DNA from: Polynucleobacter necessarius
Lineage (GTDB): Bacteria > Pseudomonadota > Gammaproteobacteria > Burkholderiales > Burkholderiaceae
Assembly (NCBI RefSeq): GCF_900096765.1
Contig: NZ_LT615228.1
Span: 688,669-752,668 of the forward strand
DNA length: 64,000 nt
Reading direction: 5' to 3'
The first letter of the stretch is position 1, and each line of letters opens with the position of its first letter. The position numbers and the translations under genes were made by a program. This document shows, piece after piece, positions 1-64,000 of this stretch. The notes beneath the pieces are model-generated. The model was not told where the DNA came from. It ran no database searches and saw only the letters and a list, made by a program, of their open reading frames with translations.

Positions 1-178
1 CAGAATGTGGACCCTGCTAGGATTGCCTAGCATCAACATCAATATTGCAACTGGAATAAATGGATTACCAATTGGTATTCAGCTCATAGCGGGTCCCGGG
101 AAAGATGCATTCCTATTGAGCTCAGCTCGTGCACTAGCATTAGCACTACCTGATCCCGTTCTCAGGGATCAGGCTTAG
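1..178 (+). CDS. Amidase-signature family protein, C-terminal fragment
   Basis: Only the last 59 or so codons are in the window; the gene enters from the left edge and stops at TAG 176-178. The readable part contains MWTLLGLPSINI followed by GLPIGIQLIAGPGKD. This is the typical C-terminal end of amidase-signature hydrolases (GatA and aryl-amidase relatives), where the chain packs back against the catalytic core. The Ser-cisSer-Lys triad lies upstream and cannot be checked. It converges on the minus-strand Bug pseudogene that follows, with 7 bp between the stop codons. The substrate cannot be told from this fragment. Confidence 0.7.
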   Translation, partial: RMWTLLGLPSININIATGINGLPIGIQLIAGPGKDAFLLSSARALALALPDPVLRDQA

Positions 179-185
179 ACATTGA

Positions 186-1170
186 TCAATCCAGGGTAAT
201 GTTTGCTGACTTAATTACTTTGCTCCAATAAGGAAGCTCCTTCTTCACCAAGGCTTCTGTAGCAGATGGCGTAAGGTAGCGCAGTTCAACTCCAGCAGCA
301 TCGGCACGTTCTTTAACCTCCGGCATGGCTAGGGATTTCTTAACGGAGTCAGTTAATTTAGTTACGATAGGCGCAGGTGTGCCTGCTGGGGCAAACAATC
401 CAACCCATGACTCCAACTGAAATGCTGGTAAACCCGCTTCAGCTGTCGTTGGGACATTAGGCATTCCTGGGTGACGATTCTTACTTCTTACCAGTGACTG
501 CCAAGCCTTTTAGCTTACCACTCTGAACATGCTGCATTACCGAGGGAGGTGTAGAGATAAACACTTGCACCTGCCCTGCTAGGACATCTTGAATGGCAGG
601 CCCTGAACCTTTGTATGGAACATGAACCATATCAACACCCGTTATTTGCTTGAACATTTCAGTACCAATATGAGATACCGAGCCGTTTCCTTGAGATGCA
701 TAGTTCAACTTACCAGGGTTGGCTTTCGCATAAGCAATAAATTCTTTTAGATTGTTTACGGGCACCGAAGGATGAACGGCAATCACATTCGTGGAAACAG
801 TTAGCAAAGCAATTGGTGAAAAGTCCTTAATCGGATCCCAAGGCAATTTATCCATCAATGCTGGATTACCGACGTGATAACCGGAATAGGAAATCAAAAG
901 GGTGTATCCATCCGGCTTTGCCTTGGCAACGAACTGATAAGCTGTGTTGCCACTAGCCCCGGGCTTGTTGTCAACAATCACTGCTTGCCCTAAAACTCTG
1001 GTTAAAGGCTCACTCAATAGGCGCGCTGAGGTATCTACTAAGCCACCCGGTGGATTTGGAACAACCAAGACTACTGGTCTATCTGGAAAAGTTTGAGCTG
1101 CTACAACATTAAAGAGTGCTGTAAAACCAAAAGCACAAACGCACTTTAGAAGTAATCGAATTAAGTTCAT
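186..1170 (-). pseudogene. TTT-family Bug solute-binding protein, frameshifted by a 7-bp duplication
   Basis: This is a periplasmic substrate-binding protein of the tripartite tricarboxylate transporter type (TctC/Bug). The start chosen is ATG 1170 (MNLIRLLLK), which gives a signal peptide ending near VVAAQTFPDRP. The family's PGG loop (NPPGGLVDT), the GYTLL segment and HVPYKGSGPA are all present. The frame closes after VTGKK at TAA 481-483. The rest (NRHPGMPNVPTTAEAGL, then about 85 residues to 186) continues in another frame. The break is an exact tandem copy of TTCTTAC (478-484 and 485-491). Deleting one copy restores a continuous frame of normal family length. No tctA/tctB membrane genes are nearby, as is usual for the many orphan Bug proteins of Burkholderiales. 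The ligand is unknown. Export of the truncated product is possible but its C-terminal lobe would be missing. Confidence 0.85.
478..491. repeat. 7-bp tandem duplication inside Bug gene
   Basis: TTCTTAC occurs twice with no gap (478-484, 485-491). The second copy causes the frameshift of the surrounding gene; removing either copy reads VTGKNRHPGMPNVP without interruption. Confidence 0.95.
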
Positions 1171-1202
1171 CACTAGCCCTATTGAATTCTGAATCATTGA
1201 AT

Positions 1203-2324
1203 CTATCGCTGACCAATCTTGACATTACCAAAGACAGCCTGCGCCTCTCGCGGCAAGCAACGCCAATACCTTTCGTTTGCTGTGACTGTAGCATTTAATG
1301 CCGCAGCAGCTTCCCAACCCCAGCGTGGCTTATACATAAATGCACGAGCTAAAGCGATCAAATCTGCGTCACCCGCTTGCAAAATTGCCTCTGCCTGAAG
1401 TGGATCAGTAATTAAGCCCACCGTTATTGTTGGTAGTCCAGATTGATCTTTCACAATCTTTGCAAAAGGCACCTGATGATTTGGTCCTAAGGAAATCTGC
1501 TGCTTTGGAGAAATACCACCAGAGGAAATGTGAACAAAATTACAACCCAAAGGTTTGAGTTGCTGTGCAAAACTAGCGGTTTCTTGAGGTGTCCAGCCGC
1601 CCTCAATCCAATCGCTTGCTGAAATACGAATTCCCAATACCCCTTTATATGCGCTTCTTACTGCTGCAAACAGCTCCAACGGAAAACGAATACGATTTTC
1701 AAATGAACCGCCATATTCATCGGTGCGCTGATTTGCTATTGGAGATAAAAATTGATGCAATAGATAACCATGAGCACCATGTAATTCGATCCCGTCAATG
1801 CCGCAGCGTTCCGCATGCTGCGCTGATTCCACAAATGCTCTGATAAGATCTTTTAACTCAGTCTTAGAGAGTTCATGTGGCAGACGCTCTCCATCGAGTT
1901 GCGGGATAGCTGAGGGAGCAAGCGTCTCCCAGCCGCCCTGACCTACAGGCAATAACTGCCCTCCATCCCATGGAGTAGCGCTCGAGGCTTTACGCCCAGC
2001 ATGAGCTAGTTGAATAAACACTGGTGTTGCTGGCGCCAGCTTTCTGGCCCTTTCTAATTTGTCTCTTAAAGCCGCTTCAGTACGGTCATCCCATAAACCC
2101 AAACATGCTGGAGTGATACGGCCCTCAGGAGTAACCCCCGTGGCTTCGATAATAAATAGTGCGGCACCGCTGTTAAGAAGGTTGCCCCAGTGCATCAAGT
2201 GCCAATCTGTGGCCTCGCCATTGTGGGCTGAGTATTGGCACATCGGGGCAACTACGATGCGATTTGCCAATTCTAGGGGTCCACGGGGGGAATTTAAGGT
2301 ATAGCTTGAAAAAAGCAAACTCAT
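1203..2324 (-). CDS. NADH:flavin oxidoreductase of the old yellow enzyme family (YqjM-like)
   Basis: This is an FMN-dependent TIM-barrel ene-reductase of 373 aa that uses NAD(P)H to reduce activated C=C bonds. ATG 2324 is chosen over the TTG one codon upstream; AAAGG lies nine bases before it. APMCQYSA places the Cys near residue 29, the hallmark of the YqjM class. QLAHAGRK follows near 105-112. The HxxH substrate pair is at H182/H185 in HGAHGYLLHQF, and RTDEYGGSFENR is the FMN/barrel signature. The C-terminal part has VGLITDP and the phosphate-binding ADLIALARAF. It is intact and of normal length. It is divergent from the dehydrogenase at 2486, with 159 bp between them, and lies just downstream of the start of the broken Bug gene. 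The physiological substrate is not evident; detoxification of enones or terpenoid breakdown are family possibilities only. Confidence 0.93.
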   Translation of the reverse strand: MSLLFSSYTLNSPRGPLELANRIVVAPMCQYSAHNGEATDWHLMHWGNLLNSGAALFIIEATGVTPEGRITPACLGLWDDRTEAALRDKLERARKLAPATPVFIQLAHAGRKASSATPWDGGQLLPVGQGGWETLAPSAIPQLDGERLPHELSKTELKDLIRAFVESAQHAERCGIDGIELHGAHGYLLHQFLSPIANQRTDEYGGSFENRIRFPLELFAAVRSAYKGVLGIRISASDWIEGGWTPQETASFAQQLKPLGCNFVHISSGGISPKQQISLGPNHQVPFAKIVKDQSGLPTITVGLITDPLQAEAILQAGDADLIALARAFMYKPRWGWEAAAALNATVTANERYWRCLPREAQAVFGNVKIGQR

Positions 2325-2485
2325 CAAAATGCCTTTAAAAGTCGAAAAAATGGATCAAAATACGAAAAACGCCTTAAAGCGATAGAATACTTAAAAAGTA
2401 GAATAATCGAGACAACAAAGTCCTGCAGGCTCATGGCCTAATGGCTTAATTTACCCACAACTACCCATATCAAATACAAAAGACT

Positions 2486-4007
2486 ATGAACGCACCAAAA
2501 GCCTTTGATTCAAAAGCAGATATCGGCCATTACGTAGGCGGTTCCGTTGTTAACCCTCAGGATGGTCGATTTGCAGACGTCTATAACCCAGCTACTGGCG
2601 CTGTAGCCCGCAGAGTTGCTTTAGCAAGTCGCAAAGAAGTCGACGCTGCAGTTGCAGTAGCGCAGCAGGCTTTTGCCTCCTGGAGCCAAACTAGCCCCTT
2701 GCGTCGTGCTCGTATACTTTTTAAGTATCTGGAGTTATTTAAATGCCAATCGTGATGAATTGGCTGCCATCATTACCGCAGAACACGGCAAAGTATTTAC
2801 CGACGCACAAGGTGAAGTGACTCGCGGCATTGAGATCGTGGAGTTTGCGACCGGCATTCCTGAATTACTGAAAGGTGATTACACAGAGCAGGTATCAACC
2901 GACATTGATAACTGGGTCATGCGTCAACCCTTAGGTGTTGTAGCAGGTATTACCCCTTTCAACTTCCCAGTCATGGTCCCTATGTGGATGTTCCCAATGG
3001 CCATCGCTTACGGAAACACATTTATCCTCAAACCAAGCCCGACCGATCCATCGGCCTCACTGTTTATGGCTAATTTACTCAAAGAAGCCGGCTTGCCTGA
3101 TGGCGTATTTAACGTAGTTCAGGGTGATAAAGAGGCTGTGGATGCCTTAATTGAAAACCCAGACGTGAAGGCTGTCAGCTTTGTTGGCTCTACGCCAATC
3201 GCCAATTACATTTATGAGCGTTGTGCGCATTTTGGCAAGCGCTCCCAGGCATTGGGCGGCGCCAAGAACCACATGGTCATCATGCCCGATGCCGATATTG
3301 ATAAAGCAATTGATGCATTGGTTGGCGCAGCATACGGATCTGCTGGCGAGCGTTGCATGGCAATCTCCGTTGCTGTTCTTGTTGGCGATGTTGCAGAGAA
3401 AATCATTCCAAAACTCATTGAGCGCACTAAGACTCTCAAAGTCAAAAATGGTATGGAACTTGATGCCGAGATGGGTCCAATAATCACCAAAGCAGCCTTA
3501 GATCGAATTACAGGCTACATTGATAGCGGTGTTGCCGCAGGTGCAAATCTACTCGTTGACGGCCGTAATTTCAAAGTTCCGGGCCATGAAAACGGCTTCT
3601 TCCTTGGTGGCACATTGTTTGACAACGTCACCCCCGATATGAAAATTTATTTAGAAGAAATCTTTGGCCCAGTTCTTTCTTGCTTACGAGTTGCTAACTT
3701 CACTGATGCTTTGAATCTGGTGAACTCTTGTGAGTTCGGTAATGGGGTGGCATGCTTTACCAGTGATGGCAATATCGCACGTGAATTTGCTCGTCGTGTT
3801 CAGGTTGGCATGGTTGGTATTAACGTACCTATTCCAGTTCCCATGGCATGGCACGGCTTTGGCGGCTGGAAAAAGTCCCTCTTTGGAGACATGCATGCCT
3901 ATGGCAAAGAAGGGGTCCGTTTTTATACCAAGCAAAAGAGCGTCATGCAGCGTTGGCCAGAGAGCATAGCCAAGGGCGCTGAGTTTGTGATGCCCACATC
4001 CAAATAA
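2486..4007 (+). pseudogene. mmsA: Acylating methylmalonate-semialdehyde dehydrogenase, single-base frameshift
   Basis: This is a CoA-acylating aldehyde dehydrogenase of about 506 codons that would convert methylmalonate semialdehyde to propionyl-CoA in valine and pyrimidine breakdown. The first frame (2486-2755) ends after [17 protein letters not shown]. The second frame carries on as [18 protein letters not shown]. An extra T in the TTT at 2738-2740 explains it: without it the text reads YLELLNANRDE, which matches the family length. After the break the protein is complete: NAD-binding [13 protein letters not shown], the catalytic Cys in [11 protein letters not shown], and GPVLSCLRV near the end. 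A hairpin terminator follows at 4025. The function is clear from the family. Whether the lesion is genetic or a homopolymer read error cannot be decided from sequence alone. Confidence 0.85.
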
Positions 4008-4024
4008 ACCTCATTAGCACAAAT

Positions 4025-4055
4025 AAAAATAGCGATCTAAAGATCGCTATTTTTT
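4025..4055. terminator. Bidirectional rho-independent terminator
   Basis: The inverted repeat AGCGATCT-AA-AGATCGCT, extended by A and T runs on both sides, has A-rich left and T-rich right flanks. It can therefore end the dehydrogenase on the plus strand and the DUF1178 gene on the minus strand. Confidence 0.85.
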
Positions 4056-4072
4056 ATCCAATGAAAGAGAGA

Positions 4073-4567
4073 TTACTGCAAAGTATTCTTAAAGGCAGGG
4101 ATGAGCGGAACGGCCATAACCTCAATGCCCTCCTCCCGCAGGGATTCAGCCTCATCCAAAGTAGTTTGTCCACGAATGCTTCTTTCTGGAGCTTCCTTGT
4201 AATGAATCTTCCTAGCTTCTTCAGCAAATGCCGTGCCTACATCTTCGGACTTACCCATGAGTTCGCGCATACCTTTTAAAAAGGCCGCTTGCACCTGCGC
4301 CTCTAAATGTGAATGGTCATTGCCAGTAAGCGCAACAACTTCTCCACTAATACTGTTATTAGCAATATCCTCGTTTGGCGCTGTTAAAGCTGTTGAGCTT
4401 GAGGATTTTGCAATATGAGGGGCCGAAGGCATCCGCGTAATTTCAGTACTATCACAAACCGGACATGCAAGCATTCCCTTATCTTGCTGAGCAAGACAAT
4501 CCTCCTCAGAGGCAAACCATCCTTCAAAACGATGACCCAGGGGGCACGCGAGGTTATAAACTTTCAT
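4073..4567 (-). CDS. DUF1178 family protein
   Basis: This is a 164-aa protein of the uncharacterised DUF1178 family found in many Proteobacteria. The N-terminus MKVYNLACPLGHRFEGWF has C8 and H12, and CPVC follows at 35-38. Together these look like a small zinc-ribbon or rubredoxin-like knuckle. The middle is low in complexity and the C-terminus (EEARKIHYKEAPERSIRG) is the conserved family box. It lies 85 bp downstream of the Nudix gene on the same strand and is probably co-transcribed with it. No enzymatic role is known to me. Confidence 0.9.
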   Translation of the reverse strand: MKVYNLACPLGHRFEGWFASEEDCLAQQDKGMLACPVCDSTEITRMPSAPHIAKSSSSTALTAPNEDIANNSISGEVVALTGNDHSHLEAQVQAAFLKGMRELMGKSEDVGTAFAEEARKIHYKEAPERSIRGQTTLDEAESLREEGIEVMAVPLIPAFKNTLQ

Positions 4568-4652
4568 AAGACCTATAATACTAAATTCAATAGTCTCATT
4601 TTAATAGGATTTGAAAATCCCCTATTTCAACCCAAAGATGGGCCCCTTGGAC

Positions 4653-5252
4653 CTATTTAATAGGCTTTGGCTTGACCAAACCACGGCGATAACGATCCAA
4701 CCAATAGGTTGAAATGGTAGTTTTCACATCCGTAATCTCACCCGCCTCAACCCAGTCCAATAATTGCTCCAAAGGGGCGGCAAATACATCTAAAAACTCC
4801 TCATCATCAAGTTGGCTTCTACCGGCCACCAAATCCTCAGCTAAGTAAATATCAATGAACTCTGTGGAATATGAAATCACCGGATGAATACGTCGGATGT
4901 AACTCCATTTTTTTGCCGTGTAACCGGTTTCTTCTTCAAGCTCTCGTTGCGCACAAAGCAGAGGATCTTCACCAAGATCCAGTTTCCCCGCAGGAATTTC
5001 AATACAAGCCTTTGCTATAGGATAGCGATACTGCCTCTCCATCAGCACCCTACCATCTTCAAGAATCGCCACTACTGCAACAGCTCCAGGGTGGGTGAGG
5101 TACTCACGAGCAGCTAGCTGACCATCTGGTAAGCGAACCTGGTCGCGCTTCATATTCAGAAAGATGCCGCCATAAATGTCTTCACCTGAAACACGCTCTT
5201 CTCGTAAATGTGCATCACCTTCAGGTAGGTCTAGGTAAGATTTTTCGGTCAT
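4653..5252 (-). CDS. Nudix hydrolase, ADP-ribose pyrophosphatase type
   Basis: This 199-aa protein hydrolyses a nucleoside diphosphate linked to another group, most likely ADP-ribose given the overall layout. A full Nudix box lies at about residues 89-111 (GKLDLGED, then RELEEETGY), with the metal-binding REx2EE glutamates intact. The segment before it (VAVVAILEDGRVLMERQYR) is the usual beta-strand entry of ADP-ribose pyrophosphatases. It follows nuoN by about 130 bp, beyond a hairpin terminator, and precedes DUF1178. The exact substrate is inferred from family similarity. Confidence 0.88.
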   Translation of the reverse strand: MTEKSYLDLPEGDAHLREERVSGEDIYGGIFLNMKRDQVRLPDGQLAAREYLTHPGAVAVVAILEDGRVLMERQYRYPIAKACIEIPAGKLDLGEDPLLCAQRELEEETGYTAKKWSYIRRIHPVISYSTEFIDIYLAEDLVAGRSQLDDEEFLDVFAAPLEQLLDWVEAGEITDVKTTISTYWLDRYRRGLVKPKPIK

Positions 5253-5319
5253 ATTGGCTAATCCAGTACAAATGATTTGCTTACATACTACTATGGTGGC
5301 ATGTCATTCAAGTGTCGCA

Positions 5320-5356
5320 ATTACACAAACAAATAAGGCTCCTAAAGGAGCCTTAT
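5320..5356 (-). terminator. Terminator after nuoN
   Basis: Inverted repeat TAAGGCTCC-TTTA-GGAGCCTTA, read on the minus strand and followed by TTTGTTTGTG. It is positioned to end the complex I operon 25 bp after the nuoN stop. The T tract is interrupted, so read-through into the Nudix gene is possible. Confidence 0.7.
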
Positions 5357-5380
5357 AAAACTGTTGATACCCTACTCTTA

Positions 5381-6880
5381 TCAAGAACCCAATAAAGTCC
5401 GTCGCATTGCATCAAGACATACGCTCATTAAGGCGGCTGGGATAATGCCGATAACCAGAACTAAGATGCTATTAAAACTCAACAAGCCTTTAGCAAAGCC
5501 AGACCCTGATACGGTCACCTCATGATATGGCTCATCAAAATACATCACCTTAACAACACGCAAGTAGTAGAACGCGCCAACCAATGAAGCCAATACGGCA
5601 ATCACCGCCAAGAAAGTATGCTCTGCGTCAACTAAGGCCTCTAGCACCCCTAATTTAGCAGCAAATCCAACGGTTGGGGGTATACCAGCCAAAGAGAACA
5701 TCATCACCAGACCAATAAAGGCAAACCATGGATGCTTCTTGTTAAGCCCTTTAAGACCCTCAAGGGTCTCGCAATCATATCCTTTGCGCGAGAGCACCAT
5801 CAACAGCCCGAAAGTACCTAAAGTTGTCAGCACATAGGTGATGGCATAGAACAAGGCTGCGCTAAATGCATGATCATCAAAAACAGAAAGCATGCCCAAG
5901 AGTACAAATCCCATCTGCGCTATTGCAGAGTAAGCCAACATCCGCTTAACATTGGTCTGGGCGATGGCAGTCACGTTACCCACAACCAACGAAAGAACGG
6001 CCAACAACACCAACATCGGCTGCCAGTCTCCCATCAGTGGTAATAAAGTATTAACCAGAAGGCGGAACAACAAAGCAAATGCAGCTAACTTTGGAGCGGC
6101 TGCGATCATTAAAGTAACGGCAGTTGGCGCACCTTGGTAAACGTCTGGTACCCACATATGAAATGGAACCACTCCAAGCTTAAATGCCAAGCCGGCAACA
6201 ATAAACACCAAACCAAAGGCCATCACCAAATGGTTTACTCTAGGATCCGCAACCGTTTTAAAGATCTCTAACAGATCTAAAGAGCCAGTAACGCCATACA
6301 ACATAGACATGCCATACAACAAGAAACCAGAAGCTAAGGCGCCTAGTACAAAATACTTAATACCTGCTTCAACACTCTTCTCGCTGTTATGACGCATGGC
6401 TACTAAAGCATAAGTAGGCAATGCCATGAGCTCCAAGCCAAGGTAAAGAGTCAAGAAATTAGCGCCTGAGATCAAGACCATTTGACCTAGCAATGCCAGG
6501 AGCACCAAAACTATGAAGTCTGGGCGAAATAAAGCACGATCCGTTAAATACTGCTTTGAATAAATCAGGCTGACCAGTACCGCGCCGCAAGAGCAAGCTT
6601 TCAAAAGGTTTGATAGTGGATCAGATTGAAATAAACCATTCATGGCAACCAGTGATACATCGCCCAAACGACCAACAAAAGCAAAGATCAAGTAGATCAA
6701 CAAGATCAATGAGAAAAAGTACACAAATCCAACGCCGCGAGGGGTATAGAAAATATCCTGCTCAACACCAGGGGTTGAAGTTACTCTCTCGCGAACATAA
6801 ACACTTGCCACCAACAATAAGCAGGCAGCAATAAGTAAAACGAGTTCCGGCAGGATGGCGTATAGGTCGAATGCTTGCAT
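5381..6880 (-). CDS. nuoN: NADH-quinone oxidoreductase subunit N
   Basis: This is the last gene of the complex I operon, a 499-aa antiporter-like membrane subunit that forms one of the proton channels. It is almost wholly hydrophobic, with the Proton_antipo_M domain spanning roughly residues 130-430. Conserved charged residues lie in the helices [10 protein letters not shown] and [19 protein letters not shown]. Its ATG (6880) would lie ten bases after the ancestral nuoM stop (TGA at 6891-6893). A one-base insertion in nuoM now makes nuoM run 100 bp into this gene, so the two coding regions overlap in different frames. Translation of nuoN may be affected by that altered coupling. The subunit itself looks intact. 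Confidence 0.96.
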
Positions 6881-8358
6881 TTGCTTTTACTCAGAGTTTT
6901 GCTAACAGCAACGTGCTGCAGCAGATTAATTACAGCAGGATGAATGATGTCGGTGAATGGTTTTGGATATACGCCCATACCAAGCACGCAGATGGTTAAC
7001 ACTGCCATCATGAAATACTCACGTCCATTTAGATCTTTGAGCTCTTCAACATATTTATTGGTAACGGCGCCAAAAAATACGCGCTTGACCATCCACAAGG
7101 AATACGCCGCGCCAAGAATTAAGGCCGTAGCAGCCAAGATGCCGATAACAAAGTCATAATCGACAGCAGCCAGAATGACCATGAATTCTCCTACAAAGCC
7201 TGATGTTGCAGGTAGTCCGCAGTTAGCCATTGCCATTAATACTGCAAAGGCGGTAAATGCTGGCATGCGGTGAACCACGCCACCGTAATCAGCAATTTGA
7301 CGGGTATGCATCCGATCATACAAAACACCTATAGATAAGAACATGGCGCCAGCAACAAAGCCGTGTGAAATCATTTGCACGATACCGCCCTCAATCCCTA
7401 ATGGACTAAAGAGAAAAAAACCTAAAGTGACAAAACCCATGTGTGCTACAGATGAGTATGCAACCAGCTTTTTCATATCCTTCTGTACCAAAGCTACGGC
7501 ACCAACATAAATTACCGCCACTAAAGATAAGAAAATGACAAATGGGCCGAGATATTGGCTTGCATCTGGAGCAATTGGTAAAGAGAAACGCAAGAATCCA
7601 TAAGCACCGAGTTTTAACATAATCGCTGCCAACACAACAGAGCCGCCTGTTGGAGCCTCAACGTGGACATCTGGCAACCAGGTGTGCAGAGGCCACATCG
7701 GCACCTTTACAGCAAAAGCCATAAAGAAGGCAAAGAACAATAAGATTTGCTCAACGATATCCAAACGCGCATTTTGCCAAGTGAGAATATCGAAAGTGTT
7801 GGTGACGTTATACAAGTAGAGCATTGCAATCAGGGTCAACAGTGAACCAAGCAATGTATATAAGAAGAACTTGAATGCGGCATAAATACGGTTATGACCA
7901 CCCCATACACCAATGATGATGTACATCGGTATGAGCGTAGCTTCAAAGAAAACGTAAAACAACAAAGCATCTAACGCAGCAAAGACACCAATCATTAATC
8001 CAGAAAGGATCATGAAAGAAGCCATGTACTGAGATACTTTGGTATCAATCACTTCCCATGCTGCAATCACCACGAAAATGTTGATGAAAGCGGTTAAGAC
8101 AATAAACCAAACAGAGATGCCATCGATGCCAAGATGGTAATTAATGTCGTAGCGAGGAATCCAACTGACCTTCTCAACAAACTGCATCCCAGCATTGGCG
8201 ATATCAAAATTGATAATCAGCGGGAGTGTGGCAACAAATCCTAGAATTGCGCCAAAGAGTGCTAACCAGCGTACGCCAGCAGACGGCTTCTCAGACCCAT
8301 AAAACAAAATAATGAGTCCAAAAACGATTGGGGTCCAGATTGCGAAAGAAAGAATCAT
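6781..8358 (-). CDS. nuoM: NADH-quinone oxidoreductase subunit M with an aberrant C-terminal tail
   Basis: This antiporter-like proton-pumping subunit of complex I reads as 525 aa, about 35 more than expected. The core is normal ([21 protein letters not shown], then [11 protein letters not shown]) up to LLQHVAVSK. There an AAAA run (plus strand TTTT 6897-6900) has one A too many. With three A's the text reads SKL then TGA at 6891-6893, just before the nuoN ATG. As it stands, nuoM continues as [13 protein letters not shown] and so on across the nuoN start. The tail lies after the last membrane helix, so the protein may still assemble. The start codon is also unusual: a 14-bp duplication supplies a second ATG upstream (see the repeat at 8348). 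Confidence 0.92.
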
Positions 8359-8375
8359 AGTGAAAGAATCATAGT
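8348..8375. repeat. 14-bp tandem duplication over the nuoM start codon
   Basis: GAAAGAATCATAGT is present twice without a gap (8348-8361, 8362-8375). On the minus strand each copy carries ACTATGATTCTTTC, hence two ATGs. The upstream ATG (8372) opens a five-codon frame MILSL whose TGA overlaps the nuoM ATG (8358) as ATGA. Confidence 0.95.
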
Positions 8376-8394
8376 GGCTACTTAAGTCAAAGGC

Positions 8395-10449
8395 CTATCG
8401 AACAAAAGGCAGGTAAGCGTACAAAACCCAAGCGAGCAATGCCGCAAGGCCTGCAATCATGGCAAAGGCATAGTGATAAACATAACCCGATTGCAAATGA
8501 CGAATAACACCGGCAAAACGCTCTACTGTATGAGCACTGCCGTTAACAAAGAACCCATCGATCACCTTTTGATCGCCGCGGTGCCATAAGAAACCACCGA
8601 TCCAAATGAGTCCTTTAGCAAAGACCGCCTGATTGAGATCATCTAGGTAGTACTTGTTATCCAAGAGCTTTTTCAATGGCGCAAAAGCTTGTGCAAACTT
8701 CTCTGGCAATTTTGGTGCCCAGAGGTAACCAATTGCAGCAGTTAGTACGCCCAACACTACAAGACCCAATACTGGGGAAGTAAACGCGTGGATCGCCATA
8801 GCCACTGGGCCATGGAACTCTTCTTCCAACTCTTTCATCACAGGGTGGCGAGCCAAGTCGATAAAGATCGAATCACCGAAATAGGTCCCAAATAGCAATG
8901 GTGAAATGGTGTAAAAGCCAATGATGACTGATGGAATGGCCAAGAGAATTAAAGGCAATGTCACGACCAATGGAGACTCATGTGGTTTCTCACCAGGAGC
9001 TAGGCCATGGTGCGCGTGATCATCGCCCTGCTCCGCATGATCGTGGTGGTGGTCATGAGAATCTGCATGGCCCCAACGAGCTTTCCCATGGAATACCCAG
9101 AAGTACAGACGGAATGAATACAGTGCTGTAACAAAAACACTTGCCATCACTGCAAAATAAGCAAAACCAGAGCCAGGTATATGGCTAGCTGCTACCGCTT
9201 CAATGATGGAATCTTTGGAGTAGAAGCCTGAGAAGAAAGGTGTGCCAATCAAGGCCAGATTACCCAGCAACATCATTAAGCATGTAATTGGCATGTATTT
9301 CCATAGGCCACCCATCTTGCGCATATCTTGTTCATGATGCATGCCTAAAATCACGCTACCGGCAGCCAAGAACAACAATGCCTTAAAGAATGCATGGGTC
9401 ATCAAATGGAATATGGCAACTGGATAAGCCGATACACCCAAGGCGACAGTCATGTATCCCAATTGAGAGAGCGTTGAATAAGCCACCACACGCTTGATAT
9501 CGTTTTGCACAATACCCAAGAAGCCCATAAATAAAGCAGTGATAGATCCAATCACTAGAATGAAGCTCAAAGCAACATCCGATAGCTCAAACAATGGTGA
9601 CATGCGAGAGACCATGAAGATACCTGCAGTAACCATGGTTGCGGCATGAATCAACGCGGAAATTGGGGTTGGGCCTTCCATTGAATCAGGCAACCAGACA
9701 TGCAATGGAAATTGCGCTGATTTACCCATTGCACCAATAAACAAGCAAATACAAGCAACGGTCATCAGGTTCCAGCCAGTACCTGGAAGCGTTTGCGCAG
9801 CTAATGCAGCATTTTGTGAAAAGATCACGTCATATTGCATCGAGCCAGTACTAGCGAGGATTAAACCAATGCCCAAAATAAAGCCAAAGTCGCCAACACG
9901 GTTTACCAAGAAGGCTTTCATATTGGCAAAAACTGCGGATTGACGCTCAAAATAAAAGCCAATCAGGAGGTAGGACACAACCCCCACAGCTTCCCAGCCA
10001 AAAAAGAGCTGGAGCAGGTTGTTACTCATCACCAACATCAACATGGCAAAAGTAAACAGGGAAATATATGAAAAGAATCGGTTGTAGCCCTCTTCCCCAT
10101 GCATGTAGCCAATGGTGTAGATGTGAACCATTAATGAGACAAAGGTCACTACGCACATCATGGTGGCAGTAAGAGGGTCAATTAAAAAACCAATGTCGAG
10201 ATTGAGCTCACCCAACTGCATCCAACGATAAACAGTGCCGTTGAAATAAAAACCATCCATCACTTGCGCTAATACATTGCATGACAAAACAAAGGCGATC
10301 GTAACGCCCAAGATAGTCACAAACTGAGAGGCACCGTGGCCAATACGGTTGCCGCCAAGTTTGGTGCCAAAGAAACCAGCAATGATTGAGCCAACTAATG
10401 GCGCAAGCGGAATTGCACAGAGAACAGGAATATTTAAGGTCAATTGCAT
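8395..10449 (-). CDS. nuoL: NADH-quinone oxidoreductase subunit L
   Basis: This is the largest antiporter-like subunit of complex I (684 aa), the distal proton channel with the long lateral helix at its C-terminus. The N-terminal domain and the Proton_antipo_M domain are seen (FFGWEAVGVVSYLLIGFYF; GKSAQFPLHVWLPDSMEGPTPISALIHAATMVTAGIFM). A soluble loop about three quarters of the way along is unusually rich in His and Asp (HADSHDHHHDHAEQGDDHAHH). It sits on nuoK with a 2-bp gap and is followed by nuoM after 36 bp. All expected channel lysines and histidines of the core appear present. Confidence 0.97.
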   Translation of the reverse strand: MQLTLNIPVLCAIPLAPLVGSIIAGFFGTKLGGNRIGHGASQFVTILGVTIAFVLSCNVLAQVMDGFYFNGTVYRWMQLGELNLDIGFLIDPLTATMMCVVTFVSLMVHIYTIGYMHGEEGYNRFFSYISLFTFAMLMLVMSNNLLQLFFGWEAVGVVSYLLIGFYFERQSAVFANMKAFLVNRVGDFGFILGIGLILASTGSMQYDVIFSQNAALAAQTLPGTGWNLMTVACICLFIGAMGKSAQFPLHVWLPDSMEGPTPISALIHAATMVTAGIFMVSRMSPLFELSDVALSFILVIGSITALFMGFLGIVQNDIKRVVAYSTLSQLGYMTVALGVSAYPVAIFHLMTHAFFKALLFLAAGSVILGMHHEQDMRKMGGLWKYMPITCLMMLLGNLALIGTPFFSGFYSKDSIIEAVAASHIPGSGFAYFAVMASVFVTALYSFRLYFWVFHGKARWGHADSHDHHHDHAEQGDDHAHHGLAPGEKPHESPLVVTLPLILLAIPSVIIGFYTISPLLFGTYFGDSIFIDLARHPVMKELEEEFHGPVAMAIHAFTSPVLGLVVLGVLTAAIGYLWAPKLPEKFAQAFAPLKKLLDNKYYLDDLNQAVFAKGLIWIGGFLWHRGDQKVIDGFFVNGSAHTVERFAGVIRHLQSGYVYHYAFAMIAGLAALLAWVLYAYLPFVR

Positions 10450-10451
10450 GA

Positions 10452-10760
10452 CTAGCCTTTTAGGTGGTCAAGATCTTCGGCATTAATGGTGTCTACCTTA
10501 CGGAAGAGAACAACCAAAATTGCCAAGCCGATAGCCGCCTCAGCAGCTGCCACAGTCAAAATAAAGAATACGAATACTTGACCTGCCATATCACCCAAGT
10601 AATGAGAGAAGGCAACAAAGTTCATGTTGACCGAGAGCAACATCAATTCGATTGCCATGAGTAAAACAATGACGTTCTTACGGTTCAAGAAAATACCGAT
10701 GACACTAGTCGCAAATAAGATAGCGCTCAAAACTAAATAGTGGGCCAGAGTGATAGTCAT
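10452..10760 (-). CDS. nuoK: NADH-quinone oxidoreductase subunit K
   Basis: A small three-helix membrane subunit of complex I (102 aa, normal length). The conserved membrane glutamates used in proton transfer are seen in [20 protein letters not shown] and in [13 protein letters not shown]. The start overlaps the nuoJ stop by 4 bp (10757-10760), a sign of translational coupling inside the operon. Confidence 0.97.
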
Positions 10761-11419
10761 TTCTTCTCCCCTCTAGCGTCTTGCTTGGCATCCATATCCG
10801 AACCCATCTTTACGATACGCATACGATCAGCCACAACAACATTCACTTGCTCGTGAACATTTTGTGATTTGGAATCTTTGCGATTTCGCAGAGTCAGCGC
10901 AACGGCAGCAATGATTGCCACCAGCAAAATAACGCCTGCGACTTCAAACGTATACACATAATCAACAAAAATTAGTAAACCTAAGGCCTGAGTATTACTT
11001 GCCATCAACTCTTCTGGCATAGGTTGCACTGGAGTATTCGTACCGATAAAGCTGCGAATAATCACAATTGATAACTCAAGAACGATGACTGCACCCATTA
11101 AGAAGGCAACCGGCAGATATTTTTTGAAATCACGACGTAAATGCTCTAAGTCAAGGTCAAGCATCATGACAACGAATAAGAACAGAACCATGACAGCGCC
11201 TACATATACCAATATCAAGGCTAGACTTAAGAACTCAGCTTTGAGCAACATCCATAAACCAGATGCGCTAAAGAATGCTAAAACTAAAAATAAGGCTGCA
11301 TGCACAGGGTTGCGCGCCGTGATAACACGCAAGGCCGAAATCACGAGCAAGCCGGCAAAGCCGTAAAAGAATACGGCGAATAATGTAGATGGATCGAATG
11401 TCATATTAGTTAAGCTCAA
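10757..11419 (-). CDS. nuoJ: NADH-quinone oxidoreductase subunit J
   Basis: A membrane subunit of complex I (220 aa) with five predicted helices. The first is [19 protein letters not shown]. The third carries the pi-bulge region typical of ND6 ([18 protein letters not shown]), which takes part in coupling. The C-terminal 40 residues are charged and cytoplasmic. It lies 5 bp downstream of nuoI and overlaps nuoK. Confidence 0.97.
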
Positions 11420-11424
11420 TTCGA

Positions 11425-11916
11425 TTAACGGTAAGGTGCATCAATGGCACGGTTAGCAGCGATATCTTTTTCATACTTGTCACCAACAGCCAAGAGCATG
11501 TCTTTGGTGAAATACAAATCACCACGCTTATCACCAAAATATTCAAAGATATTGGTTTCAACAATAGCGTCAACTGGACAAGCCTCTTCGCAGAAGCCAC
11601 AGAAAATGCACTTTGTTAAATCGATGTCATAGCGTGTGGTGCGACGGGTTCCATCGTCACGCTCAGCGGTTTCAATTGTGATGGCGTATGCAGGACAAAC
11701 TGCTTCACACAACTTACAACCGATACAACGCTCTTCACCATTCTCGTAACGGCGCAAAGCATGTAAACCGCGGAATCGGTTAGATAAAGGCGTCTTCTCT
11801 TCTGGATATTGAACAGTAATCTTTGGTTTAAAGAGATAACGACCAGTGATAGACATACCAGTCAAGATGTCTTTAAGCATCAAGCAATCGAGGAATTGGG
11901 AAATTTTCTTAAACAT
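11425..11916 (-). CDS. nuoI: NADH-quinone oxidoreductase subunit I
   Basis: A 163-aa ferredoxin-type subunit holding clusters N6a and N6b of the peripheral arm. Two CxxCxxCxxxCP motifs are complete: [12 protein letters not shown] at residues 64-75 and [12 protein letters not shown] at 103-114. The amphipathic N-terminus ([18 protein letters not shown]) is the usual membrane-surface anchor. It is placed between nuoH and nuoJ as in all Burkholderiales operons. Confidence 0.97.
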
Positions 11917-11927
11917 GATTGATCAAC

Positions 11928-13001
11928 TTATTTCCAAATATTCCATGGGGATACCACCCACGCGCCGATAACAACCACCCAGAATACTGAGATGGGAATA
12001 AAGATCTTCCAACCCAAACGCATGATTTGGTCATAGCGATAGCGCGGTAAGGTTGCGCGCAACCAGATAACGCAAGAAAGCAAGAAGAAAGTTTTGCCGA
12101 ATAGCCAGAAGAAGCCTGGAATATCACGCAAGATTGGCAAGTCAACAATAGGCAACCAACCGCCTAAGAACATGATTGATGCAACTGCTGCAATCAAAAT
12201 CATGTTTGCATACTCAGCCAAGAAGAACATGGCAAATGACATACCAGAGTATTCAACCATATGACCGGCAACAATCTCTGACTCACCCTCAACCACGTCA
12301 AATGGATGACGATTGGTCTCGGCAACACCAGAGATAAAGTAAATCAAGAACATTGGTAATAATGGCAACCAGTTCCATGAAAGAAAATTCAAGCCCATGT
12401 GCGCAAAGTATCCATGCTCTTGCGAGGCCACGATGGCACTCAAGTTCAAAGAGCCAGAGGTCAACAACACTGTAACTAATGCGAAACCCATCGCGATTTC
12501 ATAGGAAATCATTTGCGCCGATGCACGCATTGCACCCAAGAATGGGTACTTAGAGTTTGAAGACCAACCCGCCAAGATGACACCGTAAACACCAATCGAG
12601 GAAATAGCCATGATGTACAAAAGACCCGCATTGACATCAGCTAAGACCATTTTGGCTTGGAATGGCACTACTGCCCAAGCCGCAAACGCAGGCATGATCA
12701 CCATAATAGGTGCAATAAAGTACAAGACCTTGCTCGATTGTGTTGGAGAAATGATCTCCTTCATTAACAATTTAAGAGCATCGGCAATAGGCTGCAACAA
12801 TCCCAAAGGACCAACGCGGTTAGGCCCTAAGCGAATATGCATCCAGCCAATCAATTTACGTTCCCACAATGTCAAGTAAGCAACGCAGCCAAACATAGGC
12901 AAAACGATGATCACGATGCGCACTAAAGCCCAAACGAGCGGCCAAAGTTGGCCAAAAATAGCCTCGCCTTGAGTGGTGATGAGGTTCAAGAAATTATCCA
13001 T
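11928..13001 (-). CDS. nuoH: NADH-quinone oxidoreductase subunit H
   Basis: A 357-aa membrane subunit that links the peripheral arm to the proton channels and helps form the quinone chamber. Eight helices are visible. Conserved quinone-site elements include [19 protein letters not shown] near residue 45 and the acidic loop [22 protein letters not shown]. It follows nuoG by 8 bp and precedes nuoI by 11 bp. The sequence is intact. Confidence 0.97.
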
Positions 13002-13009
13002 CTCGCCCC

Positions 13010-15325
13010 TTAAGCCTTAGAAACTGTTACAGGACCAAACATCGATCCTAATTTGGCACCAGCCGAAGTGCCAGCAGAAACTCGAATGGCACTTGACGCT
13101 AAATTGACTTCCAGAGTAGCAGGCAAATCCACTGTGAGATTTCCTTGAGTTACGCGAACCACATCACCCTCTTTCAAACCTAATTCTGTAAAGAGTTTTT
13201 GACCGAGGCCAACTTCATTGCCGCGTTTAGCATCACGAGTCAATTGCAATGCAGAGGAGCGACGAACAATCTGATCACCAGCATAGATATTGACATCAGA
13301 TAAGCGCTCCAGGCCATTGAACGGAGCTAAATTACCATTAACAACATTAGTAGTTATCGCTTGATTGTTTAAGCGAGTGCAATAGTTATCACCCAAAGCT
13401 TCAGCAAGAACCTCTTCTGGCATGTTATAGAGGAAACCTTCTAAGCCCAGCAATCCACCGAGAACGCGCAATACCTTCCAGCCTGGTCTTGAATCGCCCA
13501 GCGGCTTAACTGCAGGCTGAATTGTTTGCGCCCTACCTTCAAAATTAACAAAGGTCGACACAGTCTCAGTAAACGGAGTAATTGGGAGGATTACGTCGGC
13601 AACTTCCATCAAATCGGCAGATTTGTATGCACTCAAAGCAATCACTGTATTGGCATTTGCTAAAGCTACACGTGACTGCTCAGGGTTCGGTAAATCAGAA
13701 TCTGGTTCAATATTCATCAAAATCACAGCACGACGATCACCAGACAAAACAGAATCTACGCCAGCACCATTAGCATTGACCAAGGATGCTCCAACGGCAT
13801 TGCCACCAACTGGCAAATAACCGAGTGTTGCTCCAGTTTGCCGCGCAATAAATTGTGCTAATACTTGTAAATCAGAGGCATGAGGATGGGCAATTGCAGC
13901 AGAACCAAGTAGGACTGCAGCATTAGCACCAGACAGCAAGTTGTCAGCAACTTGCTGAGCCTGCGCAGAAATAGGTAAATTGAAGGTTCCAGATGGTACT
14001 GATACTGACTTCGCTTGAGCGATGGCTAACGCAACCTCGCTTAAGGCGTTTAACCATGCGCTAGGGGCAGCAGCAATGCCTGTGGCTGGAATGAGCCAAT
14101 CATCACCACCAGCATCGATACGAGAAACTTGTAAGCCACGTTTAGCTGCAGTACGAATGCGCGCGGCAATAATCGGCTGGTCTTTGCGCAAGAAACTACC
14201 GATTACCAAGGCTCGATCAATCTCGCTTAATTTTGCAATTGGCATACCCAACCATGGCGCAGGCGCAGCCCCATTAATATCAGTTTGACGCAAACGAGTT
14301 TCAACTTGATTGGAGCCTAAGCCACGGACAAGTTTTTGCAAGAGATGCAATTCTTCTGTACTAGAAATTGGATGCGCTAAGGCAGCAATAGATTGAGCGC
14401 CACTCTCAGATGCAATTGTCTTTAAGGAATGTGCTACATAATCAAGCGCAGACTGCCAATCCGTTTCAAGCCATTGACCGCCCTGCTTAACCATAGGCGT
14501 TGTCACGCGATCAGCGCTATTGAGGCCTTCATATGCAAAACGATCACGGTCACTAATCCAGCATTCGTTGATCGCTTCATTCTCTAAAGCAACTACGCGC
14601 AATACTTTGTTCGATTTAGTTTGAACAGTTGTATTTGCACCTAAGCTGTCATGCGGACTCACGGAACGCTTACGGCCCAATTCCCAGGTACGAGCACCAT
14701 ATCGGAATGGCTTACTAGTCAAGGCTCCGACTGGGCATAAATCGATCATATTTCCAGACAATTCAGAATCCACTGTCTGACCCACAAAAGTGGTGATCTC
14801 TGAGTGCTCGCCACGATTGATCATGCCAAGCTCCATCACACCAGCCACTTCTTGACCGAAGCGAACGCAACGGGTGCAGTGAATGCAACGAGTCATCTCC
14901 TGCATAGAGATCAAAGGTCCTACATTCTTGTGGAATACCACACGCTTTTCTTCTTCGTAGCGTGAGTTTGACTTGCCGTAACCAACTGCTAAGTCTTGTA
15001 ACTGGCACTCACCACCTTGATCGCAAATTGGGCAATCTAAAGGATGGTTAATAAGCAAGAATTCCATTACAGAGCGCTGAGCTTCAACAGCTTTAGCGGA
15101 ATGGGTAAAAACTTTCATGCCCTGGGTTACAGGAGTAGCACAAGCAGGCAATGGTTTTGGCGCTTTTTCAACTTCCACTAAACACATACGGCAGTTAGCA
15201 GCAATTGATAATTTCTTGTGATAGCAGAAATGTGGAACGTAGGTTCCGAGCTTATTCGCGGCGTGCATCACCATCGAACCTTGCGGAACTTCTACTGCCT
15301 TACCATCTAATTCGATTTCAACCAT
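13010..15325 (-). CDS. nuoG: NADH-quinone oxidoreductase subunit G
   Basis: This is the large iron-sulphur subunit of complex I, 771 aa from the preferred start ATG 15325 ([14 protein letters not shown]). Another ATG nine codons upstream (15352) is possible. The N-terminal ferredoxin domain holds a [2Fe-2S] site ([15 protein letters not shown] plus a later Cys in LPACATP). The [14 protein letters not shown] segment holds the His/Cys-ligated cluster, and CIHCTRC starts the next [4Fe-4S]. The rest is a molybdopterin-oxidoreductase-like domain without cofactor function. It lies between nuoF and nuoH. Confidence 0.95.
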
Positions 15326-15356
15326 GCTCACTTTAAGATGCCCCGTGCTCAATTAC

Positions 15357-16655
15357 TTATAAAGGTTTTGCAGAATCTAAGCAGCGCTTATGTTCTACGT
15401 GATACGCAAATTCGTCCATGTAATGCTTCAACATGCCACGCACTGGCATAGCAGCCGCATCACCCAAAGCGCAAATCGTGCGACCTTGAATATTTGCTGC
15501 CACATCGTTAAGCAAATCTAAATCCTCTGGGCGTCCTTGACCGTGTTCTATGCGGTGAACAATGCGCCACAACCAACCAGTACCTTCGCGACAAGGTGTG
15601 CACTGACCGCAAGATTCTTCATGATAGAAATAGGACAGTCGCTCAAGTGCTCGAACCATACAACGGGTTTCATTCATCACGATCACAGCACCAGATCCCA
15701 ACATGGACCCTGCTTTAGCAATGCTGTCGTAATCCATGGTTAGATCCATCATCTGCGCCCCAGGAACAACGGGAGCAGATGAGCCACCAGGGATCACCGC
15801 TTTCAATGCTTTACCATCACGCATTCCGCCAGCTAGCTTCAAGAGTTCTGCAAACGGTGTGCCAAGTAGAATCTCATAGTTACCAGGGTGAACTACGTCA
15901 CCCGATACAGAGAATATTTTAGTACCGCCATTATTTGGCTTACCCAGATCCAAGTACGTTTGACCACCGATGGCCAAAATAAAGGGCACTGCTGCGAAAG
16001 TTTCGGTGTTGTTAATGGTTGTTGGTTTGCCATATAAACCAAAACTTGCTGGGAATGGGGGTTTGAAGCGTGGCTGACCTTTTTTACCTTCTAAGGACTC
16101 AAGCAAGGCAGTTTCTTCACCGCAAATGTAAGCACCCCAACCTGGAGCTGCATGCAATTGGAAGGAGAAATCACTTCCTAAAATTTTATCGCCCAAATAA
16201 CCTGCTGCTCTTGCTTCTTCAAGCGCCTCTTCAAAGCGAGAATAGACTTCCCAAATTTCACCGTGAATGTAGTTGTAGCCTACAGTGATACCCATGGTAT
16301 AGGCACCAATAATCATGCCTTCAATCAGAGCATGCGGGTTGTAACGCATGATGTCGCGGTCTTTAAATGTACCTGGTTCACCTTCGTCACTGTTGCAAAC
16401 TAAATACTTTTGACCGGGGAATTGTCGTGGCATAAAGCTCCACTTCAAACCCGTTGGGAATCCTGCACCACCACGACCACGTAGTGATGAGGCCTTTAAC
16501 TCAGCAATAATGGTATCAGGCGCTACTTTGTCGTTAATTAAACGACGCAGCTGTTGATAACCACCACGACTCTCGTAATCTTTTAAACGCCAGTTATCAC
16601 CGTTTAATCCCGCAAGGATTAATGGCTTGATATGACGATCGTGCAAACTGGTCAT
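15357..16655 (-). CDS. nuoF: NADH-quinone oxidoreductase subunit F
   Basis: The NADH- and FMN-binding subunit (432 aa), where electrons enter complex I. The glycine-rich nucleotide site is [17 protein letters not shown] near residue 55-72. FMN contacts are in [17 protein letters not shown], and the N3 cluster is in [15 protein letters not shown] with a fourth Cys in GRTICALGD. The start overlaps the nuoE stop by 4 bp. Confidence 0.97.
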
Positions 16656-17158
16656 GCTGCCTTCCCTTCTGCACGAAGCTCATTTAATAGAGCGTCAATC
16701 TTTTCTTTACTCATAAAGCTACACATACGTTTGTCATTTACCAACATGACTGGGGAATCACCGCATGCGCCCATACACTCGCCCTCTTTCAAGGTAAAAG
16801 TGCCACAGGCAGTAGTTTCATTAAAGCCAATGCCTAATGTTTCTTTTAGATAGGTAGCAGCAGTTTCACCATGAGTTAACTGGCAAGGCAAGTTGGTACA
16901 AATAACCAATTTGTACTTGCCAATCGGTTTGGTGTTGTACATGTTGTAGAAAGTAGCTACTTCCTCAACAGCAATAGTAGGCATCTCTAAAATCTGCGCA
17001 ACAGTAGCGATGACCTCTGGAGACACCCAACCTACTTCGGTTTGAGCGGCGATCAGAGAAGCCATCACTGCAGATTGCTTTTGCTCTGGCGGGTACTTCG
17101 CAACGTTACGGGCAATATCTGCCAACGTTTTATCGGATAGTTGAAGAGTTGTTGTCAT
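16652..17158 (-). CDS. nuoE: NADH-quinone oxidoreductase subunit E
   Basis: A 168-aa thioredoxin-like subunit that carries the off-pathway [2Fe-2S] cluster N1a. Its four cysteines are visible in ICTNLPCQL and [11 protein letters not shown]. The protein partners NuoF and NuoG in the dehydrogenase module. It lies 23 bp downstream of nuoD. Confidence 0.96.
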
Positions 17159-17181
17159 TAAATAATCCTTGGCGCGCCTAA

Positions 17182-18435
17182 TTAGCGGTCAATCTCCCCG
17201 AACACAATATCCTGCGTACCAATAATGGTTACCGCATCGGCCAACATATGGCCACGAGACATTTCATCCATTGCGGACAAATGCACAAAACCAGGTGCAC
17301 GAATCTTCATGCGGTAAGGCTTATTTGCGCCATCAGAAATCAGATAGATTCCAAACTCCCCTTTTGGATGCTCAACGGCTGAGTAAGCCTCACCATCAGG
17401 AACGTGAATACCTTCCGTAAATAGTTTGAAGTGGTGAATAAGTTCTTCCATATTGGTTTTCATATCCACGCGCTTTGGTGGAGAAACCTTATGGTTATCG
17501 CTCATTACTGGACCGGGATTTTCTTTGAGCCACTTCACGCACTGCTTAATAATGCGATTAGATTGACGCATTTCTTCCATGCGAACTAAATAACGGTCGT
17601 AAGAGTCGCCGTTAATACCTACTGGAATATCAAAATCCAAACGGTCATAAACTTCATACGGCTGCTTCTTACGCAAGTCCCACTCAATACCAGAACCACG
17701 CAACATTGGACCGGTAAAGCCAAGTTGCAAGGCGCGCTCAGGCGTCACGATACCGATATTGACCAAGCGCTGCTTCCAGATACGGTTATCTGTAAGCAAA
17801 TTGCAATACTCATCTACGTTGGCATCAAAGCCATTGCTAAATTGCTCAATAAAGTCCAGCAATGAACCACTACGGTTTTCGTTCAAACGCTTGACTGCTG
17901 AAGCACTACGAATCTTCGATTTACTATATTGGGCCATTTGATCTGGCAAGTCACGATATACACCACCTGGGCGATAGTAAGCCGCATGCATTCGAGCACC
18001 AGAAACAGCCTCGTACATGTCAAAGATATCTTCACGATCACGGAATGCATACAAGAACACCGCCATCGCACCCACGTCTAAGCCGTGGCAACCAATCCAG
18101 AGCAAATGATTCAATAAGCGAGTGAGCTCGTCATACATCACACGGATGTATTGAGCCCGCAAAGGAACATCAACTTGCAGCAATTTTTCAATCGCTAAAA
18201 CGTAAGCGTGCTCATTAGACATCATGGACACATAGTCCAAGCGATCCATGTAAGGCACGTTTTGAATCCAAGTACGTGTCTCGGCCAGTTTCTCAGTGGC
18301 ACGGTGCAACAAGCCAATGTGTGGATCAGCGCGCTGGATTACCTCACCATCGAGCTCCAACACGAGACGTAATACACCGTGTGCCGCTGGGTGCTGAGGA
18401 CCAAAATTGAGGGTGTAGTTCTTAATTTGTGCCAT
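17182..18435 (-). CDS. nuoD: NADH-quinone oxidoreductase subunit D
   Basis: The 49-kDa quinone-site subunit (417 aa), related to the large subunit of NiFe hydrogenases. Family landmarks are [21 protein letters not shown] near the N-terminus, [10 protein letters not shown] and [13 protein letters not shown]. The gene is separate from nuoC (3-bp gap), unlike the fused form in E. coli. Confidence 0.97.
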
Positions 18436-18438
18436 GAC

Positions 18439-19038
18439 TTAAACCGACCCTCCGTACTGTTCTTCGCGAACGATGCGGGGAGTAATTTCGCGCGCTTCAA
18501 TGGTGACTGGTTGATAGACAACCCGCTTTAACTCAGGGTCATAGCGCATTTCTACATTACCGCTGATTGGGAAGTCTTTTCTAAATGGGTGGCCGATAAA
18601 GCCGTAGTCCGTCAAGATGCGACGCAGATCATTGTGACCTTCAAAAATGATGCCGTACAGATCGAATGCTTCACGCTCAAACCAGTTTGCAGAATTCCAC
18701 ACTGGTGCAATCGATGACACTAATGGATAGCCATCATCTGGAGCAAAAACGCGTACGCGCAAACGCCAGTTATGCTCGAGCGAAAGCAAGTGACTTACCA
18801 CACCAAAGCGTTGACCACCCCATGAGCCATCACGGAAATCCTGGTAATCGACACCGCATAAATCAATGAGTTGCTCAAAAGCTAGAGATGGGTCATCACG
18901 AAGCATCAACGCAGATTCAAAATAGGTATCTGCATTCAGAACAACAGTAACCTCACCTAGGGCAATTTCGATAGATTGTGCGCGCTTACCTAGAACTTTT
19001 TCTAAGTTGGCAGCTAATTGAACTAAACGATCTGACAT
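18439..19038 (-). CDS. nuoC: NADH-quinone oxidoreductase subunit C
   Basis: The 30-kDa subunit of the connecting module (199 aa). The family signature is present near residues 115-150: [22 protein letters not shown] followed by [14 protein letters not shown]. It lies between nuoB (3-bp gap) and nuoD. Confidence 0.97.
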
Positions 19039-19041
19039 GAA

Positions 19042-19524
19042 TTAAGCCTTCCGCGCAATAGTGCTTGTGCGAGTGATCTTGGATTGCAACTGAATAATTC
19101 CATAGATCAACGCTTCTGCAGTTGGAGGGCAGCCAGGAACATAAATATCAACTGGCACGATCCGGTCACAACCGCGAACTACTGAGTACGAGTTATGGTA
19201 ATAGCCACCACCATTAGCGCAGGAACCCATGGAGATGACCCAGCGAGGTTCCGGCATTTGGTCATAGACCTTACGCAATGCGGGAGCCATTTTGTTGCAA
19301 AGGGTTCCAGCAACAATCATCAAATCTGACTGACGGGGTGATGGGCGAAATACCACGCCAAAACGGTCTAAGTCATAACGGGAAGCACCCGCGTGCATCA
19401 TTTCTACAGCGCAACAGGCCAGACCAAAAGTCATCGGCCATAAGGAGCCGTTCCGAGTCCAGTTAATTAACTGGTCTGCAGTTGTAGTAACAAAACCTTC
19501 TTTGAGAACGCCTTCTAATGCCAT
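19042..19524 (-). CDS. nuoB: NADH-quinone oxidoreductase subunit B
   Basis: The subunit that holds cluster N2, the last electron carrier before quinone. The start ATG 19524 ([19 protein letters not shown]) gives the usual 160 aa and leaves 5 bp after the nuoA stop; an open frame extending further upstream is overlap with nuoA. The unusual adjacent cysteines of N2 are in LACCAVEMM, with further ligands in the Cys of [10 protein letters not shown] and [10 protein letters not shown]. Confidence 0.97.
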
Positions 19525-19529
19525 ATCGA

Positions 19530-19889
19530 TCACTCCCAGTCGAGAGCGCCCTTTTTCCAGATATATACAAAGCCCACAATGAATTCCAAGAGGAAGATCA
19601 CCATAGAGGCGTAGCCAAACCAACCAATTTCACGCAGCGATACACCCCAAGGAAATAGGAATGCAGTTTCTAGATCAAACAATATGAAAAGAATAGCAAT
19701 TAAGTAGTAGCGCACATCGAACTTCATACGCGCATCTTCGAAGGCTTCAAAACCGCACTCATAAGGAGAGAGTTTCTCAGCGTCAGGCTTCGAAGGAGCA
19801 AGAATTTTTCCGAGGAACATGGGGACTAACCCCACCCCAATACCTACGAGGATAAAAAGTAGAACAGGAAAGTAATTATCGAGATTCAA
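19530..19889 (-). CDS. nuoA: NADH-quinone oxidoreductase subunit A
   Basis: The first gene of the complex I operon: a 119-aa subunit with three membrane helices and the family signature [20 protein letters not shown]. The start is TTG 19889 (reads MNLDNYFP); no in-frame ATG lies close upstream. AGGA five bases before the TTG is a good ribosome-binding site. That site lies in a 13-bp unit that is duplicated in tandem (19895-19920), so a second AGGA sits 13 bp further upstream. Initiation at the head of this 14-gene operon may be affected. Confidence 0.95.
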
Positions 19890-19894
19890 AATAG

Positions 19895-19920
19895 TCCTGA
19901 GTCGTTCTCCTGAGTCGTTC
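19895..19920. repeat. 13-bp tandem duplication that doubles the nuoA ribosome-binding site
   Basis: TCCTGAGTCGTTC occurs twice without a gap (19895-19907, 19908-19920). On the minus strand each copy is GAACGACTCAGGA, containing AGGA. The proximal AGGA is 5 nt from the nuoA TTG; the distal one is 18 nt away. Confidence 0.95.
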
Positions 19921-19946
19921 GTCTGGTAACTCTATAAAAGCAGTTA

Positions 19947-19960
19947 ATTATTCATTATTC
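19947..19960. repeat. 7-bp tandem duplication upstream of nuoA
   Basis: ATTATTC is repeated (19947-19953, 19954-19960) between nuoA and tRNA-Leu. It is AT-rich, so chance is more likely here than for the longer units. Confidence 0.6.
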
Positions 19961-20016
19961 CACTACATACAGTACAGCTTTGATTTAGAGCAAAAACCCC
20001 TACTAAAACATCTTTT

Positions 20017-20101
20017 TGGTGCCGACGGCGAGACTCGAACTCGCACAGCCTAAGCCACTACCCCCTCAAGATAGCGTGTCTACCAATTTCACCACGTCGG
20101 C
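20017..20101 (-). tRNA. tRNA-Leu (GAG)
   Basis: The cloverleaf reads on the minus strand from GCCGACG at 20101. The D loop region is TGAAATTGGTAGAC and the anticodon arm is CTATC-TTGAGGG-GGTAG, giving anticodon GAG. A long variable arm typical of Leu follows, then the T arm GAGTTCGAGTCTC, the acceptor CGTCGGC, discriminator A and an encoded CCA. It lies between secG and nuoA, the usual Burkholderiales place. Confidence 0.95.
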
Positions 20102-20186
20102 ATCTTGTAAAACTTGATAATTCTACTGCATTGCACCACAGGACCACCCCGAATTAGGAACGACCAAATCGGTAAAACCTACTTTT

Positions 20187-20531
20187 TTACTTAGGAACTG
20201 CTGGCTTAGTCGGATCCTGAGAGGGGGCTACCGGAGCAGCAGGTGCAGCTACAGGAGCTACTGTCCCAGAGAGAACGCCTGGATTTACTTCTTTCTTGTT
20301 CCCGATCCAAGTAATTCCCAAAGTACTAATAAAAAACACTGCTGCGAAGATAGCAGTTGTGTGAGAGAGGAAGTTGGCAGAGCCGCTGGCACCAAAAAGG
20401 CTTCCAGATGCACCAGAGCCAAAAGCAGCTCCCATATCAGCGCCTTTGCCCTGTTGTAGCAAAACCAACAAGATAACAGCCAGAGCTGAAATTACCTGCA
20501 ACACGATTAATAAAGTCTTAAACCATTCCAC
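20187..20531 (-). CDS. secG: Preprotein translocase subunit SecG
   Basis: An accessory subunit of the SecYEG channel (114 aa). It has two membrane helices, TLLIVLQVISALAVILLVLL and TAIFAAVFFISTLGITWIG, joined by the family loop QQGKGADMGAAFGSGASGSLFG. The C-terminus is an Ala/Pro-rich tail (VAAPAAPVAPS) beyond the second helix. The start is GTG 20531 with GGAG eight bases upstream. It follows tpiA by 22 bp on the same strand and precedes tRNA-Leu. Confidence 0.95.
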   Translation of the reverse strand: MEWFKTLLIVLQVISALAVILLVLLQQGKGADMGAAFGSGASGSLFGASGSANFLSHTTAIFAAVFFISTLGITWIGNKKEVNPGVLSGTVAPVAAPAAPVAPSQDPTKPAVPK

Positions 20532-20553
20532 AACTGATCTCCAAATAAAAAAT

Positions 20554-21312
20554 CTATGCCTTACAGATAGCTAGAAAGTCTTGAGGATCTAATGATGCAC
20601 CCCCAACCAATCCACCATCAATATCTGGCATGGCAAATAATTCAACGGCGTTGTCAGGCTTGACACTGCCGCCGTACAAAATTCCGACGTGAGACGCCAC
20701 ATCTTCATCAAATTCCGCTAATTGCAATCGAATAGCGCGGTGCATGTCTTGTGCAACCTGGGCACTCGCTACTTTTCCTGTACCAATAGCCCAAACAGGC
20801 TCATAGGCGATTAAGCAGTCGGCGAGCCGGTCCTGCAGAACTGAGACTTGTTTTGCCACTTGGCCACAAACAATTTCCTCCGCCCTGCCCGAGTTCCGCT
20901 CAACCGCAGTCTCACCCACACAAATCACAGGAGTCATGCCATTATCCAAAACTTGTAGCGCCTTGGAAGCGACAGTTTCATCCACCTCATGATGCATTTG
21001 ACGTCGCTCAGAGTGGCCAACAATCACATATTGACAGCCCAGTTCTTTGAGCATTGGCGCACTTACTTCACCGGTATAAGCACCCAACACTTGTGACGAT
21101 GCATCTTGCGCTCCAAGGCTTAAAAATGCCAAGGAGTGTTCCTTGATTAAGCTGGCACACTGAGCCAAGTATGGAAACGGTGGACACACTGCAAACTTAC
21201 GTCCTGCAGGCATACCACTTTCCATTCCTCTAGCAACGGTCTTGATCCAGTCTTGATTGCTACCAAGACTGCCATTCATTTTCCAGTTACCAATAATGAT
21301 CAGTGGGCGCAT
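20554..21312 (-). CDS. tpiA: Triosephosphate isomerase
   Basis: A glycolytic enzyme interconverting dihydroxyacetone phosphate and glyceraldehyde-3-phosphate (252 aa). The active-site residues are all present: Lys in GNWKMNG near 10, His in IVGHSERRQ near 98, Glu in IAYEPVWAIGTGK near 170, and the phosphate loop LYGGSVKPDN near 212. It lies between the quinone oxidoreductase (13-bp gap) and secG. Confidence 0.97.
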   Translation of the reverse strand: MRPLIIIGNWKMNGSLGSNQDWIKTVARGMESGMPAGRKFAVCPPFPYLAQCASLIKEHSLAFLSLGAQDASSQVLGAYTGEVSAPMLKELGCQYVIVGHSERRQMHHEVDETVASKALQVLDNGMTPVICVGETAVERNSGRAEEIVCGQVAKQVSVLQDRLADCLIAYEPVWAIGTGKVASAQVAQDMHRAIRLQLAEFDEDVASHVGILYGGSVKPDNAVELFAMPDIDGGLVGGASLDPQDFLAICKA

Positions 21313-21325
21313 AAGGTTTTGAGAA

Positions 21326-22324
21326 CTAAACCGTCAAAACTATCTTGCCAACGTGCTCAGAAGACTCCATCAATCGATGGGCATCTGCAGCTTGATCAAG
21401 CGTAAATGTTTGATAGATAGCTGGCTTTAGCTTGCCTGCATTGAGTAAAGGCCAGACATTGTCAAATAATTGCTTAGAAATTTGCTTCTTAAATGATACT
21501 GGTCGTGGACGTAATGTTGAACCAGTAATAGTCAAGCGACGTCTTAGAATTTGATTGGTGCTGACCTCAGCTTTCGATCCACCTTGGATAGCAATAATCA
21601 CAATCCGGCCATCATCAGCCAAGCAGTCAATCTCACGTTGAACATAATCGCCAGTCACCATATCTAGAACTACGTTAACACCCTTACCATCAGTCGCTTT
21701 TTTGACTTCTTCAACAAAATCTTGAGTTTTGTAGTTGATTGCTAGGTCTGCGCCCAACTGAAGGCAAGCAGCGCATTTCTCATCAGTGCCTGCAGTAACA
21801 AATACTTTATGGCCTAGAGCTTTCGCCAGCAAAATAGCAGTCACGCCGATCCCACTAGAACCCCCTTGCACTAAGAGTGTCTCACCAGCAGATAGCTCGC
21901 CACGCATGAAAACATTGCTCCATACGGTATAAAAAGTTTCTGGTAGTGCAGCAGCTTCTTGATCGGTAAAACCGCTTGGATATGGCAGGCACTGAGCAAT
22001 TGGAGCGATACACAAGTCAGCGTAACCGCCGCCCTGCACCAATGCGCAAACTTTATCGCCCAGCTTTAAACCAAAAGCATTATCTGCGTGAGCTAAGTCA
22101 CCACCAATGATCTCGCCAGCTACTTCTAGACCAGGAATGTCTGAAGCACCAGCTGGCACTGGGTAAAACCCCTTACGCTGCAAAACATCAGGGCGATTAA
22201 TGCCCGCCGCCAAAACCCGAATTAACACTTCTCCAGAACCAGCAGCAGGAACAGCTGGATCTGGACGAGTGCCTGGCACCAGCATTTCTGGTGCGCCGTA
22301 TTCTTTGATCTCAATTACCCGCAT
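21326..22324 (-). CDS. NAD(P)H:quinone oxidoreductase, zinc-independent MDR family
   Basis: A medium-chain dehydrogenase/reductase of the quinone-oxidoreductase (PIG3/Qor) type, 332 aa from ATG 22324. The N-terminal GroES-like domain has AGINRPDVLQRKGFYPVP, and the Rossmann domain starts at LLVQGGSSGIGVTAI near 145. The structural zinc cysteines of alcohol dehydrogenases are absent, as expected for this class. It follows pnp by 22 bp and precedes tpiA. The substrate (small quinones) is inferred from the family. Confidence 0.9.
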   Translation of the reverse strand: MRVIEIKEYGAPEMLVPGTRPDPAVPAAGSGEVLIRVLAAGINRPDVLQRKGFYPVPAGASDIPGLEVAGEIIGGDLAHADNAFGLKLGDKVCALVQGGGYADLCIAPIAQCLPYPSGFTDQEAAALPETFYTVWSNVFMRGELSAGETLLVQGGSSGIGVTAILLAKALGHKVFVTAGTDEKCAACLQLGADLAINYKTQDFVEEVKKATDGKGVNVVLDMVTGDYVQREIDCLADDGRIVIIAIQGGSKAEVSTNQILRRRLTITGSTLRPRPVSFKKQISKQLFDNVWPLLNAGKLKPAIYQTFTLDQAADAHRLMESSEHVGKIVLTV

Positions 22325-22348
22325 CAAATAGCCCTCGAGTTTTAAAAC

Positions 22349-24517
22349 TTAAGCGGTTTGGTCGGAAGCAGGAGCAACTTCAGTGATTGCCTCCGTGCCA
22401 TCAGCCAAAGGAGCGATCGCGCCACCCTCGTCAGCCAATGCTGCTTTTAAAGACAAGCGTAAACGACCACGCTCATCAGCAGCCAATAACTTCACGCGCA
22501 CTACCTGACCTTCTTGCAAAACGTCTTTCACTTCTTTGACACGCTCATTGGAGATCTCAGAGATGTGCAAGAGGCCATCCTTGCCTGGGAGGATGTTTAC
22601 CAATGCGCCGAACTCCAGCAATTTAACTACCGGACCTTCGTAGATCTTGCCAACCTCAGCTTCAGCAGTAATGCCTTCAATACGAGCTTTGGCTTCAGCC
22701 ATTCCCTCGGCGCTTGTGGAGGCAATGGTGACTGTACCGTCATCTTTGATATCGATGCTGCAACCGGTCTCTTTGGTCAAGGCCTGGATCGTTGCACCAC
22801 CCTTACCAATCACTTCACGAATCTTGTCTGGATGAATCTTGAAAGAAACCATACGTGGAGCGTGAGCTGACAATTCGGTACGAACTGAACCCATTGCTTC
22901 TTGCATCTTGCTCAAAATATGCAAACGACCTTCTTTTGCTTGCGCTAAGGCAACTTGCATAATTTCTTTAGTAATCCCTTGAACCTTAATATCCATCTGC
23001 AAGGCGGTAATACCATTTGCTGTACCAGCAACCTTAAAGTCCATGTCACCTAGGTGATCTTCATCACCCAAGATGTCTGTCAATACTGCAAAACGATTGC
23101 CATCCAAAATCAAACCCATTGCCACACCAGCAACGTGCGCCTTAACAGGAACACCAGCATCCATCATCGCCAGACAGCCACCGCAAACAGAAGCCATTGA
23201 TGATGAGCCGTTTGACTCAGTAATCTCGGAAACCACGCGAATGCTGTATGCAAAATCTTCTGGACTTGGCAATACTGGAATCAATGCACGCTTAGCCAAA
23301 CGACCGTGACCAATTTCACGACGCTTCGGGCTACCTACACGGCCAGTTTCACCAGTAGCAAACGGAGGCATGTTGTAGTGGAACATGAAGCGATCGCGGT
23401 ATTCACCTTCGAGCGCATCAATAATTTGCTCATCACGGGCAGTGCCTAAAGTTGCTACCACGAGAGCCTGAGTTTCGCCACGAGTAAACAATGCAGAACC
23501 GTGGGTACGCGGCAATACGCCATTACGAATTTCGATTGGGCGCACTGTGCGAGTATCACGACCATCAATCCGTGGCTCACCATTCAAAATCTGGCTACGA
23601 ACAATCTTGGCTTCAATTTCAAACAAGATATTGCCAACAGCAACATCATCCACTTCACCTTCCAGCGCTAATTGAGCCAATACTTCTTTAGTGATTGCCT
23701 TCAATTTGTCTGAGCGAGCACCCTTTTGACGAATTTGATATGCCTCACGCAATGGACCTTCTGCCAATGCAGTAACTTTAGCAATCAATGGTTCATCCTT
23801 AGGAGCGGCTTGCCAATCCCACTCAGGTTTGCCTGCTTCACGCACCAAATCATTAATCGCGTTAATTGCAGTTTGCATTTGCTCGTGACCAAACACCACT
23901 GCACCTAACATCACTTCTTCAGAGAGTTGATTAGCTTCAGATTCAACCATTAACACGGCAGCTTGTGTACCTGCAACGATCAAATCGAGTTCGCTAGTAG
24001 TTTGCTCTGTACGTGTTGGATTCAATAAGTACTGACCATTTGCATAACCAACGCGAGCTGCGCCAACAGGACCGCTAAATGGGATACCAGAAACTGCCAA
24101 AGCTGCTGAAGCAGCGATCAAGGCAGGAATATCAGAGGGCACTTTTGGATTAATAGAGAGAACATGCACTACAACCTGAACTTCGTTGTAAAAACCTTCA
24201 GGAAACAATGGACGAATTGGACGGTCGATCAAACGGGAGATCAATGTCTCACCTTCAGATGGACGGCCTTCGCGACGGAAGAAACCACCAGGAATCTTGC
24301 CGGCTGCGTATGTCTTCTCTAGGTAATCAACGGTTAATGGGAAAAAGTCTTGGCCTGGCTTTGCAGACCTAGAGGCAACGACTGTGCCCATTACTACGGT
24401 GTCATCCACGTTAACAATGACAGCACCGCCTGCTTGACGAGCAATCTCGCCTGTTTCCATAGTTACTTGATGATTGCCCCATTGAAAACTTTTTACTGCT
24501 TTTTTAAACATAGTCAT
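22349..24517 (-). CDS. pnp: Polyribonucleotide nucleotidyltransferase (PNPase)
   Basis: A 3'-to-5' phosphorolytic exoribonuclease of the degradosome, 722 aa from ATG 24517 ([14 protein letters not shown]). GGAGAA lies upstream of this ATG; a longer frame reaching 24541 runs into a leader hairpin and is less likely. Domains in order are RNase PH-like 1, an all-alpha linker, RNase PH-like 2 ([15 protein letters not shown] near 500), KH ([20 protein letters not shown] near 570) and S1 ([20 protein letters not shown] near 635). It lies downstream of rpsO in the conserved rpsO-pnp pair, with a structured leader between them. Confidence 0.96.
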
Positions 24518-24540
24518 TCTGATCTTCTCCAAATTGTTCA

Positions 24541-24770
24541 CGCAATACTCACATGAGTATTGCGCTTGTCGTGGGATAAAGCAGTGTCACGACAACACTG
24601 GAGCGATTGAAGTTCACAAGGGATGCCATTCCAGGGAGACTCTGAATTGAATATCAGAAACTCATTGGAATGACACGATCCCCTACACAAGTGTTCTTGA
24701 AGCGCCCAAAAAACATGCCATCTGCTTGAGACTGATTCTGTAAAGAAACAACCCTAAGAAAGATGGCATT
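24541..24770 (-). promoter_or_regulatory. Structured leader between rpsO and pnp
   Basis: Several nested inverted repeats fill the 245-bp space before pnp. They are a perfect 10-bp stem CGCAATACTC/GAGTATTGCG (24541-24564), TTGTCGTG/CACGACAA (24566-24595), CATTCCA/TGGAATG (24627-24672) and ATGCCATCT/AGATGGCAT (24715-24769). In E. coli the pnp leader is a double-stranded RNase III target through which PNPase represses its own synthesis. An equivalent role here is inferred. One of the outer stems could instead attenuate rpsO transcription. Confidence 0.65.
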
Positions 24771-24785
24771 GCATACCGATAAGAA

Positions 24786-25055
24786 TTACTTACGGAGACC
24801 TAATTTGTCGATCAATGCGCGATAGCGATCCAAATCTTTGCCCTTGAGGTAATCTAAGAGGCGACGGCGACGTGAAACCATCTTCAACAAACCGCGACGG
24901 CTGTGATGATCTTTGGCGTTAGCCTTGAAATGGGGGGTTAATTCATTGATACGGGCTGTTAGCAATGAAACTTGAACTTCAGGGCTACCCGTATCGTTTA
25001 CGCTGCGCGCGTTTTCTTTGACGATTTCCGCCGTTTTGATATCAGCAACTGCCAT
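24786..25055 (-). CDS. rpsO: 30S ribosomal protein S15
   Basis: The primary 16S rRNA-binding protein of the small subunit platform (89 aa, normal length). The family block is complete: [19 protein letters not shown], then [23 protein letters not shown] near residues 48-71. It is paired with pnp downstream. Confidence 0.98.
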
Positions 25056-25196
25056 TTTTAATACTCCTTACTTGCGAACACATGAGCTTTCACCCAATTC
25101 GTGTCGTGCGTTATTATTAATGAAAAACTAAAAAAGCTTTATAAATCAAAGCCATCGAATTGTAGCAGATTGAACTGCCCAATAGAAAGAGAAAGG

Positions 25197-25229
25197 CGGC
25201 AAAAAGGCCACCTTGGGTGACCTTTTTGC
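25197..25229 (-). terminator. Terminator after leuA
   Basis: On the minus strand AAAAAGGTCACC and GGTGGCCTTTTT form a stem with one mismatch, followed by a T run, 34 bp after the leuA stop. It separates leuA from rpsO. Confidence 0.85.
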
Positions 25230-25262
25230 ATATTTACCTTATAAATCAATTACTTATCTATT

Positions 25263-26810
25263 TTAAGGCGTCATTTGAGCATTTAATTTCGCCTGACTAG
25301 GGTCATGCAGCTTATTCAAAGCCGATAAATATGCCTTGGCTGATGCTGCAATGATGTCGGGATCAGTACCAACTCCATTCACAATGCGACCGCCTTTTGC
25401 TAAACGTACCGTGACTTCGCCTTGCGATTGGGTTCCTGAAGTAATGGCATTGACAGAATAGAGCAACTGCTCTGCCCCACTCTTAGCAATCTCTTCGATT
25501 GCGTTCAAGCTTGCATCAACTGGACCATTACCCTCTGCTTCAGAACTAACCTCTTTATTCCCCATGCGGAAAGTAACCCGTGACTTTGGACGCTCACCAG
25601 TTTCTGAATGTTGGCTAAGTGAAATGAAGTGGTAATGCTCACCCTCTTCTGCAGCAGCAGAATCAGACATGATGGCAATGATGTCCTCATCAAAAATTTC
25701 TGCTTTTTGATCAGCCAAAGCTTTAAATCGAGCAAATGCCTCATTAATGTCCGCCTCTGCTTCTACTGTGACACCCAATTCTTGCAAGCGTTGTTTGAAT
25801 GCATTGCGACCAGATAATTTCCCAAGAACAATCTTATTGGTTGTCCAGCCCACATCTTCAGCGCGCATGATTTCGTAAGTTTCACGATTCTTCAGAATAC
25901 CATCTTGGTGAATACCAGAGGCATGCGCAAAAGCGTTGGCACCAACCACCGCCTTGTTTGGTTGAACTACAAAGCCAGTAATTTGAGAGACCAATTTAGA
26001 GGCCGGCACGATTTGGCTGGCATCGATACCACAAACCATATCGAAGTAATCCTTGCGTGTGCGCAAGGACATCACAATCTCTTCCAAGGCCGTGTTACCC
26101 GCACGCTCACCCAAACCATTGATAGTGCACTCGATCTGGCGAGCACCGCCAATCTTGACTCCAGCCAATGAGTTGGCAACAGCCATTCCTAAATCGTTAT
26201 GGCAATGCACTGACCAAATGGCCTTATCTGAATTGGGTACGCGGGTTCGCAAAGTTTTGATAAATTCACCATACAGCTCAGGGGTTGCATAGCCAACCGT
26301 ATCAGGAATATTGATGGTGGAAGCGCCTTCATTAATCACGGCCTCGACTACTCTGCACAAGAAATCCATTTCAGAGCGATAGCCATCTTCTGCAGAAAAT
26401 TCAATATCAGAAGCTAAGTTTCGCGCAAAACGAATAGAACGCTTAGCCTGCTCCAATACCTCTTCTGGTGACATGCGCAACTTGACCGCCATATGCAAAG
26501 GACTGGTAGCCAAAAACGCGTGGATGCGTTTAGCATTCGCTGCTTGTAAGGCATCCGCAGCACGAGTAATGTCTTTGTCATTGGCTCTAGCCAAGGAGCA
26601 AACAATTGAATCCTTCACCGCAGCAGCAACTGCCGAAATCGCCTGAAAGTCTCCTTCAGAGCTAGCAGCAAAACCGGCCTCAATCACATCAACCTTGAGG
26701 CGCTCTAACTGACGAGCAATACGGACCTTCTCATCTTTAGTCATGGATGCTCCTGGCGATTGTTCGCCATCACGCAAGGTGGTATCAAAAATGATTACTT
26801 TGTCGCTCAT
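25263..26810 (-). CDS. leuA: 2-isopropylmalate synthase
   Basis: The first committed enzyme of leucine synthesis, condensing acetyl-CoA with 2-oxoisovalerate (515 aa). ATG 26810 is preferred over the adjacent GTG because GGAGAG sits five bases upstream. The catalytic TIM barrel begins with [18 protein letters not shown]. The metal ligands are in [15 protein letters not shown] and [12 protein letters not shown]. The C-terminal LeuA allosteric domain (from about residue 390, [19 protein letters not shown]) is complete, so leucine feedback is expected. A terminator after pssA suggests that leuA has its own promoter. Confidence 0.96.
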
Positions 26811-26860
26811 CACTACTCTCCGGTTTGGATATCGATTGGTTTAATACTGTATTGCAATCT

Positions 26861-26891
26861 TTAAAACAAAAACCCCAGCAAATTGCTGGGG
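26861..26891 (-). terminator. Terminator after pssA
   Basis: CCCCAGC-AATTT-GCTGGGG read on the minus strand is followed by TTTTTGTTTT. It lies about 155 bp after pssA and about 50 bp before leuA, and can end the ilv-psd-pssA transcript. Confidence 0.88.
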
Positions 26892-26899
26892 CTGGTATT

Positions 26900-26921
26900 A
26901 GTGGTTAATGAGTGGTTAATG
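26900..26921. repeat. 11-bp tandem duplication downstream of pssA
   Basis: AGTGGTTAATG occurs twice without a gap (26900-26910, 26911-26921) in the untranslated stretch between the pssA stop and its terminator. It is non-coding and so gives no frame effect. Confidence 0.95.
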
Positions 26922-27046
26922 AAGTTTTTTATCTCATCAACTCAGGCCTTACCCGCCCCAAGCGTATGCTTAGTGCCAGCAGAAGGAGGTTAGATAAAGG
27001 TGGGAAATTCATCAACATGGAATTAATATACCTGAAAAATTCGGAT

Positions 27047-27904
27047 TTAGCTAAAACGTTTACCGCTCAGTTGCTCCCAAGCCCAGACAACATAGCCAGA
27101 GATCGAGTAGATCACAAATAGTCCAAATAAGGCTAAAGGAGAATTGGATGAGATCAAAACAAAAGTGAGGATCATGAGCACCATGACGCCAAAAGGCACT
27201 CTATAGCGCACATCCAAGGCTTTGCCACTGTAAAAACGAGCATTTGACACCATTGTTAAGCCAGCATAGACAGCAATCAAGAAGGTAATCCAGGGAATGG
27301 CGGTATCTCGCACGGAAATCTTATTGTCATCGGCTAACCAGATAAATCCTGCAATCAAGGAACCCGCTGCTGGACTCGGCAAACCCTGAAAGAACTTTTT
27401 ATCAACTACGCCCGTATTCACATTGAAACGAGCTAAGCGCAAGGCAGCACCAGCACAATAAGTAAATGCGGCTAGCCAGCCCCACTTACCCAGATCTTTT
27501 AAAGCCCATTCGTAGGCAACTAATGCAGGAGCAACTCCGAAAGAAACCATATCGGCCAAAGAGTCGTATTGCTCTCCAAACGCGCTTTGCGTATTGGTCA
27601 TACGCGCCACACGTCCATCCATACCATCCAACACTAAGGAAGCAAAAATGGCGATTGCGGCAACTTGAAACTGATCATTCGTTGCATTCACAATCGCAAA
27701 GAAACCACTGAACAGCGCTGCAGTCGTAAAGGCGTTTGGAAGTAAATAAATGCCGCGATTTCTGGGGCGTGGTTGATGAGTTGATGCTTCTACTTCGTAA
27801 TCCAAAGGATCACCAAGATCTTGCGCCCAGTCATCTTGTGATGGTTTGCGCAAATGGGTTAGTCGACTTCGGTCTAAACGACCATGACGGCGAAAAGTTG
27901 TCAA
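27047..27904 (-). CDS. pssA: CDP-diacylglycerol-serine O-phosphatidyltransferase
   Basis: A membrane enzyme making phosphatidylserine from CDP-diacylglycerol and serine (285 aa). The CDP-alcohol phosphatidyltransferase motif is complete near residues 99-122: DGMDGRVARMTNTQSAFGEQ then YDSLADMVSFG, with all the metal-binding Asp residues. About seven further membrane helices follow. A 50-residue charged N-terminus precedes the first helix. It lies just after psd, whose product decarboxylates phosphatidylserine, so the two genes make phosphatidylethanolamine together. Confidence 0.95.
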   Translation of the reverse strand: MTTFRRHGRLDRSRLTHLRKPSQDDWAQDLGDPLDYEVEASTHQPRPRNRGIYLLPNAFTTAALFSGFFAIVNATNDQFQVAAIAIFASLVLDGMDGRVARMTNTQSAFGEQYDSLADMVSFGVAPALVAYEWALKDLGKWGWLAAFTYCAGAALRLARFNVNTGVVDKKFFQGLPSPAAGSLIAGFIWLADDNKISVRDTAIPWITFLIAVYAGLTMVSNARFYSGKALDVRYRVPFGVMVLMILTFVLISSNSPLALFGLFVIYSISGYVVWAWEQLSGKRFS

Positions 27905-27929
27905 ATCAGACCTCGGTAAAGAATGCGAA

Positions 27930-28577
27930 TCAATCTAGACCTGGCACACGTGCCAAAGCGGTATTTGTTGCAAAAACTTTATCGCCAACGGCAACAAGAG
28001 GCTCAGCTGTCAGGGGTAAATAAACATCTACACGAGATCCAAAGCGAATGAAGCCATAGCGCTCACCTGCTTTAAGGCGATCACCAACATGGATGTAACA
28101 AAGGATACGGCGGGCAATTAATCCGGCAACCTGCACTAAGGTGACCGTTTGACCGTTTGCATCAATTACAACTGCATTGCGTTCGTTCTCAGTGGAAGCT
28201 TTATCCAAATCAGCATTGACAAACTTCCCTGGAAAATATTGGATTTCTTTTACAAAACCATTGACCGCGCTGCGATTGGAATGAACATTAAATACATTCA
28301 TGAAAACACTAATTTTGAGTGCCTCACGTCCAGCGTACGGATCGTTTGCTGTTTCAACCACAACAATACGCCCGTCAGCAGGAGATAAAACCAGATCGCG
28401 ACCTAGAGCCGGAATGCGCTGTGGATCACGGAAGAACTGCAGAACAAAGAAAAAGATAATCATTAGGGGCCATGACCACCCGATACCACCAAGATAGTGG
28501 ATCAGCAAAGTCACCACTCCCACTAGCGCCAAATAGGGCCAACCTTCTTTCGCAATAATGGGGTATGGATACATCAT
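27930..28577 (-). CDS. psd: Phosphatidylserine decarboxylase proenzyme
   Basis: The enzyme converting phosphatidylserine to phosphatidylethanolamine (215 aa, the short form). Two N-terminal membrane segments ([19 protein letters not shown] and [14 protein letters not shown]) precede the catalytic part. The self-cleavage site that makes the pyruvoyl group is the Gly-Ser of [13 protein letters not shown] near residue 182. Other landmarks are [12 protein letters not shown] and [16 protein letters not shown]. Two adjacent ATGs are possible; the upstream one is used. It lies between ilvC and pssA. Confidence 0.95.
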
Positions 28578-28619
28578 CTTTGTTCTGAGCCTATTAAGTT
28601 TCTTCGATAATTGAATTGC

Positions 28620-30183
<1,564 letters not shown>

Positions 30184-30184
<1 letters not shown>

Positions 30185-31971
30185 TACAGATCCTCACTAC
30201 CCAAAAGCATTTCAGTAATTCCCTTGCCCGCTTGAACCATCGGCCAAACGTTTTCTTCTGGGTCAGTCTGGAAGTCCATAAATACCGTGCGATCCTTTAA
30301 GCGAATTGCTTCTTTGAGAGCGCCCTCTACATCGGATTTTTTCTCGATACGCATACCAACGTGACCATAAGCCTCTGCCAACTTCACAAAATCAGGCAAT
30401 GAATCCATGTAGGAGCTGGAATAGCGCTTGTTATAAGTCAACTCTTGCCATTGGCGAACCATTCCCAAGTAACGATTGTTTAAAGAAACAATTTTCACTG
30501 GTGTGTCGTACTGCTTGCAGGTTGAGAGTTCTTGAATACACATCTGAATCGAGCCTTCACCAGTAATAGTGAATACATCCTTTTCTGGAAATGCTTTCTT
30601 GATACCCATTGCGTACGGCAAGCCAACTCCCATGGTTCCTAGACCACCAGAGTTGATCCAACGACGTAGTTTATCAAACTTGTAGAACTGAGCGGCCCAC
30701 ATCTGATGCTGGCCTACGTCAGAGCAAATAAATGCATCACCGCCTGTCAGCTCCCATAATTTTTGAACCACGTATTGTGGTTTAACAATTTGGGATGCCT
30801 CGTCATACTTCAAGCAATCTTTTTTGCGCCACTCGTTGATCTGATCCCACCAAGCAGCGACTTTATCGCCGTTTTTACGAGGGCCAGCAGCTTTGAGCTG
30901 AGCTGTCATCTCAACCAATACTTCTTTGAGATTACCAACAATAGGCACATCCACTTTCACACGCTTAGAGATCACGGATGGATCGGTATCAATGTGAATA
31001 ATTTTGCGGGGATGACTTGCAAAGTGAACAGTGTTTCCAATCACGCGATCATCAAATCGAGCGCCAATCGCAATCAATACATCACTGTGTTGCATTGCCA
31101 TATTGGCTTCGTATGTTCCATGCATACCCAACATGCCGACAAACTGAGGGCTGGTCCCTGGGAAGCCACCAAGACCCATCAAGGTATTGGTAACTGGATA
31201 ACCCAATAGATCCGCGAACTCTTTTAGCTCAAGTGCGGCATCGGCTAAGATCACGCCACCACCGGTATAGATGTATGGGCGCTCTGCCTCTTGCAACAAA
31301 GTAACTGCTTTGCGAATTTGTCCACTATGCCCCTTGATCACAGGGTTGTAGGAACGCATTTCCAAGGTCTCTGGATATACAAAAGGACCCTTAGCTGCTG
31401 AAACGTCCTTAGGAATATCAATCAATACAGGGCCTGGACGACCAGTCTGGGCAATGTGAAAAGCTTTTTTCAGCACCAGTGGCAAATCTCTAACATCCTT
31501 GACAAGGAAATTATGCTTTACCACCGGACGAGTGATGCCAACAGTATCAGCTTCCTGGAATGCGTCTTCACCAATCGCATACGTGGGTACGTTACCACTA
31601 ATAATCACCATTGGGATCGAATCAGTGTAGGCAGTGGCAATACCGGTTACCGCATTTGTCACACCAGGACCCGAGGTTACTAGTGCAACCCCAACTTTAC
31701 CGGTAGCGCGTGCATAACCATCAGCCGCGTGAACCGCCGCTTGTTCATGGCGTACCAATATGTGCTCGAACTTGTCTTGTTTAAAAATTTCATCGTAGAT
31801 AAAGAGAACGGAACCGCCTGGGTAACCCCAAACATATTCAACACCCTCTTTGTGCAGTGCATACACGAGCATCTCAGCGCCAATGATTTCTGGGGCTGCT
31901 GCTACGGAATTAGTATTTGCTGAGTCTTTGTTAGCTTTGCTAGCTAAGAATTCGGCGCTGCTTGTATTCAT
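30184..31971 (-). CDS. ilvB: Acetolactate synthase large subunit
   Basis: The thiamine-diphosphate enzyme for the first common step of branched-chain amino acid synthesis (595 aa). The catalytic Glu lies in ILVRHEQAAVHAADGYARATG near residue 75. The FAD region is around GARFDDRVIGNT, and the ThDP-Mg motif is TGEGSIQMCIQELSTC followed by NNRYLGMV near 480-510. ATG 31971 fits the family, but a 10-bp duplication has placed another, out-of-frame ATG (31981) at the better distance from AAAGGA. Translation initiation may therefore be weakened. Confidence 0.95.
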
Positions 31972-31981
31972 TTGTATTCAT
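31962..31981. repeat. 10-bp tandem duplication over the ilvB start codon
   Basis: TTGTATTCAT is repeated (31962-31971, 31972-31981). On the minus strand this is ATGAATACAA twice. The upstream ATG opens a 13-codon frame ending at TAG 31940-31942 that overlaps ilvB out of frame. Confidence 0.95.
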
Positions 31982-32064
31982 TTTCTTTCGTCCTTTGCAA
32001 TTTTCGGCAAAAAATTATTTGGTCTGTTCTGTCTCCTGCTTTTGGCCTGAGTTCGAACGGCGCT

Positions 32065-32082
32065 GCTACCGGAGCTACCGGA
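32065..32082. repeat. 9-bp tandem duplication in the ilvB leader
   Basis: GCTACCGGA occurs twice in a row (32065-32073, 32074-32082), in the space between ilvB and the divergent sigma gene. Confidence 0.9.
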
Positions 32083-32084
32083 AA

Positions 32085-32106
32085 AAAACCACTTCAAAAC
32101 CACTTC
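32085..32106. repeat. 11-bp tandem duplication in the ilvB leader
   Basis: AAAACCACTTC occurs twice in a row (32085-32095, 32096-32106), three bases from the 9-bp duplication. Confidence 0.92.
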
Positions 32107-32136
32107 TTGAATGAGATTCTAGGTAGTAAGCCCTAT

Positions 32137-32166
32137 ATTCTATAGCAATCCCCTAAAATAGCCCAA
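32137..32166 (-). promoter_or_regulatory. ilvB: Candidate sigma-70 promoter for ilvB
   Basis: On the minus strand TTGGGC (32161-32166) and TAGAAT (32137-32142) are separated by 18 bp, a reasonable -35/-10 pair. Transcription would start about 155 bp before ilvB and include the duplicated blocks. This is inferred from consensus only. Confidence 0.4.
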
Positions 32167-32195
32167 TTCTTACCGATTCGGGTGTAATCGACTGC

Positions 32196-32776
32196 ATGGC
32201 ATCAGCCCAAGAACTATCTGACTTTCTGAGCAGCATTGAGCAGCGCGCATTCAAGCAGGCTGTTTACGCCGTGCGTGATGATGATGCTGCGTTGGATATT
32301 GCTCAAGATGCCATGATCAAGTTGGCTGAGAAATACGGGGATAGGCCTGCAAGTGAGCTGCCCTTGGTTTTTACTCGAATCCTGCAAAACCGAATTCATG
32401 ACTGGTTTCGTCGCCAAAAAGTCCGGAACGCCTGGGTCACCCTATTTTCGAGCATGGGCAAGAAAACAGACGAAACCGAAGATTTTGACCCTTTAGAGTC
32501 ACTTTCTGCGCCAGATGATAGTGAAATTCACCAAGATGGGTCACAAAAACTAGAACAAAGTCAGCTTTTACAGGCTTTGGAGTCAGAAATAGAGAAATTA
32601 CCTGTACGTCAACGAGAAGCCTTCCTGATGCGTTATTGGGATGAGCTAAGCATTACTGATACTGCCCTGATACTGCCAAAGCGATGGGTTGTAGCGAAGG
32701 CAGTGTCAAAACACATTGTTCTAGAGCATCACAAACCTTAGCTAAAGCACTGAAATTAAAAGGAATTACCCTGTGA
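32196..32776 (+). pseudogene. ECF-type RNA polymerase sigma factor, frameshifted by an 11-bp duplication
   Basis: An extracytoplasmic-function sigma factor of the Burkholderiales group that precedes DUF3619 genes. Region 2 is intact (AVYAVRDDDAALDIAQDAMIKL, then PLVFTRILQNRIHDWFRRQK). Region 4 begins at LPVRQREAFLMRYWDELSITDTA near residue 139. There CTGATACTGCC is duplicated (32656-32666, 32667-32677). The present frame ends at 32741 after LILPKRWVVAKAV, without the helix-turn-helix. Deleting one copy gives TAKAMGCSEGSVKTHCSRASQTLAKAL, the normal region 4.2, and ends at TGA 32774-32776. That restored stop overlaps the GTG of the next gene (GTGA), which strongly supports the reconstruction. 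The present 181-aa product should bind core polymerase but lacks the -35 recognition helix. Confidence 0.9.
32656..32677. repeat. 11-bp tandem duplication in the sigma factor gene
   Basis: CTGATACTGCC twice without a gap; a net +11 shift, equal to +2 in frame, matches the frame difference between the start (32196) and the restored stop (32776). Confidence 0.97.
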
Positions 32777-33234
32777 AATACCGCGATGAGCCACTAAACC
32801 AGTCCCAGTCAGACCAATTTGGTCATGCCAGCGCCGTCCTATTGAGCTTGGGAGCCCAAAACTTGCCTGCCAATATCAAAAACCGGCTTCACGCTGCTCG
32901 ACTCAAAGCACTTTCTGTACGAAAAGTTGAAAAAGTTCGTGCTCATCAGCCTGTATTTGCTAGCACAGCAGCAAACTGGTCGTCTGGCACCAATGGACGT
33001 TGGGATACTGTTGGATGGGTTGCTCCATTGGTCGTGCTGGTATTTGGATTGATTGGCATTGCTCAATGGCAAGACAACTCTCGCATTAATGATATTGCCG
33101 AAGTCGATGCCACTCTCCTAACAGACGATGTTCCACCAGATGCTTATGCTGATAGTGGATTTATGGCTTTCTTGAAAAATGGCCCCCAGTCTGATTCTGG
33201 TGACAGCACAAGCGATTTATCACCAAGCAATTAA
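32773..33234 (+). CDS. DUF3619 family membrane protein
   Basis: A 153-aa protein of the DUF3619 family, which in Burkholderiales follows an ECF sigma gene and may act as its anti-sigma factor. That role is inferred from context only. It has a soluble N-terminus (LPANIKNRLHAARLKAL), one membrane helix near residues 80-98 (VGWVAPLVVLVFGLIGIAQW) and an acidic C-terminal part. The start is GTG 32773, overlapping the ancestral sigma stop, so normal coupled translation would have been lost when the sigma frame broke. Confidence 0.85.
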   Translation: MKYRDEPLNQSQSDQFGHASAVLLSLGAQNLPANIKNRLHAARLKALSVRKVEKVRAHQPVFASTAANWSSGTNGRWDTVGWVAPLVVLVFGLIGIAQWQDNSRINDIAEVDATLLTDDVPPDAYADSGFMAFLKNGPQSDSGDSTSDLSPSN

Positions 33235-33246
33235 GCACCCAATTTC

Positions 33247-33858
33247 ATGAGAGAAATGGTTAAGCCGTTTTCTGTCAACGCCATATTGGTGTCGCTTGTT
33301 CTCGCCTGCTCAAGCATTGCCTCAATTAGCAAGGCGCAAACTGGCAGTGGTCCCGCACATGGAAAAACAACGGCCATTCCCGAAAAAAAGCCAGATGGAA
33401 CTTGGGAAAACCTGAGCGCAACTCAGCAACAAATTTTGGCTCCACTAAAAGGCGATTGGGACTACATGCTTCCCGATAGCCGTAAAAAATGGATTCATGT
33501 ATCGAACATCTATCCCAAGATGAGCACTCAAGACCAAGAGCGCTTGCAATCACGCATGACCAGCTGGTCTAACCTCTCCCAAAAAGATCGTCGTATTGCT
33601 AGAGAAAACTATCTGAGCAGCCTTAAATTTCCTGCCGAGAAAAAGGCTGAAGCTTGGAGTGCGTATCAAAAACTCAGCGATGAGCAGAAAAAGAAATTAG
33701 CCGAGATGGAGGCCAAGAAAAAGCCGCACGCAATTAACGCCCCCACTCTTGCTCAACATGCTATCAAGCAGAATACGACGCCCCCGCCCCTTGCGCCAAA
33801 GCCCAGAAGCTTGCCCCCTGAGGCGCCAGCTGCTGCAAGCAGTTCAGAATCTCCATAA
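33247..33858 (+). CDS. DUF3106 domain protein, secreted or periplasmic
   Basis: A 203-aa protein with a signal peptide (AILVSLVLACSSIASISKAQ) and a DUF3106 region. That region has the repeated pattern WENLSATQQQILAPLKGDWD, KKWIHVSNIYPKMSTQDQER and MTSWSNLSQKDRRIARENY, typical of Trp/Leu-spaced helical hairpins. The C-terminus is Pro/Ala-rich (PPPLAPKPRSLPPEAPAAA). It lies 12 bp downstream of the DUF3619 gene and 8 bp before the RDD gene, as in related genomes. The function is unknown. Confidence 0.85.
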   Translation: MREMVKPFSVNAILVSLVLACSSIASISKAQTGSGPAHGKTTAIPEKKPDGTWENLSATQQQILAPLKGDWDYMLPDSRKKWIHVSNIYPKMSTQDQERLQSRMTSWSNLSQKDRRIARENYLSSLKFPAEKKAEAWSAYQKLSDEQKKKLAEMEAKKKPHAINAPTLAQHAIKQNTTPPPLAPKPRSLPPEAPAAASSSESP

Positions 33859-33866
33859 GCAGATTG

Positions 33867-34403
33867 ATGACGCCTTCTGAATTAAATGCATTACCTTCGC
33901 CACGATTTTGGCGACGCGTTTCTTGCTGCCTGTATGAACAGTTAGTTTTACTCGGTGTGATTGCCCTGACTTTTCTGGTTCCCAATCTCCTGCTGGGAAT
34001 GCTTTTCAATACCTCCTTACCAAGCTGGCTCACATTTCTGTATCTATATCTCGTTCTGGGATTCTATTTTGTCTGGTACTGGACTAAATCAGGCCAAACC
34101 TTAGCAATGCAAACTTGGCGTGTTCGCATGATAGGTAGGGATGGTTTTAATGTGAACAAAAAACAAGCTTTATGGCGCTATGTCTACGGTTCATTGTGGA
34201 TCATTCCTTGCATTTTAATTCAATGGGCATTTCATTTAGAAAAATGGCAAATCATTGAAATGTTATTTACTGTAGCCCTTTTCATTTGGCCCTTGAGCAT
34301 TTATCTAGATCGTCGAAATACCATTGAACGTCAAAGCTTGCCAGATCGTTTTGCAGGTACGCGCTTAGTCGAACTACCCAAACATCTCGTGACACTCTCG
34401 TAG
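33867..34403 (+). CDS. RDD family membrane protein
   Basis: A 178-aa inner-membrane protein with the RDD fold. The N-terminal FWRRVSCCLYEQLVLLGVIAL has the family's Arg, and helices follow at about 25-45, 55-75 and 125-150. The family Asp/Arg block is near GQTLAMQTWRVRMIGRDG. ATG 33867 is used rather than the TTG one codon earlier. It is last in the sigma-DUF3619-DUF3106-RDD cluster. The role in cells is unclear. Confidence 0.85.
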   Translation: MTPSELNALPSPRFWRRVSCCLYEQLVLLGVIALTFLVPNLLLGMLFNTSLPSWLTFLYLYLVLGFYFVWYWTKSGQTLAMQTWRVRMIGRDGFNVNKKQALWRYVYGSLWIIPCILIQWAFHLEKWQIIEMLFTVALFIWPLSIYLDRRNTIERQSLPDRFAGTRLVELPKHLVTLS

Positions 34404-34428
34404 TTTGCCTAAAGCAAATAGGGTCGTT

Positions 34429-36737
34429 TTATATCTCTCGTAGGCATTCAATGGCAGTGGCATTTTGAATGCCATTTAAAAAGTGGTAGCCAGAAACTAA
34501 CGTGGCGGCAATACCAATACCTAGCCCCATAATGATCGATTGAGCAAATGCATTAAATTCAATCTCCATCACATAGCGACCCAAAGCCCAAGCACCAACA
34601 CCCGCAGATATACCCGCTAGTAAACCTGCAACCGATCCAATGATCAATAGCTCAACTGTCGCTATGCGAGCCAAGACGGCGCTCTTGAAGCACCCATGGC
34701 CTTAAGCAAGGCTGCATTACGGTAGCGCACATCCTGGGTAGCAGAAAGCGCTGCCAATAACACCAAAATGGCTGCCACAATCGTAAAAGCAAACAAGAGC
34801 CCCAATGCACCAGATAATTTATCAAGCACTTCTTGGATTTGGCGCAAGGAAGTAATTGGGGCGCTAATCTGCTCCCCTGCCACCTCGAATGTCAGCATGT
34901 CGCCCTGTTTCAGTCGCAAGGTTTTGGCAATGCCTGTCTCAATCGAAATCTGCGGGGTATCTCCTTCAATCCACTTACCCGAAACAACTTGGTTGCTCTG
35001 TGGCAACTCATTCGTGTAGGAAAGATTGAACTCTCTATCCAACAGTCGCTTCGCGTTTTCTTCTGCATAATCTGCAGGCGAAACATCGCTCCCATTAACC
35101 TGAATTAAACGCCCTCTCACCATGGGATAAAAATGGGGGGTGGCGATTGCCCGAGATTCCAATAATTTGCTAATTGCCCCCTTCTGATCCTCTTGAATAT
35201 TGATCATGAATCGATTGGGGGCATCGGCTGGAATATTAGCTTGCCAAGCCTTCAATAAATCTTGACGCAATATAAGAATCATTAAAAGTGCCATGATGGC
35301 AACTCCCAAGGCCGTAATTTGCAGTATGGCAAATCCTGGGCGGCGACCAATCGCAATCACTGCAAAGCGCCCTGCAAAATCTTGAAAAGTCAGCTTACTA
35401 GTGATCCAAAGAACTAGATAAGATATTGCTGCAAAGGCAGCAATCGAGGCAGTGCAACTGATGGCTACCCATAAAGCCAACTTCCAGTCGCGCGCAGCAA
35501 TCCAAATCAGCGCACTGCAAGAGCCCAAACCCAAAAACAAAATCCAAAATAAGGTCAGGCGATTGACCTCAAACTCTTTGCGGATCAACCGAATGGGTGA
35601 AACCTGAATTAAGGCAGTCAGCGGATAACTGGCAAAGCCAATTAATAGTATCCAAGCAAATAAAGCGCTCCACAAAATAGGCTCAACTGATACGTCAGGC
35701 AAATTCGCTAGCAGCAAACTGCCTAATACAACCGTCAAGATATTTTGCGCAAGGTAGGCGAGCAATGCGCCGAGCAGAGTGGCGATCAAACCAAGAGATA
35801 CCAGGGTTTTCATTTGCTTTCGCAGAATGACGGCTCTGGTAGCGCCAAAGCACTTCAGTACCGCACAGACATCCGCTTGCTTTTGCATATAGCGATGAGC
35901 AGACAGACCAATTGCAACCGCTGCAATCATGGCTGTTAATAAAGAAACTAAGGAAAGAAACTGTTCCGCCTTATCCAAAGTCTTACGCATAGTCGGCTGG
36001 GCAGTTTCTAGTGTCTCTACACGAATGCCACGCATAGACTTTGAGTCTATTTCTTGCATGAGCCATAACTGATAAGACTTCACTTGAGCATCATCACCAG
36101 CTAGTAGAAGACGATAAGTCACTCTGCTACCCAAGCCAATTAATCCCGTGGATGGCAAATCATCCAATGACATCATGATGCGAGGAGCAAAATTCATAAA
36201 CCCTGCTCCTCGATCAATTTCTTGCGTGATCACTCCAGCAATGACAAACTGTCGATCGCCCAAGCGCAACATTTGACCTGCTTGAGTATCCAAGTTATTT
36301 AATAAAGCAGGTTCTACCCAAACGGTGCCACTCTTTGGCCCCTTTAGTAAAGGTGATGCGCTTGCGGGACTTTGCTTAATGGTCAGTTGACCGCGCAAGG
36401 GATAGGTCGCACTGACCGCTTTGATTGAGGCAAGTTTGCTAGATGACTCTGTGCTTGCCATACTCGGAAAGACGATGGTTTGAGCAATCTGCAGACCTCG
36501 AAGCTCAGCCTCTTGAATAAAAGCTTCTGGAAGTGCTTGGTCTGCTGCAATCAGTAAATCGGCAGCAATCAGCTGACGGGCATCAAACTCAAATGCGCAA
36601 TGCAAGCGATCCGCCAGAAAGCTAACACTCGTTAGTGCAGCTACCGACAAAACGAGAGCAAATAATAAAAACCTCAGCTCTTTAGACCGCAGGTCTTGTC
36701 TTAATTCCCGAAAGAGGCTACAGAAATGAGATATCAA
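34429..36737 (-). pseudogene. FtsX-like ABC transporter permease (YbbP-like), frameshifted by 2 bp
   Basis: A large permease of about 770 codons with an N-terminal membrane segment, a periplasmic MacB-like domain (residues about 60-260), and two FtsX domains: FLSVVSLLTAMIAAVAIGLSAHRY near 265, and LLFAFTIVAAILVLLAALSATQD with RYRNAALLKAMGAS near 665. The frame stops at the TAG beside LAARIAT because GC is doubled at 34679-34682. With one GC removed the text reads GASRAVLARIATVELLIIGS and runs on to 34429, adding the last two helices. The start is TTG 36737, overlapping the SDR stop. The partner ATPase gene is not in the window. These systems move lipoproteins or lysophospholipids in known cases; the substrate here is unknown. 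Confidence 0.85.
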
Positions 36738-37519
36738 ATCGCCTGTATCTGACCGCCATCAATCCGCATGATGGTACCAGTGATGAAAGATGCATTTTGA
36801 CTAGCTAAGAAAGCTGCAGCATCACCATATTCCCTGGGATCACCATAGCGCCCCATGGGTATTTGACCTAAACTTGCCTTAACCACAGCTTCATAAGTAG
36901 TGCCTTCGCGATTGGCACGCGCTTCATCTAATTGACGCAGTCGATCAGTAGCAATTCTGCCTGGCATGATCACATTTACCGTAACACCCTCTGAAGCCAC
37001 CTCAGCAGATAGTGTTTTAGACCAAGCTAATAAAGCAGCCCGTAGCGTATTGGAGATGGCTAAGTTTTTGATTGGGGCAATTGCGCCGGAGGTGGTGCTG
37101 GTAATAATGCGGTCCCATTTACGCTGACGCATACCGGGCAAAACACGATCGGTAATGGCAATTAATGAAAGCACCATGTCATTAAAACTCTTTTGCCAAA
37201 GTGCTGGGTCCTGACCTGCAGCAGGAGTTGGCAAAGGGCCGCCCGTATTGTTGATCAGGATATCTATTGGTCCGAGGGTATTTTCAACTTGCGATACCAA
37301 TCCATCAATCACACTTAAATCGGCTAGATCCCAGTTCAGGACCATTCCTTGTCCACCAGCAGCTTGAATCAGCTCAAGCGATTGCTTTAAGCCCTCTGGA
37401 TTGCGACCAGTTACCGCGACTTTGACACCCTCTCGCGCCAATGAAACGGCCATTGCTTGACCTAAGCCACGACTTGATGCCATCACTAAAGCAACCTTGC
37501 CCTGAATTCCTAAATCCAT
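36734..37519 (-). CDS. Short-chain dehydrogenase/reductase with altered catalytic motif
   Basis: A Rossmann-fold oxidoreductase of 261 aa with an intact cofactor loop (ASSRGLG, residues 14-20), LINNTGG near 88-94 and the catalytic-Ser strand IITSTTSG near 138-145. At the place of the YxxxK pair it has SNTLR (residues 156-160): the Tyr is Ser and the Lys is Arg. A subgroup of Burkholderiales SDRs shares such a sequence. It may bind NAD(P) without classical alcohol chemistry or use another base. It lies between the Bug gene and the FtsX-like permease. Confidence 0.88.
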   Translation of the reverse strand: MDLGIQGKVALVMASSRGLGQAMAVSLAREGVKVAVTGRNPEGLKQSLELIQAAGGQGMVLNWDLADLSVIDGLVSQVENTLGPIDILINNTGGPLPTPAAGQDPALWQKSFNDMVLSLIAITDRVLPGMRQRKWDRIITSTTSGAIAPIKNLAISNTLRAALLAWSKTLSAEVASEGVTVNVIMPGRIATDRLRQLDEARANREGTTYEAVVKASLGQIPMGRYGDPREYGDAAAFLASQNASFITGTIMRIDGGQIQAI

Positions 37520-37577
37520 ATCGTCCCCAAATTTTTTGTGTATTCGAATTCAAACTGATTCGATTTATTTTTACCAC

Positions 37578-38573
37578 TTAATCAAGCTGTAACTTCTGCT
37601 TGGCTACCACCTCTTTATATACGGTGTACTCCGCCTTGATCTCTTTAGAAAATGCCTCTGGGCCATTGACGTTAATCAACGAGCCGGTTTCCTCAATACG
37701 CTTTTTTACTGCTGGATCAGTAATCACTTTTTGGAGTGCAGCATAGTATTTATCGACCACATCCTTAGGAAGGCCTGCCGGCCCTAAGAGTCCGTAATAA
37801 GCCATTCGATTGACAGGCGCAAGCCCTACTTCTGAAAATGTTGGCACATTTGGCAACTGAGCAAGACGTTTGGGTGCGGCGATCACGATAGGCACCAATT
37901 TTCCATCTTTGATAAATGGCAGGGATGAAGGTAGATTATCAAAGATCATCGAGACTTGACCGCCCACAGTATCAGCCAATGCAGGTCCGGCACCGCGATA
38001 GGGAATGTGAACGATGTAGACACCAGCCAAAGACTTAAATAGCTCCATCTGCATATGGCCGATTCCGCCAGTGCCAGAGCTTGAGTACGAGTATTTACCG
38101 GGGTTTGCTTTTAGCGCTGCTAAAAAGGTTTTGAAGTCTTTTGCAGGAAAAGCAGGATTAACAGCAATAATGTTTGGTGTGGCGGCAATATTGCTGATGG
38201 CCGTGAAATCGGCAAGCGGATCATAACCAATCCTTGAATTGATTGCCGGGTTCGCTGCTGTAGTAGAAACAGTAGCCATGCCAATGGTATATCCATCTTT
38301 GGGTGCCCGCATCACCTCTAGAGCACCAACAGAGCCGCCTCCACCCGCCTTATTTTCAACAATGACTGGTTGACCTAATTGCCTTCCAAGAGCATCACCC
38401 ACAGCACGCGCGATGATGTCAGTACTACCGCCTGGCGCAAAAGGAACAATCAGACGAATTGGTTTTGTGGGGAAAGCATCTGCAGTTGCACCAAAGGAAG
38501 CGGTCATGCCAAGCGCGAAGAAACAGGCAGAAACAATCTGCAAACCCAAATGACGTGCTAATCGAAAATTCAT
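37578..38573 (-). CDS. TTT-family Bug solute-binding protein (intact)
   Basis: A periplasmic binding protein of the TctC/Bug family (331 aa). ATG 38573 (MNFRLARHLGL) gives a proper signal peptide ending near TADAFPTKPI; a longer frame upstream would run into the lipoprotein gene. Family landmarks are IRLIVPFAPGGSTDIIAR near 35, the KDGYTIGMATVST segment, YSSSGTGGIGHMQMELF and VHIPYRGAGPALADTVGG. This is the only undamaged one of the three Bug genes in the window. The ligand is likely a carboxylate, but nothing in the context names it. Confidence 0.93.
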   Translation of the reverse strand: MNFRLARHLGLQIVSACFFALGMTASFGATADAFPTKPIRLIVPFAPGGSTDIIARAVGDALGRQLGQPVIVENKAGGGGSVGALEVMRAPKDGYTIGMATVSTTAANPAINSRIGYDPLADFTAISNIAATPNIIAVNPAFPAKDFKTFLAALKANPGKYSYSSSGTGGIGHMQMELFKSLAGVYIVHIPYRGAGPALADTVGGQVSMIFDNLPSSLPFIKDGKLVPIVIAAPKRLAQLPNVPTFSEVGLAPVNRMAYYGLLGPAGLPKDVVDKYYAALQKVITDPAVKKRIEETGSLINVNGPEAFSKEIKAEYTVYKEVVAKQKLQLD

Positions 38574-38577
38574 GAAT

Positions 38578-39204
38578 TTATTGCCCCAAAGGCTTTGGTA
38601 AATGCGCAGCATATTTATTCAGCTGCTCTTCATATTCCTTGAAAATATCAGCAAGGGCTTGCTGCTGACCCAAAACAAGCGCCTCAGGAGTATTGTCTTT
38701 AAGGGCAATACGCTTGGTATAACGGTTTGCACCAATTAAGGGATTAACCTTGCCGCCATTGGTAACGCTCAAGAAAAACTCAACACTGACAACAGCCTCT
38801 GGTTTGACCCGGTAATCACCATAAAACTCGTTCACGGTAGCTTGCAGGGTATAGAACGGAAAGAAACTATTGCCCTGACCCATGGCTGCAGCAAAGATAT
38901 TGGATTGATTTATCCATTGGCGCTCTGCGTTTCCAATCATCTCCGCCGGAATCGTGGCGTAAACGTTGTAAAAGTCTTTCTCAAAGCGCTGATCACCTAA
39001 GCGGTAAACCAAGGATTTGCCGTCATAAGGTGCGGCAACTGAAACAGCACCAATCTTGAGCCACAACTCACACAACTGTTTGCGTGGGGCTCCTGTTCGC
39101 TCAGGTGCAACCATCCAACTCGTTGGCGTTACTGGTCCACGGGTTGGCAAGGAACAAGCTGCCAGGCCAAGCAAAAAAGCGAGGGATATTAAATATTTTT
39201 TCAT
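38578..39204 (-). CDS. ABC-transport auxiliary lipoprotein (PqiC/YmbA-like)
   Basis: An outer-membrane lipoprotein of 208 aa. It has a lipoprotein signal with lipobox LAAC (Cys 17), then an ABC_trans_aux-type domain (LKIGAVSVAAPYDGKSLVYRLGD, then YTLQATVNEFYGDYRVKPEAVVSVEF). It is the last gene of the Mla-like cluster (permease, ATPase, MCE protein, lipoprotein), overlapping the MCE gene by 4 bp. By analogy with PqiC it may dock the MCE protein at the outer membrane. Confidence 0.88.
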   Translation of the reverse strand: MKKYLISLAFLLGLAACSLPTRGPVTPTSWMVAPERTGAPRKQLCELWLKIGAVSVAAPYDGKSLVYRLGDQRFEKDFYNVYATIPAEMIGNAERQWINQSNIFAAAMGQGNSFFPFYTLQATVNEFYGDYRVKPEAVVSVEFFLSVTNGGKVNPLIGANRYTKRIALKDNTPEALVLGQQQALADIFKEYEEQLNKYAAHLPKPLGQ

Positions 39205-40139
39205 TTGCTAGCTCCCGACTGTTCGCCTGAGCCATTCATAGGTGGCGTAATCTTGAGTGGTGGCGCACTCCAAATGAGACTCGAAGGTGATTGACTTGCT
39301 ATGCGCGAGAATTCATTCAATTGCTCGCTGGTTTGCTTAAGGTTCTCAATAGTCAAACTCGTATCACCTTGAATGCTAGTCATGGTTTGGCGCAATGCAA
39401 CCATAGTACCAACCAACTCTCGCATGAGAATACTCAACTCATCTTTATCCGTAACCTTAGCAATTCTCTCTAGGATGATATTCATATCTTTAACAGATCG
39501 CACCAAACCTTGATTATCTTTGCCATCCCCAGACATTAAAAGGTTTAGGTTTGATAAGAGCGCATCAAATTTTTTCTGCGTATTCTCAAGGTCCGCATTA
39601 TTAATCGATGAAATAAATTTTTGAATACCAGAAATGATTTCATCAGCCTGATTGGGCAAGAATGGAATCACTGGATATTCAGGAGTCCAAGAAAATGGCA
39701 GTGGAGGATAGTCTTGTATTGAGCTTGGACCGCTGAAATCGAACTCAATGTAATTTACGCCAGTGATGCCTATGGACTTTACACGTGCACGCAAGTTGTT
39801 GTGCACAAAATCCTCGATCTGTTTTTGATTGACTTGGTCCCCAAAAATCTGCATACGCACCACAACATATTGGCGACGATGGTCAAAGGGCCTGTCTTTC
39901 TCATAGATATCCCCAGAAAGACCAATCATACTCACTTGACCAATTTTTACCCCCCTAAAACGAACGGCTGCGCCAACATCAAGACCGGTTACGGATTGTT
40001 TAATGTAAGTCTCGACATAGAATGATTTTTTGAACAGTTGGCCAGATCCAAAAATCAGGATGATCGCAATCAATACCCCGATTGCAGCAAGCACAAAAGC
40101 ACCTAGTCGAAAGTAATTGGGATTAGAGTTATTACTCAT
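39201..40139 (-). CDS. MCE/MlaD-family lipid-binding protein
   Basis: An inner-membrane-anchored periplasmic protein of 312 aa. It has one N-terminal helix (YFRLGAFVLAAIGVLIAIILIF), then an MCE domain (VETYIKQSVTGLDVGAAVRF, RGVKIGQVSMIGLS) near residues 40-125. A helical C-terminal part follows (KKFDALLSNLNLLMSG, then RETVGTMVALRQTM-like segments). MCE proteins bind phospholipids between membranes. Overlapping start and stop codons tie it to the ATPase upstream and the lipoprotein downstream. Confidence 0.92.
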   Translation of the reverse strand: MSNNSNPNYFRLGAFVLAAIGVLIAIILIFGSGQLFKKSFYVETYIKQSVTGLDVGAAVRFRGVKIGQVSMIGLSGDIYEKDRPFDHRRQYVVVRMQIFGDQVNQKQIEDFVHNNLRARVKSIGITGVNYIEFDFSGPSSIQDYPPLPFSWTPEYPVIPFLPNQADEIISGIQKFISSINNADLENTQKKFDALLSNLNLLMSGDGKDNQGLVRSVKDMNIILERIAKVTDKDELSILMRELVGTMVALRQTMTSIQGDTSLTIENLKQTSEQLNEFSRIASQSPSSLIWSAPPLKITPPMNGSGEQSGASK

Positions 40140-40930
40140 GCTACGTCCTTACTCATGATGCGATTAAAGAATTGATGAACTCGTGGGTCCGTACTAGTGT
40201 CACGCAACACCTTGGGATCACCCTCGGCGATAATGCCCTTAGCGGTCTTATCTAACATAATGACCTTATCTGCAATGGCATAAATACTGGCGAGCTCATG
40301 CGAAACAATTACAAAGGTAATCCCCAGATTCTTTAATAAGTCCAGGATAGTTTGATCTAAATCTGCCGAGGTAATAGGATCCAAACCCGCCGAGGGTTCA
40401 TCTAAAAATAAAATCTTCGGATCCAAAGCCATAGCCCGAGCAATCGCAGCGCGCTTTTGCATACCACCGCTGATGTCGCTAGGCATATATGACTCATAAG
40501 GCAATAGCCCTACTAAATCAAGCTTGCAACGAGCCAATAAATCCATTTGGTCTTGCGTTAGCTGGGTATATTCCTGCATAAACAGCGTGACGTTATCGAG
40601 CAGGTTCATTGAACCAAATAATGCGCCCTGCTGATACATCACGCCAAAACTAGTCATAATCTTTTGGCGCTGAGCACCTTGTGCCGCTGTAATGTTTCGA
40701 CCTTCAATCAATACATCACCTGCTAATGGTTGGTATAGACCAAAGAGGTTTTTCAGTAAACTGGATTTACCACAACCAGATCCTCCTAAGATCACAAAGA
40801 TCTCACCATTAGTGACAGTAAAGTTTAAGTTCTGCATCAACACATTAGAGCCATAACCAATCGTGAGGTTTTGCACCTCAATAGCGTAAGTAGGGTTGGC
40901 TGGCGTGTTCGGGTTAACCAGTGTATTCAT
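40136..40930 (-). CDS. ABC transporter ATPase (MlaF-like)
   Basis: The cytoplasmic ATP-hydrolysing subunit of the lipid transporter (264 aa from ATG 40930). Walker A is LGGSGCGKSSLLKN near 50, signature ISGGMQKRAAIARAMA near 153, Walker B ILFLDEPSAGLDP near 176, and the switch His is in VIVSHEL. It overlaps the permease stop (TGATG) and the MCE start. Organised as in MlaFED-type retrograde lipid transport; the direction here is not known. Confidence 0.94.
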   Translation of the reverse strand: MNTLVNPNTPANPTYAIEVQNLTIGYGSNVLMQNLNFTVTNGEIFVILGGSGCGKSSLLKNLFGLYQPLAGDVLIEGRNITAAQGAQRQKIMTSFGVMYQQGALFGSMNLLDNVTLFMQEYTQLTQDQMDLLARCKLDLVGLLPYESYMPSDISGGMQKRAAIARAMALDPKILFLDEPSAGLDPITSADLDQTILDLLKNLGITFVIVSHELASIYAIADKVIMLDKTAKGIIAEGDPKVLRDTSTDPRVHQFFNRIMSKDVA

Positions 40931-41712
40931 CAAAAACCTGTCTTGTAAGAGATGAAGGCAAAGATGCCATCAACCACCACAATCATCACGATGCTGCTCA
41001 CCACTGCACGTGTGGCAGAGATGCCAACTGCAGCAGCGCCAGTACCCGTTTGCATACCGCGTAAACATCCCATCGCCGATACCACAACACCAAATAAGGT
41101 TGCCTTAATTAAGCCAGAGCAAATATCTTCAATATCAACCGCATTGAGCATACCGTTATAAAAATTTACAAAAGGAATGCCGTAGATCAACATAGTGCAC
41201 ATCGATGCAATGATGCTCACGATATCAGCAAATAAGGTCAAAATAGGAGCAACCAAAATACCTGCGAGGACTCTGGGCACAACCAGAAAACGAATTGGGC
41301 TTAAACCACCAGAAACCAGTGCATCTACTTCGCTATTGACTGTCATCGTGCCAATTTCTGCTGCAAAAGCTGCAGATGAACGACCTGCCAACAAAATAGC
41401 AGTAATCAAAGGCCCCATTTCACGTACGATCCCCAAGGCTGCGAGTGGTCCAACATAAGAGGTGGCGCCAAATTGCTGCATACCAATGGCCGCCTGAAAG
41501 GACAAAATCACACCAATCAAGAAGGCCACCAAACCCACAATTGGTAAGGCCGCTATACCCGCCTCTACTGCAGCATTGACAAAGTCTCCCCAACGAACTT
41601 GCTTGGGATTGCGAACCGACCAAAATAAATCATCACTTAAATGACCTACGAAGGTAATCAGACCCTTCATATCATCCAATAGATTTTGGGCGGCCATTCC
41701 CGTGCTAACCAC
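40930..41712 (-). CDS. MlaE-type lipid ABC permease, separated from its STAS domain
   Basis: The membrane permease part (260 aa from GTG 41712, or 255 from ATG 41697, MAAQNLLDDMKG). It has five or six helices and the MlaE family blocks AIGMQQFGATSYVGPLAALGI and REMGPLITAILLAGRSSAAF with AEIGTMTVNSEVDAL. In many Burkholderiales the protein carries an N-terminal STAS domain. Here that domain is in another frame upstream (41765-42112). Removing one T from ATTT (plus strand AAA 41767-41769) joins them as RYQPLINPITNLFPVPIPKPK. The permease lacks nothing else and is about as long as E. coli MlaE, so it may still function if translated on its own. Confidence 0.85.
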   Translation of the reverse strand: MVSTGMAAQNLLDDMKGLITFVGHLSDDLFWSVRNPKQVRWGDFVNAAVEAGIAALPIVGLVAFLIGVILSFQAAIGMQQFGATSYVGPLAALGIVREMGPLITAILLAGRSSAAFAAEIGTMTVNSEVDALVSGGLSPIRFLVVPRVLAGILVAPILTLFADIVSIIASMCTMLIYGIPFVNFYNGMLNAVDIEDICSGLIKATLFGVVVSAMGCLRGMQTGTGAAAVGISATRAVVSSIVMIVVVDGIFAFISYKTGF

Positions 41713-41764
41713 AAAACTCCGTTTGGGTTTAGGAATAGGAACAGGGAATAAATTGGTAATCGGA

Positions 41765-42112
41765 TTAAATCAAAGGCTGATAGCGTTCATTGAGCCCGAC
41801 AATCTCAAATTTTCCGCCTACCTTTTGCTGCGCTTGCTCAACACCAATCAGAAAAGCAATACCTGAACCATCTAGATATTTTACTTGAGAGGCATCAAAT
41901 ATGAGGGAAGCTATTTTAGAGTCATTGGGCGATAATTTTGAAAGCCAAGCATTTTGTGAATCACGAATTTGTGTCCAAACTCCGCCAAGGGAATACACAT
42001 TCACTACGCCCGTTAAAACGACTTTGGCATTGGTAGCATCGATCTGAGACCAAACCGCTACGGAAGGGTTTGATGCTTGGTCAGACGTAATCATGGCTTC
42101 AGAAGTGCTCAT
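41765..42112 (-). CDS. STAS domain, likely detached N-terminal part of the MlaE permease
   Basis: A 115-aa STAS domain (MlaB-like) ending in IASLIFDASQVKYLDGSGIA and FLIGVEQAQQKVGGKFEIVG. It carries DGSGIAFL, comparable to the conserved D-S/T-GI loop of anti-sigma-antagonist-like domains. It stops at TAA 41765-41767 because of one extra base. ATG 42112 is chosen over an upstream TTG. In E. coli the STAS protein MlaB is a separate subunit binding MlaF, so this fragment might act alone. It is more simply the broken front of a fused gene. Confidence 0.8.
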   Translation of the reverse strand: MSTSEAMITSDQASNPSVAVWSQIDATNAKVVLTGVVNVYSLGGVWTQIRDSQNAWLSKLSPNDSKIASLIFDASQVKYLDGSGIAFLIGVEQAQQKVGGKFEIVGLNERYQPLI

Positions 42113-42152
42113 AGGCAAACTATAAGGTATCCATAAGAAATGCTTGTGAAAT

Positions 42153-42187
42153 ACGGAAAAGGGCCCAGTTTTTCAACTAGGCCCTAT
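42153..42187 (-). terminator. Terminator after tRNA-Arg
   Basis: AGGGCC-T-AGTT and AACT-G-GGCCCT (minus strand) pair with one mismatch, followed by TTTTCC, beginning about 10 bp after the tRNA CCA. Confidence 0.75.
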
Positions 42188-42193
42188 ATAAGA

Positions 42194-42270
42194 TGGTGCG
42201 GCTGGCAGGAATTGAACCCACGACCCCTTGGTTCGTAGCCAAGTACTCTATCCAGCTGAGCTACAGCCGC
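42194..42270 (-). tRNA. tRNA-Arg (ACG)
   Basis: A 77-nt cloverleaf on the minus strand. The acceptor GCGGCTG starts at 42270, the D arm is GCTCAGCTGGATAGAGTAC, the anticodon arm is CTTGG-CTACGAA-CCAAG with anticodon ACG, the T arm is GTGGGTTCAATTCCTGC, and discriminator A and CCA are encoded at 42194-42197. It is divergent from greB. Confidence 0.97.
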
Positions 42271-42288
42271 AACAGCCATAATTATGCC

Positions 42289-42789
42289 ATGGAAGAGAAG
42301 AACTACATCACACCCACTGGACATGAGCGCATCAAAAACGAGCTACTACAGCTCTTAAACCTTGATAGACCGGAGGTTGTCAAGGTTGTTCACTGGGCCG
42401 CTAGTAACGGCGACCGATCGGAAAATGGGGACTATATCTATGGAAAAAAGCGTTTGAGGGAGATCGATCGGCGTATCCGCTTCCTGAACAAACGCCTGGA
42501 ATTTGCTGTAGTATTTGATAATTTGGCCCGCAAATCGGGGGATGCCGACTCTGAGCAGATCTTTTTTGGAGCCACAGTCACTTACTCACCTCAATCAGGC
42601 AAAGAAGCTGGCAAAGAAACCATCATCACCATTGTTGGGGTCGATGAGGTTGACCTAGATCAGGGGCGCGTCAGCTGGATTTCGCCAATCGCTAAGGCCT
42701 TGATTAAAGCCAGGCTTGGGGACTGCGTATTCATTCAAACGCCAACCGGTCCTACTGAAATTGAAATCCTGGACGTTCAATACCGATAA
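42289..42789 (+). CDS. greB: Transcription elongation factor GreB
   Basis: A factor that stimulates RNA cleavage by backtracked RNA polymerase (166 aa). ATG 42289 (MEEKNYITPTGHERIKNEL) is used; the open frame begins inside the tRNA and is not coding there. The N-terminal coiled coil has the acidic tip SNGDRSENGDY with the catalytic Asp/Glu, and RFLNKRLEFAVVFD follows. The C-terminal FKBP-like domain has FFGATVTY and the Gre box VSWISPIAKALIKARLGD. The wording (GDYIYGKKRLREID) favours GreB over GreA. Confidence 0.93.
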   Translation: MEEKNYITPTGHERIKNELLQLLNLDRPEVVKVVHWAASNGDRSENGDYIYGKKRLREIDRRIRFLNKRLEFAVVFDNLARKSGDADSEQIFFGATVTYSPQSGKEAGKETIITIVGVDEVDLDQGRVSWISPIAKALIKARLGDCVFIQTPTGPTEIEILDVQYR

Positions 42790-42824
42790 ATCTCTGAGTC
42801 TTCTTGCTTCTGAGTATTATTTCC

Positions 42825-45227
42825 TTACAGAGCGCGAGTGCGGGTCACCCGCATCACATCTGGATTGGCTCTCAAGCTTCGCATGACCTTAGATAAATGC
42901 AGTCGGTCATAGACTTGAATGGTAAAGCGAATGGTGACGGAATCTTCCTTAAAACGGTCTTCCATCGACACGTTCATGATATTGGAATCGGCCGAAGTCA
43001 CACTACTTGCAACCCGAGCCAATACTCCTTTGCCTTGACGGGTATCAATCGCCAAATCAACCTCAAATTCACGGTGAATATCTCCACCCCACTCGACCTC
43101 CACCCACTTGTCATTATCTTTTGACAGCATCCGCAAAGCAATTGGACAATCGTTGGTATGTACCTGCAGGCCCTCGCCCTTGCCAAGATAGCCAATAATG
43201 TTGTCCCCAGGTATGGGGTGACAGCAGGATTGAAAACTAATCGAATTACCTTCGCGCCCATCTACTAATATGGCCTGACGTTGGTGATGATGCGCTTCTT
43301 GATTTGGAGTTACCCAATCACTGGCACCTAAACGCATTTGCTCAGCACCACCCTCATCGTCGATCAAGATTTTTAGACGGATAGCCAATTCTTGTGGAGA
43401 ACGACGACCCAAGGCAATATTGACACATGCCTCTTCACGGGTCTTATCGCCGGTCCAATGCATGAGCTTTTCCCAAATCTCTGGAGTGAGCAAGGCTGCA
43501 TCAACCCCCTGCTGGCGCAAACTATTTACCAACAAACGCTCACCCAATTGCAGGGACTCGGAATAGTGCTTGGTTTTGAGAGAGTGCCGAATAGATGCGC
43601 GGGCCTTACCGGTGCGTACAAACGCAAGCCAACCCGGATTTGGCTGAGAATTAGCTGAATTGATGACCTCAATAATGTCACCATTCTTGAGCTCGCTTCG
43701 AAGTGGCAATTGCAAACCATTAATTTTCACGGCAACACAGGTGTTCCCTAAATCACTGTGAATCGAGTATGCAAAATCAAGCGCAGTAGCCCCACGAGGT
43801 AGAGCACGAATGTGCCCTTTTGGAGTAAAGACGTAGACTGCATCTGGGAATAAATCAATCTTGACGTGTTCTAAGAATTCTTGAGAGTCACCGCTACTAT
43901 CTTGTATATCAATCAATGATTGCAACCATTGGTGCGCACGATTTTGCACTTCACTCATATCGGGTGAGCCGTCTTTATAAGCCCAGTGCGCTGCCACACC
44001 TGCCTCGGCAACCGCATGCATATCCGTTGTGCGAATCTGAAATTCTACTGGTACACCAGATGGACCCAACAAGGTTGTGTGTAGTGATTGATACCCATTG
44101 AGCTTGGGAATGGCAATGTAATCCTTGAACTTGCCAGGCATCGGCTTATACAAGGAGTGCAAAATACCCAACGCACGATAGCACTCATCAATGCTACTAA
44201 CGGTTACACGGAATGCATAGACGTCTAATACTTGAGAAAAACTCAAATGCTTAGCGCGCATTTTGTTGTAAATACTGTAGAGAGTTTTTTCGCGGCCACG
44301 AAGGTCAACTTCTAAATTGGCTTTTGCAAAAGCCATTCGAGAGGCCTGTAAAATCTTTTCAACCATCTCCTTGCGATTACCTCGAGCGCGCTTTACCGCT
44401 CCCTCGATCACTCGAAAACGCATTGGCATCGAATAACGAAAACTCAGGTCCTGCAAATCACGATAAATCACATTAAGACCCAAGCGATAGGCAATTGGAG
44501 CGTAAATCTCAATCGTCTCTGCAGCTACCCTGCGACGCTTTTCCATCGGCACGGCATCAAGAGTTCGCATATTATGAGTGCGGTCCGCTAGCTTGACCAA
44601 AATGACGCGCACATCACGCGCCATCGCCATAAACATTTTGCGAAAACTTTCCGCCTGCGCTTCAGCGTGACTCTGAAACTCTAGTTTATCGAGCTTGGTG
44701 AGACCTTCAACTAACTCAGCCACTTTATTGCCAAACTTTTCTACTAAATCAGCCTTAGTGCATCCCGTGTCCTCAATGACATCATGCAGTAGTGCTGCCA
44801 TGATCGATGGCGCATCTAAACGCCAGGTTGCACAGAGCTCAGCAACCGATACTGGATGGGTAATGTAAGGCTCTCCGCTATGGCGGTATTGGCCTAGATG
44901 CGCGGCATCAGCAAATTGAAAAGCTTTTTTGATTTGTGTAACCTCAACTGGCTTGAGATAAGACAACTTGGATAACAAACCTTCGATTGAGACAACCTGG
45001 TGCTTTAAGGGAAGAGTGGGCGCAGAAGTTGGGCCAAACAAATGCCGACTCGATTGCGCAAGAATGCTTGCAATAATCGATTTTTTACTGCTTTGTGTGC
45101 GGGTATGTGATGGAAGATCAAGTAAATCAGCACGATCTTCTGATTGCAGTCTTTCTTTGGGAGCCTCTTTTGGCGAGCCTCCCCCTACTGCTTCCAATGT
45201 TTTGGTCGTTCCTGAAGAGAGCTCCAC
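42825..45227 (-). CDS. spoT: Bifunctional (p)ppGpp synthetase/hydrolase
   Basis: An alarmone enzyme of 800 aa. An N-terminal tail of about 75 residues is not conserved. The HD hydrolase has AALLHDVIEDTG (H148 D149, E152 D153) and ILVKLADRTHNMRTL, so hydrolysis should work. The synthetase has GREKTLYSIYNKMRAKHLSF and DYIAIPKLNGYQSLHTTLLG. TGS (YVFTPKGHIRALPRGATALDFAYSIHS), a zinc-finger-like SFQSCCHPIPGDNIIGYL and a C-terminal ACT domain follow. Intact active sites in both halves suggest the SpoT/Rel type. It is followed upstream by rpoZ and gmk, the classic gmk-rpoZ-spoT order. Confidence 0.94.
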   Translation of the reverse strand: MELSSGTTKTLEAVGGGSPKEAPKERLQSEDRADLLDLPSHTRTQSSKKSIIASILAQSSRHLFGPTSAPTLPLKHQVVSIEGLLSKLSYLKPVEVTQIKKAFQFADAAHLGQYRHSGEPYITHPVSVAELCATWRLDAPSIMAALLHDVIEDTGCTKADLVEKFGNKVAELVEGLTKLDKLEFQSHAEAQAESFRKMFMAMARDVRVILVKLADRTHNMRTLDAVPMEKRRRVAAETIEIYAPIAYRLGLNVIYRDLQDLSFRYSMPMRFRVIEGAVKRARGNRKEMVEKILQASRMAFAKANLEVDLRGREKTLYSIYNKMRAKHLSFSQVLDVYAFRVTVSSIDECYRALGILHSLYKPMPGKFKDYIAIPKLNGYQSLHTTLLGPSGVPVEFQIRTTDMHAVAEAGVAAHWAYKDGSPDMSEVQNRAHQWLQSLIDIQDSSGDSQEFLEHVKIDLFPDAVYVFTPKGHIRALPRGATALDFAYSIHSDLGNTCVAVKINGLQLPLRSELKNGDIIEVINSANSQPNPGWLAFVRTGKARASIRHSLKTKHYSESLQLGERLLVNSLRQQGVDAALLTPEIWEKLMHWTGDKTREEACVNIALGRRSPQELAIRLKILIDDEGGAEQMRLGASDWVTPNQEAHHHQRQAILVDGREGNSISFQSCCHPIPGDNIIGYLGKGEGLQVHTNDCPIALRMLSKDNDKWVEVEWGGDIHREFEVDLAIDTRQGKGVLARVASSVTSADSNIMNVSMEDRFKEDSVTIRFTIQVYDRLHLSKVMRSLRANPDVMRVTRTRAL

Positions 45228-45242
45228 ACCGGAACTCCTGTA

Positions 45243-45446
45243 TTACAGAGGAACTTTGGTCAACATGTCACGATCAGTCACGCCAGCCGCAACTTCACGC
45301 AAAGCAACAACAGTGGCTTTATCTCTAGACTCAACACGTGGGGAGTAACCTTGAACCAATTGACGAGCGCGATAAGTTGCTGCCAATACCAGTTCAAAAC
45401 GATTTGGAATAGTTTTAAGACAATCTTCTACAGTAATACGGGCCAT
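45243..45446 (-). CDS. rpoZ: RNA polymerase omega subunit
   Basis: A small RNA polymerase subunit (67 aa from ATG 45446, [20 protein letters not shown]). The family core is [17 protein letters not shown] and [12 protein letters not shown] longer frame from 45473 adds nine residues and is less likely. It lies between gmk and spoT; omega forms part of the ppGpp site on polymerase, in keeping with its neighbour. Confidence 0.95.
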
Positions 45447-45491
45447 GCTGAACTCACTTAAATTTAGCTTCAATACCTACAGGATAACTGA

Positions 45492-46130
45492 TTAGACCCC
45501 AAGGCGCCTCAAAAGAGCTGGATTTCTGGCCATACTAGGCCCAGAACGCAGGCGACTAGAGGCCAAAATATGCCTGAGATCAATTAAAGTCTGATCGAAA
45601 GAGTCATTCACCACAATGTAGTCAGCTTCATGGGCATGCATGAGCTCGACATGGGCGGCGGCTAGGCGCTTCTGAATGGTCTCTTCATCATCTTGACCAC
45701 GCTTGCGCAAACGCTCCTCCAAAGCCTCCATAGATGGCGGAAAAATGAAGATCCATTGAACCGAAGGAATCAGTTTACGAATTTGTTGTGCGCCCTGCCA
45801 ATCGATTTCTAGGATGACATCACTACCGGCTTGCATCTGCGCTTCGATCCAAGGTTTTGAGGTGCCGTAAAAATGTCCGTGCACTTGCGCCCACTCTAAA
45901 AAATGACCTTGATCACGCTCGGCAATAAATTCTTCTTTACTTGCAAAGCGATAATCCTTGCCATCAACCTCGCCAGGTCTTGGGGCACGCGTGGTGGTTG
46001 ATAGAGATAACTTGAGTCCCGCATCATCTTTTAACAATGCATTGACTAAGGATGATTTACCAGCACCAGATGGCGCCACAATCATCAGCATGCTGCCTTG
46101 ATACGAGGGAGTTAGGTTGGAACTAGTCAT
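45492..46130 (-). CDS. gmk: Guanylate kinase
   Basis: Phosphorylates GMP to GDP (212 aa from ATG 46130). The P-loop is VAPSGAGKSSLVNALL near residues 18-33. The GMP-binding segment is STTTRAPRPGEVDGKDYRF, and DVILEIDWQGAQQIRK follows near 110. It starts the gmk-rpoZ-spoT group, 16 bp after yicC. Confidence 0.96.
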   Translation of the reverse strand: MTSSNLTPSYQGSMLMIVAPSGAGKSSLVNALLKDDAGLKLSLSTTTRAPRPGEVDGKDYRFASKEEFIAERDQGHFLEWAQVHGHFYGTSKPWIEAQMQAGSDVILEIDWQGAQQIRKLIPSVQWIFIFPPSMEALEERLRKRGQDDEETIQKRLAAAHVELMHAHEADYIVVNDSFDQTLIDLRHILASSRLRSGPSMARNPALLRRLGV

Positions 46131-46146
46131 CAATTCGTTGCATGTT

Positions 46147-47082
46147 TTACTCTAAATTTTGAACCTGCTCGCGCATTTGTTCAATCAAGAGCTTAAGTTC
46201 TAATGCGGCCTGAGTACATTCCTCCGAAACTGATTTAGAGCTTAATGTATTTGCCTCACGATTGAGCTCTTGCATCAGAAAGTCTAAGCGCTTTCCTACA
46301 GGCCCCTTTCCTGCCAGAGCAGTATCAACCGCCTGTAAATGCGTCTTTAAACGGGCAAACTCTTCAGCAACATCGATACGAACCGCATATAGAACGACCT
46401 CTTGGCGAATACGCTCCATGAGCTCAGTACCACTACCGCCAGAAATCCTGCCTTGCTCTTGAGCGGCCAAGGCTTCGGATAAACGTTCGGTTAATTTTTC
46501 TTGGTATTGGGCGACATATTGCGGCACCTTAGGCTCGATCGCCTTCACGATTTCACGCATTTTACTAGTTATAGCTGTCAAAACACTCACCAAGGATTTT
46601 CCCTCGGAGTAGCGGGTTTGTATCAGCGCATCTAGTGCAGCGCGTGCAGCTTCAGTAGTTGCATGAATCCAGCCATCCTCCTCTCCACGGGGCTCTGATA
46701 CTAGGCCAGGCCAACGTAATACTTCCGCAATGCTCAATTGACTTGCTGTTGGAAAAGCAGCCTGAGCTTGCTCTTGAAGGGTAAACAAGGCGTCTAAACG
46801 ATCTCGATTCAAGGTACCCAAGGCATGAGGGTTGGGCTTAGCAGCAGCCCCGCTGTTAACGCGCCACGCAGCTCGAAACTCTACTTTGCCTCGGGAGAGA
46901 CTGGCTGTAGCCATTTCTCGAAGTGTTGGCTCAGCCCCGCGACACTCGTCTGGAAGACGAAAACCCAGATCCAGAAAGCGGCTATTAACAGCCCGACATT
47001 CCACCTGCAGATCAGCAACCACGCCCCCTCCTAGGGAGACTTGGCGGGAAGCGCTGCCATAACCAGTCATGCTCGATATCAT
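46147..47082 (-). CDS. yicC: YicC family endoribonuclease-like protein
   Basis: A 311-aa member of the YicC/YloC family, whose E. coli member has been linked to RNA turnover. It begins [18 protein letters not shown], the usual start. The conserved parts [17 protein letters not shown] and [22 protein letters not shown] near the C-terminus are present. It lies upstream of gmk and diverges from rph, with 65 bp between the starts. Confidence 0.93.
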
Positions 47083-47147
47083 ATGGACATTGTAGATTCT
47101 TTAATGCCATCACCACCAATTCGAGCCAACCTTTAGGACCCATCACC

Positions 47148-47888
47148 ATGAGCAACACCACTCCAGCCTCCATTACCCGCCCTAGCGGTCGTAAGCCAGC
47201 CGATCTACGCCCGGTAACGATCTCTAGAAGCTTTACAAAGCATGCCGAGGGATCTGTCTTGATTGCCTTTGGCGACACCAAGGTGCTGTGTACGGCAAGC
47301 GTCTTGGACAAAGTTCCGCCCCATAAAAGAGGCTCAGGAGAAGGCTGGGTTACCGCAGAGTACGGAATGCTCCCCCGCTCTACTCATACCCGCAGCGATC
47401 GAGAAGCAGCACGCGGCAAACAATCTGGTCGCACACAGGAAATTCAGCGTTTGATTGGGCGTGCGATGCGCACGGTATTTAACCTAGAAACTTTGGGAGA
47501 GCGTACGATTCATCTAGATTGTGACGTCTTGCAAGCCGACGGTGGCACACGCACCGCCTCCATTACTGGCGCCTATGTTGCCGCAAGAGATGCCGTAAAT
47601 CAATTACTCAAAACCGGCGTACTCACCCAAGACCCCATCATCGATAGTGTTGCCGCGATTTCTGTTGGCATCTATCAAGGCGTACCGGTTTTGGATCTAG
47701 ATTACCCTGAAGATTCATCGTGCGATACCGATATGAATGTAGTGATGACTGGCAAGGGCGGCATGATCGAGGTGCAAGGCACTGCCGAGGGTGCTGCGTT
47801 CTCTAGAGAAGAACTCAATGCCCTGCTCAATTTGGCTGAGCAAGGTATTCATGAACTCACTCAATTACAAATTGACGCGTTCAAGTAA
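47148..47888 (+). CDS. rph: Ribonuclease PH
   Basis: A phosphorolytic 3' exoribonuclease that trims tRNA ends (246 aa). Landmarks are [42 protein letters not shown] near 83-102 with the phosphate-contact Arg, and [20 protein letters not shown] and [21 protein letters not shown]. It heads the rph-rdgB-hemW group on the plus strand. Confidence 0.96.
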
Positions 47889-47907
47889 GGTACCAATAGA
47901 TTTATCC

Positions 47908-48507
47908 ATGCAAAAACTAGTACTTGCTTCGAATAACGCCGGAAAGCTAAAAGAGTTTCAGGCGCTATTGGCTCCTTTAAATTTTCAAGTCATTCCTCAG
48001 GGCGAGCTTGGTATACCCTCAGCCGCAGAACCGCATCACACCTTTATTGAAAATGCCCTTGCTAAAGCGCGCCATGCCAGCGCTGCTAGCGGGCTTCCAG
48101 CCCTAGCAGACGATTCCGGTATTTGCGCACACGCCCTCAACGGAAAACCAGGGGTTCTCTCTGCTCGTTATGCGGGCGAGCCAGCTAATGATGTGGCTAA
48201 TAATAAAAAATTGATTTTGGATTTAAGCCAGGCTGCCGATCATGGTGCGCACTATGTTTGCGCGCTCGTGTTTGTCAATAGCGTAAATGACCCAGAGCCC
48301 CTGATCGTGCAAACGCGTTGGTACGGACAGATCGTCGCCCAAGCAAAAGGATCTAATGGGTTTGGCTACGACGCCCATTTCTTTTTGCCTGATCTGGGGG
48401 TGACGGCTGCCCAGCTTGAACCCGCACAAAAGAATTTAATCAGCCACCGTGGCCAAGCTTTGCGTGAACTCATCTCTCAACTTCAATCGCGCAGCAACCG
48501 TGCTTAA
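47908..48507 (+). CDS. rdgB: RdgB/HAM1 family non-canonical purine NTP pyrophosphatase
   Basis: Removes dITP, XTP and related bad nucleotides (199 aa). ATG 47908 (MQKLVLASNNAGKLKEFQ) is 20 bp after the rph stop; an upstream frame inside rph is ignored. The family blocks LASNNAGKLKEF, LPALADDSGICAHAL, GVLSARYAGE and GSNGFGYDAHFFLPD are all seen. Confidence 0.96.
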   Translation: MQKLVLASNNAGKLKEFQALLAPLNFQVIPQGELGIPSAAEPHHTFIENALAKARHASAASGLPALADDSGICAHALNGKPGVLSARYAGEPANDVANNKKLILDLSQAADHGAHYVCALVFVNSVNDPEPLIVQTRWYGQIVAQAKGSNGFGYDAHFFLPDLGVTAAQLEPAQKNLISHRGQALRELISQLQSRSNRA

Positions 48508-49690
48508 TCTGGGGTCCAATACCATTTCCTTAAGCGCGCTGCCACCGCTCGCACTCTATATTCACTTTCCCTGGTGTGAGAGGAAGTGCCCCTATTGCGA
48601 CTTTAATTCCCATCAAATAAAAGACAGAGTTAGTGGCAAATCCGGCTTTGATGAACAACGCTATATCAAGGCATTGATTGCCGATTTAGAAACAGAGCTT
48701 CCCCATATTTGGGGCAGACAAGTTCACAGTATTTTTATTGGTGGTGGCACACCCAGCCTGCTCTCACCCAAGGGAATGGATGAGCTCCTATCTTCAGTTC
48801 GCGCTCGCGTAAATTTAGAACCAGATGCTGAAATCACCATGGAAGCAAACCCAGGATCCATTGAGGCAGGCAAATTTTCCGCTTTTGCTAAATGCGGCAT
48901 TAATCGTGTCTCCATAGGTGTGCAAAGTTTTCAGGATGAGCAGCTTAAAGCCCTGGGGCGTATTCATAATGGAGATGAAGCAAAACGCGCCATCCACATT
49001 GCGTTGGAACACTTCAAATCTGTAAATTTAGATTTAATGTATGGCTTACCCCATCAAAGTCTTGAAGCGGCTAAGTCTGATGTCCAAACTGCTTTAATGT
49101 TTCAGACCCCGCATCTATCTCTCTACAATCTGACTTTAGAACCCAATACCTACTTCGCCAGTTTTCCACCCAAGCTTCCTAGCGAAGATGAGATTGATGC
49201 CATCTTTGAACAGAATCTAGAGTTACTAACCCAAGCAGGCTATCAACGCTATGAAGTGTCTGCGTATGCTAAGAAAGATCAGGAGTGCAAACACAACCTG
49301 AACTACTGGCGTTTTGGCGACTACATTGGTATTGGCGCGGGAGCTCATGGGAAGATTTCATTTCCCAATAAGATTACTCGCCAAGTACGTGAGCGCCATC
49401 CTGACACTTACATGCAGGCAATGGAGCAAAAAGGCAATGCACTGATTGAGACTCAAGAGATTGCCGCTAAAGATCTGCCATTTGAATTTATGCTCAACGT
49501 ATTGCGTTTATCTGCCGGTGTTGATACCAACACTTTTAGCGAGCGCACTGGCCTACCCTTGCACACTATTAGCAAGGCCCTAGGACAAGCTACAAAAAAA
49601 GGCTTGTTAGATGAAAACCCCAGCAAACTCAAAGCGAGTGATCAGGGTTTACGCTATCTGAATAACTTACAAGAGCTCTTTCTGAGCTAA
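48500..49690 (+). CDS. hemW: Radical SAM heme chaperone HemW
   Basis: A radical-SAM protein related to coproporphyrinogen dehydrogenase that delivers heme (396 aa). GTG 48500 is preferred; it overlaps the rdgB stop by 8 bp. A TTG or ATG within rdgB (48449) is possible. The cluster motif CERKCPYCDFNSH is near residue 25. GGGTPSLL and EANPGSIEAGKF follow, with NRVSIGVQSFQDEQLKALGR. The C-terminal wing is complete, and the CNxDxYR-type motif of true HemN is not seen. Confidence 0.9.
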   Translation: MLNLGSNTISLSALPPLALYIHFPWCERKCPYCDFNSHQIKDRVSGKSGFDEQRYIKALIADLETELPHIWGRQVHSIFIGGGTPSLLSPKGMDELLSSVRARVNLEPDAEITMEANPGSIEAGKFSAFAKCGINRVSIGVQSFQDEQLKALGRIHNGDEAKRAIHIALEHFKSVNLDLMYGLPHQSLEAAKSDVQTALMFQTPHLSLYNLTLEPNTYFASFPPKLPSEDEIDAIFEQNLELLTQAGYQRYEVSAYAKKDQECKHNLNYWRFGDYIGIGAGAHGKISFPNKITRQVRERHPDTYMQAMEQKGNALIETQEIAAKDLPFEFMLNVLRLSAGVDTNTFSERTGLPLHTISKALGQATKKGLLDENPSKLKASDQGLRYLNNLQELFLS

Positions 49691-49706
49691 AGTCATCCTA
49701 TAAATA

Positions 49707-49729
49707 AAAACGACAAAGAATGTCGTTTC
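49707..49729. terminator. Hairpin downstream of hemW
   Basis: AAACGACA-AAGAA-TGTCGTTT lies 18 bp past the hemW stop. On the plus strand no long T run follows, so it is a weak terminator or an mRNA end-protecting stem. Its T-rich side faces the minus strand, where no gene ends. Confidence 0.5.
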
Positions 49730-49744
49730 ACCATGGAGACATAA

Positions 49745-50765
49745 ATGATTCATCAAGATCTGCGTCGTAGAGTATTTTCAAAACTGTTCGTCGGCATCGC
49801 TTGCGTCATCATTTGCCTAGCCTTATCAGAGACGGCATTCGCACAAGTAAAAAATTGGCCAGATAAACCGATCAAACTCATTGTTGGCTTTCCTCCTGGC
49901 GGTGGCTCTGATGCTATTGCGCGCATCATTGCCATCAATCTTTCTCAAATGTGGGGTCAACAAGTAGTGATTGATAACCGCGGCGGCGCTGCCGGTACGA
50001 TTGCTGCAGATTTGGTAGCAAAATCAACTCCAGATGGATATACCTTAGGGCTAGCACACGTGAACGCCCTTTCCATCATCCCTGCCTTAGGACAAAAAAT
50101 GTCCTATAACGCCAGCACCGATTTCACGCCCATCGTGCTTTTAGGGATTACGCCAAATATTCTGATTGCTAACGTTGATACGCCCGCGAAAAATGTGAAA
50201 GACTTAGTGACCTACCTGAGACAAAATCCTGGTAAGGTCAGCTTTGGCTCTGCAGGTAATGGCAGCACCCAGCACCCAGCACCTCGCATACGAGCTGATG
50301 ATGCATATGGCGGAAACACAAGCCTTGCATATTCCTTACAAAGGCAGTGGCCCTGTTTTGGTTGATTTGATCGCTGGCCACATCACGTATGCCTTTGAGA
50401 CAATGAGCGCGGCAACACTCCATATTCAAAGCGGCAAAGTTATTCCTCTCGCACAGACACGAACTAAGCGCTCACCAGCTTATCCCAATCTTCCAACAAT
50501 GGAACAGTTAGGATTTATTGGCTTTGAAGCTACCGCCTGGTACGGCCTAATGGGCCCTGCCAATTTAGATCAAAAAATCGTGGCAAAAATTAATGCTGAT
50601 GTGAACACCATTTTGCGCAAACCAGAGATTATGGCAAAGCTAGCCGAAGTTGGCGCAGAAGATGGGGGCGGTTCTCCTGCTGCCTTTAGCAAATTCATTG
50701 TGAGAGACCGTAGCCAATGGGCTAAGTTAGTGAAAGACGCTAAGCTTCAGGTCGATTTGAATTAA
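49745..50765 (+). pseudogene. TTT-family Bug solute-binding protein, frameshifted by a 7-bp duplication
   Basis: A third Bug-type periplasmic binding protein. The signal peptide ends near ETAFAQVKNWPDKPIK, and KLIVGFPPGGGSDAIARI is the family loop. The frame shifts at GNGSTQHPAPRIR. The cause is AGCACCC at 50264-50270 repeated at 50271-50277, with a near-third copy behind. Removing one unit gives GNGSTQHLAYELMMHMAETQ, and the rest continues normally (LHIPYKGSGPVLVDLIAG, ending VDLN at 50765). The restored length is about 338 codons, normal for the family. The present product would end at about residue 206. Confidence 0.9.
50264..50277. repeat. 7-bp tandem duplication inside Bug gene
   Basis: AGCACCC twice, followed by AGCACCT (50278-50284). 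The slippage-prone run lies where the coding frame changes. Confidence 0.93.
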
Positions 50766-50856
50766 TCAAAATCCAGAAAATGATCCATTAAAAAGGGGCT
50801 CACGAGAGCTTCTCCCTTAACCTTATGCTCTAGAGCAGTACATCAGAGATATAAAC

Positions 50857-50888
50857 AATCCCAACATACACACTGGGATTTTGTATTT
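50857..50888. terminator. Hairpin between the Bug pseudogene and tRNA-Ser
   Basis: AATCCCA and TGGGATT pair across a 10-nt loop. On the plus strand TTGTATTT follows, serving the Bug gene. On the minus strand the stem lies about 8 bp after the tRNA CCA and is followed by GTTTATAT. Confidence 0.6.
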
Positions 50889-50977
50889 GGCGGAAGAGGT
50901 GAGATTCGAACTCACGAAGGACTTTCATCCTCGCCAGTTTTCAAGACTAGTGCATTCAACCGCTCTGCCACTCTTCC
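50888..50977 (-). tRNA. tRNA-Ser (TGA)
   Basis: A 90-nt class II tRNA on the minus strand. The acceptor GGAAGAG starts at 50977, the anticodon arm is CTAGT-CTTGAAA-ACTGG with anticodon TGA, a long variable arm follows, then the T arm GTGAGTTCGAATCTCAC, discriminator G and an encoded CCA at 50888-50890. Confidence 0.96.
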
Positions 50978-51022
50978 TTATATTTGAAGCCATTTGAACC
51001 GTATTTAGATTCAAGCCATGAA

Positions 51023-52163
51023 TTATAAAGAACTTTTGATTTGTCCTTCTAAATAGCTGGCAATGGCCAAGCTAGAAGTCAGCCCAGGGGATTCAAAGCC
51101 ATATAAATTGAAGAGCCCTTCGAGACCGTGACTATTGGGGTCATCAAAGGAGAAGTCTCCCGCAGGGGCATCAGGGGGAACAATTTTGGCTCTTACCCCG
51201 GAATAATCAGGTTGTAGAGCACCGTCTTTCAAGCCAGGCCAATACCTTCTCACCGCCTCATAAAAGCCCTGACTACGCCCGGGATCGACCGTGTAATCAA
51301 TTTGCTCTTCACCATCTATATCAAGCCACTGCACATCTGGTCCAAATTTTGCCTGACCACCCATATCTAAAGTAAGGTGCACACCTAGTCCACCAGGCTC
51401 TGTCTGGTATGGGGTAGATCAAATGGGAAAATGGTGACTTTCCTGATAAAGAAAAATAATTTCCTTTTGCAAAATACGCCTTCGGAATTAGCTCTTTTGG
51501 AAGTCCCTCAATTTTTTGTGCCACGGCAGGCGCACTCAAGCCAGCGCAATTAATGAGTAACTTGGTTTGTAATTGCATGCCATCAAGACCGCCGATTAGT
51601 AACTCATAACCGTCACGCGCATCTTGTCCGATGGGTTTTGCACTAATAAGCGGAGATTGATAAGCAATCATTCCACCCGCATCCTCAAAGCCACCAAGCA
51701 AGGAGAGCATATAAGCGTGGCTATCCACAATGCCGGTGCTTGATGACAAAATAGCAGCCGCACATTGTAGGTTAGGCTCCATGGCTTTTGCCTCATCCCC
51801 TGAAAGCAATTTCATTTTCGGGACACCATTATTGCTTGCTCTATATAAAATCGACTCTAAGTCGCTAATTTGCTGATCATCAGTAGCCACAATCAACTTG
51901 CCATAAGCTTGCGTAGCAACTTGATGACTGCGACAGTACTCATAGAGCAGTCGATTGCCCTCTACGCAAAGCTTAGCCTTTAAGGAATTTTTAGGATAGT
52001 AGATTCCAGCATGAATTACTTCACTATTGCGTGCGCTACTGATGGTGCCAAAGGAGCTTTCGCGCTCAAGCAAGATGGTTTCTCGTCCTTGAAGGGCCAT
52101 TTCGCGTGCGACTGCCAAACCAACTACCCCGGCACCAATGACAACACAATCCACCCTCTCCAT
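51023..52163 (-). pseudogene. NAD(P)/FAD-dependent oxidoreductase (LhgO-like), frameshifted by a 4-bp duplication
   Basis: A D-amino-acid-oxidase-fold flavoprotein resembling L-2-hydroxyglutarate oxidase. The N-terminal dinucleotide site is VVIGAGVVGLAVAREMALQG near residues 6-25. EVIHAGIYYPKNSLKAKLCVEG is typical for the LhgO group. The frame breaks after HLIYPIPD: the plus strand has TCTG doubled at 51399-51406. Taking one away gives [25 protein letters not shown] and runs on to 51023, about 379 codons in all. The present reading ends at 51321 with unrelated residues, losing the substrate domain's last strands. Confidence 0.88.
51399..51406. repeat. 4-bp tandem duplication in the oxidoreductase gene
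   Basis: TCTG twice (minus strand CAGA-CAGA). One copy removed restores the family sequence. Confidence 0.8.
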
Positions 52164-52280
52164 CTATTTGTCTCCAGCTTGACAACTTTTCATCATGAGA
52201 ATCTATTCACCAATATACCTAAATACCAGCATTTTCGGTATTTTCAAGGTTTTTAGGACGCTTCTTGCTAAAATCTAGAA

Positions 52281-53801
52281 ATGTCTTTAAAGCCCGATTT
52301 GAACACCACAAACGCTCAAGGCAAACTGCCAAACGGCGCACATGACGCTGTGAATGTTGTGCTCGACACAGCCTATCAAGGCATTGACCAAAAGGCCTGG
52401 GCTAAATTATTTACTCAGGCGCGCAAATCGCACCTACCAGAGTTTATTGCTGATATGCTTGCTGGAAAACATATCAATCTCAGTGAAGATCGACCCGCCC
52501 TGCATTCAGCGCTACGCAATTTGTCAAGATCACCTGTCATGCTCAATGGCCAAGATGTGATGCCGGCAGTTTCCAATGTATGGCACCGTATTGAGGCTCT
52601 GTGCAATAAATGGGTTGGCGTCACCGATGTCATTCACATTGGCATTGGTGGCTCTGATTTTGGTCCACGCCTAGCCGTTGAGGCTCTTGCGTACGTTCCT
52701 GAGATTGAATGTCGTGGTATGCGCATGCATTTTTTGGCCAATATTGATTCCGCTGAATTGGCTCGAATTCTCGATCGTGCGCTCCCCCACAGCACCCGCG
52801 TCATCATCGTCTCCAAATCTTTCACCACACTTGAAACCACAATGAATGCCAAAGCAGTTGTGGCCTGGTTAAAAGCAAGTGGTCTTACCAATAGTCAAAT
52901 GAATAAAGCGCTATTTGCAGTAACTGCTAATGTGCCGGCTGCTAAAGACTTCGGTATCGAGGAAGACCACATCTTTCCCTTTTGGGACTGGGTTGGTGGT
53001 CGTTACTCAGTTTGGTCTGCGGTTGGACTGCCAATTGCCTTACAGTACGGTTTCAAAACTTTTCAAGAGTTTTTAGCTGGCGCTCATGCCATGGACTTGC
53101 ATTTCAAGAATGCCCCACTAGAAGACAATTTGCCAGTCATTATGGCCTTGGCGTTGCTGTATCAGCAAGATAAACGTGGAATCAAGGCTTACGCCGCCGT
53201 TCCTTATGCTGATGCTCTGGATTGGTTTCCAAAGTGGCTCCAACAGCTAGATATGGAAAGCAATGGCAAAAGTGTTGACCGAAATGGCAAGCCAGTGAAA
53301 TTTTCATCACCAGTAGTCTTTGGTAGTGCGGGTAGCAATGCCCAACATTCTTACTTCCAACTACTTCATCAGGGTACTGAGATTATTCCAATCGATTTCA
53401 TAGCGATTCGCAAACCGATGAGCAATCGCCCAGAGGCTGCAGCCCATCATCGCATCTTGCTATCCAATTGTTTAGCGCAGGCTCAGGCTTTAGCCCATGG
53501 CAAATCAGCTGATAATCCGAACCACGTTTACCCGGGCAACCGTCCAAGCAGCCTACTGCTATTACCCGAATTGAACGCCTTCTATCTGGGCGCTTTACTA
53601 GCCTTGTATGAGAACCGCGCAGCAAGTTTAGGCGCCCTGTGGAATATCAATAGCTTTGATCAGCCCGGCGTGGAATACGGCAAAGTACTTGCCAAACCCA
53701 TTGAGAAAGCTTTGGTAAGTGGCTCCGATCAGATCCGGACCGATGATGATATTGATGCCATCACTGCTAACCGCATTAATTTCTTGAATTCAAATTCCTA
53801 A
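52281..53801 (+). CDS. pgi: Glucose-6-phosphate isomerase
   Basis: A glycolytic and gluconeogenic isomerase (506 aa, somewhat shorter than the E. coli form). Landmarks are VIHIGIGGSDFGPRLAVEAL near 114, IIVSKSFTTLETTMNA, WDWVGGRYSVWSAVGLPIAL near 234 and GSAGSNAQHSYFQLLHQGTEIIP near 350 with catalytic residues. It lies 42 bp before the phosphomannomutase gene and probably shares its transcript. Confidence 0.95.
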   Translation: MSLKPDLNTTNAQGKLPNGAHDAVNVVLDTAYQGIDQKAWAKLFTQARKSHLPEFIADMLAGKHINLSEDRPALHSALRNLSRSPVMLNGQDVMPAVSNVWHRIEALCNKWVGVTDVIHIGIGGSDFGPRLAVEALAYVPEIECRGMRMHFLANIDSAELARILDRALPHSTRVIIVSKSFTTLETTMNAKAVVAWLKASGLTNSQMNKALFAVTANVPAAKDFGIEEDHIFPFWDWVGGRYSVWSAVGLPIALQYGFKTFQEFLAGAHAMDLHFKNAPLEDNLPVIMALALLYQQDKRGIKAYAAVPYADALDWFPKWLQQLDMESNGKSVDRNGKPVKFSSPVVFGSAGSNAQHSYFQLLHQGTEIIPIDFIAIRKPMSNRPEAAAHHRILLSNCLAQAQALAHGKSADNPNHVYPGNRPSSLLLLPELNAFYLGALLALYENRAASLGALWNINSFDQPGVEYGKVLAKPIEKALVSGSDQIRTDDDIDAITANRINFLNSNS

Positions 53802-53843
53802 TTCCTTCCTTGCGCTACGCGCATCCTTTTTGCAAAGGCTTAT

Positions 53844-55229
53844 ATGCAACTCTCACCATCGATCTTCAAAGCGTATGACATTCGCGGCATTATTGATCAA
53901 ACTCTCGATCCATCGATTGCTAAATTAATCGGTCAAGCATTTGGCACTGAGATGCGCGAGCTTGGTGAAACAGAAATTGTCATCGGTCGGGATGGACGCT
54001 TATCAGGCCCCTCCTTAATCGAGGTCTTGACTGAAGGTTTGCTTTCGACCGGCGTCAATGTAATTGATTTAGGTATGGTCGCCACGCCAATGGTGTATTT
54101 TGGCGCCAATCAAGTAATCAATGGCAAGCAACCAAAATCTGGCATCATGATTACCGGCAGCCACAATCCGCCAAACTACAATGGCTTCAAGATGGTTTTA
54201 GGTGGCGCGGCAATTTATGGCGATCAAATTCAGGCCTTACGCAAACGCATCGAAGCCAAACAATTTGCAACAGGTCATGGAACACGCAGTACCTTTGATA
54301 TCTTCCCCATGTACTTAGAACGCATCGTGAGCGATGTAAAAGTTGCTCGACCCTTGAAGATTGTGGTTGATTGTGGAAATGGTGTTGGTGGCGCTTTCGC
54401 TGGTCAGTTATTTCGAGCCTTGGGCTGTGAGGTTCAAGAACTGTTTTGTGAAGTTGATGGACATTTTCCCAATCACCACCCTGATCCGGCACACCTAGAG
54501 AATTTGCAGGATCTGATTAAAAACCTACAGACAACTGATAATGAACTAGGTTTAGCATTTGATGGCGATGCAGATCGCCTTGGAGTCGTCACAAAAGATG
54601 GTCAAGTCATTTTCCCAGACAGACAAATGATGCTTTTTGCCAAGGATGTTCTCTCGCGCAACCCTGGCGGTCAAATTATTTATGATGTGAAATGCACCCG
54701 CAATCTCGCCAGCTGGATTAAAGAACATGGTGGCAAGCCACTGATGTGGAAAACAGGTCATTCATTAGTAAAGGCAAAACTCAAAGAAACTGGCGCACCG
54801 CTTGCCGGAGAAATGAGTGGTCATATTTTCTTTAAAGATCGCTGGTTTGGATTTGATGATGGGCTCTATACAGGAGCCCGACTCTTAGAAATTCTTTCTC
54901 AAGAAAAGGATCCCAATGCGACCCTCAAAGGCCTGCCCAATGCCATATGCACCCCTGAATTACAACTAGCCTGCGCCGAAGGGGAGCCTTTTGAGTTGCT
55001 TGAGTCTATTAAAGCCAATGCTAAATTCCCAACCGCCCAAAGTATCAACACCATCGATGGTGTTCGCGTGGAATATGCCGACGGATTTGGACTTGCAAGA
55101 CCATCCAATACTACGCCCGTGGTAGTGATGCGTTTTGAAGCTGATAACCATGACGCCATTGGACGCATACAACAGGAATTTAAGGATGCGCTGTTGGCGG
55201 CTAAACCAGGAGCAGAGCTACCTTTTTAA
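53844..55229 (+). CDS. Phosphomannomutase/phosphoglucomutase
   Basis: An alpha-D-phosphohexomutase of 461 aa. The phosphoserine loop is GIMITGSHNPPNYNGFKM near residue 103. The metal loop is LAFDGDADRLGVV near 240, the sugar-binding loop is GEMSGHIFF near 323, and the C-terminal phosphate-binding loop is LARPSNTTPVVVMRFE near 420. With pgi it links fructose-6-phosphate metabolism to sugar-nucleotide supply for lipopolysaccharide or exopolysaccharide. Its stop overlaps that of the converging MscS-like pseudogene. Confidence 0.93.
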   Translation: MQLSPSIFKAYDIRGIIDQTLDPSIAKLIGQAFGTEMRELGETEIVIGRDGRLSGPSLIEVLTEGLLSTGVNVIDLGMVATPMVYFGANQVINGKQPKSGIMITGSHNPPNYNGFKMVLGGAAIYGDQIQALRKRIEAKQFATGHGTRSTFDIFPMYLERIVSDVKVARPLKIVVDCGNGVGGAFAGQLFRALGCEVQELFCEVDGHFPNHHPDPAHLENLQDLIKNLQTTDNELGLAFDGDADRLGVVTKDGQVIFPDRQMMLFAKDVLSRNPGGQIIYDVKCTRNLASWIKEHGGKPLMWKTGHSLVKAKLKETGAPLAGEMSGHIFFKDRWFGFDDGLYTGARLLEILSQEKDPNATLKGLPNAICTPELQLACAEGEPFELLESIKANAKFPTAQSINTIDGVRVEYADGFGLARPSNTTPVVVMRFEADNHDAIGRIQQEFKDALLAAKPGAELPF

Positions 55230-56670
55230 AGCTTGCTAAAGAAGTTCATAATTTTGGACACAAGAGACGTTTTAACTTCTTCAGCGATAGCGACTTGCGC
55301 AGACTCACTCAGAGTTTTTTGCTTGTGAGCAACTCTTTCAGCTAGCAGTATTGAAATGCGTTCCACTAATAATGGATTTTTAGCCAAGATAGGCGCTAAT
55401 TCATCTTTGGTAATTTCAATGAGGTGTGTATTGAGGCTGGCACAAACATTAGCCGACCTCGGTTCACCAGTAAGCAAGGACATCTCACCGACGCAATCAC
55501 CAGGCCAAAGATGGGCAAGAGTGATCCTCTCTCTCCCTGCTCGTTGAGCGCAGTCACCTCCAAACTACCTTCGGCAATGATGTACATACTATTAGCAGTA
55601 TCGCCTTGCTGAATCACTTGTTGTCCTGGGTTGTAATGCAAGGATTGGGCTTTTTTAGATAACTCCAAGACCTCTTGCTCATCAAGTACTCGCAAAATAC
55701 CAAATGGATATACATTAAGCAGAGGTGAAAAATGGCTGGTATGCAAGGATTCGACATTTTGAACCACCATAGAAGAGTCAAACGTAATACCTGAACTCTT
55801 TAAGAAACGGAGAGCATTTTTTAAGATGTAATGCTTTGGTTCATCCAAATGACTCTCAGCGCTGCACTCATAACGAATCTTGTAGGTAACACTTCCAATC
55901 ATTACCTGCGAAACATAACAACGATACCATCCCTGAAAATGAGGATGCGATTTGCCAACGTACTCCATTGCCGAAGAAAGCACGGACAAAACACGATCAG
56001 AGTTATATTGGGCATCAACTGGTATGCTTACCTCTCGAATTGGCGCTCTTGTTTGCTGACTCAGATTGACGAAACTCATTCCCAAAAATTTATGGTTCGT
56101 AATCCGATAACTGATTCCATCTAAATTTTCTAGTGTGACGTAACGACGATCCATCTCTGTAACTCTCGCCAACAAGATCGCCCCTGCTTCTGGGTATTCG
56201 ATGAGATCGCCTATTCCAATTAAGTGATCCGTCTGCAGGGTTATGCTGGCGACTACATCGGCAATCATGTCGCGAAATGCATAGCCAACTGCTAATCCCA
56301 AAGCACCAGATGCTGCGACCAGCGTACTGATAGACTGATCAAACAATAAAATAAATCCAAGTAGCGCTACTAAGGCATAGATTACGATCGATCCAGCCTC
56401 AACCACGATTACTAGAATTTGTCCTTGCTTCTTGTGGCTATTAAATCGTTTCACTGAATAACGAAATAATTGATCTAGAGAAAAGCCAAATAGCAGAAAC
56501 TGGCTCGCTGCCAACAGATCAAATAGAGTGGGAATTTTTTGTAAAGATAAATGCGTTGGAATCCACCCCCATGGAGTGCCCAAGACCTCATTGACCCAAA
56601 ACGCTAAAGCAATATTTAGTGCAAATAAAATCCAAATGACGGCTTTCGATTTAGATGAAAAGGTCTTCAA
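55226..56670 (-). pseudogene. MscS-like channel with C-terminal cyclic-nucleotide-binding domain, frameshifted
   Basis: A mechanosensitive-channel-family membrane protein with three N-terminal helices. The pore region is STLVAASGALGLAVGYAFRDM near 135 and a beta domain follows (IGIGDLIEYPEAGAI). A cNMP-binding domain starts near residue 345 (QVIQQGDTANSMYIIAEGSL). The frame is lost at ALNEQGER, where a CT run is four units long on the plus strand (55527-55534). Removing one CT pair gives GERITLAHLWPGDCVGEMSLL, and the cNMP domain then completes to 55226. A one-base loss could give the same frame. The pore and beta domains are untouched, so the product could form a channel without its ligand domain. 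Confidence 0.85.
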
Positions 56671-57290
56671 TTGCGCTCCTCAGAAAAGCGATATTTTGTC
56701 CGCCAGATTGCAGTAACCATACTGGGATAGGTCTCTTCACCTAGGCTGCCGTTATACCTAGCCAGTCCGCGTGAGAGATTTTGATTTTCCATAGCTAAGT
56801 AATGTTTTAGGATGATGCATCCATATCGCAGATTCGTCCTCACATCAAACAAAGAGTCTCTTGTATCTCCGATGAGATCCTTCCAGAAAGGCATGACCTG
56901 CATTAATCCACTGGCACCTACTTTGGAAATAGCGAATCGATTAAAGCCACTCTCCACTTCAATCAATGCCAGTACTAAATCGGGGTCTAGGCTATAACGA
57001 GTAGCTTCATAATGAACCATTCGAAGCCACTGACGCCGTGTAGTCTCATTGGGTATCTTGCTGGCCAAGTTCCTTGATTGATAACCAATCCAATCAACAG
57101 CCTCCTTGGCTGATCTAAAGGAGCTAATCGAACCTACTTCAGAGGCAAGAGACTGCCTTAATTCGTAGCGATTTGCTAGAGAAATATCTTCATATTTTTG
57201 GTTGGCTGCAAAGACCACACCATGCCCCATGAACATGAGCAGCAAAAGCCCAATACGTCTCATTTTCTGAAAAAGCGGCGCACTGAACAT
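56667..57290 (-). CDS. Soluble lytic transglycosylase (SLT domain)
   Basis: A peptidoglycan-cleaving enzyme of 207 aa from ATG 57290 (MFSAPLFQKMRRIGLLLL), which gives a signal peptide ending near GVVFAANQ. The catalytic Glu is in LALIEVESGFNRFAISKVGA, followed by SGLMQVMPFW and the helix with LRYGCIILKHYLAM. It lies 4 bp after the pilus-type membrane gene, fitting a role in opening the wall for the apparatus. It overlaps the start of the MscS-like gene by 4 bp. Confidence 0.9.
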   Translation of the reverse strand: MFSAPLFQKMRRIGLLLLMFMGHGVVFAANQKYEDISLANRYELRQSLASEVGSISSFRSAKEAVDWIGYQSRNLASKIPNETTRRQWLRMVHYEATRYSLDPDLVLALIEVESGFNRFAISKVGASGLMQVMPFWKDLIGDTRDSLFDVRTNLRYGCIILKHYLAMENQNLSRGLARYNGSLGEETYPSMVTAIWRTKYRFSEERN

Positions 57291-57294
57291 AGCG

Positions 57295-58542
57295 TTAGCC
57301 TGTAACCACTTGTCCCATCTTGAAGATAGGCAGATACATAGCAACCAGAATAAAACCAATCACACCGCCTAAGAAGCAAATCATGACGGGCTCCATCATT
57401 TGCGACATTTTATCAACTGAAGTGTCAAACTCTTCCTCATAATATGAGCTAATGGTGTCTAGCATCTCGCTCATATTACCGGTTTGCTCTCCCACAGAAA
57501 CCAATTGCGAAAATGCAGTCGGGAAGACTTTTATCTTTGCCAGGAGCTCAGAGAGGGGCTCACCCGAAAATACGCCCCTCTTAGCCGACTGAATACCGTC
57601 TTTAATAATTTCATTTTTACTAGATTCAGCGGTAATATCCAAAGCCTCAATCACTGGCACCCCTGCATTAGTTAAATTGCCATAAACCATTGCCACTTGA
57701 GCCACGTTAGAATGCAAGGCCATATCCCCAATTAAGGGAAGTCGCAAAATTAATGCATGCCATTTTCTTCGTAAGGGCAAACTGCGTTTCAGGGCCATCC
57801 GGAAAGCAATAAAACTACCAATCAAAGTTACCGCTAATAAACCACCACCCAGTGGATCACGTAGAAAATTACTCAGATTAACAATCATTAGCGTAGGTGC
57901 CGGCAATTGAGAGCCCATGCTGCCAAACATCTTGGCAAATACTGGCACTACAAAAATCATCATGATCGCTAGAACAATGGTGGCGACCGCTAAAAGAATA
58001 CAAGGATAAAGCGAGACCGACTGAATGCTTTTGCGAATTTTGATAGTTTTACGAATACTTAAAACCAACTTATCTAAAAAGATGTCAAGACTACCGCTTG
58101 ATTCGCCTGCGCGAACCAAGTTAATGTAAATTGAGTCAAATACATCTGGGTGCTTTCCGAAAGCTTGCGATAGGCTTGAGCCTGCCTCCACATCCTGATA
58201 AATCTCATCAATCGTTTTCTTGAGCAAAGGATCGTCGACTTGATCGCGTACCATTTCTAAGGATGGCAAAATGGCCAAACCAGAGCGCAACATGGTTGCC
58301 ATCTTTTTGGTGGCAATCATAATTTTGTCGAGCTTAACTTTTTTGGGTAGGCTAAATTTAAAGTTAAATTGGAGAGACTTTTTGCCCTCCTTTTTTTCTT
58401 GCTCTGCTGACTTTCTATCCAAATGAGTGATGATGATCCCATCCTCTTTGAGCTTGAAAGCAGCTTCATCGCGAGTCAATGCATTAATGGTCCCATTTAA
58501 ATATTGGGTATTTTTAATGCCCTTCCATGTGAAATCTGGCAT
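57295..58542 (-). CDS. Type II secretion/type IV pilus inner-membrane platform protein (GspF/PilC)
   Basis: A polytopic protein of 415 aa with two GspF domains. Domain 1 (IATKKMATMLRSGLAILPSLEMV near 75) is followed by helices at about 175-200 and 225-245. Domain 2 (VAQVAMVYGNLTNAGVPVIEALD near 280) ends with LGGVIGFILVAMYLPIFKMG. The gene is undamaged, unlike the ATPase gene just upstream, with which it would work to move pilin subunits. GVVFSGEP-like and SVGEQTGNMSEMLD blocks are as in the family. Confidence 0.92.
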   Translation of the reverse strand: MPDFTWKGIKNTQYLNGTINALTRDEAAFKLKEDGIIITHLDRKSAEQEKKEGKKSLQFNFKFSLPKKVKLDKIMIATKKMATMLRSGLAILPSLEMVRDQVDDPLLKKTIDEIYQDVEAGSSLSQAFGKHPDVFDSIYINLVRAGESSGSLDIFLDKLVLSIRKTIKIRKSIQSVSLYPCILLAVATIVLAIMMIFVVPVFAKMFGSMGSQLPAPTLMIVNLSNFLRDPLGGGLLAVTLIGSFIAFRMALKRSLPLRRKWHALILRLPLIGDMALHSNVAQVAMVYGNLTNAGVPVIEALDITAESSKNEIIKDGIQSAKRGVFSGEPLSELLAKIKVFPTAFSQLVSVGEQTGNMSEMLDTISSYYEEEFDTSVDKMSQMMEPVMICFLGGVIGFILVAMYLPIFKMGQVVTG

Positions 58543-58554
58543 ATCTAGAGGCGA

Positions 58555-60374
58555 TCAATGAAAAACAAGATTGCGACGATATTCATCCAAGGTGAGGCGC
58601 CCATCCCTCATCATTTCTCGTCCAATTTCTTGAATATTGCGGAATCCCTCTTGAGAGGCGATCCTCTGAAGCTCAGTTGCGGGGGCATTATCAATAATGG
58701 CAGCCCGCAGCTGCTCGCTTATTTTTAAGACCTCTAAATACCCTGCCGCCCCTTGTAACCCGTGTGGTTACATTTTTCACAGCCTTTGCCGACATATAGC
58801 TTGAGGTTTGCAGCCTCTTCAGAGGTAAATCCAATATCTAATAAGCTAGCCAGATGATCACCATGATCTTCTTGTTTGCAATGCGTGCAAATCTTTCTAG
58901 CCAAGCGCTGCGCAATCACTAAAGTAAGGGCTGCACCAATCAAGTAGCCTGGAATACCCATATTTACTAAACGGACAATGGTACTAATCGCATCATTCGC
59001 ATGCAAAGTCGAAAGAACTAGATGGCCCGTAAGAGACGCTTTAATCGAGATGTCGGCGGTATCCTTAACGCGTACCTCGCCCACCAATATAACCTCTGGG
59101 TCTTGGCGCAAAAATGAGCGCAGTGCTTGAGAAAAGGTTAAGCCAATATCGTCACGAATTTGGACTTGCCCAATACCTTCTACCGTAAATTCGACCGGAT
59201 CTTCCGCAGTCAGAATATTGATGTCAGGCTTGTTTAATCTTCTTAAAGCACCATAAAGCGTTGTTGATTTACCCGAGCCAGTAGGGCCAGTAACCAACAC
59301 CATTCCCTGAGATGCATCAATCGCAGAGGTAACATCCTTAAACTCTTTTTCAGGAAAGCCTAATTTATCAAGGTCAAAAGAAACTCCTTCCCGATCCAAG
59401 ATACGCATTACTACACGCTCTCCAAACACCGTAGGCAGTACGGAAACGCGTAAATCAATATCACGATTGTTTGGTAAAGACGTCACGATTGCGCCGTCTT
59501 GCGGCAAGCGTCTCTCGGAAATATCCAAGGAGGCCATAATTTTTATGCGCGTCGTGATTGCAGAATAGTTGGCAAATAAGAAATCTTTGTATTAAACCAT
59601 CTCTTGCAAAACACCATCAATACGATTTCTTAAGGTTGCACGATCCTTATATAACTCAATATGAATATCACTGGCACCCTTATTTACAGCATCAAAAATT
59701 AAGGCATTAACAAATAAGATAATTTGTCCGCCCTGGTCATCTTGTGCAGGAGCATTATTAAGAGCTTTGGCTTTTGAAGCCAAATTATCTGACTCTTTAT
59801 TTTTGCCACTAAACAATAAGCTGGGTTTCTTTTTGGCTTTTAAGCCCTCTCCTAATTCAATAGCTGTTGAGTTTTGACTCCCAGTAACCGGGGAACTTAA
59901 ACGAAAGTCTACCGGATCTTTTGTGGGTATTTTTGTTTTGACGGTTTGCAATAAAGCTTCCATCTCCAATGGGGAAACCACGGTCGCAACGATCTTTTTT
60001 CCTGTGATCAATTTTGCACTTGAAATGCCTCTCAGTGCACTGGGCTCAGAGATGGCAACTTTAATCTCTGAGTCACTCAATGAAAAGGGAATAATTCGGT
60101 TATCTAAAACGTAGTTTCTGGGGATAACATCAACAAAGTGAGCTGTAATATTTTCAATAATAGGCTCAGGCGTTAAATTCAAGTCCAAGTAACTCGATAA
60201 GTTTTCTTTTACGCCAAGGTCATCTACCAAGCTAGATTTCACCAACACTTCCTACAAGTTTCGTCCGCTTTGACGGCTCTCTAATTCAGCTTGCTTAAAG
60301 TCCAGCGGGTTGACAAGGCCACGGTCTAAAGTAAACCGGGCCATTTCTTGCGATACATCGACCGTTGCAATCAT
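58555..60374 (-). pseudogene. GspE/PilB assembly ATPase with two stop codons and a frameshift
   Basis: The hexameric ATPase that drives pilus or pseudopilus assembly, about 606 codons from ATG 60374 (MIATVDVSQEMARFTLDRG). It carries TAG at 60252-60254 (codon 41, after RQSGRNL) and TAA at 59592-59594 (codon 261, inside QEMV-KYKDFLFANYSA). One T is lost at plus-strand AAA 58736-58738. Putting it back reads KGRQGILEVLKISEQLRAAII and runs to 58555. The P-loop TGPTGSGKSTTL is intact. The Asp box reads GEVRVKDTADI where the family has GE(I/V)RD. Zinc cysteines (CTHC, CEKC) remain. Four independent changes make a genuine pseudogene likely. Confidence 0.92.
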
Positions 60375-60376
60375 TG

Positions 60377-61942
60377 CTAGTTAAGAACCTTAGGCGCTAT
60401 AAAAACCAGTAACTGCGTTTTATTGTCTTGCTTATAGTTGTATCTAAATAGATACCCCAAGTAAGGAATGTCTCCCAACAAGGGAACCTTAATCGTTTTG
60501 TTTTCTTGGGTCTGGTCGTAGATACCGCCAATCACCGCGATCGTACCATCTTTTAAAAGTAGCTTACTTCTAACTTCGCGCTTATTAATCGAGGGTGGCT
60601 GCGTCGTGTAATTAGGCGAATCTTTATTGACAATCATGTTCAAATACAAATTGCCGTCACCTACCACGCTCGGTGTAACCGTTAATTTCAAGGCTGCATC
60701 CTTAAACTCATAAGTAATCTGATTGGTACCTACTCCGGGCACTGGGTACGGAATTTGCACACCATCAATGACTACTGCCTCTTCATTATCCATCGTAAAG
60801 ACATGGGGATTGGAGATGACTTTCATCACGTCTAGTTGCTCTAGGGCAGTTAATTCAACCTTAAGTGCACTAGCGCTAGTTTGATAGAGATATCCCAATC
60901 CAAATGGATTGGCCAAGCTATTGACAGGCTGGTTAAAGACCGAACCTGCAGGCGTGCCAAGAGCTAAATTGCTGGCCGCATTATTGGGTCCTGCAACACC
61001 AACACCACCAATAGAGGTTGGACCTGAGTTGATGTTGGAGTAAGCCCCCAAACGAACACCCAATTCTTTTTGCCAATTATCCGATGCTTCAACTACGAAG
61101 GCTTCAATCAAAACCTCTTGAGTACGAATATCCAACTTAGAAATCAATTTGGCCGCCAACTCCATTTCGCTTTTGGTGCCCTTGATAATGACTGAGTTAA
61201 TACGCTCATCAGTAGTAATTTCAATAATGCCCCCAGAAGGACGAGTAGCAGCGGCGCCACCAGCACCCGTGCCACCAAATATGGCCTCAAGTTGAGCTTT
61301 CACACGGGCGGGCTTGGTGTAATACAAGCGGAATATCTCGGTATATTGAGTGCTGATGATCCTTTTAGCAGCCAATTGTTTACTAACCTCTTCCAAGCGC
61401 TTACGTTCAAACTCATCACGCGCTAGAACGGTTTCTGGTTTTTGAATCCGAATAATGCCCGCTTCACTATCAACACTCTTCGATAAACCTTTGATGCGAA
61501 GAATATTATCTAGAGCCTTATCCCAGGGCACATTAGTAATCTTGACCGTTACCGTTCCCTCAACTTCATCGCCTACCAGAATATTGACGCCAGAGACTTG
61601 AGTCATAGCCTGAGCCAACTCTCGAATATCAACATCCACAAAATTCAAAGTGACATTAAAAGATTTCCATCTGCCATCTTCCGTTCTTTGTGACTCATTA
61701 ATAAAATGACGACGCTGTGCATCTAACTCTGCATTCGGTTTCTTATCAATTTTGGGGCCAATGTCTAGAGTCTTTTGTGTCTTAGGAGCAAGATCATTCA
61801 TGATCTGTTGAGGATCTAAAACCATCTTTTCTCAGATCTGAGCATCCGATGGCGGAGGCATCGTGCCATCAGACATACAAGCCGTCAATCCGACCAGCGC
61901 CACCAAAGATGTATAGGCTAATGCACTTTTTAGCGATCTCAT
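60377..61942 (-). pseudogene. Secretin (PilQ/MshL-like lipoprotein) with in-frame TGA
   Basis: The outer-membrane secretin ring of the pilus system. ATG 61942 begins MRSLKSALAYTSLVALVGLTAC, a lipoprotein signal with lipobox LTAC (Cys 22). After SDAQI a TGA (61832-61834, codon 37) interrupts the frame. It then continues in the same frame as EKMVLDPQQIMND to 60377, 521 codons altogether. The remaining 482 codons hold a secretin N-domain (FVDVDIRELAQAMTQVSGVNILV), a second N1-like domain and the secretin core (EVLIEAFVVEASDNWQKELG; VISNPHVFTMDNEEAVVIDG). A restart at ATG 61825 would lack export and lipidation signals. CGA to TGA is a plausible single change. Confidence 0.9.
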
Positions 61943-63177
61943 CGTGCGCCCCCCTTGGAATTATCAACGCCCGGAAATTGACCAGCTTGAGACTGCAAAT
62001 AGAGACGAATCTTACCGTTAGGTTGACGCAAAATAATTCCATCCATATCAATATCGGCAATGACCCCGCCTTGGTTACCCAGGCGATCACCCACCCGAAC
62101 CACGAAACTTTCTCTAAAGTCAGTTCTGATCATGGCCGCTTTCACCGAATTAGAAACAACTACTCCCATAATCACATAGGATTGCGGATCAGCCATCAAC
62201 AATGGTGAATAGCGAGGGTCACGCCCACCCTCGATCATTCCGCTAGATGATTTAGAAAATGGGTCTCGATCATTAACTCGCCCACCCTCTGATGAAGGTG
62301 GATCTACCACAACATGCTCATTCTTTAAAAGTCCTGTTTTTGAATCCGTTGCAGTAGCCGCGTGCGCACTAGAAATCATCGCTTCTAAAGCTAGATGAAT
62401 GGTGCGCTGTAATGAAGATTGTGGTGCAACCTTCGATTGTAATTTTTGAGGTAATCGATAGGTAGACAATTGAGACTTCACTTGTACCAAACCATGGGTG
62501 TTGCCGCTGACCAAGATAATTTGTTCCTTATCAATATTGACGGTTTTTTCAAATCCTGCCAATAGCTTGCGATAGCGCATGTAACGATTGTAATTACCAG
62601 TCATCTCTACTTTTAGTTTGATTCTGTAGAACAGAGGGGTCGCGTTCGCAGGTGGATTGGCAGCGGCATTAGGGGCGCTTGCAGGGCTACCACCTGGTGC
62701 AGGAGCCGGCGCACTAGGGGCTGCAGCGGCTTGACCCGGAGGAGCAGTTTTGCCTCCAGCATAAATAGCCTCTTCGCCATCTGTCGACAAGGCACTAATC
62801 ACCAACCCTTGAGAGCTAGCCATCTGACTTAAGCGTTGATATAAATCTTCCAACTCTGAATCCACACTAAATAAACGATTGAGCTCCAGATAATTCATTT
62901 CCGCTTGCAACAAATCTTCCTGAGCACGCTTATTTGCCACATCTAGGTATTTCACTTTGGCTTCCATCTCAGGAATAGCAGCAATTTTTTGCGCCATCTG
63001 TTCGCGCTCTGCTAGGTAGGGTAAAAAAACAAAGACGATGTATGCAACAAATAATAAGGCTGCAAAACCGCCCCAAAGGACCATTTTTGCTTGCGGCCCT
63101 TTGAGGGAGGAGTTCTTATTCAGCACCCCCTTGAGTAGCGCCCCTAGATCGAGATTTTTAAGTTCAGACAGGTTCAT
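61939..63177 (-). CDS. PilO-PilP-like fused pilus alignment protein
   Basis: A 412-aa protein from ATG 63177 (MNLSELKNLDLGALLKG), two bases after the preceding stop. It has one membrane helix near residues 35-55 (MVLWGGFAALLFVAYIVFVF), a coiled coil (EREQMAQKIAAIPEMEAKV, NKRAQEDLLQAEMNYLEL) and a PilO-like ferredoxin fold interrupted by a Pro/Ala linker. Its C-terminal PilP-like part is DPFSKSSSGMIEG, then IMGVVVSNSVKAAMIRTDF and ESFVVRVGDRLGNQGGVI. PilO and PilP are separate in most type IV pilus systems. It overlaps the secretin start by 4 bp. Confidence 0.85.
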   Translation of the reverse strand: MNLSELKNLDLGALLKGVLNKNSSLKGPQAKMVLWGGFAALLFVAYIVFVFLPYLAEREQMAQKIAAIPEMEAKVKYLDVANKRAQEDLLQAEMNYLELNRLFSVDSELEDLYQRLSQMASSQGLVISALSTDGEEAIYAGGKTAPPGQAAAAPSAPAPAPGGSPASAPNAAANPPANATPLFYRIKLKVEMTGNYNRYMRYRKLLAGFEKTVNIDKEQIILVSGNTHGLVQVKSQLSTYRLPQKLQSKVAPQSSLQRTIHLALEAMISSAHAATATDSKTGLLKNEHVVVDPPSSEGGRVNDRDPFSKSSSGMIEGGRDPRYSPLLMADPQSYVIMGVVVSNSVKAAMIRTDFRESFVVRVGDRLGNQGGVIADIDMDGIILRQPNGKIRLYLQSQAGQFPGVDNSKGGAR

Positions 63178-63179
63178 AT

Positions 63180-64000
63180 TTATGGTCGTTGCTGGGGTGA
63201 CTTGGGGGAATTTGCGGCCGGGACGTCCAATTTCACGATACATTTAATCTGAAATTGCTTATAACCACCCACTGAATTACGTCCTGTACCCGCTTGCGTA
63301 TTTTGTGGCGAGGCACTCAATGCCATCGTACTTAAGGCTGCATGCGAAATCATCGGTAGGCCTTGCAAACGATCAACTAAATTGACAATCACCTGATCAT
63401 TCACCGCATCGCCCTTGATATTCAAAGTACTAGGATTTTCAAAGGTGAGCTCTGTAAACCAAACACCGCCAGGCACCACGCCATTGACTGCGTTCAAGAG
63501 AGCATAAGAAGATGCTTGATTAGACTTCATCTCTCCACTAGCCTGTAGCATTTGGCTGTATCGGGACTTTTGAGCCGTCAACTTCGCCAGAATCGCCTCT
63601 TTGAGTTTGACATCCTCTTCTAGACGCACCGCCTTTTGAAATTGTGGGTCTGTAGTACCAGAGGAAAACAATTGATTGAGCAGCGTAAAAATAATAAAGA
63701 GCACCAACACTGCCCCAGTCAACCGAATACCAATCTTGGAAAGTATCTTCTTCTTTTCTGCGCGCTTAACAGTATCTTTGTTGGGCAATAAGTTAACGTT
63801 GTTAACTCCAGTGACATATTTGTAATAGCCAAATATATCGACCTTGCGTGTTGCCAAACCAATCGCCGAGCTAAACACGGAACTGTTTTTCTCTGAAACA
63901 AGCTTATCCTGCAGGTTGGCAGGAATAGTTAAATCTAGCAATGGATTAAATAACTCCACCCGATAACCATCTAGACAATTACGCAATTGAATTAATAATT
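63180..64000 (-). CDS. PilM-PilN-like fused protein, 5' end outside the window
   Basis: The frame is open at the right edge. The first part (GYRVELFNPLLDLTIP, then SSAIGLATRKVDIF) is the end of a PilM-type actin-like fold. It is followed without a break by a PilN-like protein: VNNVNLLPNKDTVKRAEKKK, a membrane helix (LTGAVLVLFIIFTLLNQLF), a coiled coil and an alpha-beta domain (VPGGVWFTELTFENPSTLNI). In Pseudomonas PilM binds the INLLP-type tail of PilN, so a fusion would make that contact permanent. Stop is TAA 63180-63182. Confidence 0.85.
   Translation of the reverse strand, partial: LLIQLRNCLDGYRVELFNPLLDLTIPANLQDKLVSEKNSSVFSSAIGLATRKVDIFGYYKYVTGVNNVNLLPNKDTVKRAEKKKILSKIGIRLTGAVLVLFIIFTLLNQLFSSGTTDPQFQKAVRLEEDVKLKEAILAKLTAQKSRYSQMLQASGEMKSNQASSYALLNAVNGVVPGGVWFTELTFENPSTLNIKGDAVNDQVIVNLVDRLQGLPMISHAALSTMALSASPQNTQAGTGRNSVGGYKQFQIKCIVKLDVPAANSPKSPQQRP

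Follow-up and report, generated by a model that had tools for sequence, protein, structure and literature searches.

Genome decay in bacteria is expected to proceed by loss of DNA through deletions, yet in a 64,000-nt stretch of Polynucleobacter necessarius (assembly GCF_900096765.1, contig NZ_LT615228.1, forward strand, positions 688,669–752,668; the whole stretch is hereafter the window) genes are inactivated by added exact short copies. We asked whether these copies are genuine insertions, whether they set this genome apart from its relatives and what process could make them.

Tandem duplications in the window

All repeats quoted in an earlier sequence-only reading of the window were found at their coordinates, and for each site we checked 32 sequences of relatives, with counts given for aligning rows only. 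That reading had listed eleven tandem duplications, nine of which proved to be derived exact insertions whose unit is single in relatives; these nine and one further site, at 50264, are as follows.

478..491: 7-bp tandem duplication, placed at the 3' end of the open portion (ORF 481-1197, minus strand) of what we take to be a TctC-like gene; insertion relative to 3 of 3 aligning relatives.
8348..8376: 14-bp tandem duplication (run 15) at the start of ORF 6781-8358, presumably an NADH dehydrogenase subunit gene; insertion relative to 5 of 5 aligning relatives.
19895..19920: 13-bp tandem duplication, intergenic; exact 13-bp gap in 12 of 24 rows (2 partial), the rest being noisy intergenic alignments.
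26900..26922: 11-bp tandem duplication (run 12), intergenic, upstream of ORF 25263-26813, presumably leuA-like; 10–12 bp gap in 19 of 29 rows.
31962..31983: 10-bp tandem duplication (run 12) at the start of ORF 30184-31971, taken to be ilvB-like; exact 10-bp gap in 19 of 28 rows and gaps of 4–9 in the others.
32065..32082: 9-bp tandem duplication, intergenic; 13-bp gap in 20 of 28 rows (merged with the event at 32085), no gap in 2 rows.
32085..32106: 11-bp tandem duplication, intergenic, directly after the event at 32065; 13–14 bp gap in 20 of 28 rows, partly covering its neighbour.
32656..32677, plus strand: 11-bp tandem duplication within ORF 32196-32741, causing a frameshift; exact 11-bp gap in 21 of 26 rows (1 partial).
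51399..51406, minus strand: 4-bp tandem duplication within ORF 51321-52163, causing a frameshift; 4-bp gap in 3 of 3 aligning relatives.
50263..50283, plus strand: three copies of a 7-bp unit (run of 14 at lag 7) in a broken gene that we assume to be TctC-like (ORFs 49745-50365 and 50244-50765).

Three of the window's four coding sites have relatives that carry a single copy. The two frameshifted genes are an ECF sigma factor gene (ORF 32196-32741; its orthologue in relative G002 is NF006550, RNA polymerase sigma factor) and an oxidoreductase gene (ORF 51321-52163; in G002 its orthologue comes nearest to L-2-hydroxyglutarate oxidase but scores under the cut-off of that model), whereas the frame of ORF 30184-31971 remains open despite its duplication. 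The site at 50264 had no nucleotide homologue among the 32 sequences by which to polarise it and may be a 2-to-3 expansion of the 7-mer. The eleventh entry, 19947..19960, was rejected: the region has equal length in 13 of the 17 fully covered rows and a 7-base gap in none, and its second 7-mer evidently is the product of substitution. Two 2-bp sites gave weak signals: at 34679 only 10 of 20 rows show a gap of 2 bp, and at 55527 the sole aligning relative does. The window holds seven units of at least 9 bp, against Markov means of 0.3 and 0.7 and about one expected from the density in relatives.

Genome-wide excess over relatives

We then scanned the P. necessarius genome (1.83 Mb) for exact units of 9–30 bp with a length not divisible by 3. 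The scan returned 53 units, compared with 2 and 4 in two Markov-shuffled versions and 3 in 1.23 Mb from relatives presumed free-living (p = 3e-9), bearing out the expectation that such repeats would exceed those of both shuffled sequence and relatives. A second pseudogene-rich Polynucleobacter (G017; sample of 280 of 1550 kb) had 2 in 0.28 Mb (p = 0.017). Intergenic DNA gave 52 in 167.5 kb (31 per 100 kb), against 4 in 88.5 kb (4.5 per 100 kb) in the free-living-type relatives (p = 2e-6) and 2 in 44.7 kb (again 4.5) in G017 (p = 3e-4). Neither the samples of free-living-type relatives nor that of G017 show the excess.

Units not divisible by 3 are the only class that stands out, at 29.0 per Mb versus 7.7 at other Burkholderiales loci; with multiples of 3 included, 9–30 bp units reach 65.2 per Mb, little above the 54.0 of those loci. 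Units of 4–8 bp were not clearly more numerous in the simple scan than in relatives or in Markov sequences, so only alignment-based counts inform on that range. Intergenic rates by tenths of the chromosome varied from 6 to 59 per 100 kb, which we judged non-significant (chi-square about 12 on 9 degrees of freedom, by hand). The short tandem duplications in this genome are real.

Their placement further separates them from error. Only 10 of the 53 units lie within ORFs, compared with 5713 of 6844 (83%) background 4–5 bp repeats (p = 1.5e-24), the other 43 being outside ORFs or at ORF ends, which indicates mutations filtered by selection rather than random errors. Although the copies are mostly identical, as a sequencing or assembly artefact would leave them, artefactual repeats would fall in ORFs about as often as the background does. 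A few copies are already diverging: among units of 13–30 bp that are not multiples of 3, 27 are exact and 6 carry one mismatch (Markov control, 0 and 2). In addition, 20 of 29 one-base insertions lie outside runs of at least 3, unlike homopolymer read errors, with run lengths capped for 1- and 2-bp events such that longer homopolymers are indistinguishable. We therefore regard an artefact as highly improbable. The duplications are young, as their copies are mostly still identical, although those now present could also look young if tandem copies revert.

Frameshift spectrum and gene decay

To place the duplications among other mutations, we read frameshifts from alignments to G002 (sample of 680 of 2173 kb), in which 601 frames of at least 100 aa gave 505 with a match and 408 aligned. 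Once 18 genes below 60% identity had been set aside together with 14 compound gap clusters, and three repeated events had been merged (107 to 104), 104 simple frameshifts remained. Exact duplications of at least 2 bp account for 27 and 1-bp indels for 52; among frameshifts of at least 2 bp, exact duplications make up 27 of 52. The suggestion that duplications are the main visible mutation type thus went too far, the more so as nonsense changes (92 counted, an inflated figure) come in addition.

What distinguishes this genome is the direction of change. Exact tandem insertions of at least 4 bp make up 16 of 104 simple events here but 1 of 104 in G017 (p = 1.6e-4), where pseudogenes look older (37 compound gap clusters versus 14), so that some old duplications there could be unrecognisable. 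Insertions outnumber deletions 63:41 here, whereas the ratio in G017 is 33:71 (p = 5e-5). Extra exact tandem copies on the P. necessarius side versus the G002 side number 22:4 for 2 bp, 10:2 for 4–5 bp, 2:0 for 7–8 bp, 9:0 for 10–20 bp (non-multiples of 3) and 21:6 for multiples of 3 up to 30; extra 1-bp copies over the whole alignments show no such excess (100:113). The derived state is documented for these aligned copies and for nine of the eleven window sites. As the alignments read, a second exact copy, of about 2–20 bp and rarely up to 29, is placed beside the first.

Frameshifting duplications of at least 4 bp matched 17 G002 genes, of which 14 were searched and 11 assigned to a family: amidase, sigma factor, oxidoreductase, efflux-type outer-membrane channel, c-di-GMP phosphodiesterase, SoxZ, cyanophycin-associated ABC transporter, autotransporter repeat, acyl-CoA dehydrogenase, TRAP transporter and acetate symporter. 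Judged by name, none of these looks essential. Of the earlier claim of a lineage-specific process that makes pseudogenes, this much is supported: the excess is genuine, is unlike the relatives sampled and inactivates genes.

Relaxed selection could by itself produce such a record if an ordinary background process simply went unpurged in a degenerating genome. This would agree with the 43 units outside ORFs or at their ends, with others breaking genes, and with the 121 of 390 compared genes flagged broken, although this figure, like the nonsense count, is inflated by misplaced starts and antisense frames (controls flagged 7 of 58 genes in G014, 3 of 60 in G004 and 6 of 50 in G016, with 8, 4 and 8 stops, and 62 of 353 with 77 stops when G002 was read against the P. 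necessarius ORFs). However, G017, with 84 of 207 genes flagged broken, has a free-living-type intergenic density and a deletion-biased spectrum, and we consider relaxed selection alone improbable.

Junctions and sequence context

We next examined the junctions for the homology that slippage requires. Junction homology of 0, 1, 2, 3 and at least 4 bases was found at 34, 12, 4, 2 and 1 of the 53 units, compared with 30.1, 14.8, 5.3, 1.8 and 0.9 for artificial random duplications, and 13 of 16 coding-set events of at least 4 bp had none. Homology is thus at chance level and slippage, proposed as a cause from the sequence, leaves most events unexplained.

Replication slippage unmasked by absent mismatch repair nevertheless has points in its favour: 1-bp indels are abundant (52 of 104), and mutS and mutL are absent here, as they are from all 20 Polynucleobacter PnecC genomes according to PMC5644125. 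Against it, the sampled parts of mutS-lacking relatives G002 (680 kb) and G004 (80 kb) have low repeat density, and the primer-end homology it needs is absent beyond chance for units of at least 9 bp. Loops of such size also exceed the usual range of mismatch repair. We hold this explanation to be quite improbable.

Inverted repeats were not enriched, stems of at least 7 occurring at 5.7% of sites versus 9% of random intergenic sites. A boundary motif search over 52 duplications found a weak A/T preference, which probably reflects the intergenic setting, and nothing strong enough to name a nuclease. The broad variation in unit size likewise means that no single staggered-cutting enzyme fits.

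Repair genes and DNA polymerase I

An accompanying proposal, loss of a repair or exonuclease function, is not supported for the genes that it named. mutS is missing here and in 7 of 11 same-genus relatives (G001, G002, G004, G007, G008, G010 and G011), and mutL is missing here and in the same seven, save for weak partial matches in two. Because these relatives include genomes with few duplications, mutS loss is not sufficient, and the absence of the pattern from the sampled parts of mutS-lacking relatives suggests the same of mismatch-repair loss in general. The genes recJ (611-aa frame), xseA (exonuclease VII; 410-aa frame) and polA are full length, the first two without stops. In a search with short motifs, whose misses mean little, ssb and dnaQ appeared as open frames. 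Neither Ku (PF02735) nor LigD (TIGR02779) has a match in this genome (G000), and hence no dedicated pathway for end joining is apparent.

One change keeps the idea of an exonuclease defect alive. PolA carries Asn186Asp in a conserved 5'-nuclease motif (GDAVDDVPGV here), unique among the ten Polynucleobacter sampled: the residue is Asn in all nine others (G002, seven more and G017), as well as in PDB chains 6vde, Taq polymerase and 9l56 among the five alignments shown of 13 matches. The E. coli PolA alleles Gly184Asp and Gly192Asp presumably map to the same loop. We regard Asn186Asp as a candidate, unproven lesion behind the duplications, and it provides one named residue that can be tested.

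Such a lesion could act as rad27/FEN1 defects do, with unprocessed Okazaki flaps re-annealing and being ligated so that the flap is duplicated. The unique Asp would fit, and rad27-deleted yeast gains more insertions than deletions (PMC5677150). However, the rad27 duplications described there are mediated by direct repeats, whereas homology here is at chance. Nor is the base rate of such changes tiny: in the window proteins compared, 1470 sites never vary among the other sequences, and 6 of them are changed in this genome. PolA is otherwise 860/950 identical to that of G002. A flap-nuclease defect of this kind is a live but unlikely account.

A proposed fill-in and joining model

We consider it about an even chance that the duplications stem from a mutational process acquired in this lineage, in which overhangs are filled in and ends joined end to end, the products persisting under relaxed selection. 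Staggered breaks or paired nicks would leave 5' overhangs that are filled in before the ends are joined, which would copy the overhang exactly and need no homology. The cell background would be one without mismatch repair, as in many relatives, and without Ku and LigD; the joining enzyme would then be something else, with the replicative ligase as the default guess. Relaxed selection, probably owing to endosymbiotic life, would allow the events to persist and break genes. More speculatively, a DNA polymerase I 5' flap nuclease weakened by Asn186Asp might be the trigger, overhangs being filled rather than trimmed. The complete chain, a homology-independent, fill-in-type duplication mutator that works without Ku/LigD, is set off by the PolA flap-nuclease change in a mismatch-repair-free cell and reverses the usual deletion bias of genome decay, is unlikely to hold in all its parts.

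The duplicating lineage and the deletion-biased G017 form a natural contrast for studying what sets bacterial indel bias. If the nuclease change does shift trimming to fill-in, a single replication enzyme would be tied to the course of genome reduction.

Comparison with known systems

Staggered breaks that are filled in, as at CRISPR breaks and in Top2 mutants, yield exact copies of the overhang with no homology; in the known cases joining is reported to depend on Ku and sizes to fall in narrow ranges. The duplications here are alike in being exact and in showing no homology beyond chance. Unlike those cases, they occur without Ku or LigD and span 2–29 bp.

In PMC5677150, rad27-deleted yeast shows more insertions than deletions, including insertions of up to about 100 bp mediated by direct repeats (3–12 bp in earlier work, 1–21 bp in that study). 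Insertion-biased indels and scattered short duplications of unique sequence are shared with P. necessarius. That study describes ABA-to-ABABA changes via direct repeats and some palindrome-linked template switches (PMC5677150), whereas the 53 units here have junction homology at chance, with no rad27-type flanking direct repeats, and no inverted-repeat enrichment. The candidate lesion here nonetheless lies in the bacterial counterpart nuclease domain.

Among Polynucleobacter, on whose symbionts Boscaro 2013 and 2017 are the main papers, the PnecC group belongs to the same genus and likewise misses mutS and mutL (PMC5644125). Missing mutS and mutL is also common to relatives with few duplications. 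Among the titles listed in literature searches, no account of such a pattern in bacteria was seen.

Indel patterns of bacterial pseudogenes are reportedly the subject of Danneels et al. 2018. Like other pseudogene studies, ours reads neutral indels from the broken genes of reducing genomes. PMC10292909, citing Danneels et al. 2018, gives a deletion bias for small indels in bacterial pseudogenes; here, by contrast, the bias is towards insertion, through tandem duplication.

Excess of short tandem duplications across the genome

We counted duplications, defined as exact side-by-side second copies of a short unit, over the whole P. necessarius genome, a single contig of 1,825,583 bases in which the window occupies C1:688669-752668. 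Among named records, the window's psd-like protein was most similar to those of Polynucleobacter and related Burkholderiales. Units of 9-30 bp numbered 119 (65.2 per Mb), including 53 (29.0 per Mb) whose length is not divisible by three, the class that carries the main signal. The tandem-repeat scan proposed in the sequence-only reading, set against shuffled sequence and relatives, thus bore out the excess: two Markov versions of the genome yielded 16 units with 2 non-multiples of three and 9 with 4, and the main comparison genome, G002, yielded 9 with 2 in 680 kb. A relatives pool of G002, G014, G004, G016 and 15 named loci (1.23 Mb) held 20 units with 3 non-multiples; 19 loci from other Burkholderiales (389 kb) held 21 (54.0 per Mb) with 3 (7.7 per Mb), and G017, a second pseudogene-rich Polynucleobacter sampled over 280 kb, held 11 with 2. 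Outside ORFs of at least 100 aa, density was 31.0 per 100 kb in P. necessarius and 4.5 in both the relatives pool and G017. Arrays of at least three copies were few in a scan of units of 6-40 bp, the only ones besides that at window position 50263 being two abutting runs of a 15-bp unit, about 3.5 copies each, at G000:C1 ~1717571-1717663 of the same genome.

Duplications in the window

All eleven repeats quoted for the window are present, and alignment to relatives identified nine as derived exact tandem duplications; the alignment gives no insertion at 19947, which is therefore not a duplication, and no polarity for the repeat at 50264. Three unlisted repeats of 7-8 bp were also aligned: those at 3193 and 28142 have equal length in relatives (5/5 and 30/30 rows) and are attributed to chance, and that at 53793 aligned poorly. 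Two duplications lie nearly in contact at 32065-32106, with a third 550 bp further on at 32656, possibly a cluster. Separately, at 42193-42270 a minus-strand tRNA-Arg gene is overlapped by the start of a plus-strand ORF, whose true start probably lies downstream.

Duplications mostly avoid genes and are probably young

Counting a site as inside when it lay more than 30 bases from either end of an ORF of at least 60 aa, we found 10/53 non-multiple-of-three units inside ORFs, compared with 5713/6844 background repeats of 4-5 bases and 46/66 units divisible by three. Because read or assembly errors would hardly respect frames or genes in this way, an artefact is implausible. Frameshifting duplications of at least 4 bp occurred at 16 sites matching 17 G002 genes (one site matches two paralogues); an NCBIfam search of 14 of these genes assigned a family to 11 and none to 3, and judged by name none of the 11 families looks essential. 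In the 13-30 bp range, again leaving out multiples of three, 27 units were exact and 6 carried one mismatch (Markov control, 0 and 2; G002, 0 and 0), so the copies are far more recent than the divergence from G002, barring steady reversion of older copies.

Gene decay and the indel spectrum

Read against G002, 121/390 compared P. necessarius genes were flagged as broken, as were 84/207 genes of G017 (1.55 Mb) read against P. necessarius ORFs, shares that are inflated, since presumed-intact relatives were also flagged in 3-7 of 50-60 genes each. False frameshifts were rare: G014 and G016 had one cluster each, in 58 and 50 genes, and G004 had none in 60. Gene decay and knowledge of the genus suggest an endosymbiotic life in ciliates for P. 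necessarius and G017, and a free-living one for G002, G004, G014, G016 and the named loci; the two decayed genomes are no closer a pair (76.3% identity in alignable DNA) than P. necessarius and G002 (76.2%).

Simple frameshifts in broken genes, as insertions/deletions, with repeated events merged for P. necessarius; G017 was run through the identical pipeline against P. necessarius ORFs of at least 150 aa (n = 104 each)
Size: P. necessarius; exact tandem copies among its insertions; G017
1 bp: 29/23; not listed; 19/49
2 bp: 12/5; 11; 9/6
4-8 bp: 15/8; 12; 4/9
9-30 bp: 7/4; 4; 1/5
Longer: 0/1; not listed; 0/2

Only one G017 frameshift was a tandem copy of at least 4 bp. In the reverse control, G002 read against P. 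necessarius ORFs (353 genes, 18 dropped), 36 frameshift clusters included exact extra copies of at least 2 bp, 6 of them in P. necessarius and 1 in G002; for 1 bp the counts were 3 and 6. Whole alignments of the two genomes gave no asymmetry in 1-bp exact copies (100 in P. necessarius versus 113 in G002). Duplications had been called the main visible mutation type; on these spectrum counts they are the largest class among indels of at least 2 bp, not of mutations overall.

Junctions lack homology

Slippage or flap re-annealing predicts a short direct repeat at the ancestral site and hence a match exceeding the unit length. Excess lengths of 0, 1, 2, 3 and 4 or more were observed 34, 12, 4, 2 and 1 times, matching randomly placed artificial duplications (30.1, 14.8, 5.3, 1.8 and 0.9), which argues against the slippage proposed earlier. 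Duplication sites showed no enrichment of inverted repeats and no clear boundary motif. Fill-in copying of an overhang followed by end joining is the likeliest class of process, because it would make exact copies without need of homology; searches for Ku and LigD gave zero matches in the genome, leaving the joining step without a candidate from either. With these corrections the observation holds: the indel process is real, favours insertions and lacks homology at its junctions, and among the lineages sampled it is specific to this one.

Repair genes and a PolA candidate

Loss of a named repair function, suggested as a possible link, is not supported. No mutS match was found in P. necessarius, G001, G002, G004, G007, G008, G010 or G011; the gene was found in the same-genus G005, G006 and G009 and in part in G003, and mutL split likewise, except that G004 and G007 gave weak partial matches. 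For the PnecC group, PMC5644125 describes all 20 genomes as lacking mutS and mutL. Being common to relatives and this group, the absence was most likely inherited rather than being the cause. Full-length frames are present for polA, xseA and recJ; recA, uvrA, uvrB, uvrD, recG, radA, recN, ruvB, mfd, dnaE, rnhA, gyrA and mutM are open frames by short motif matches, as are dnaQ and ssb, two of the genes that the sequence-only reading proposed to inspect.

The PolA gene (G000:C1:1147604-1150411, outside the window) reads GDAVDDVPGV at the 5'-nuclease motif GDxxDN-PG; the corresponding sequence is GD[AT]VDNVPGV in G002, G017 and seven more Polynucleobacter. Asp thus replaces, at residue 186 from the MTKHRLL start, an Asn found in 9/9 other Polynucleobacter sampled and in PDB chains 6vde (a DNA polymerase I, from M. 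smegmatis), Taq and 9l56. Among ten window proteins compared with up to 84 sequences (the nuoD-like one had too few to count), P. necessarius departs at 6/1470 sites otherwise invariant among the Burkholderiales sequences, compared with 0 to 2 for each of nine further focal sequences, which hints at relaxed selection in its intact genes; the contrast is weaker within Polynucleobacter (10/2248, G016 15/2252, others 0 to 6). With so many replication and repair genes that could have carried one, a single such change is not remarkable. For this reason, and because the signature of yeast rad27, the flap nuclease whose bacterial counterpart is this PolA domain, relies on direct repeats (PMC5677150), the Asn-to-Asp change as a possible trigger is a testable lead, not a finding. 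Whereas the rad27 signature, as described there, is direct-repeat dependent, the P. necessarius duplications have junction homology like that of random placement.
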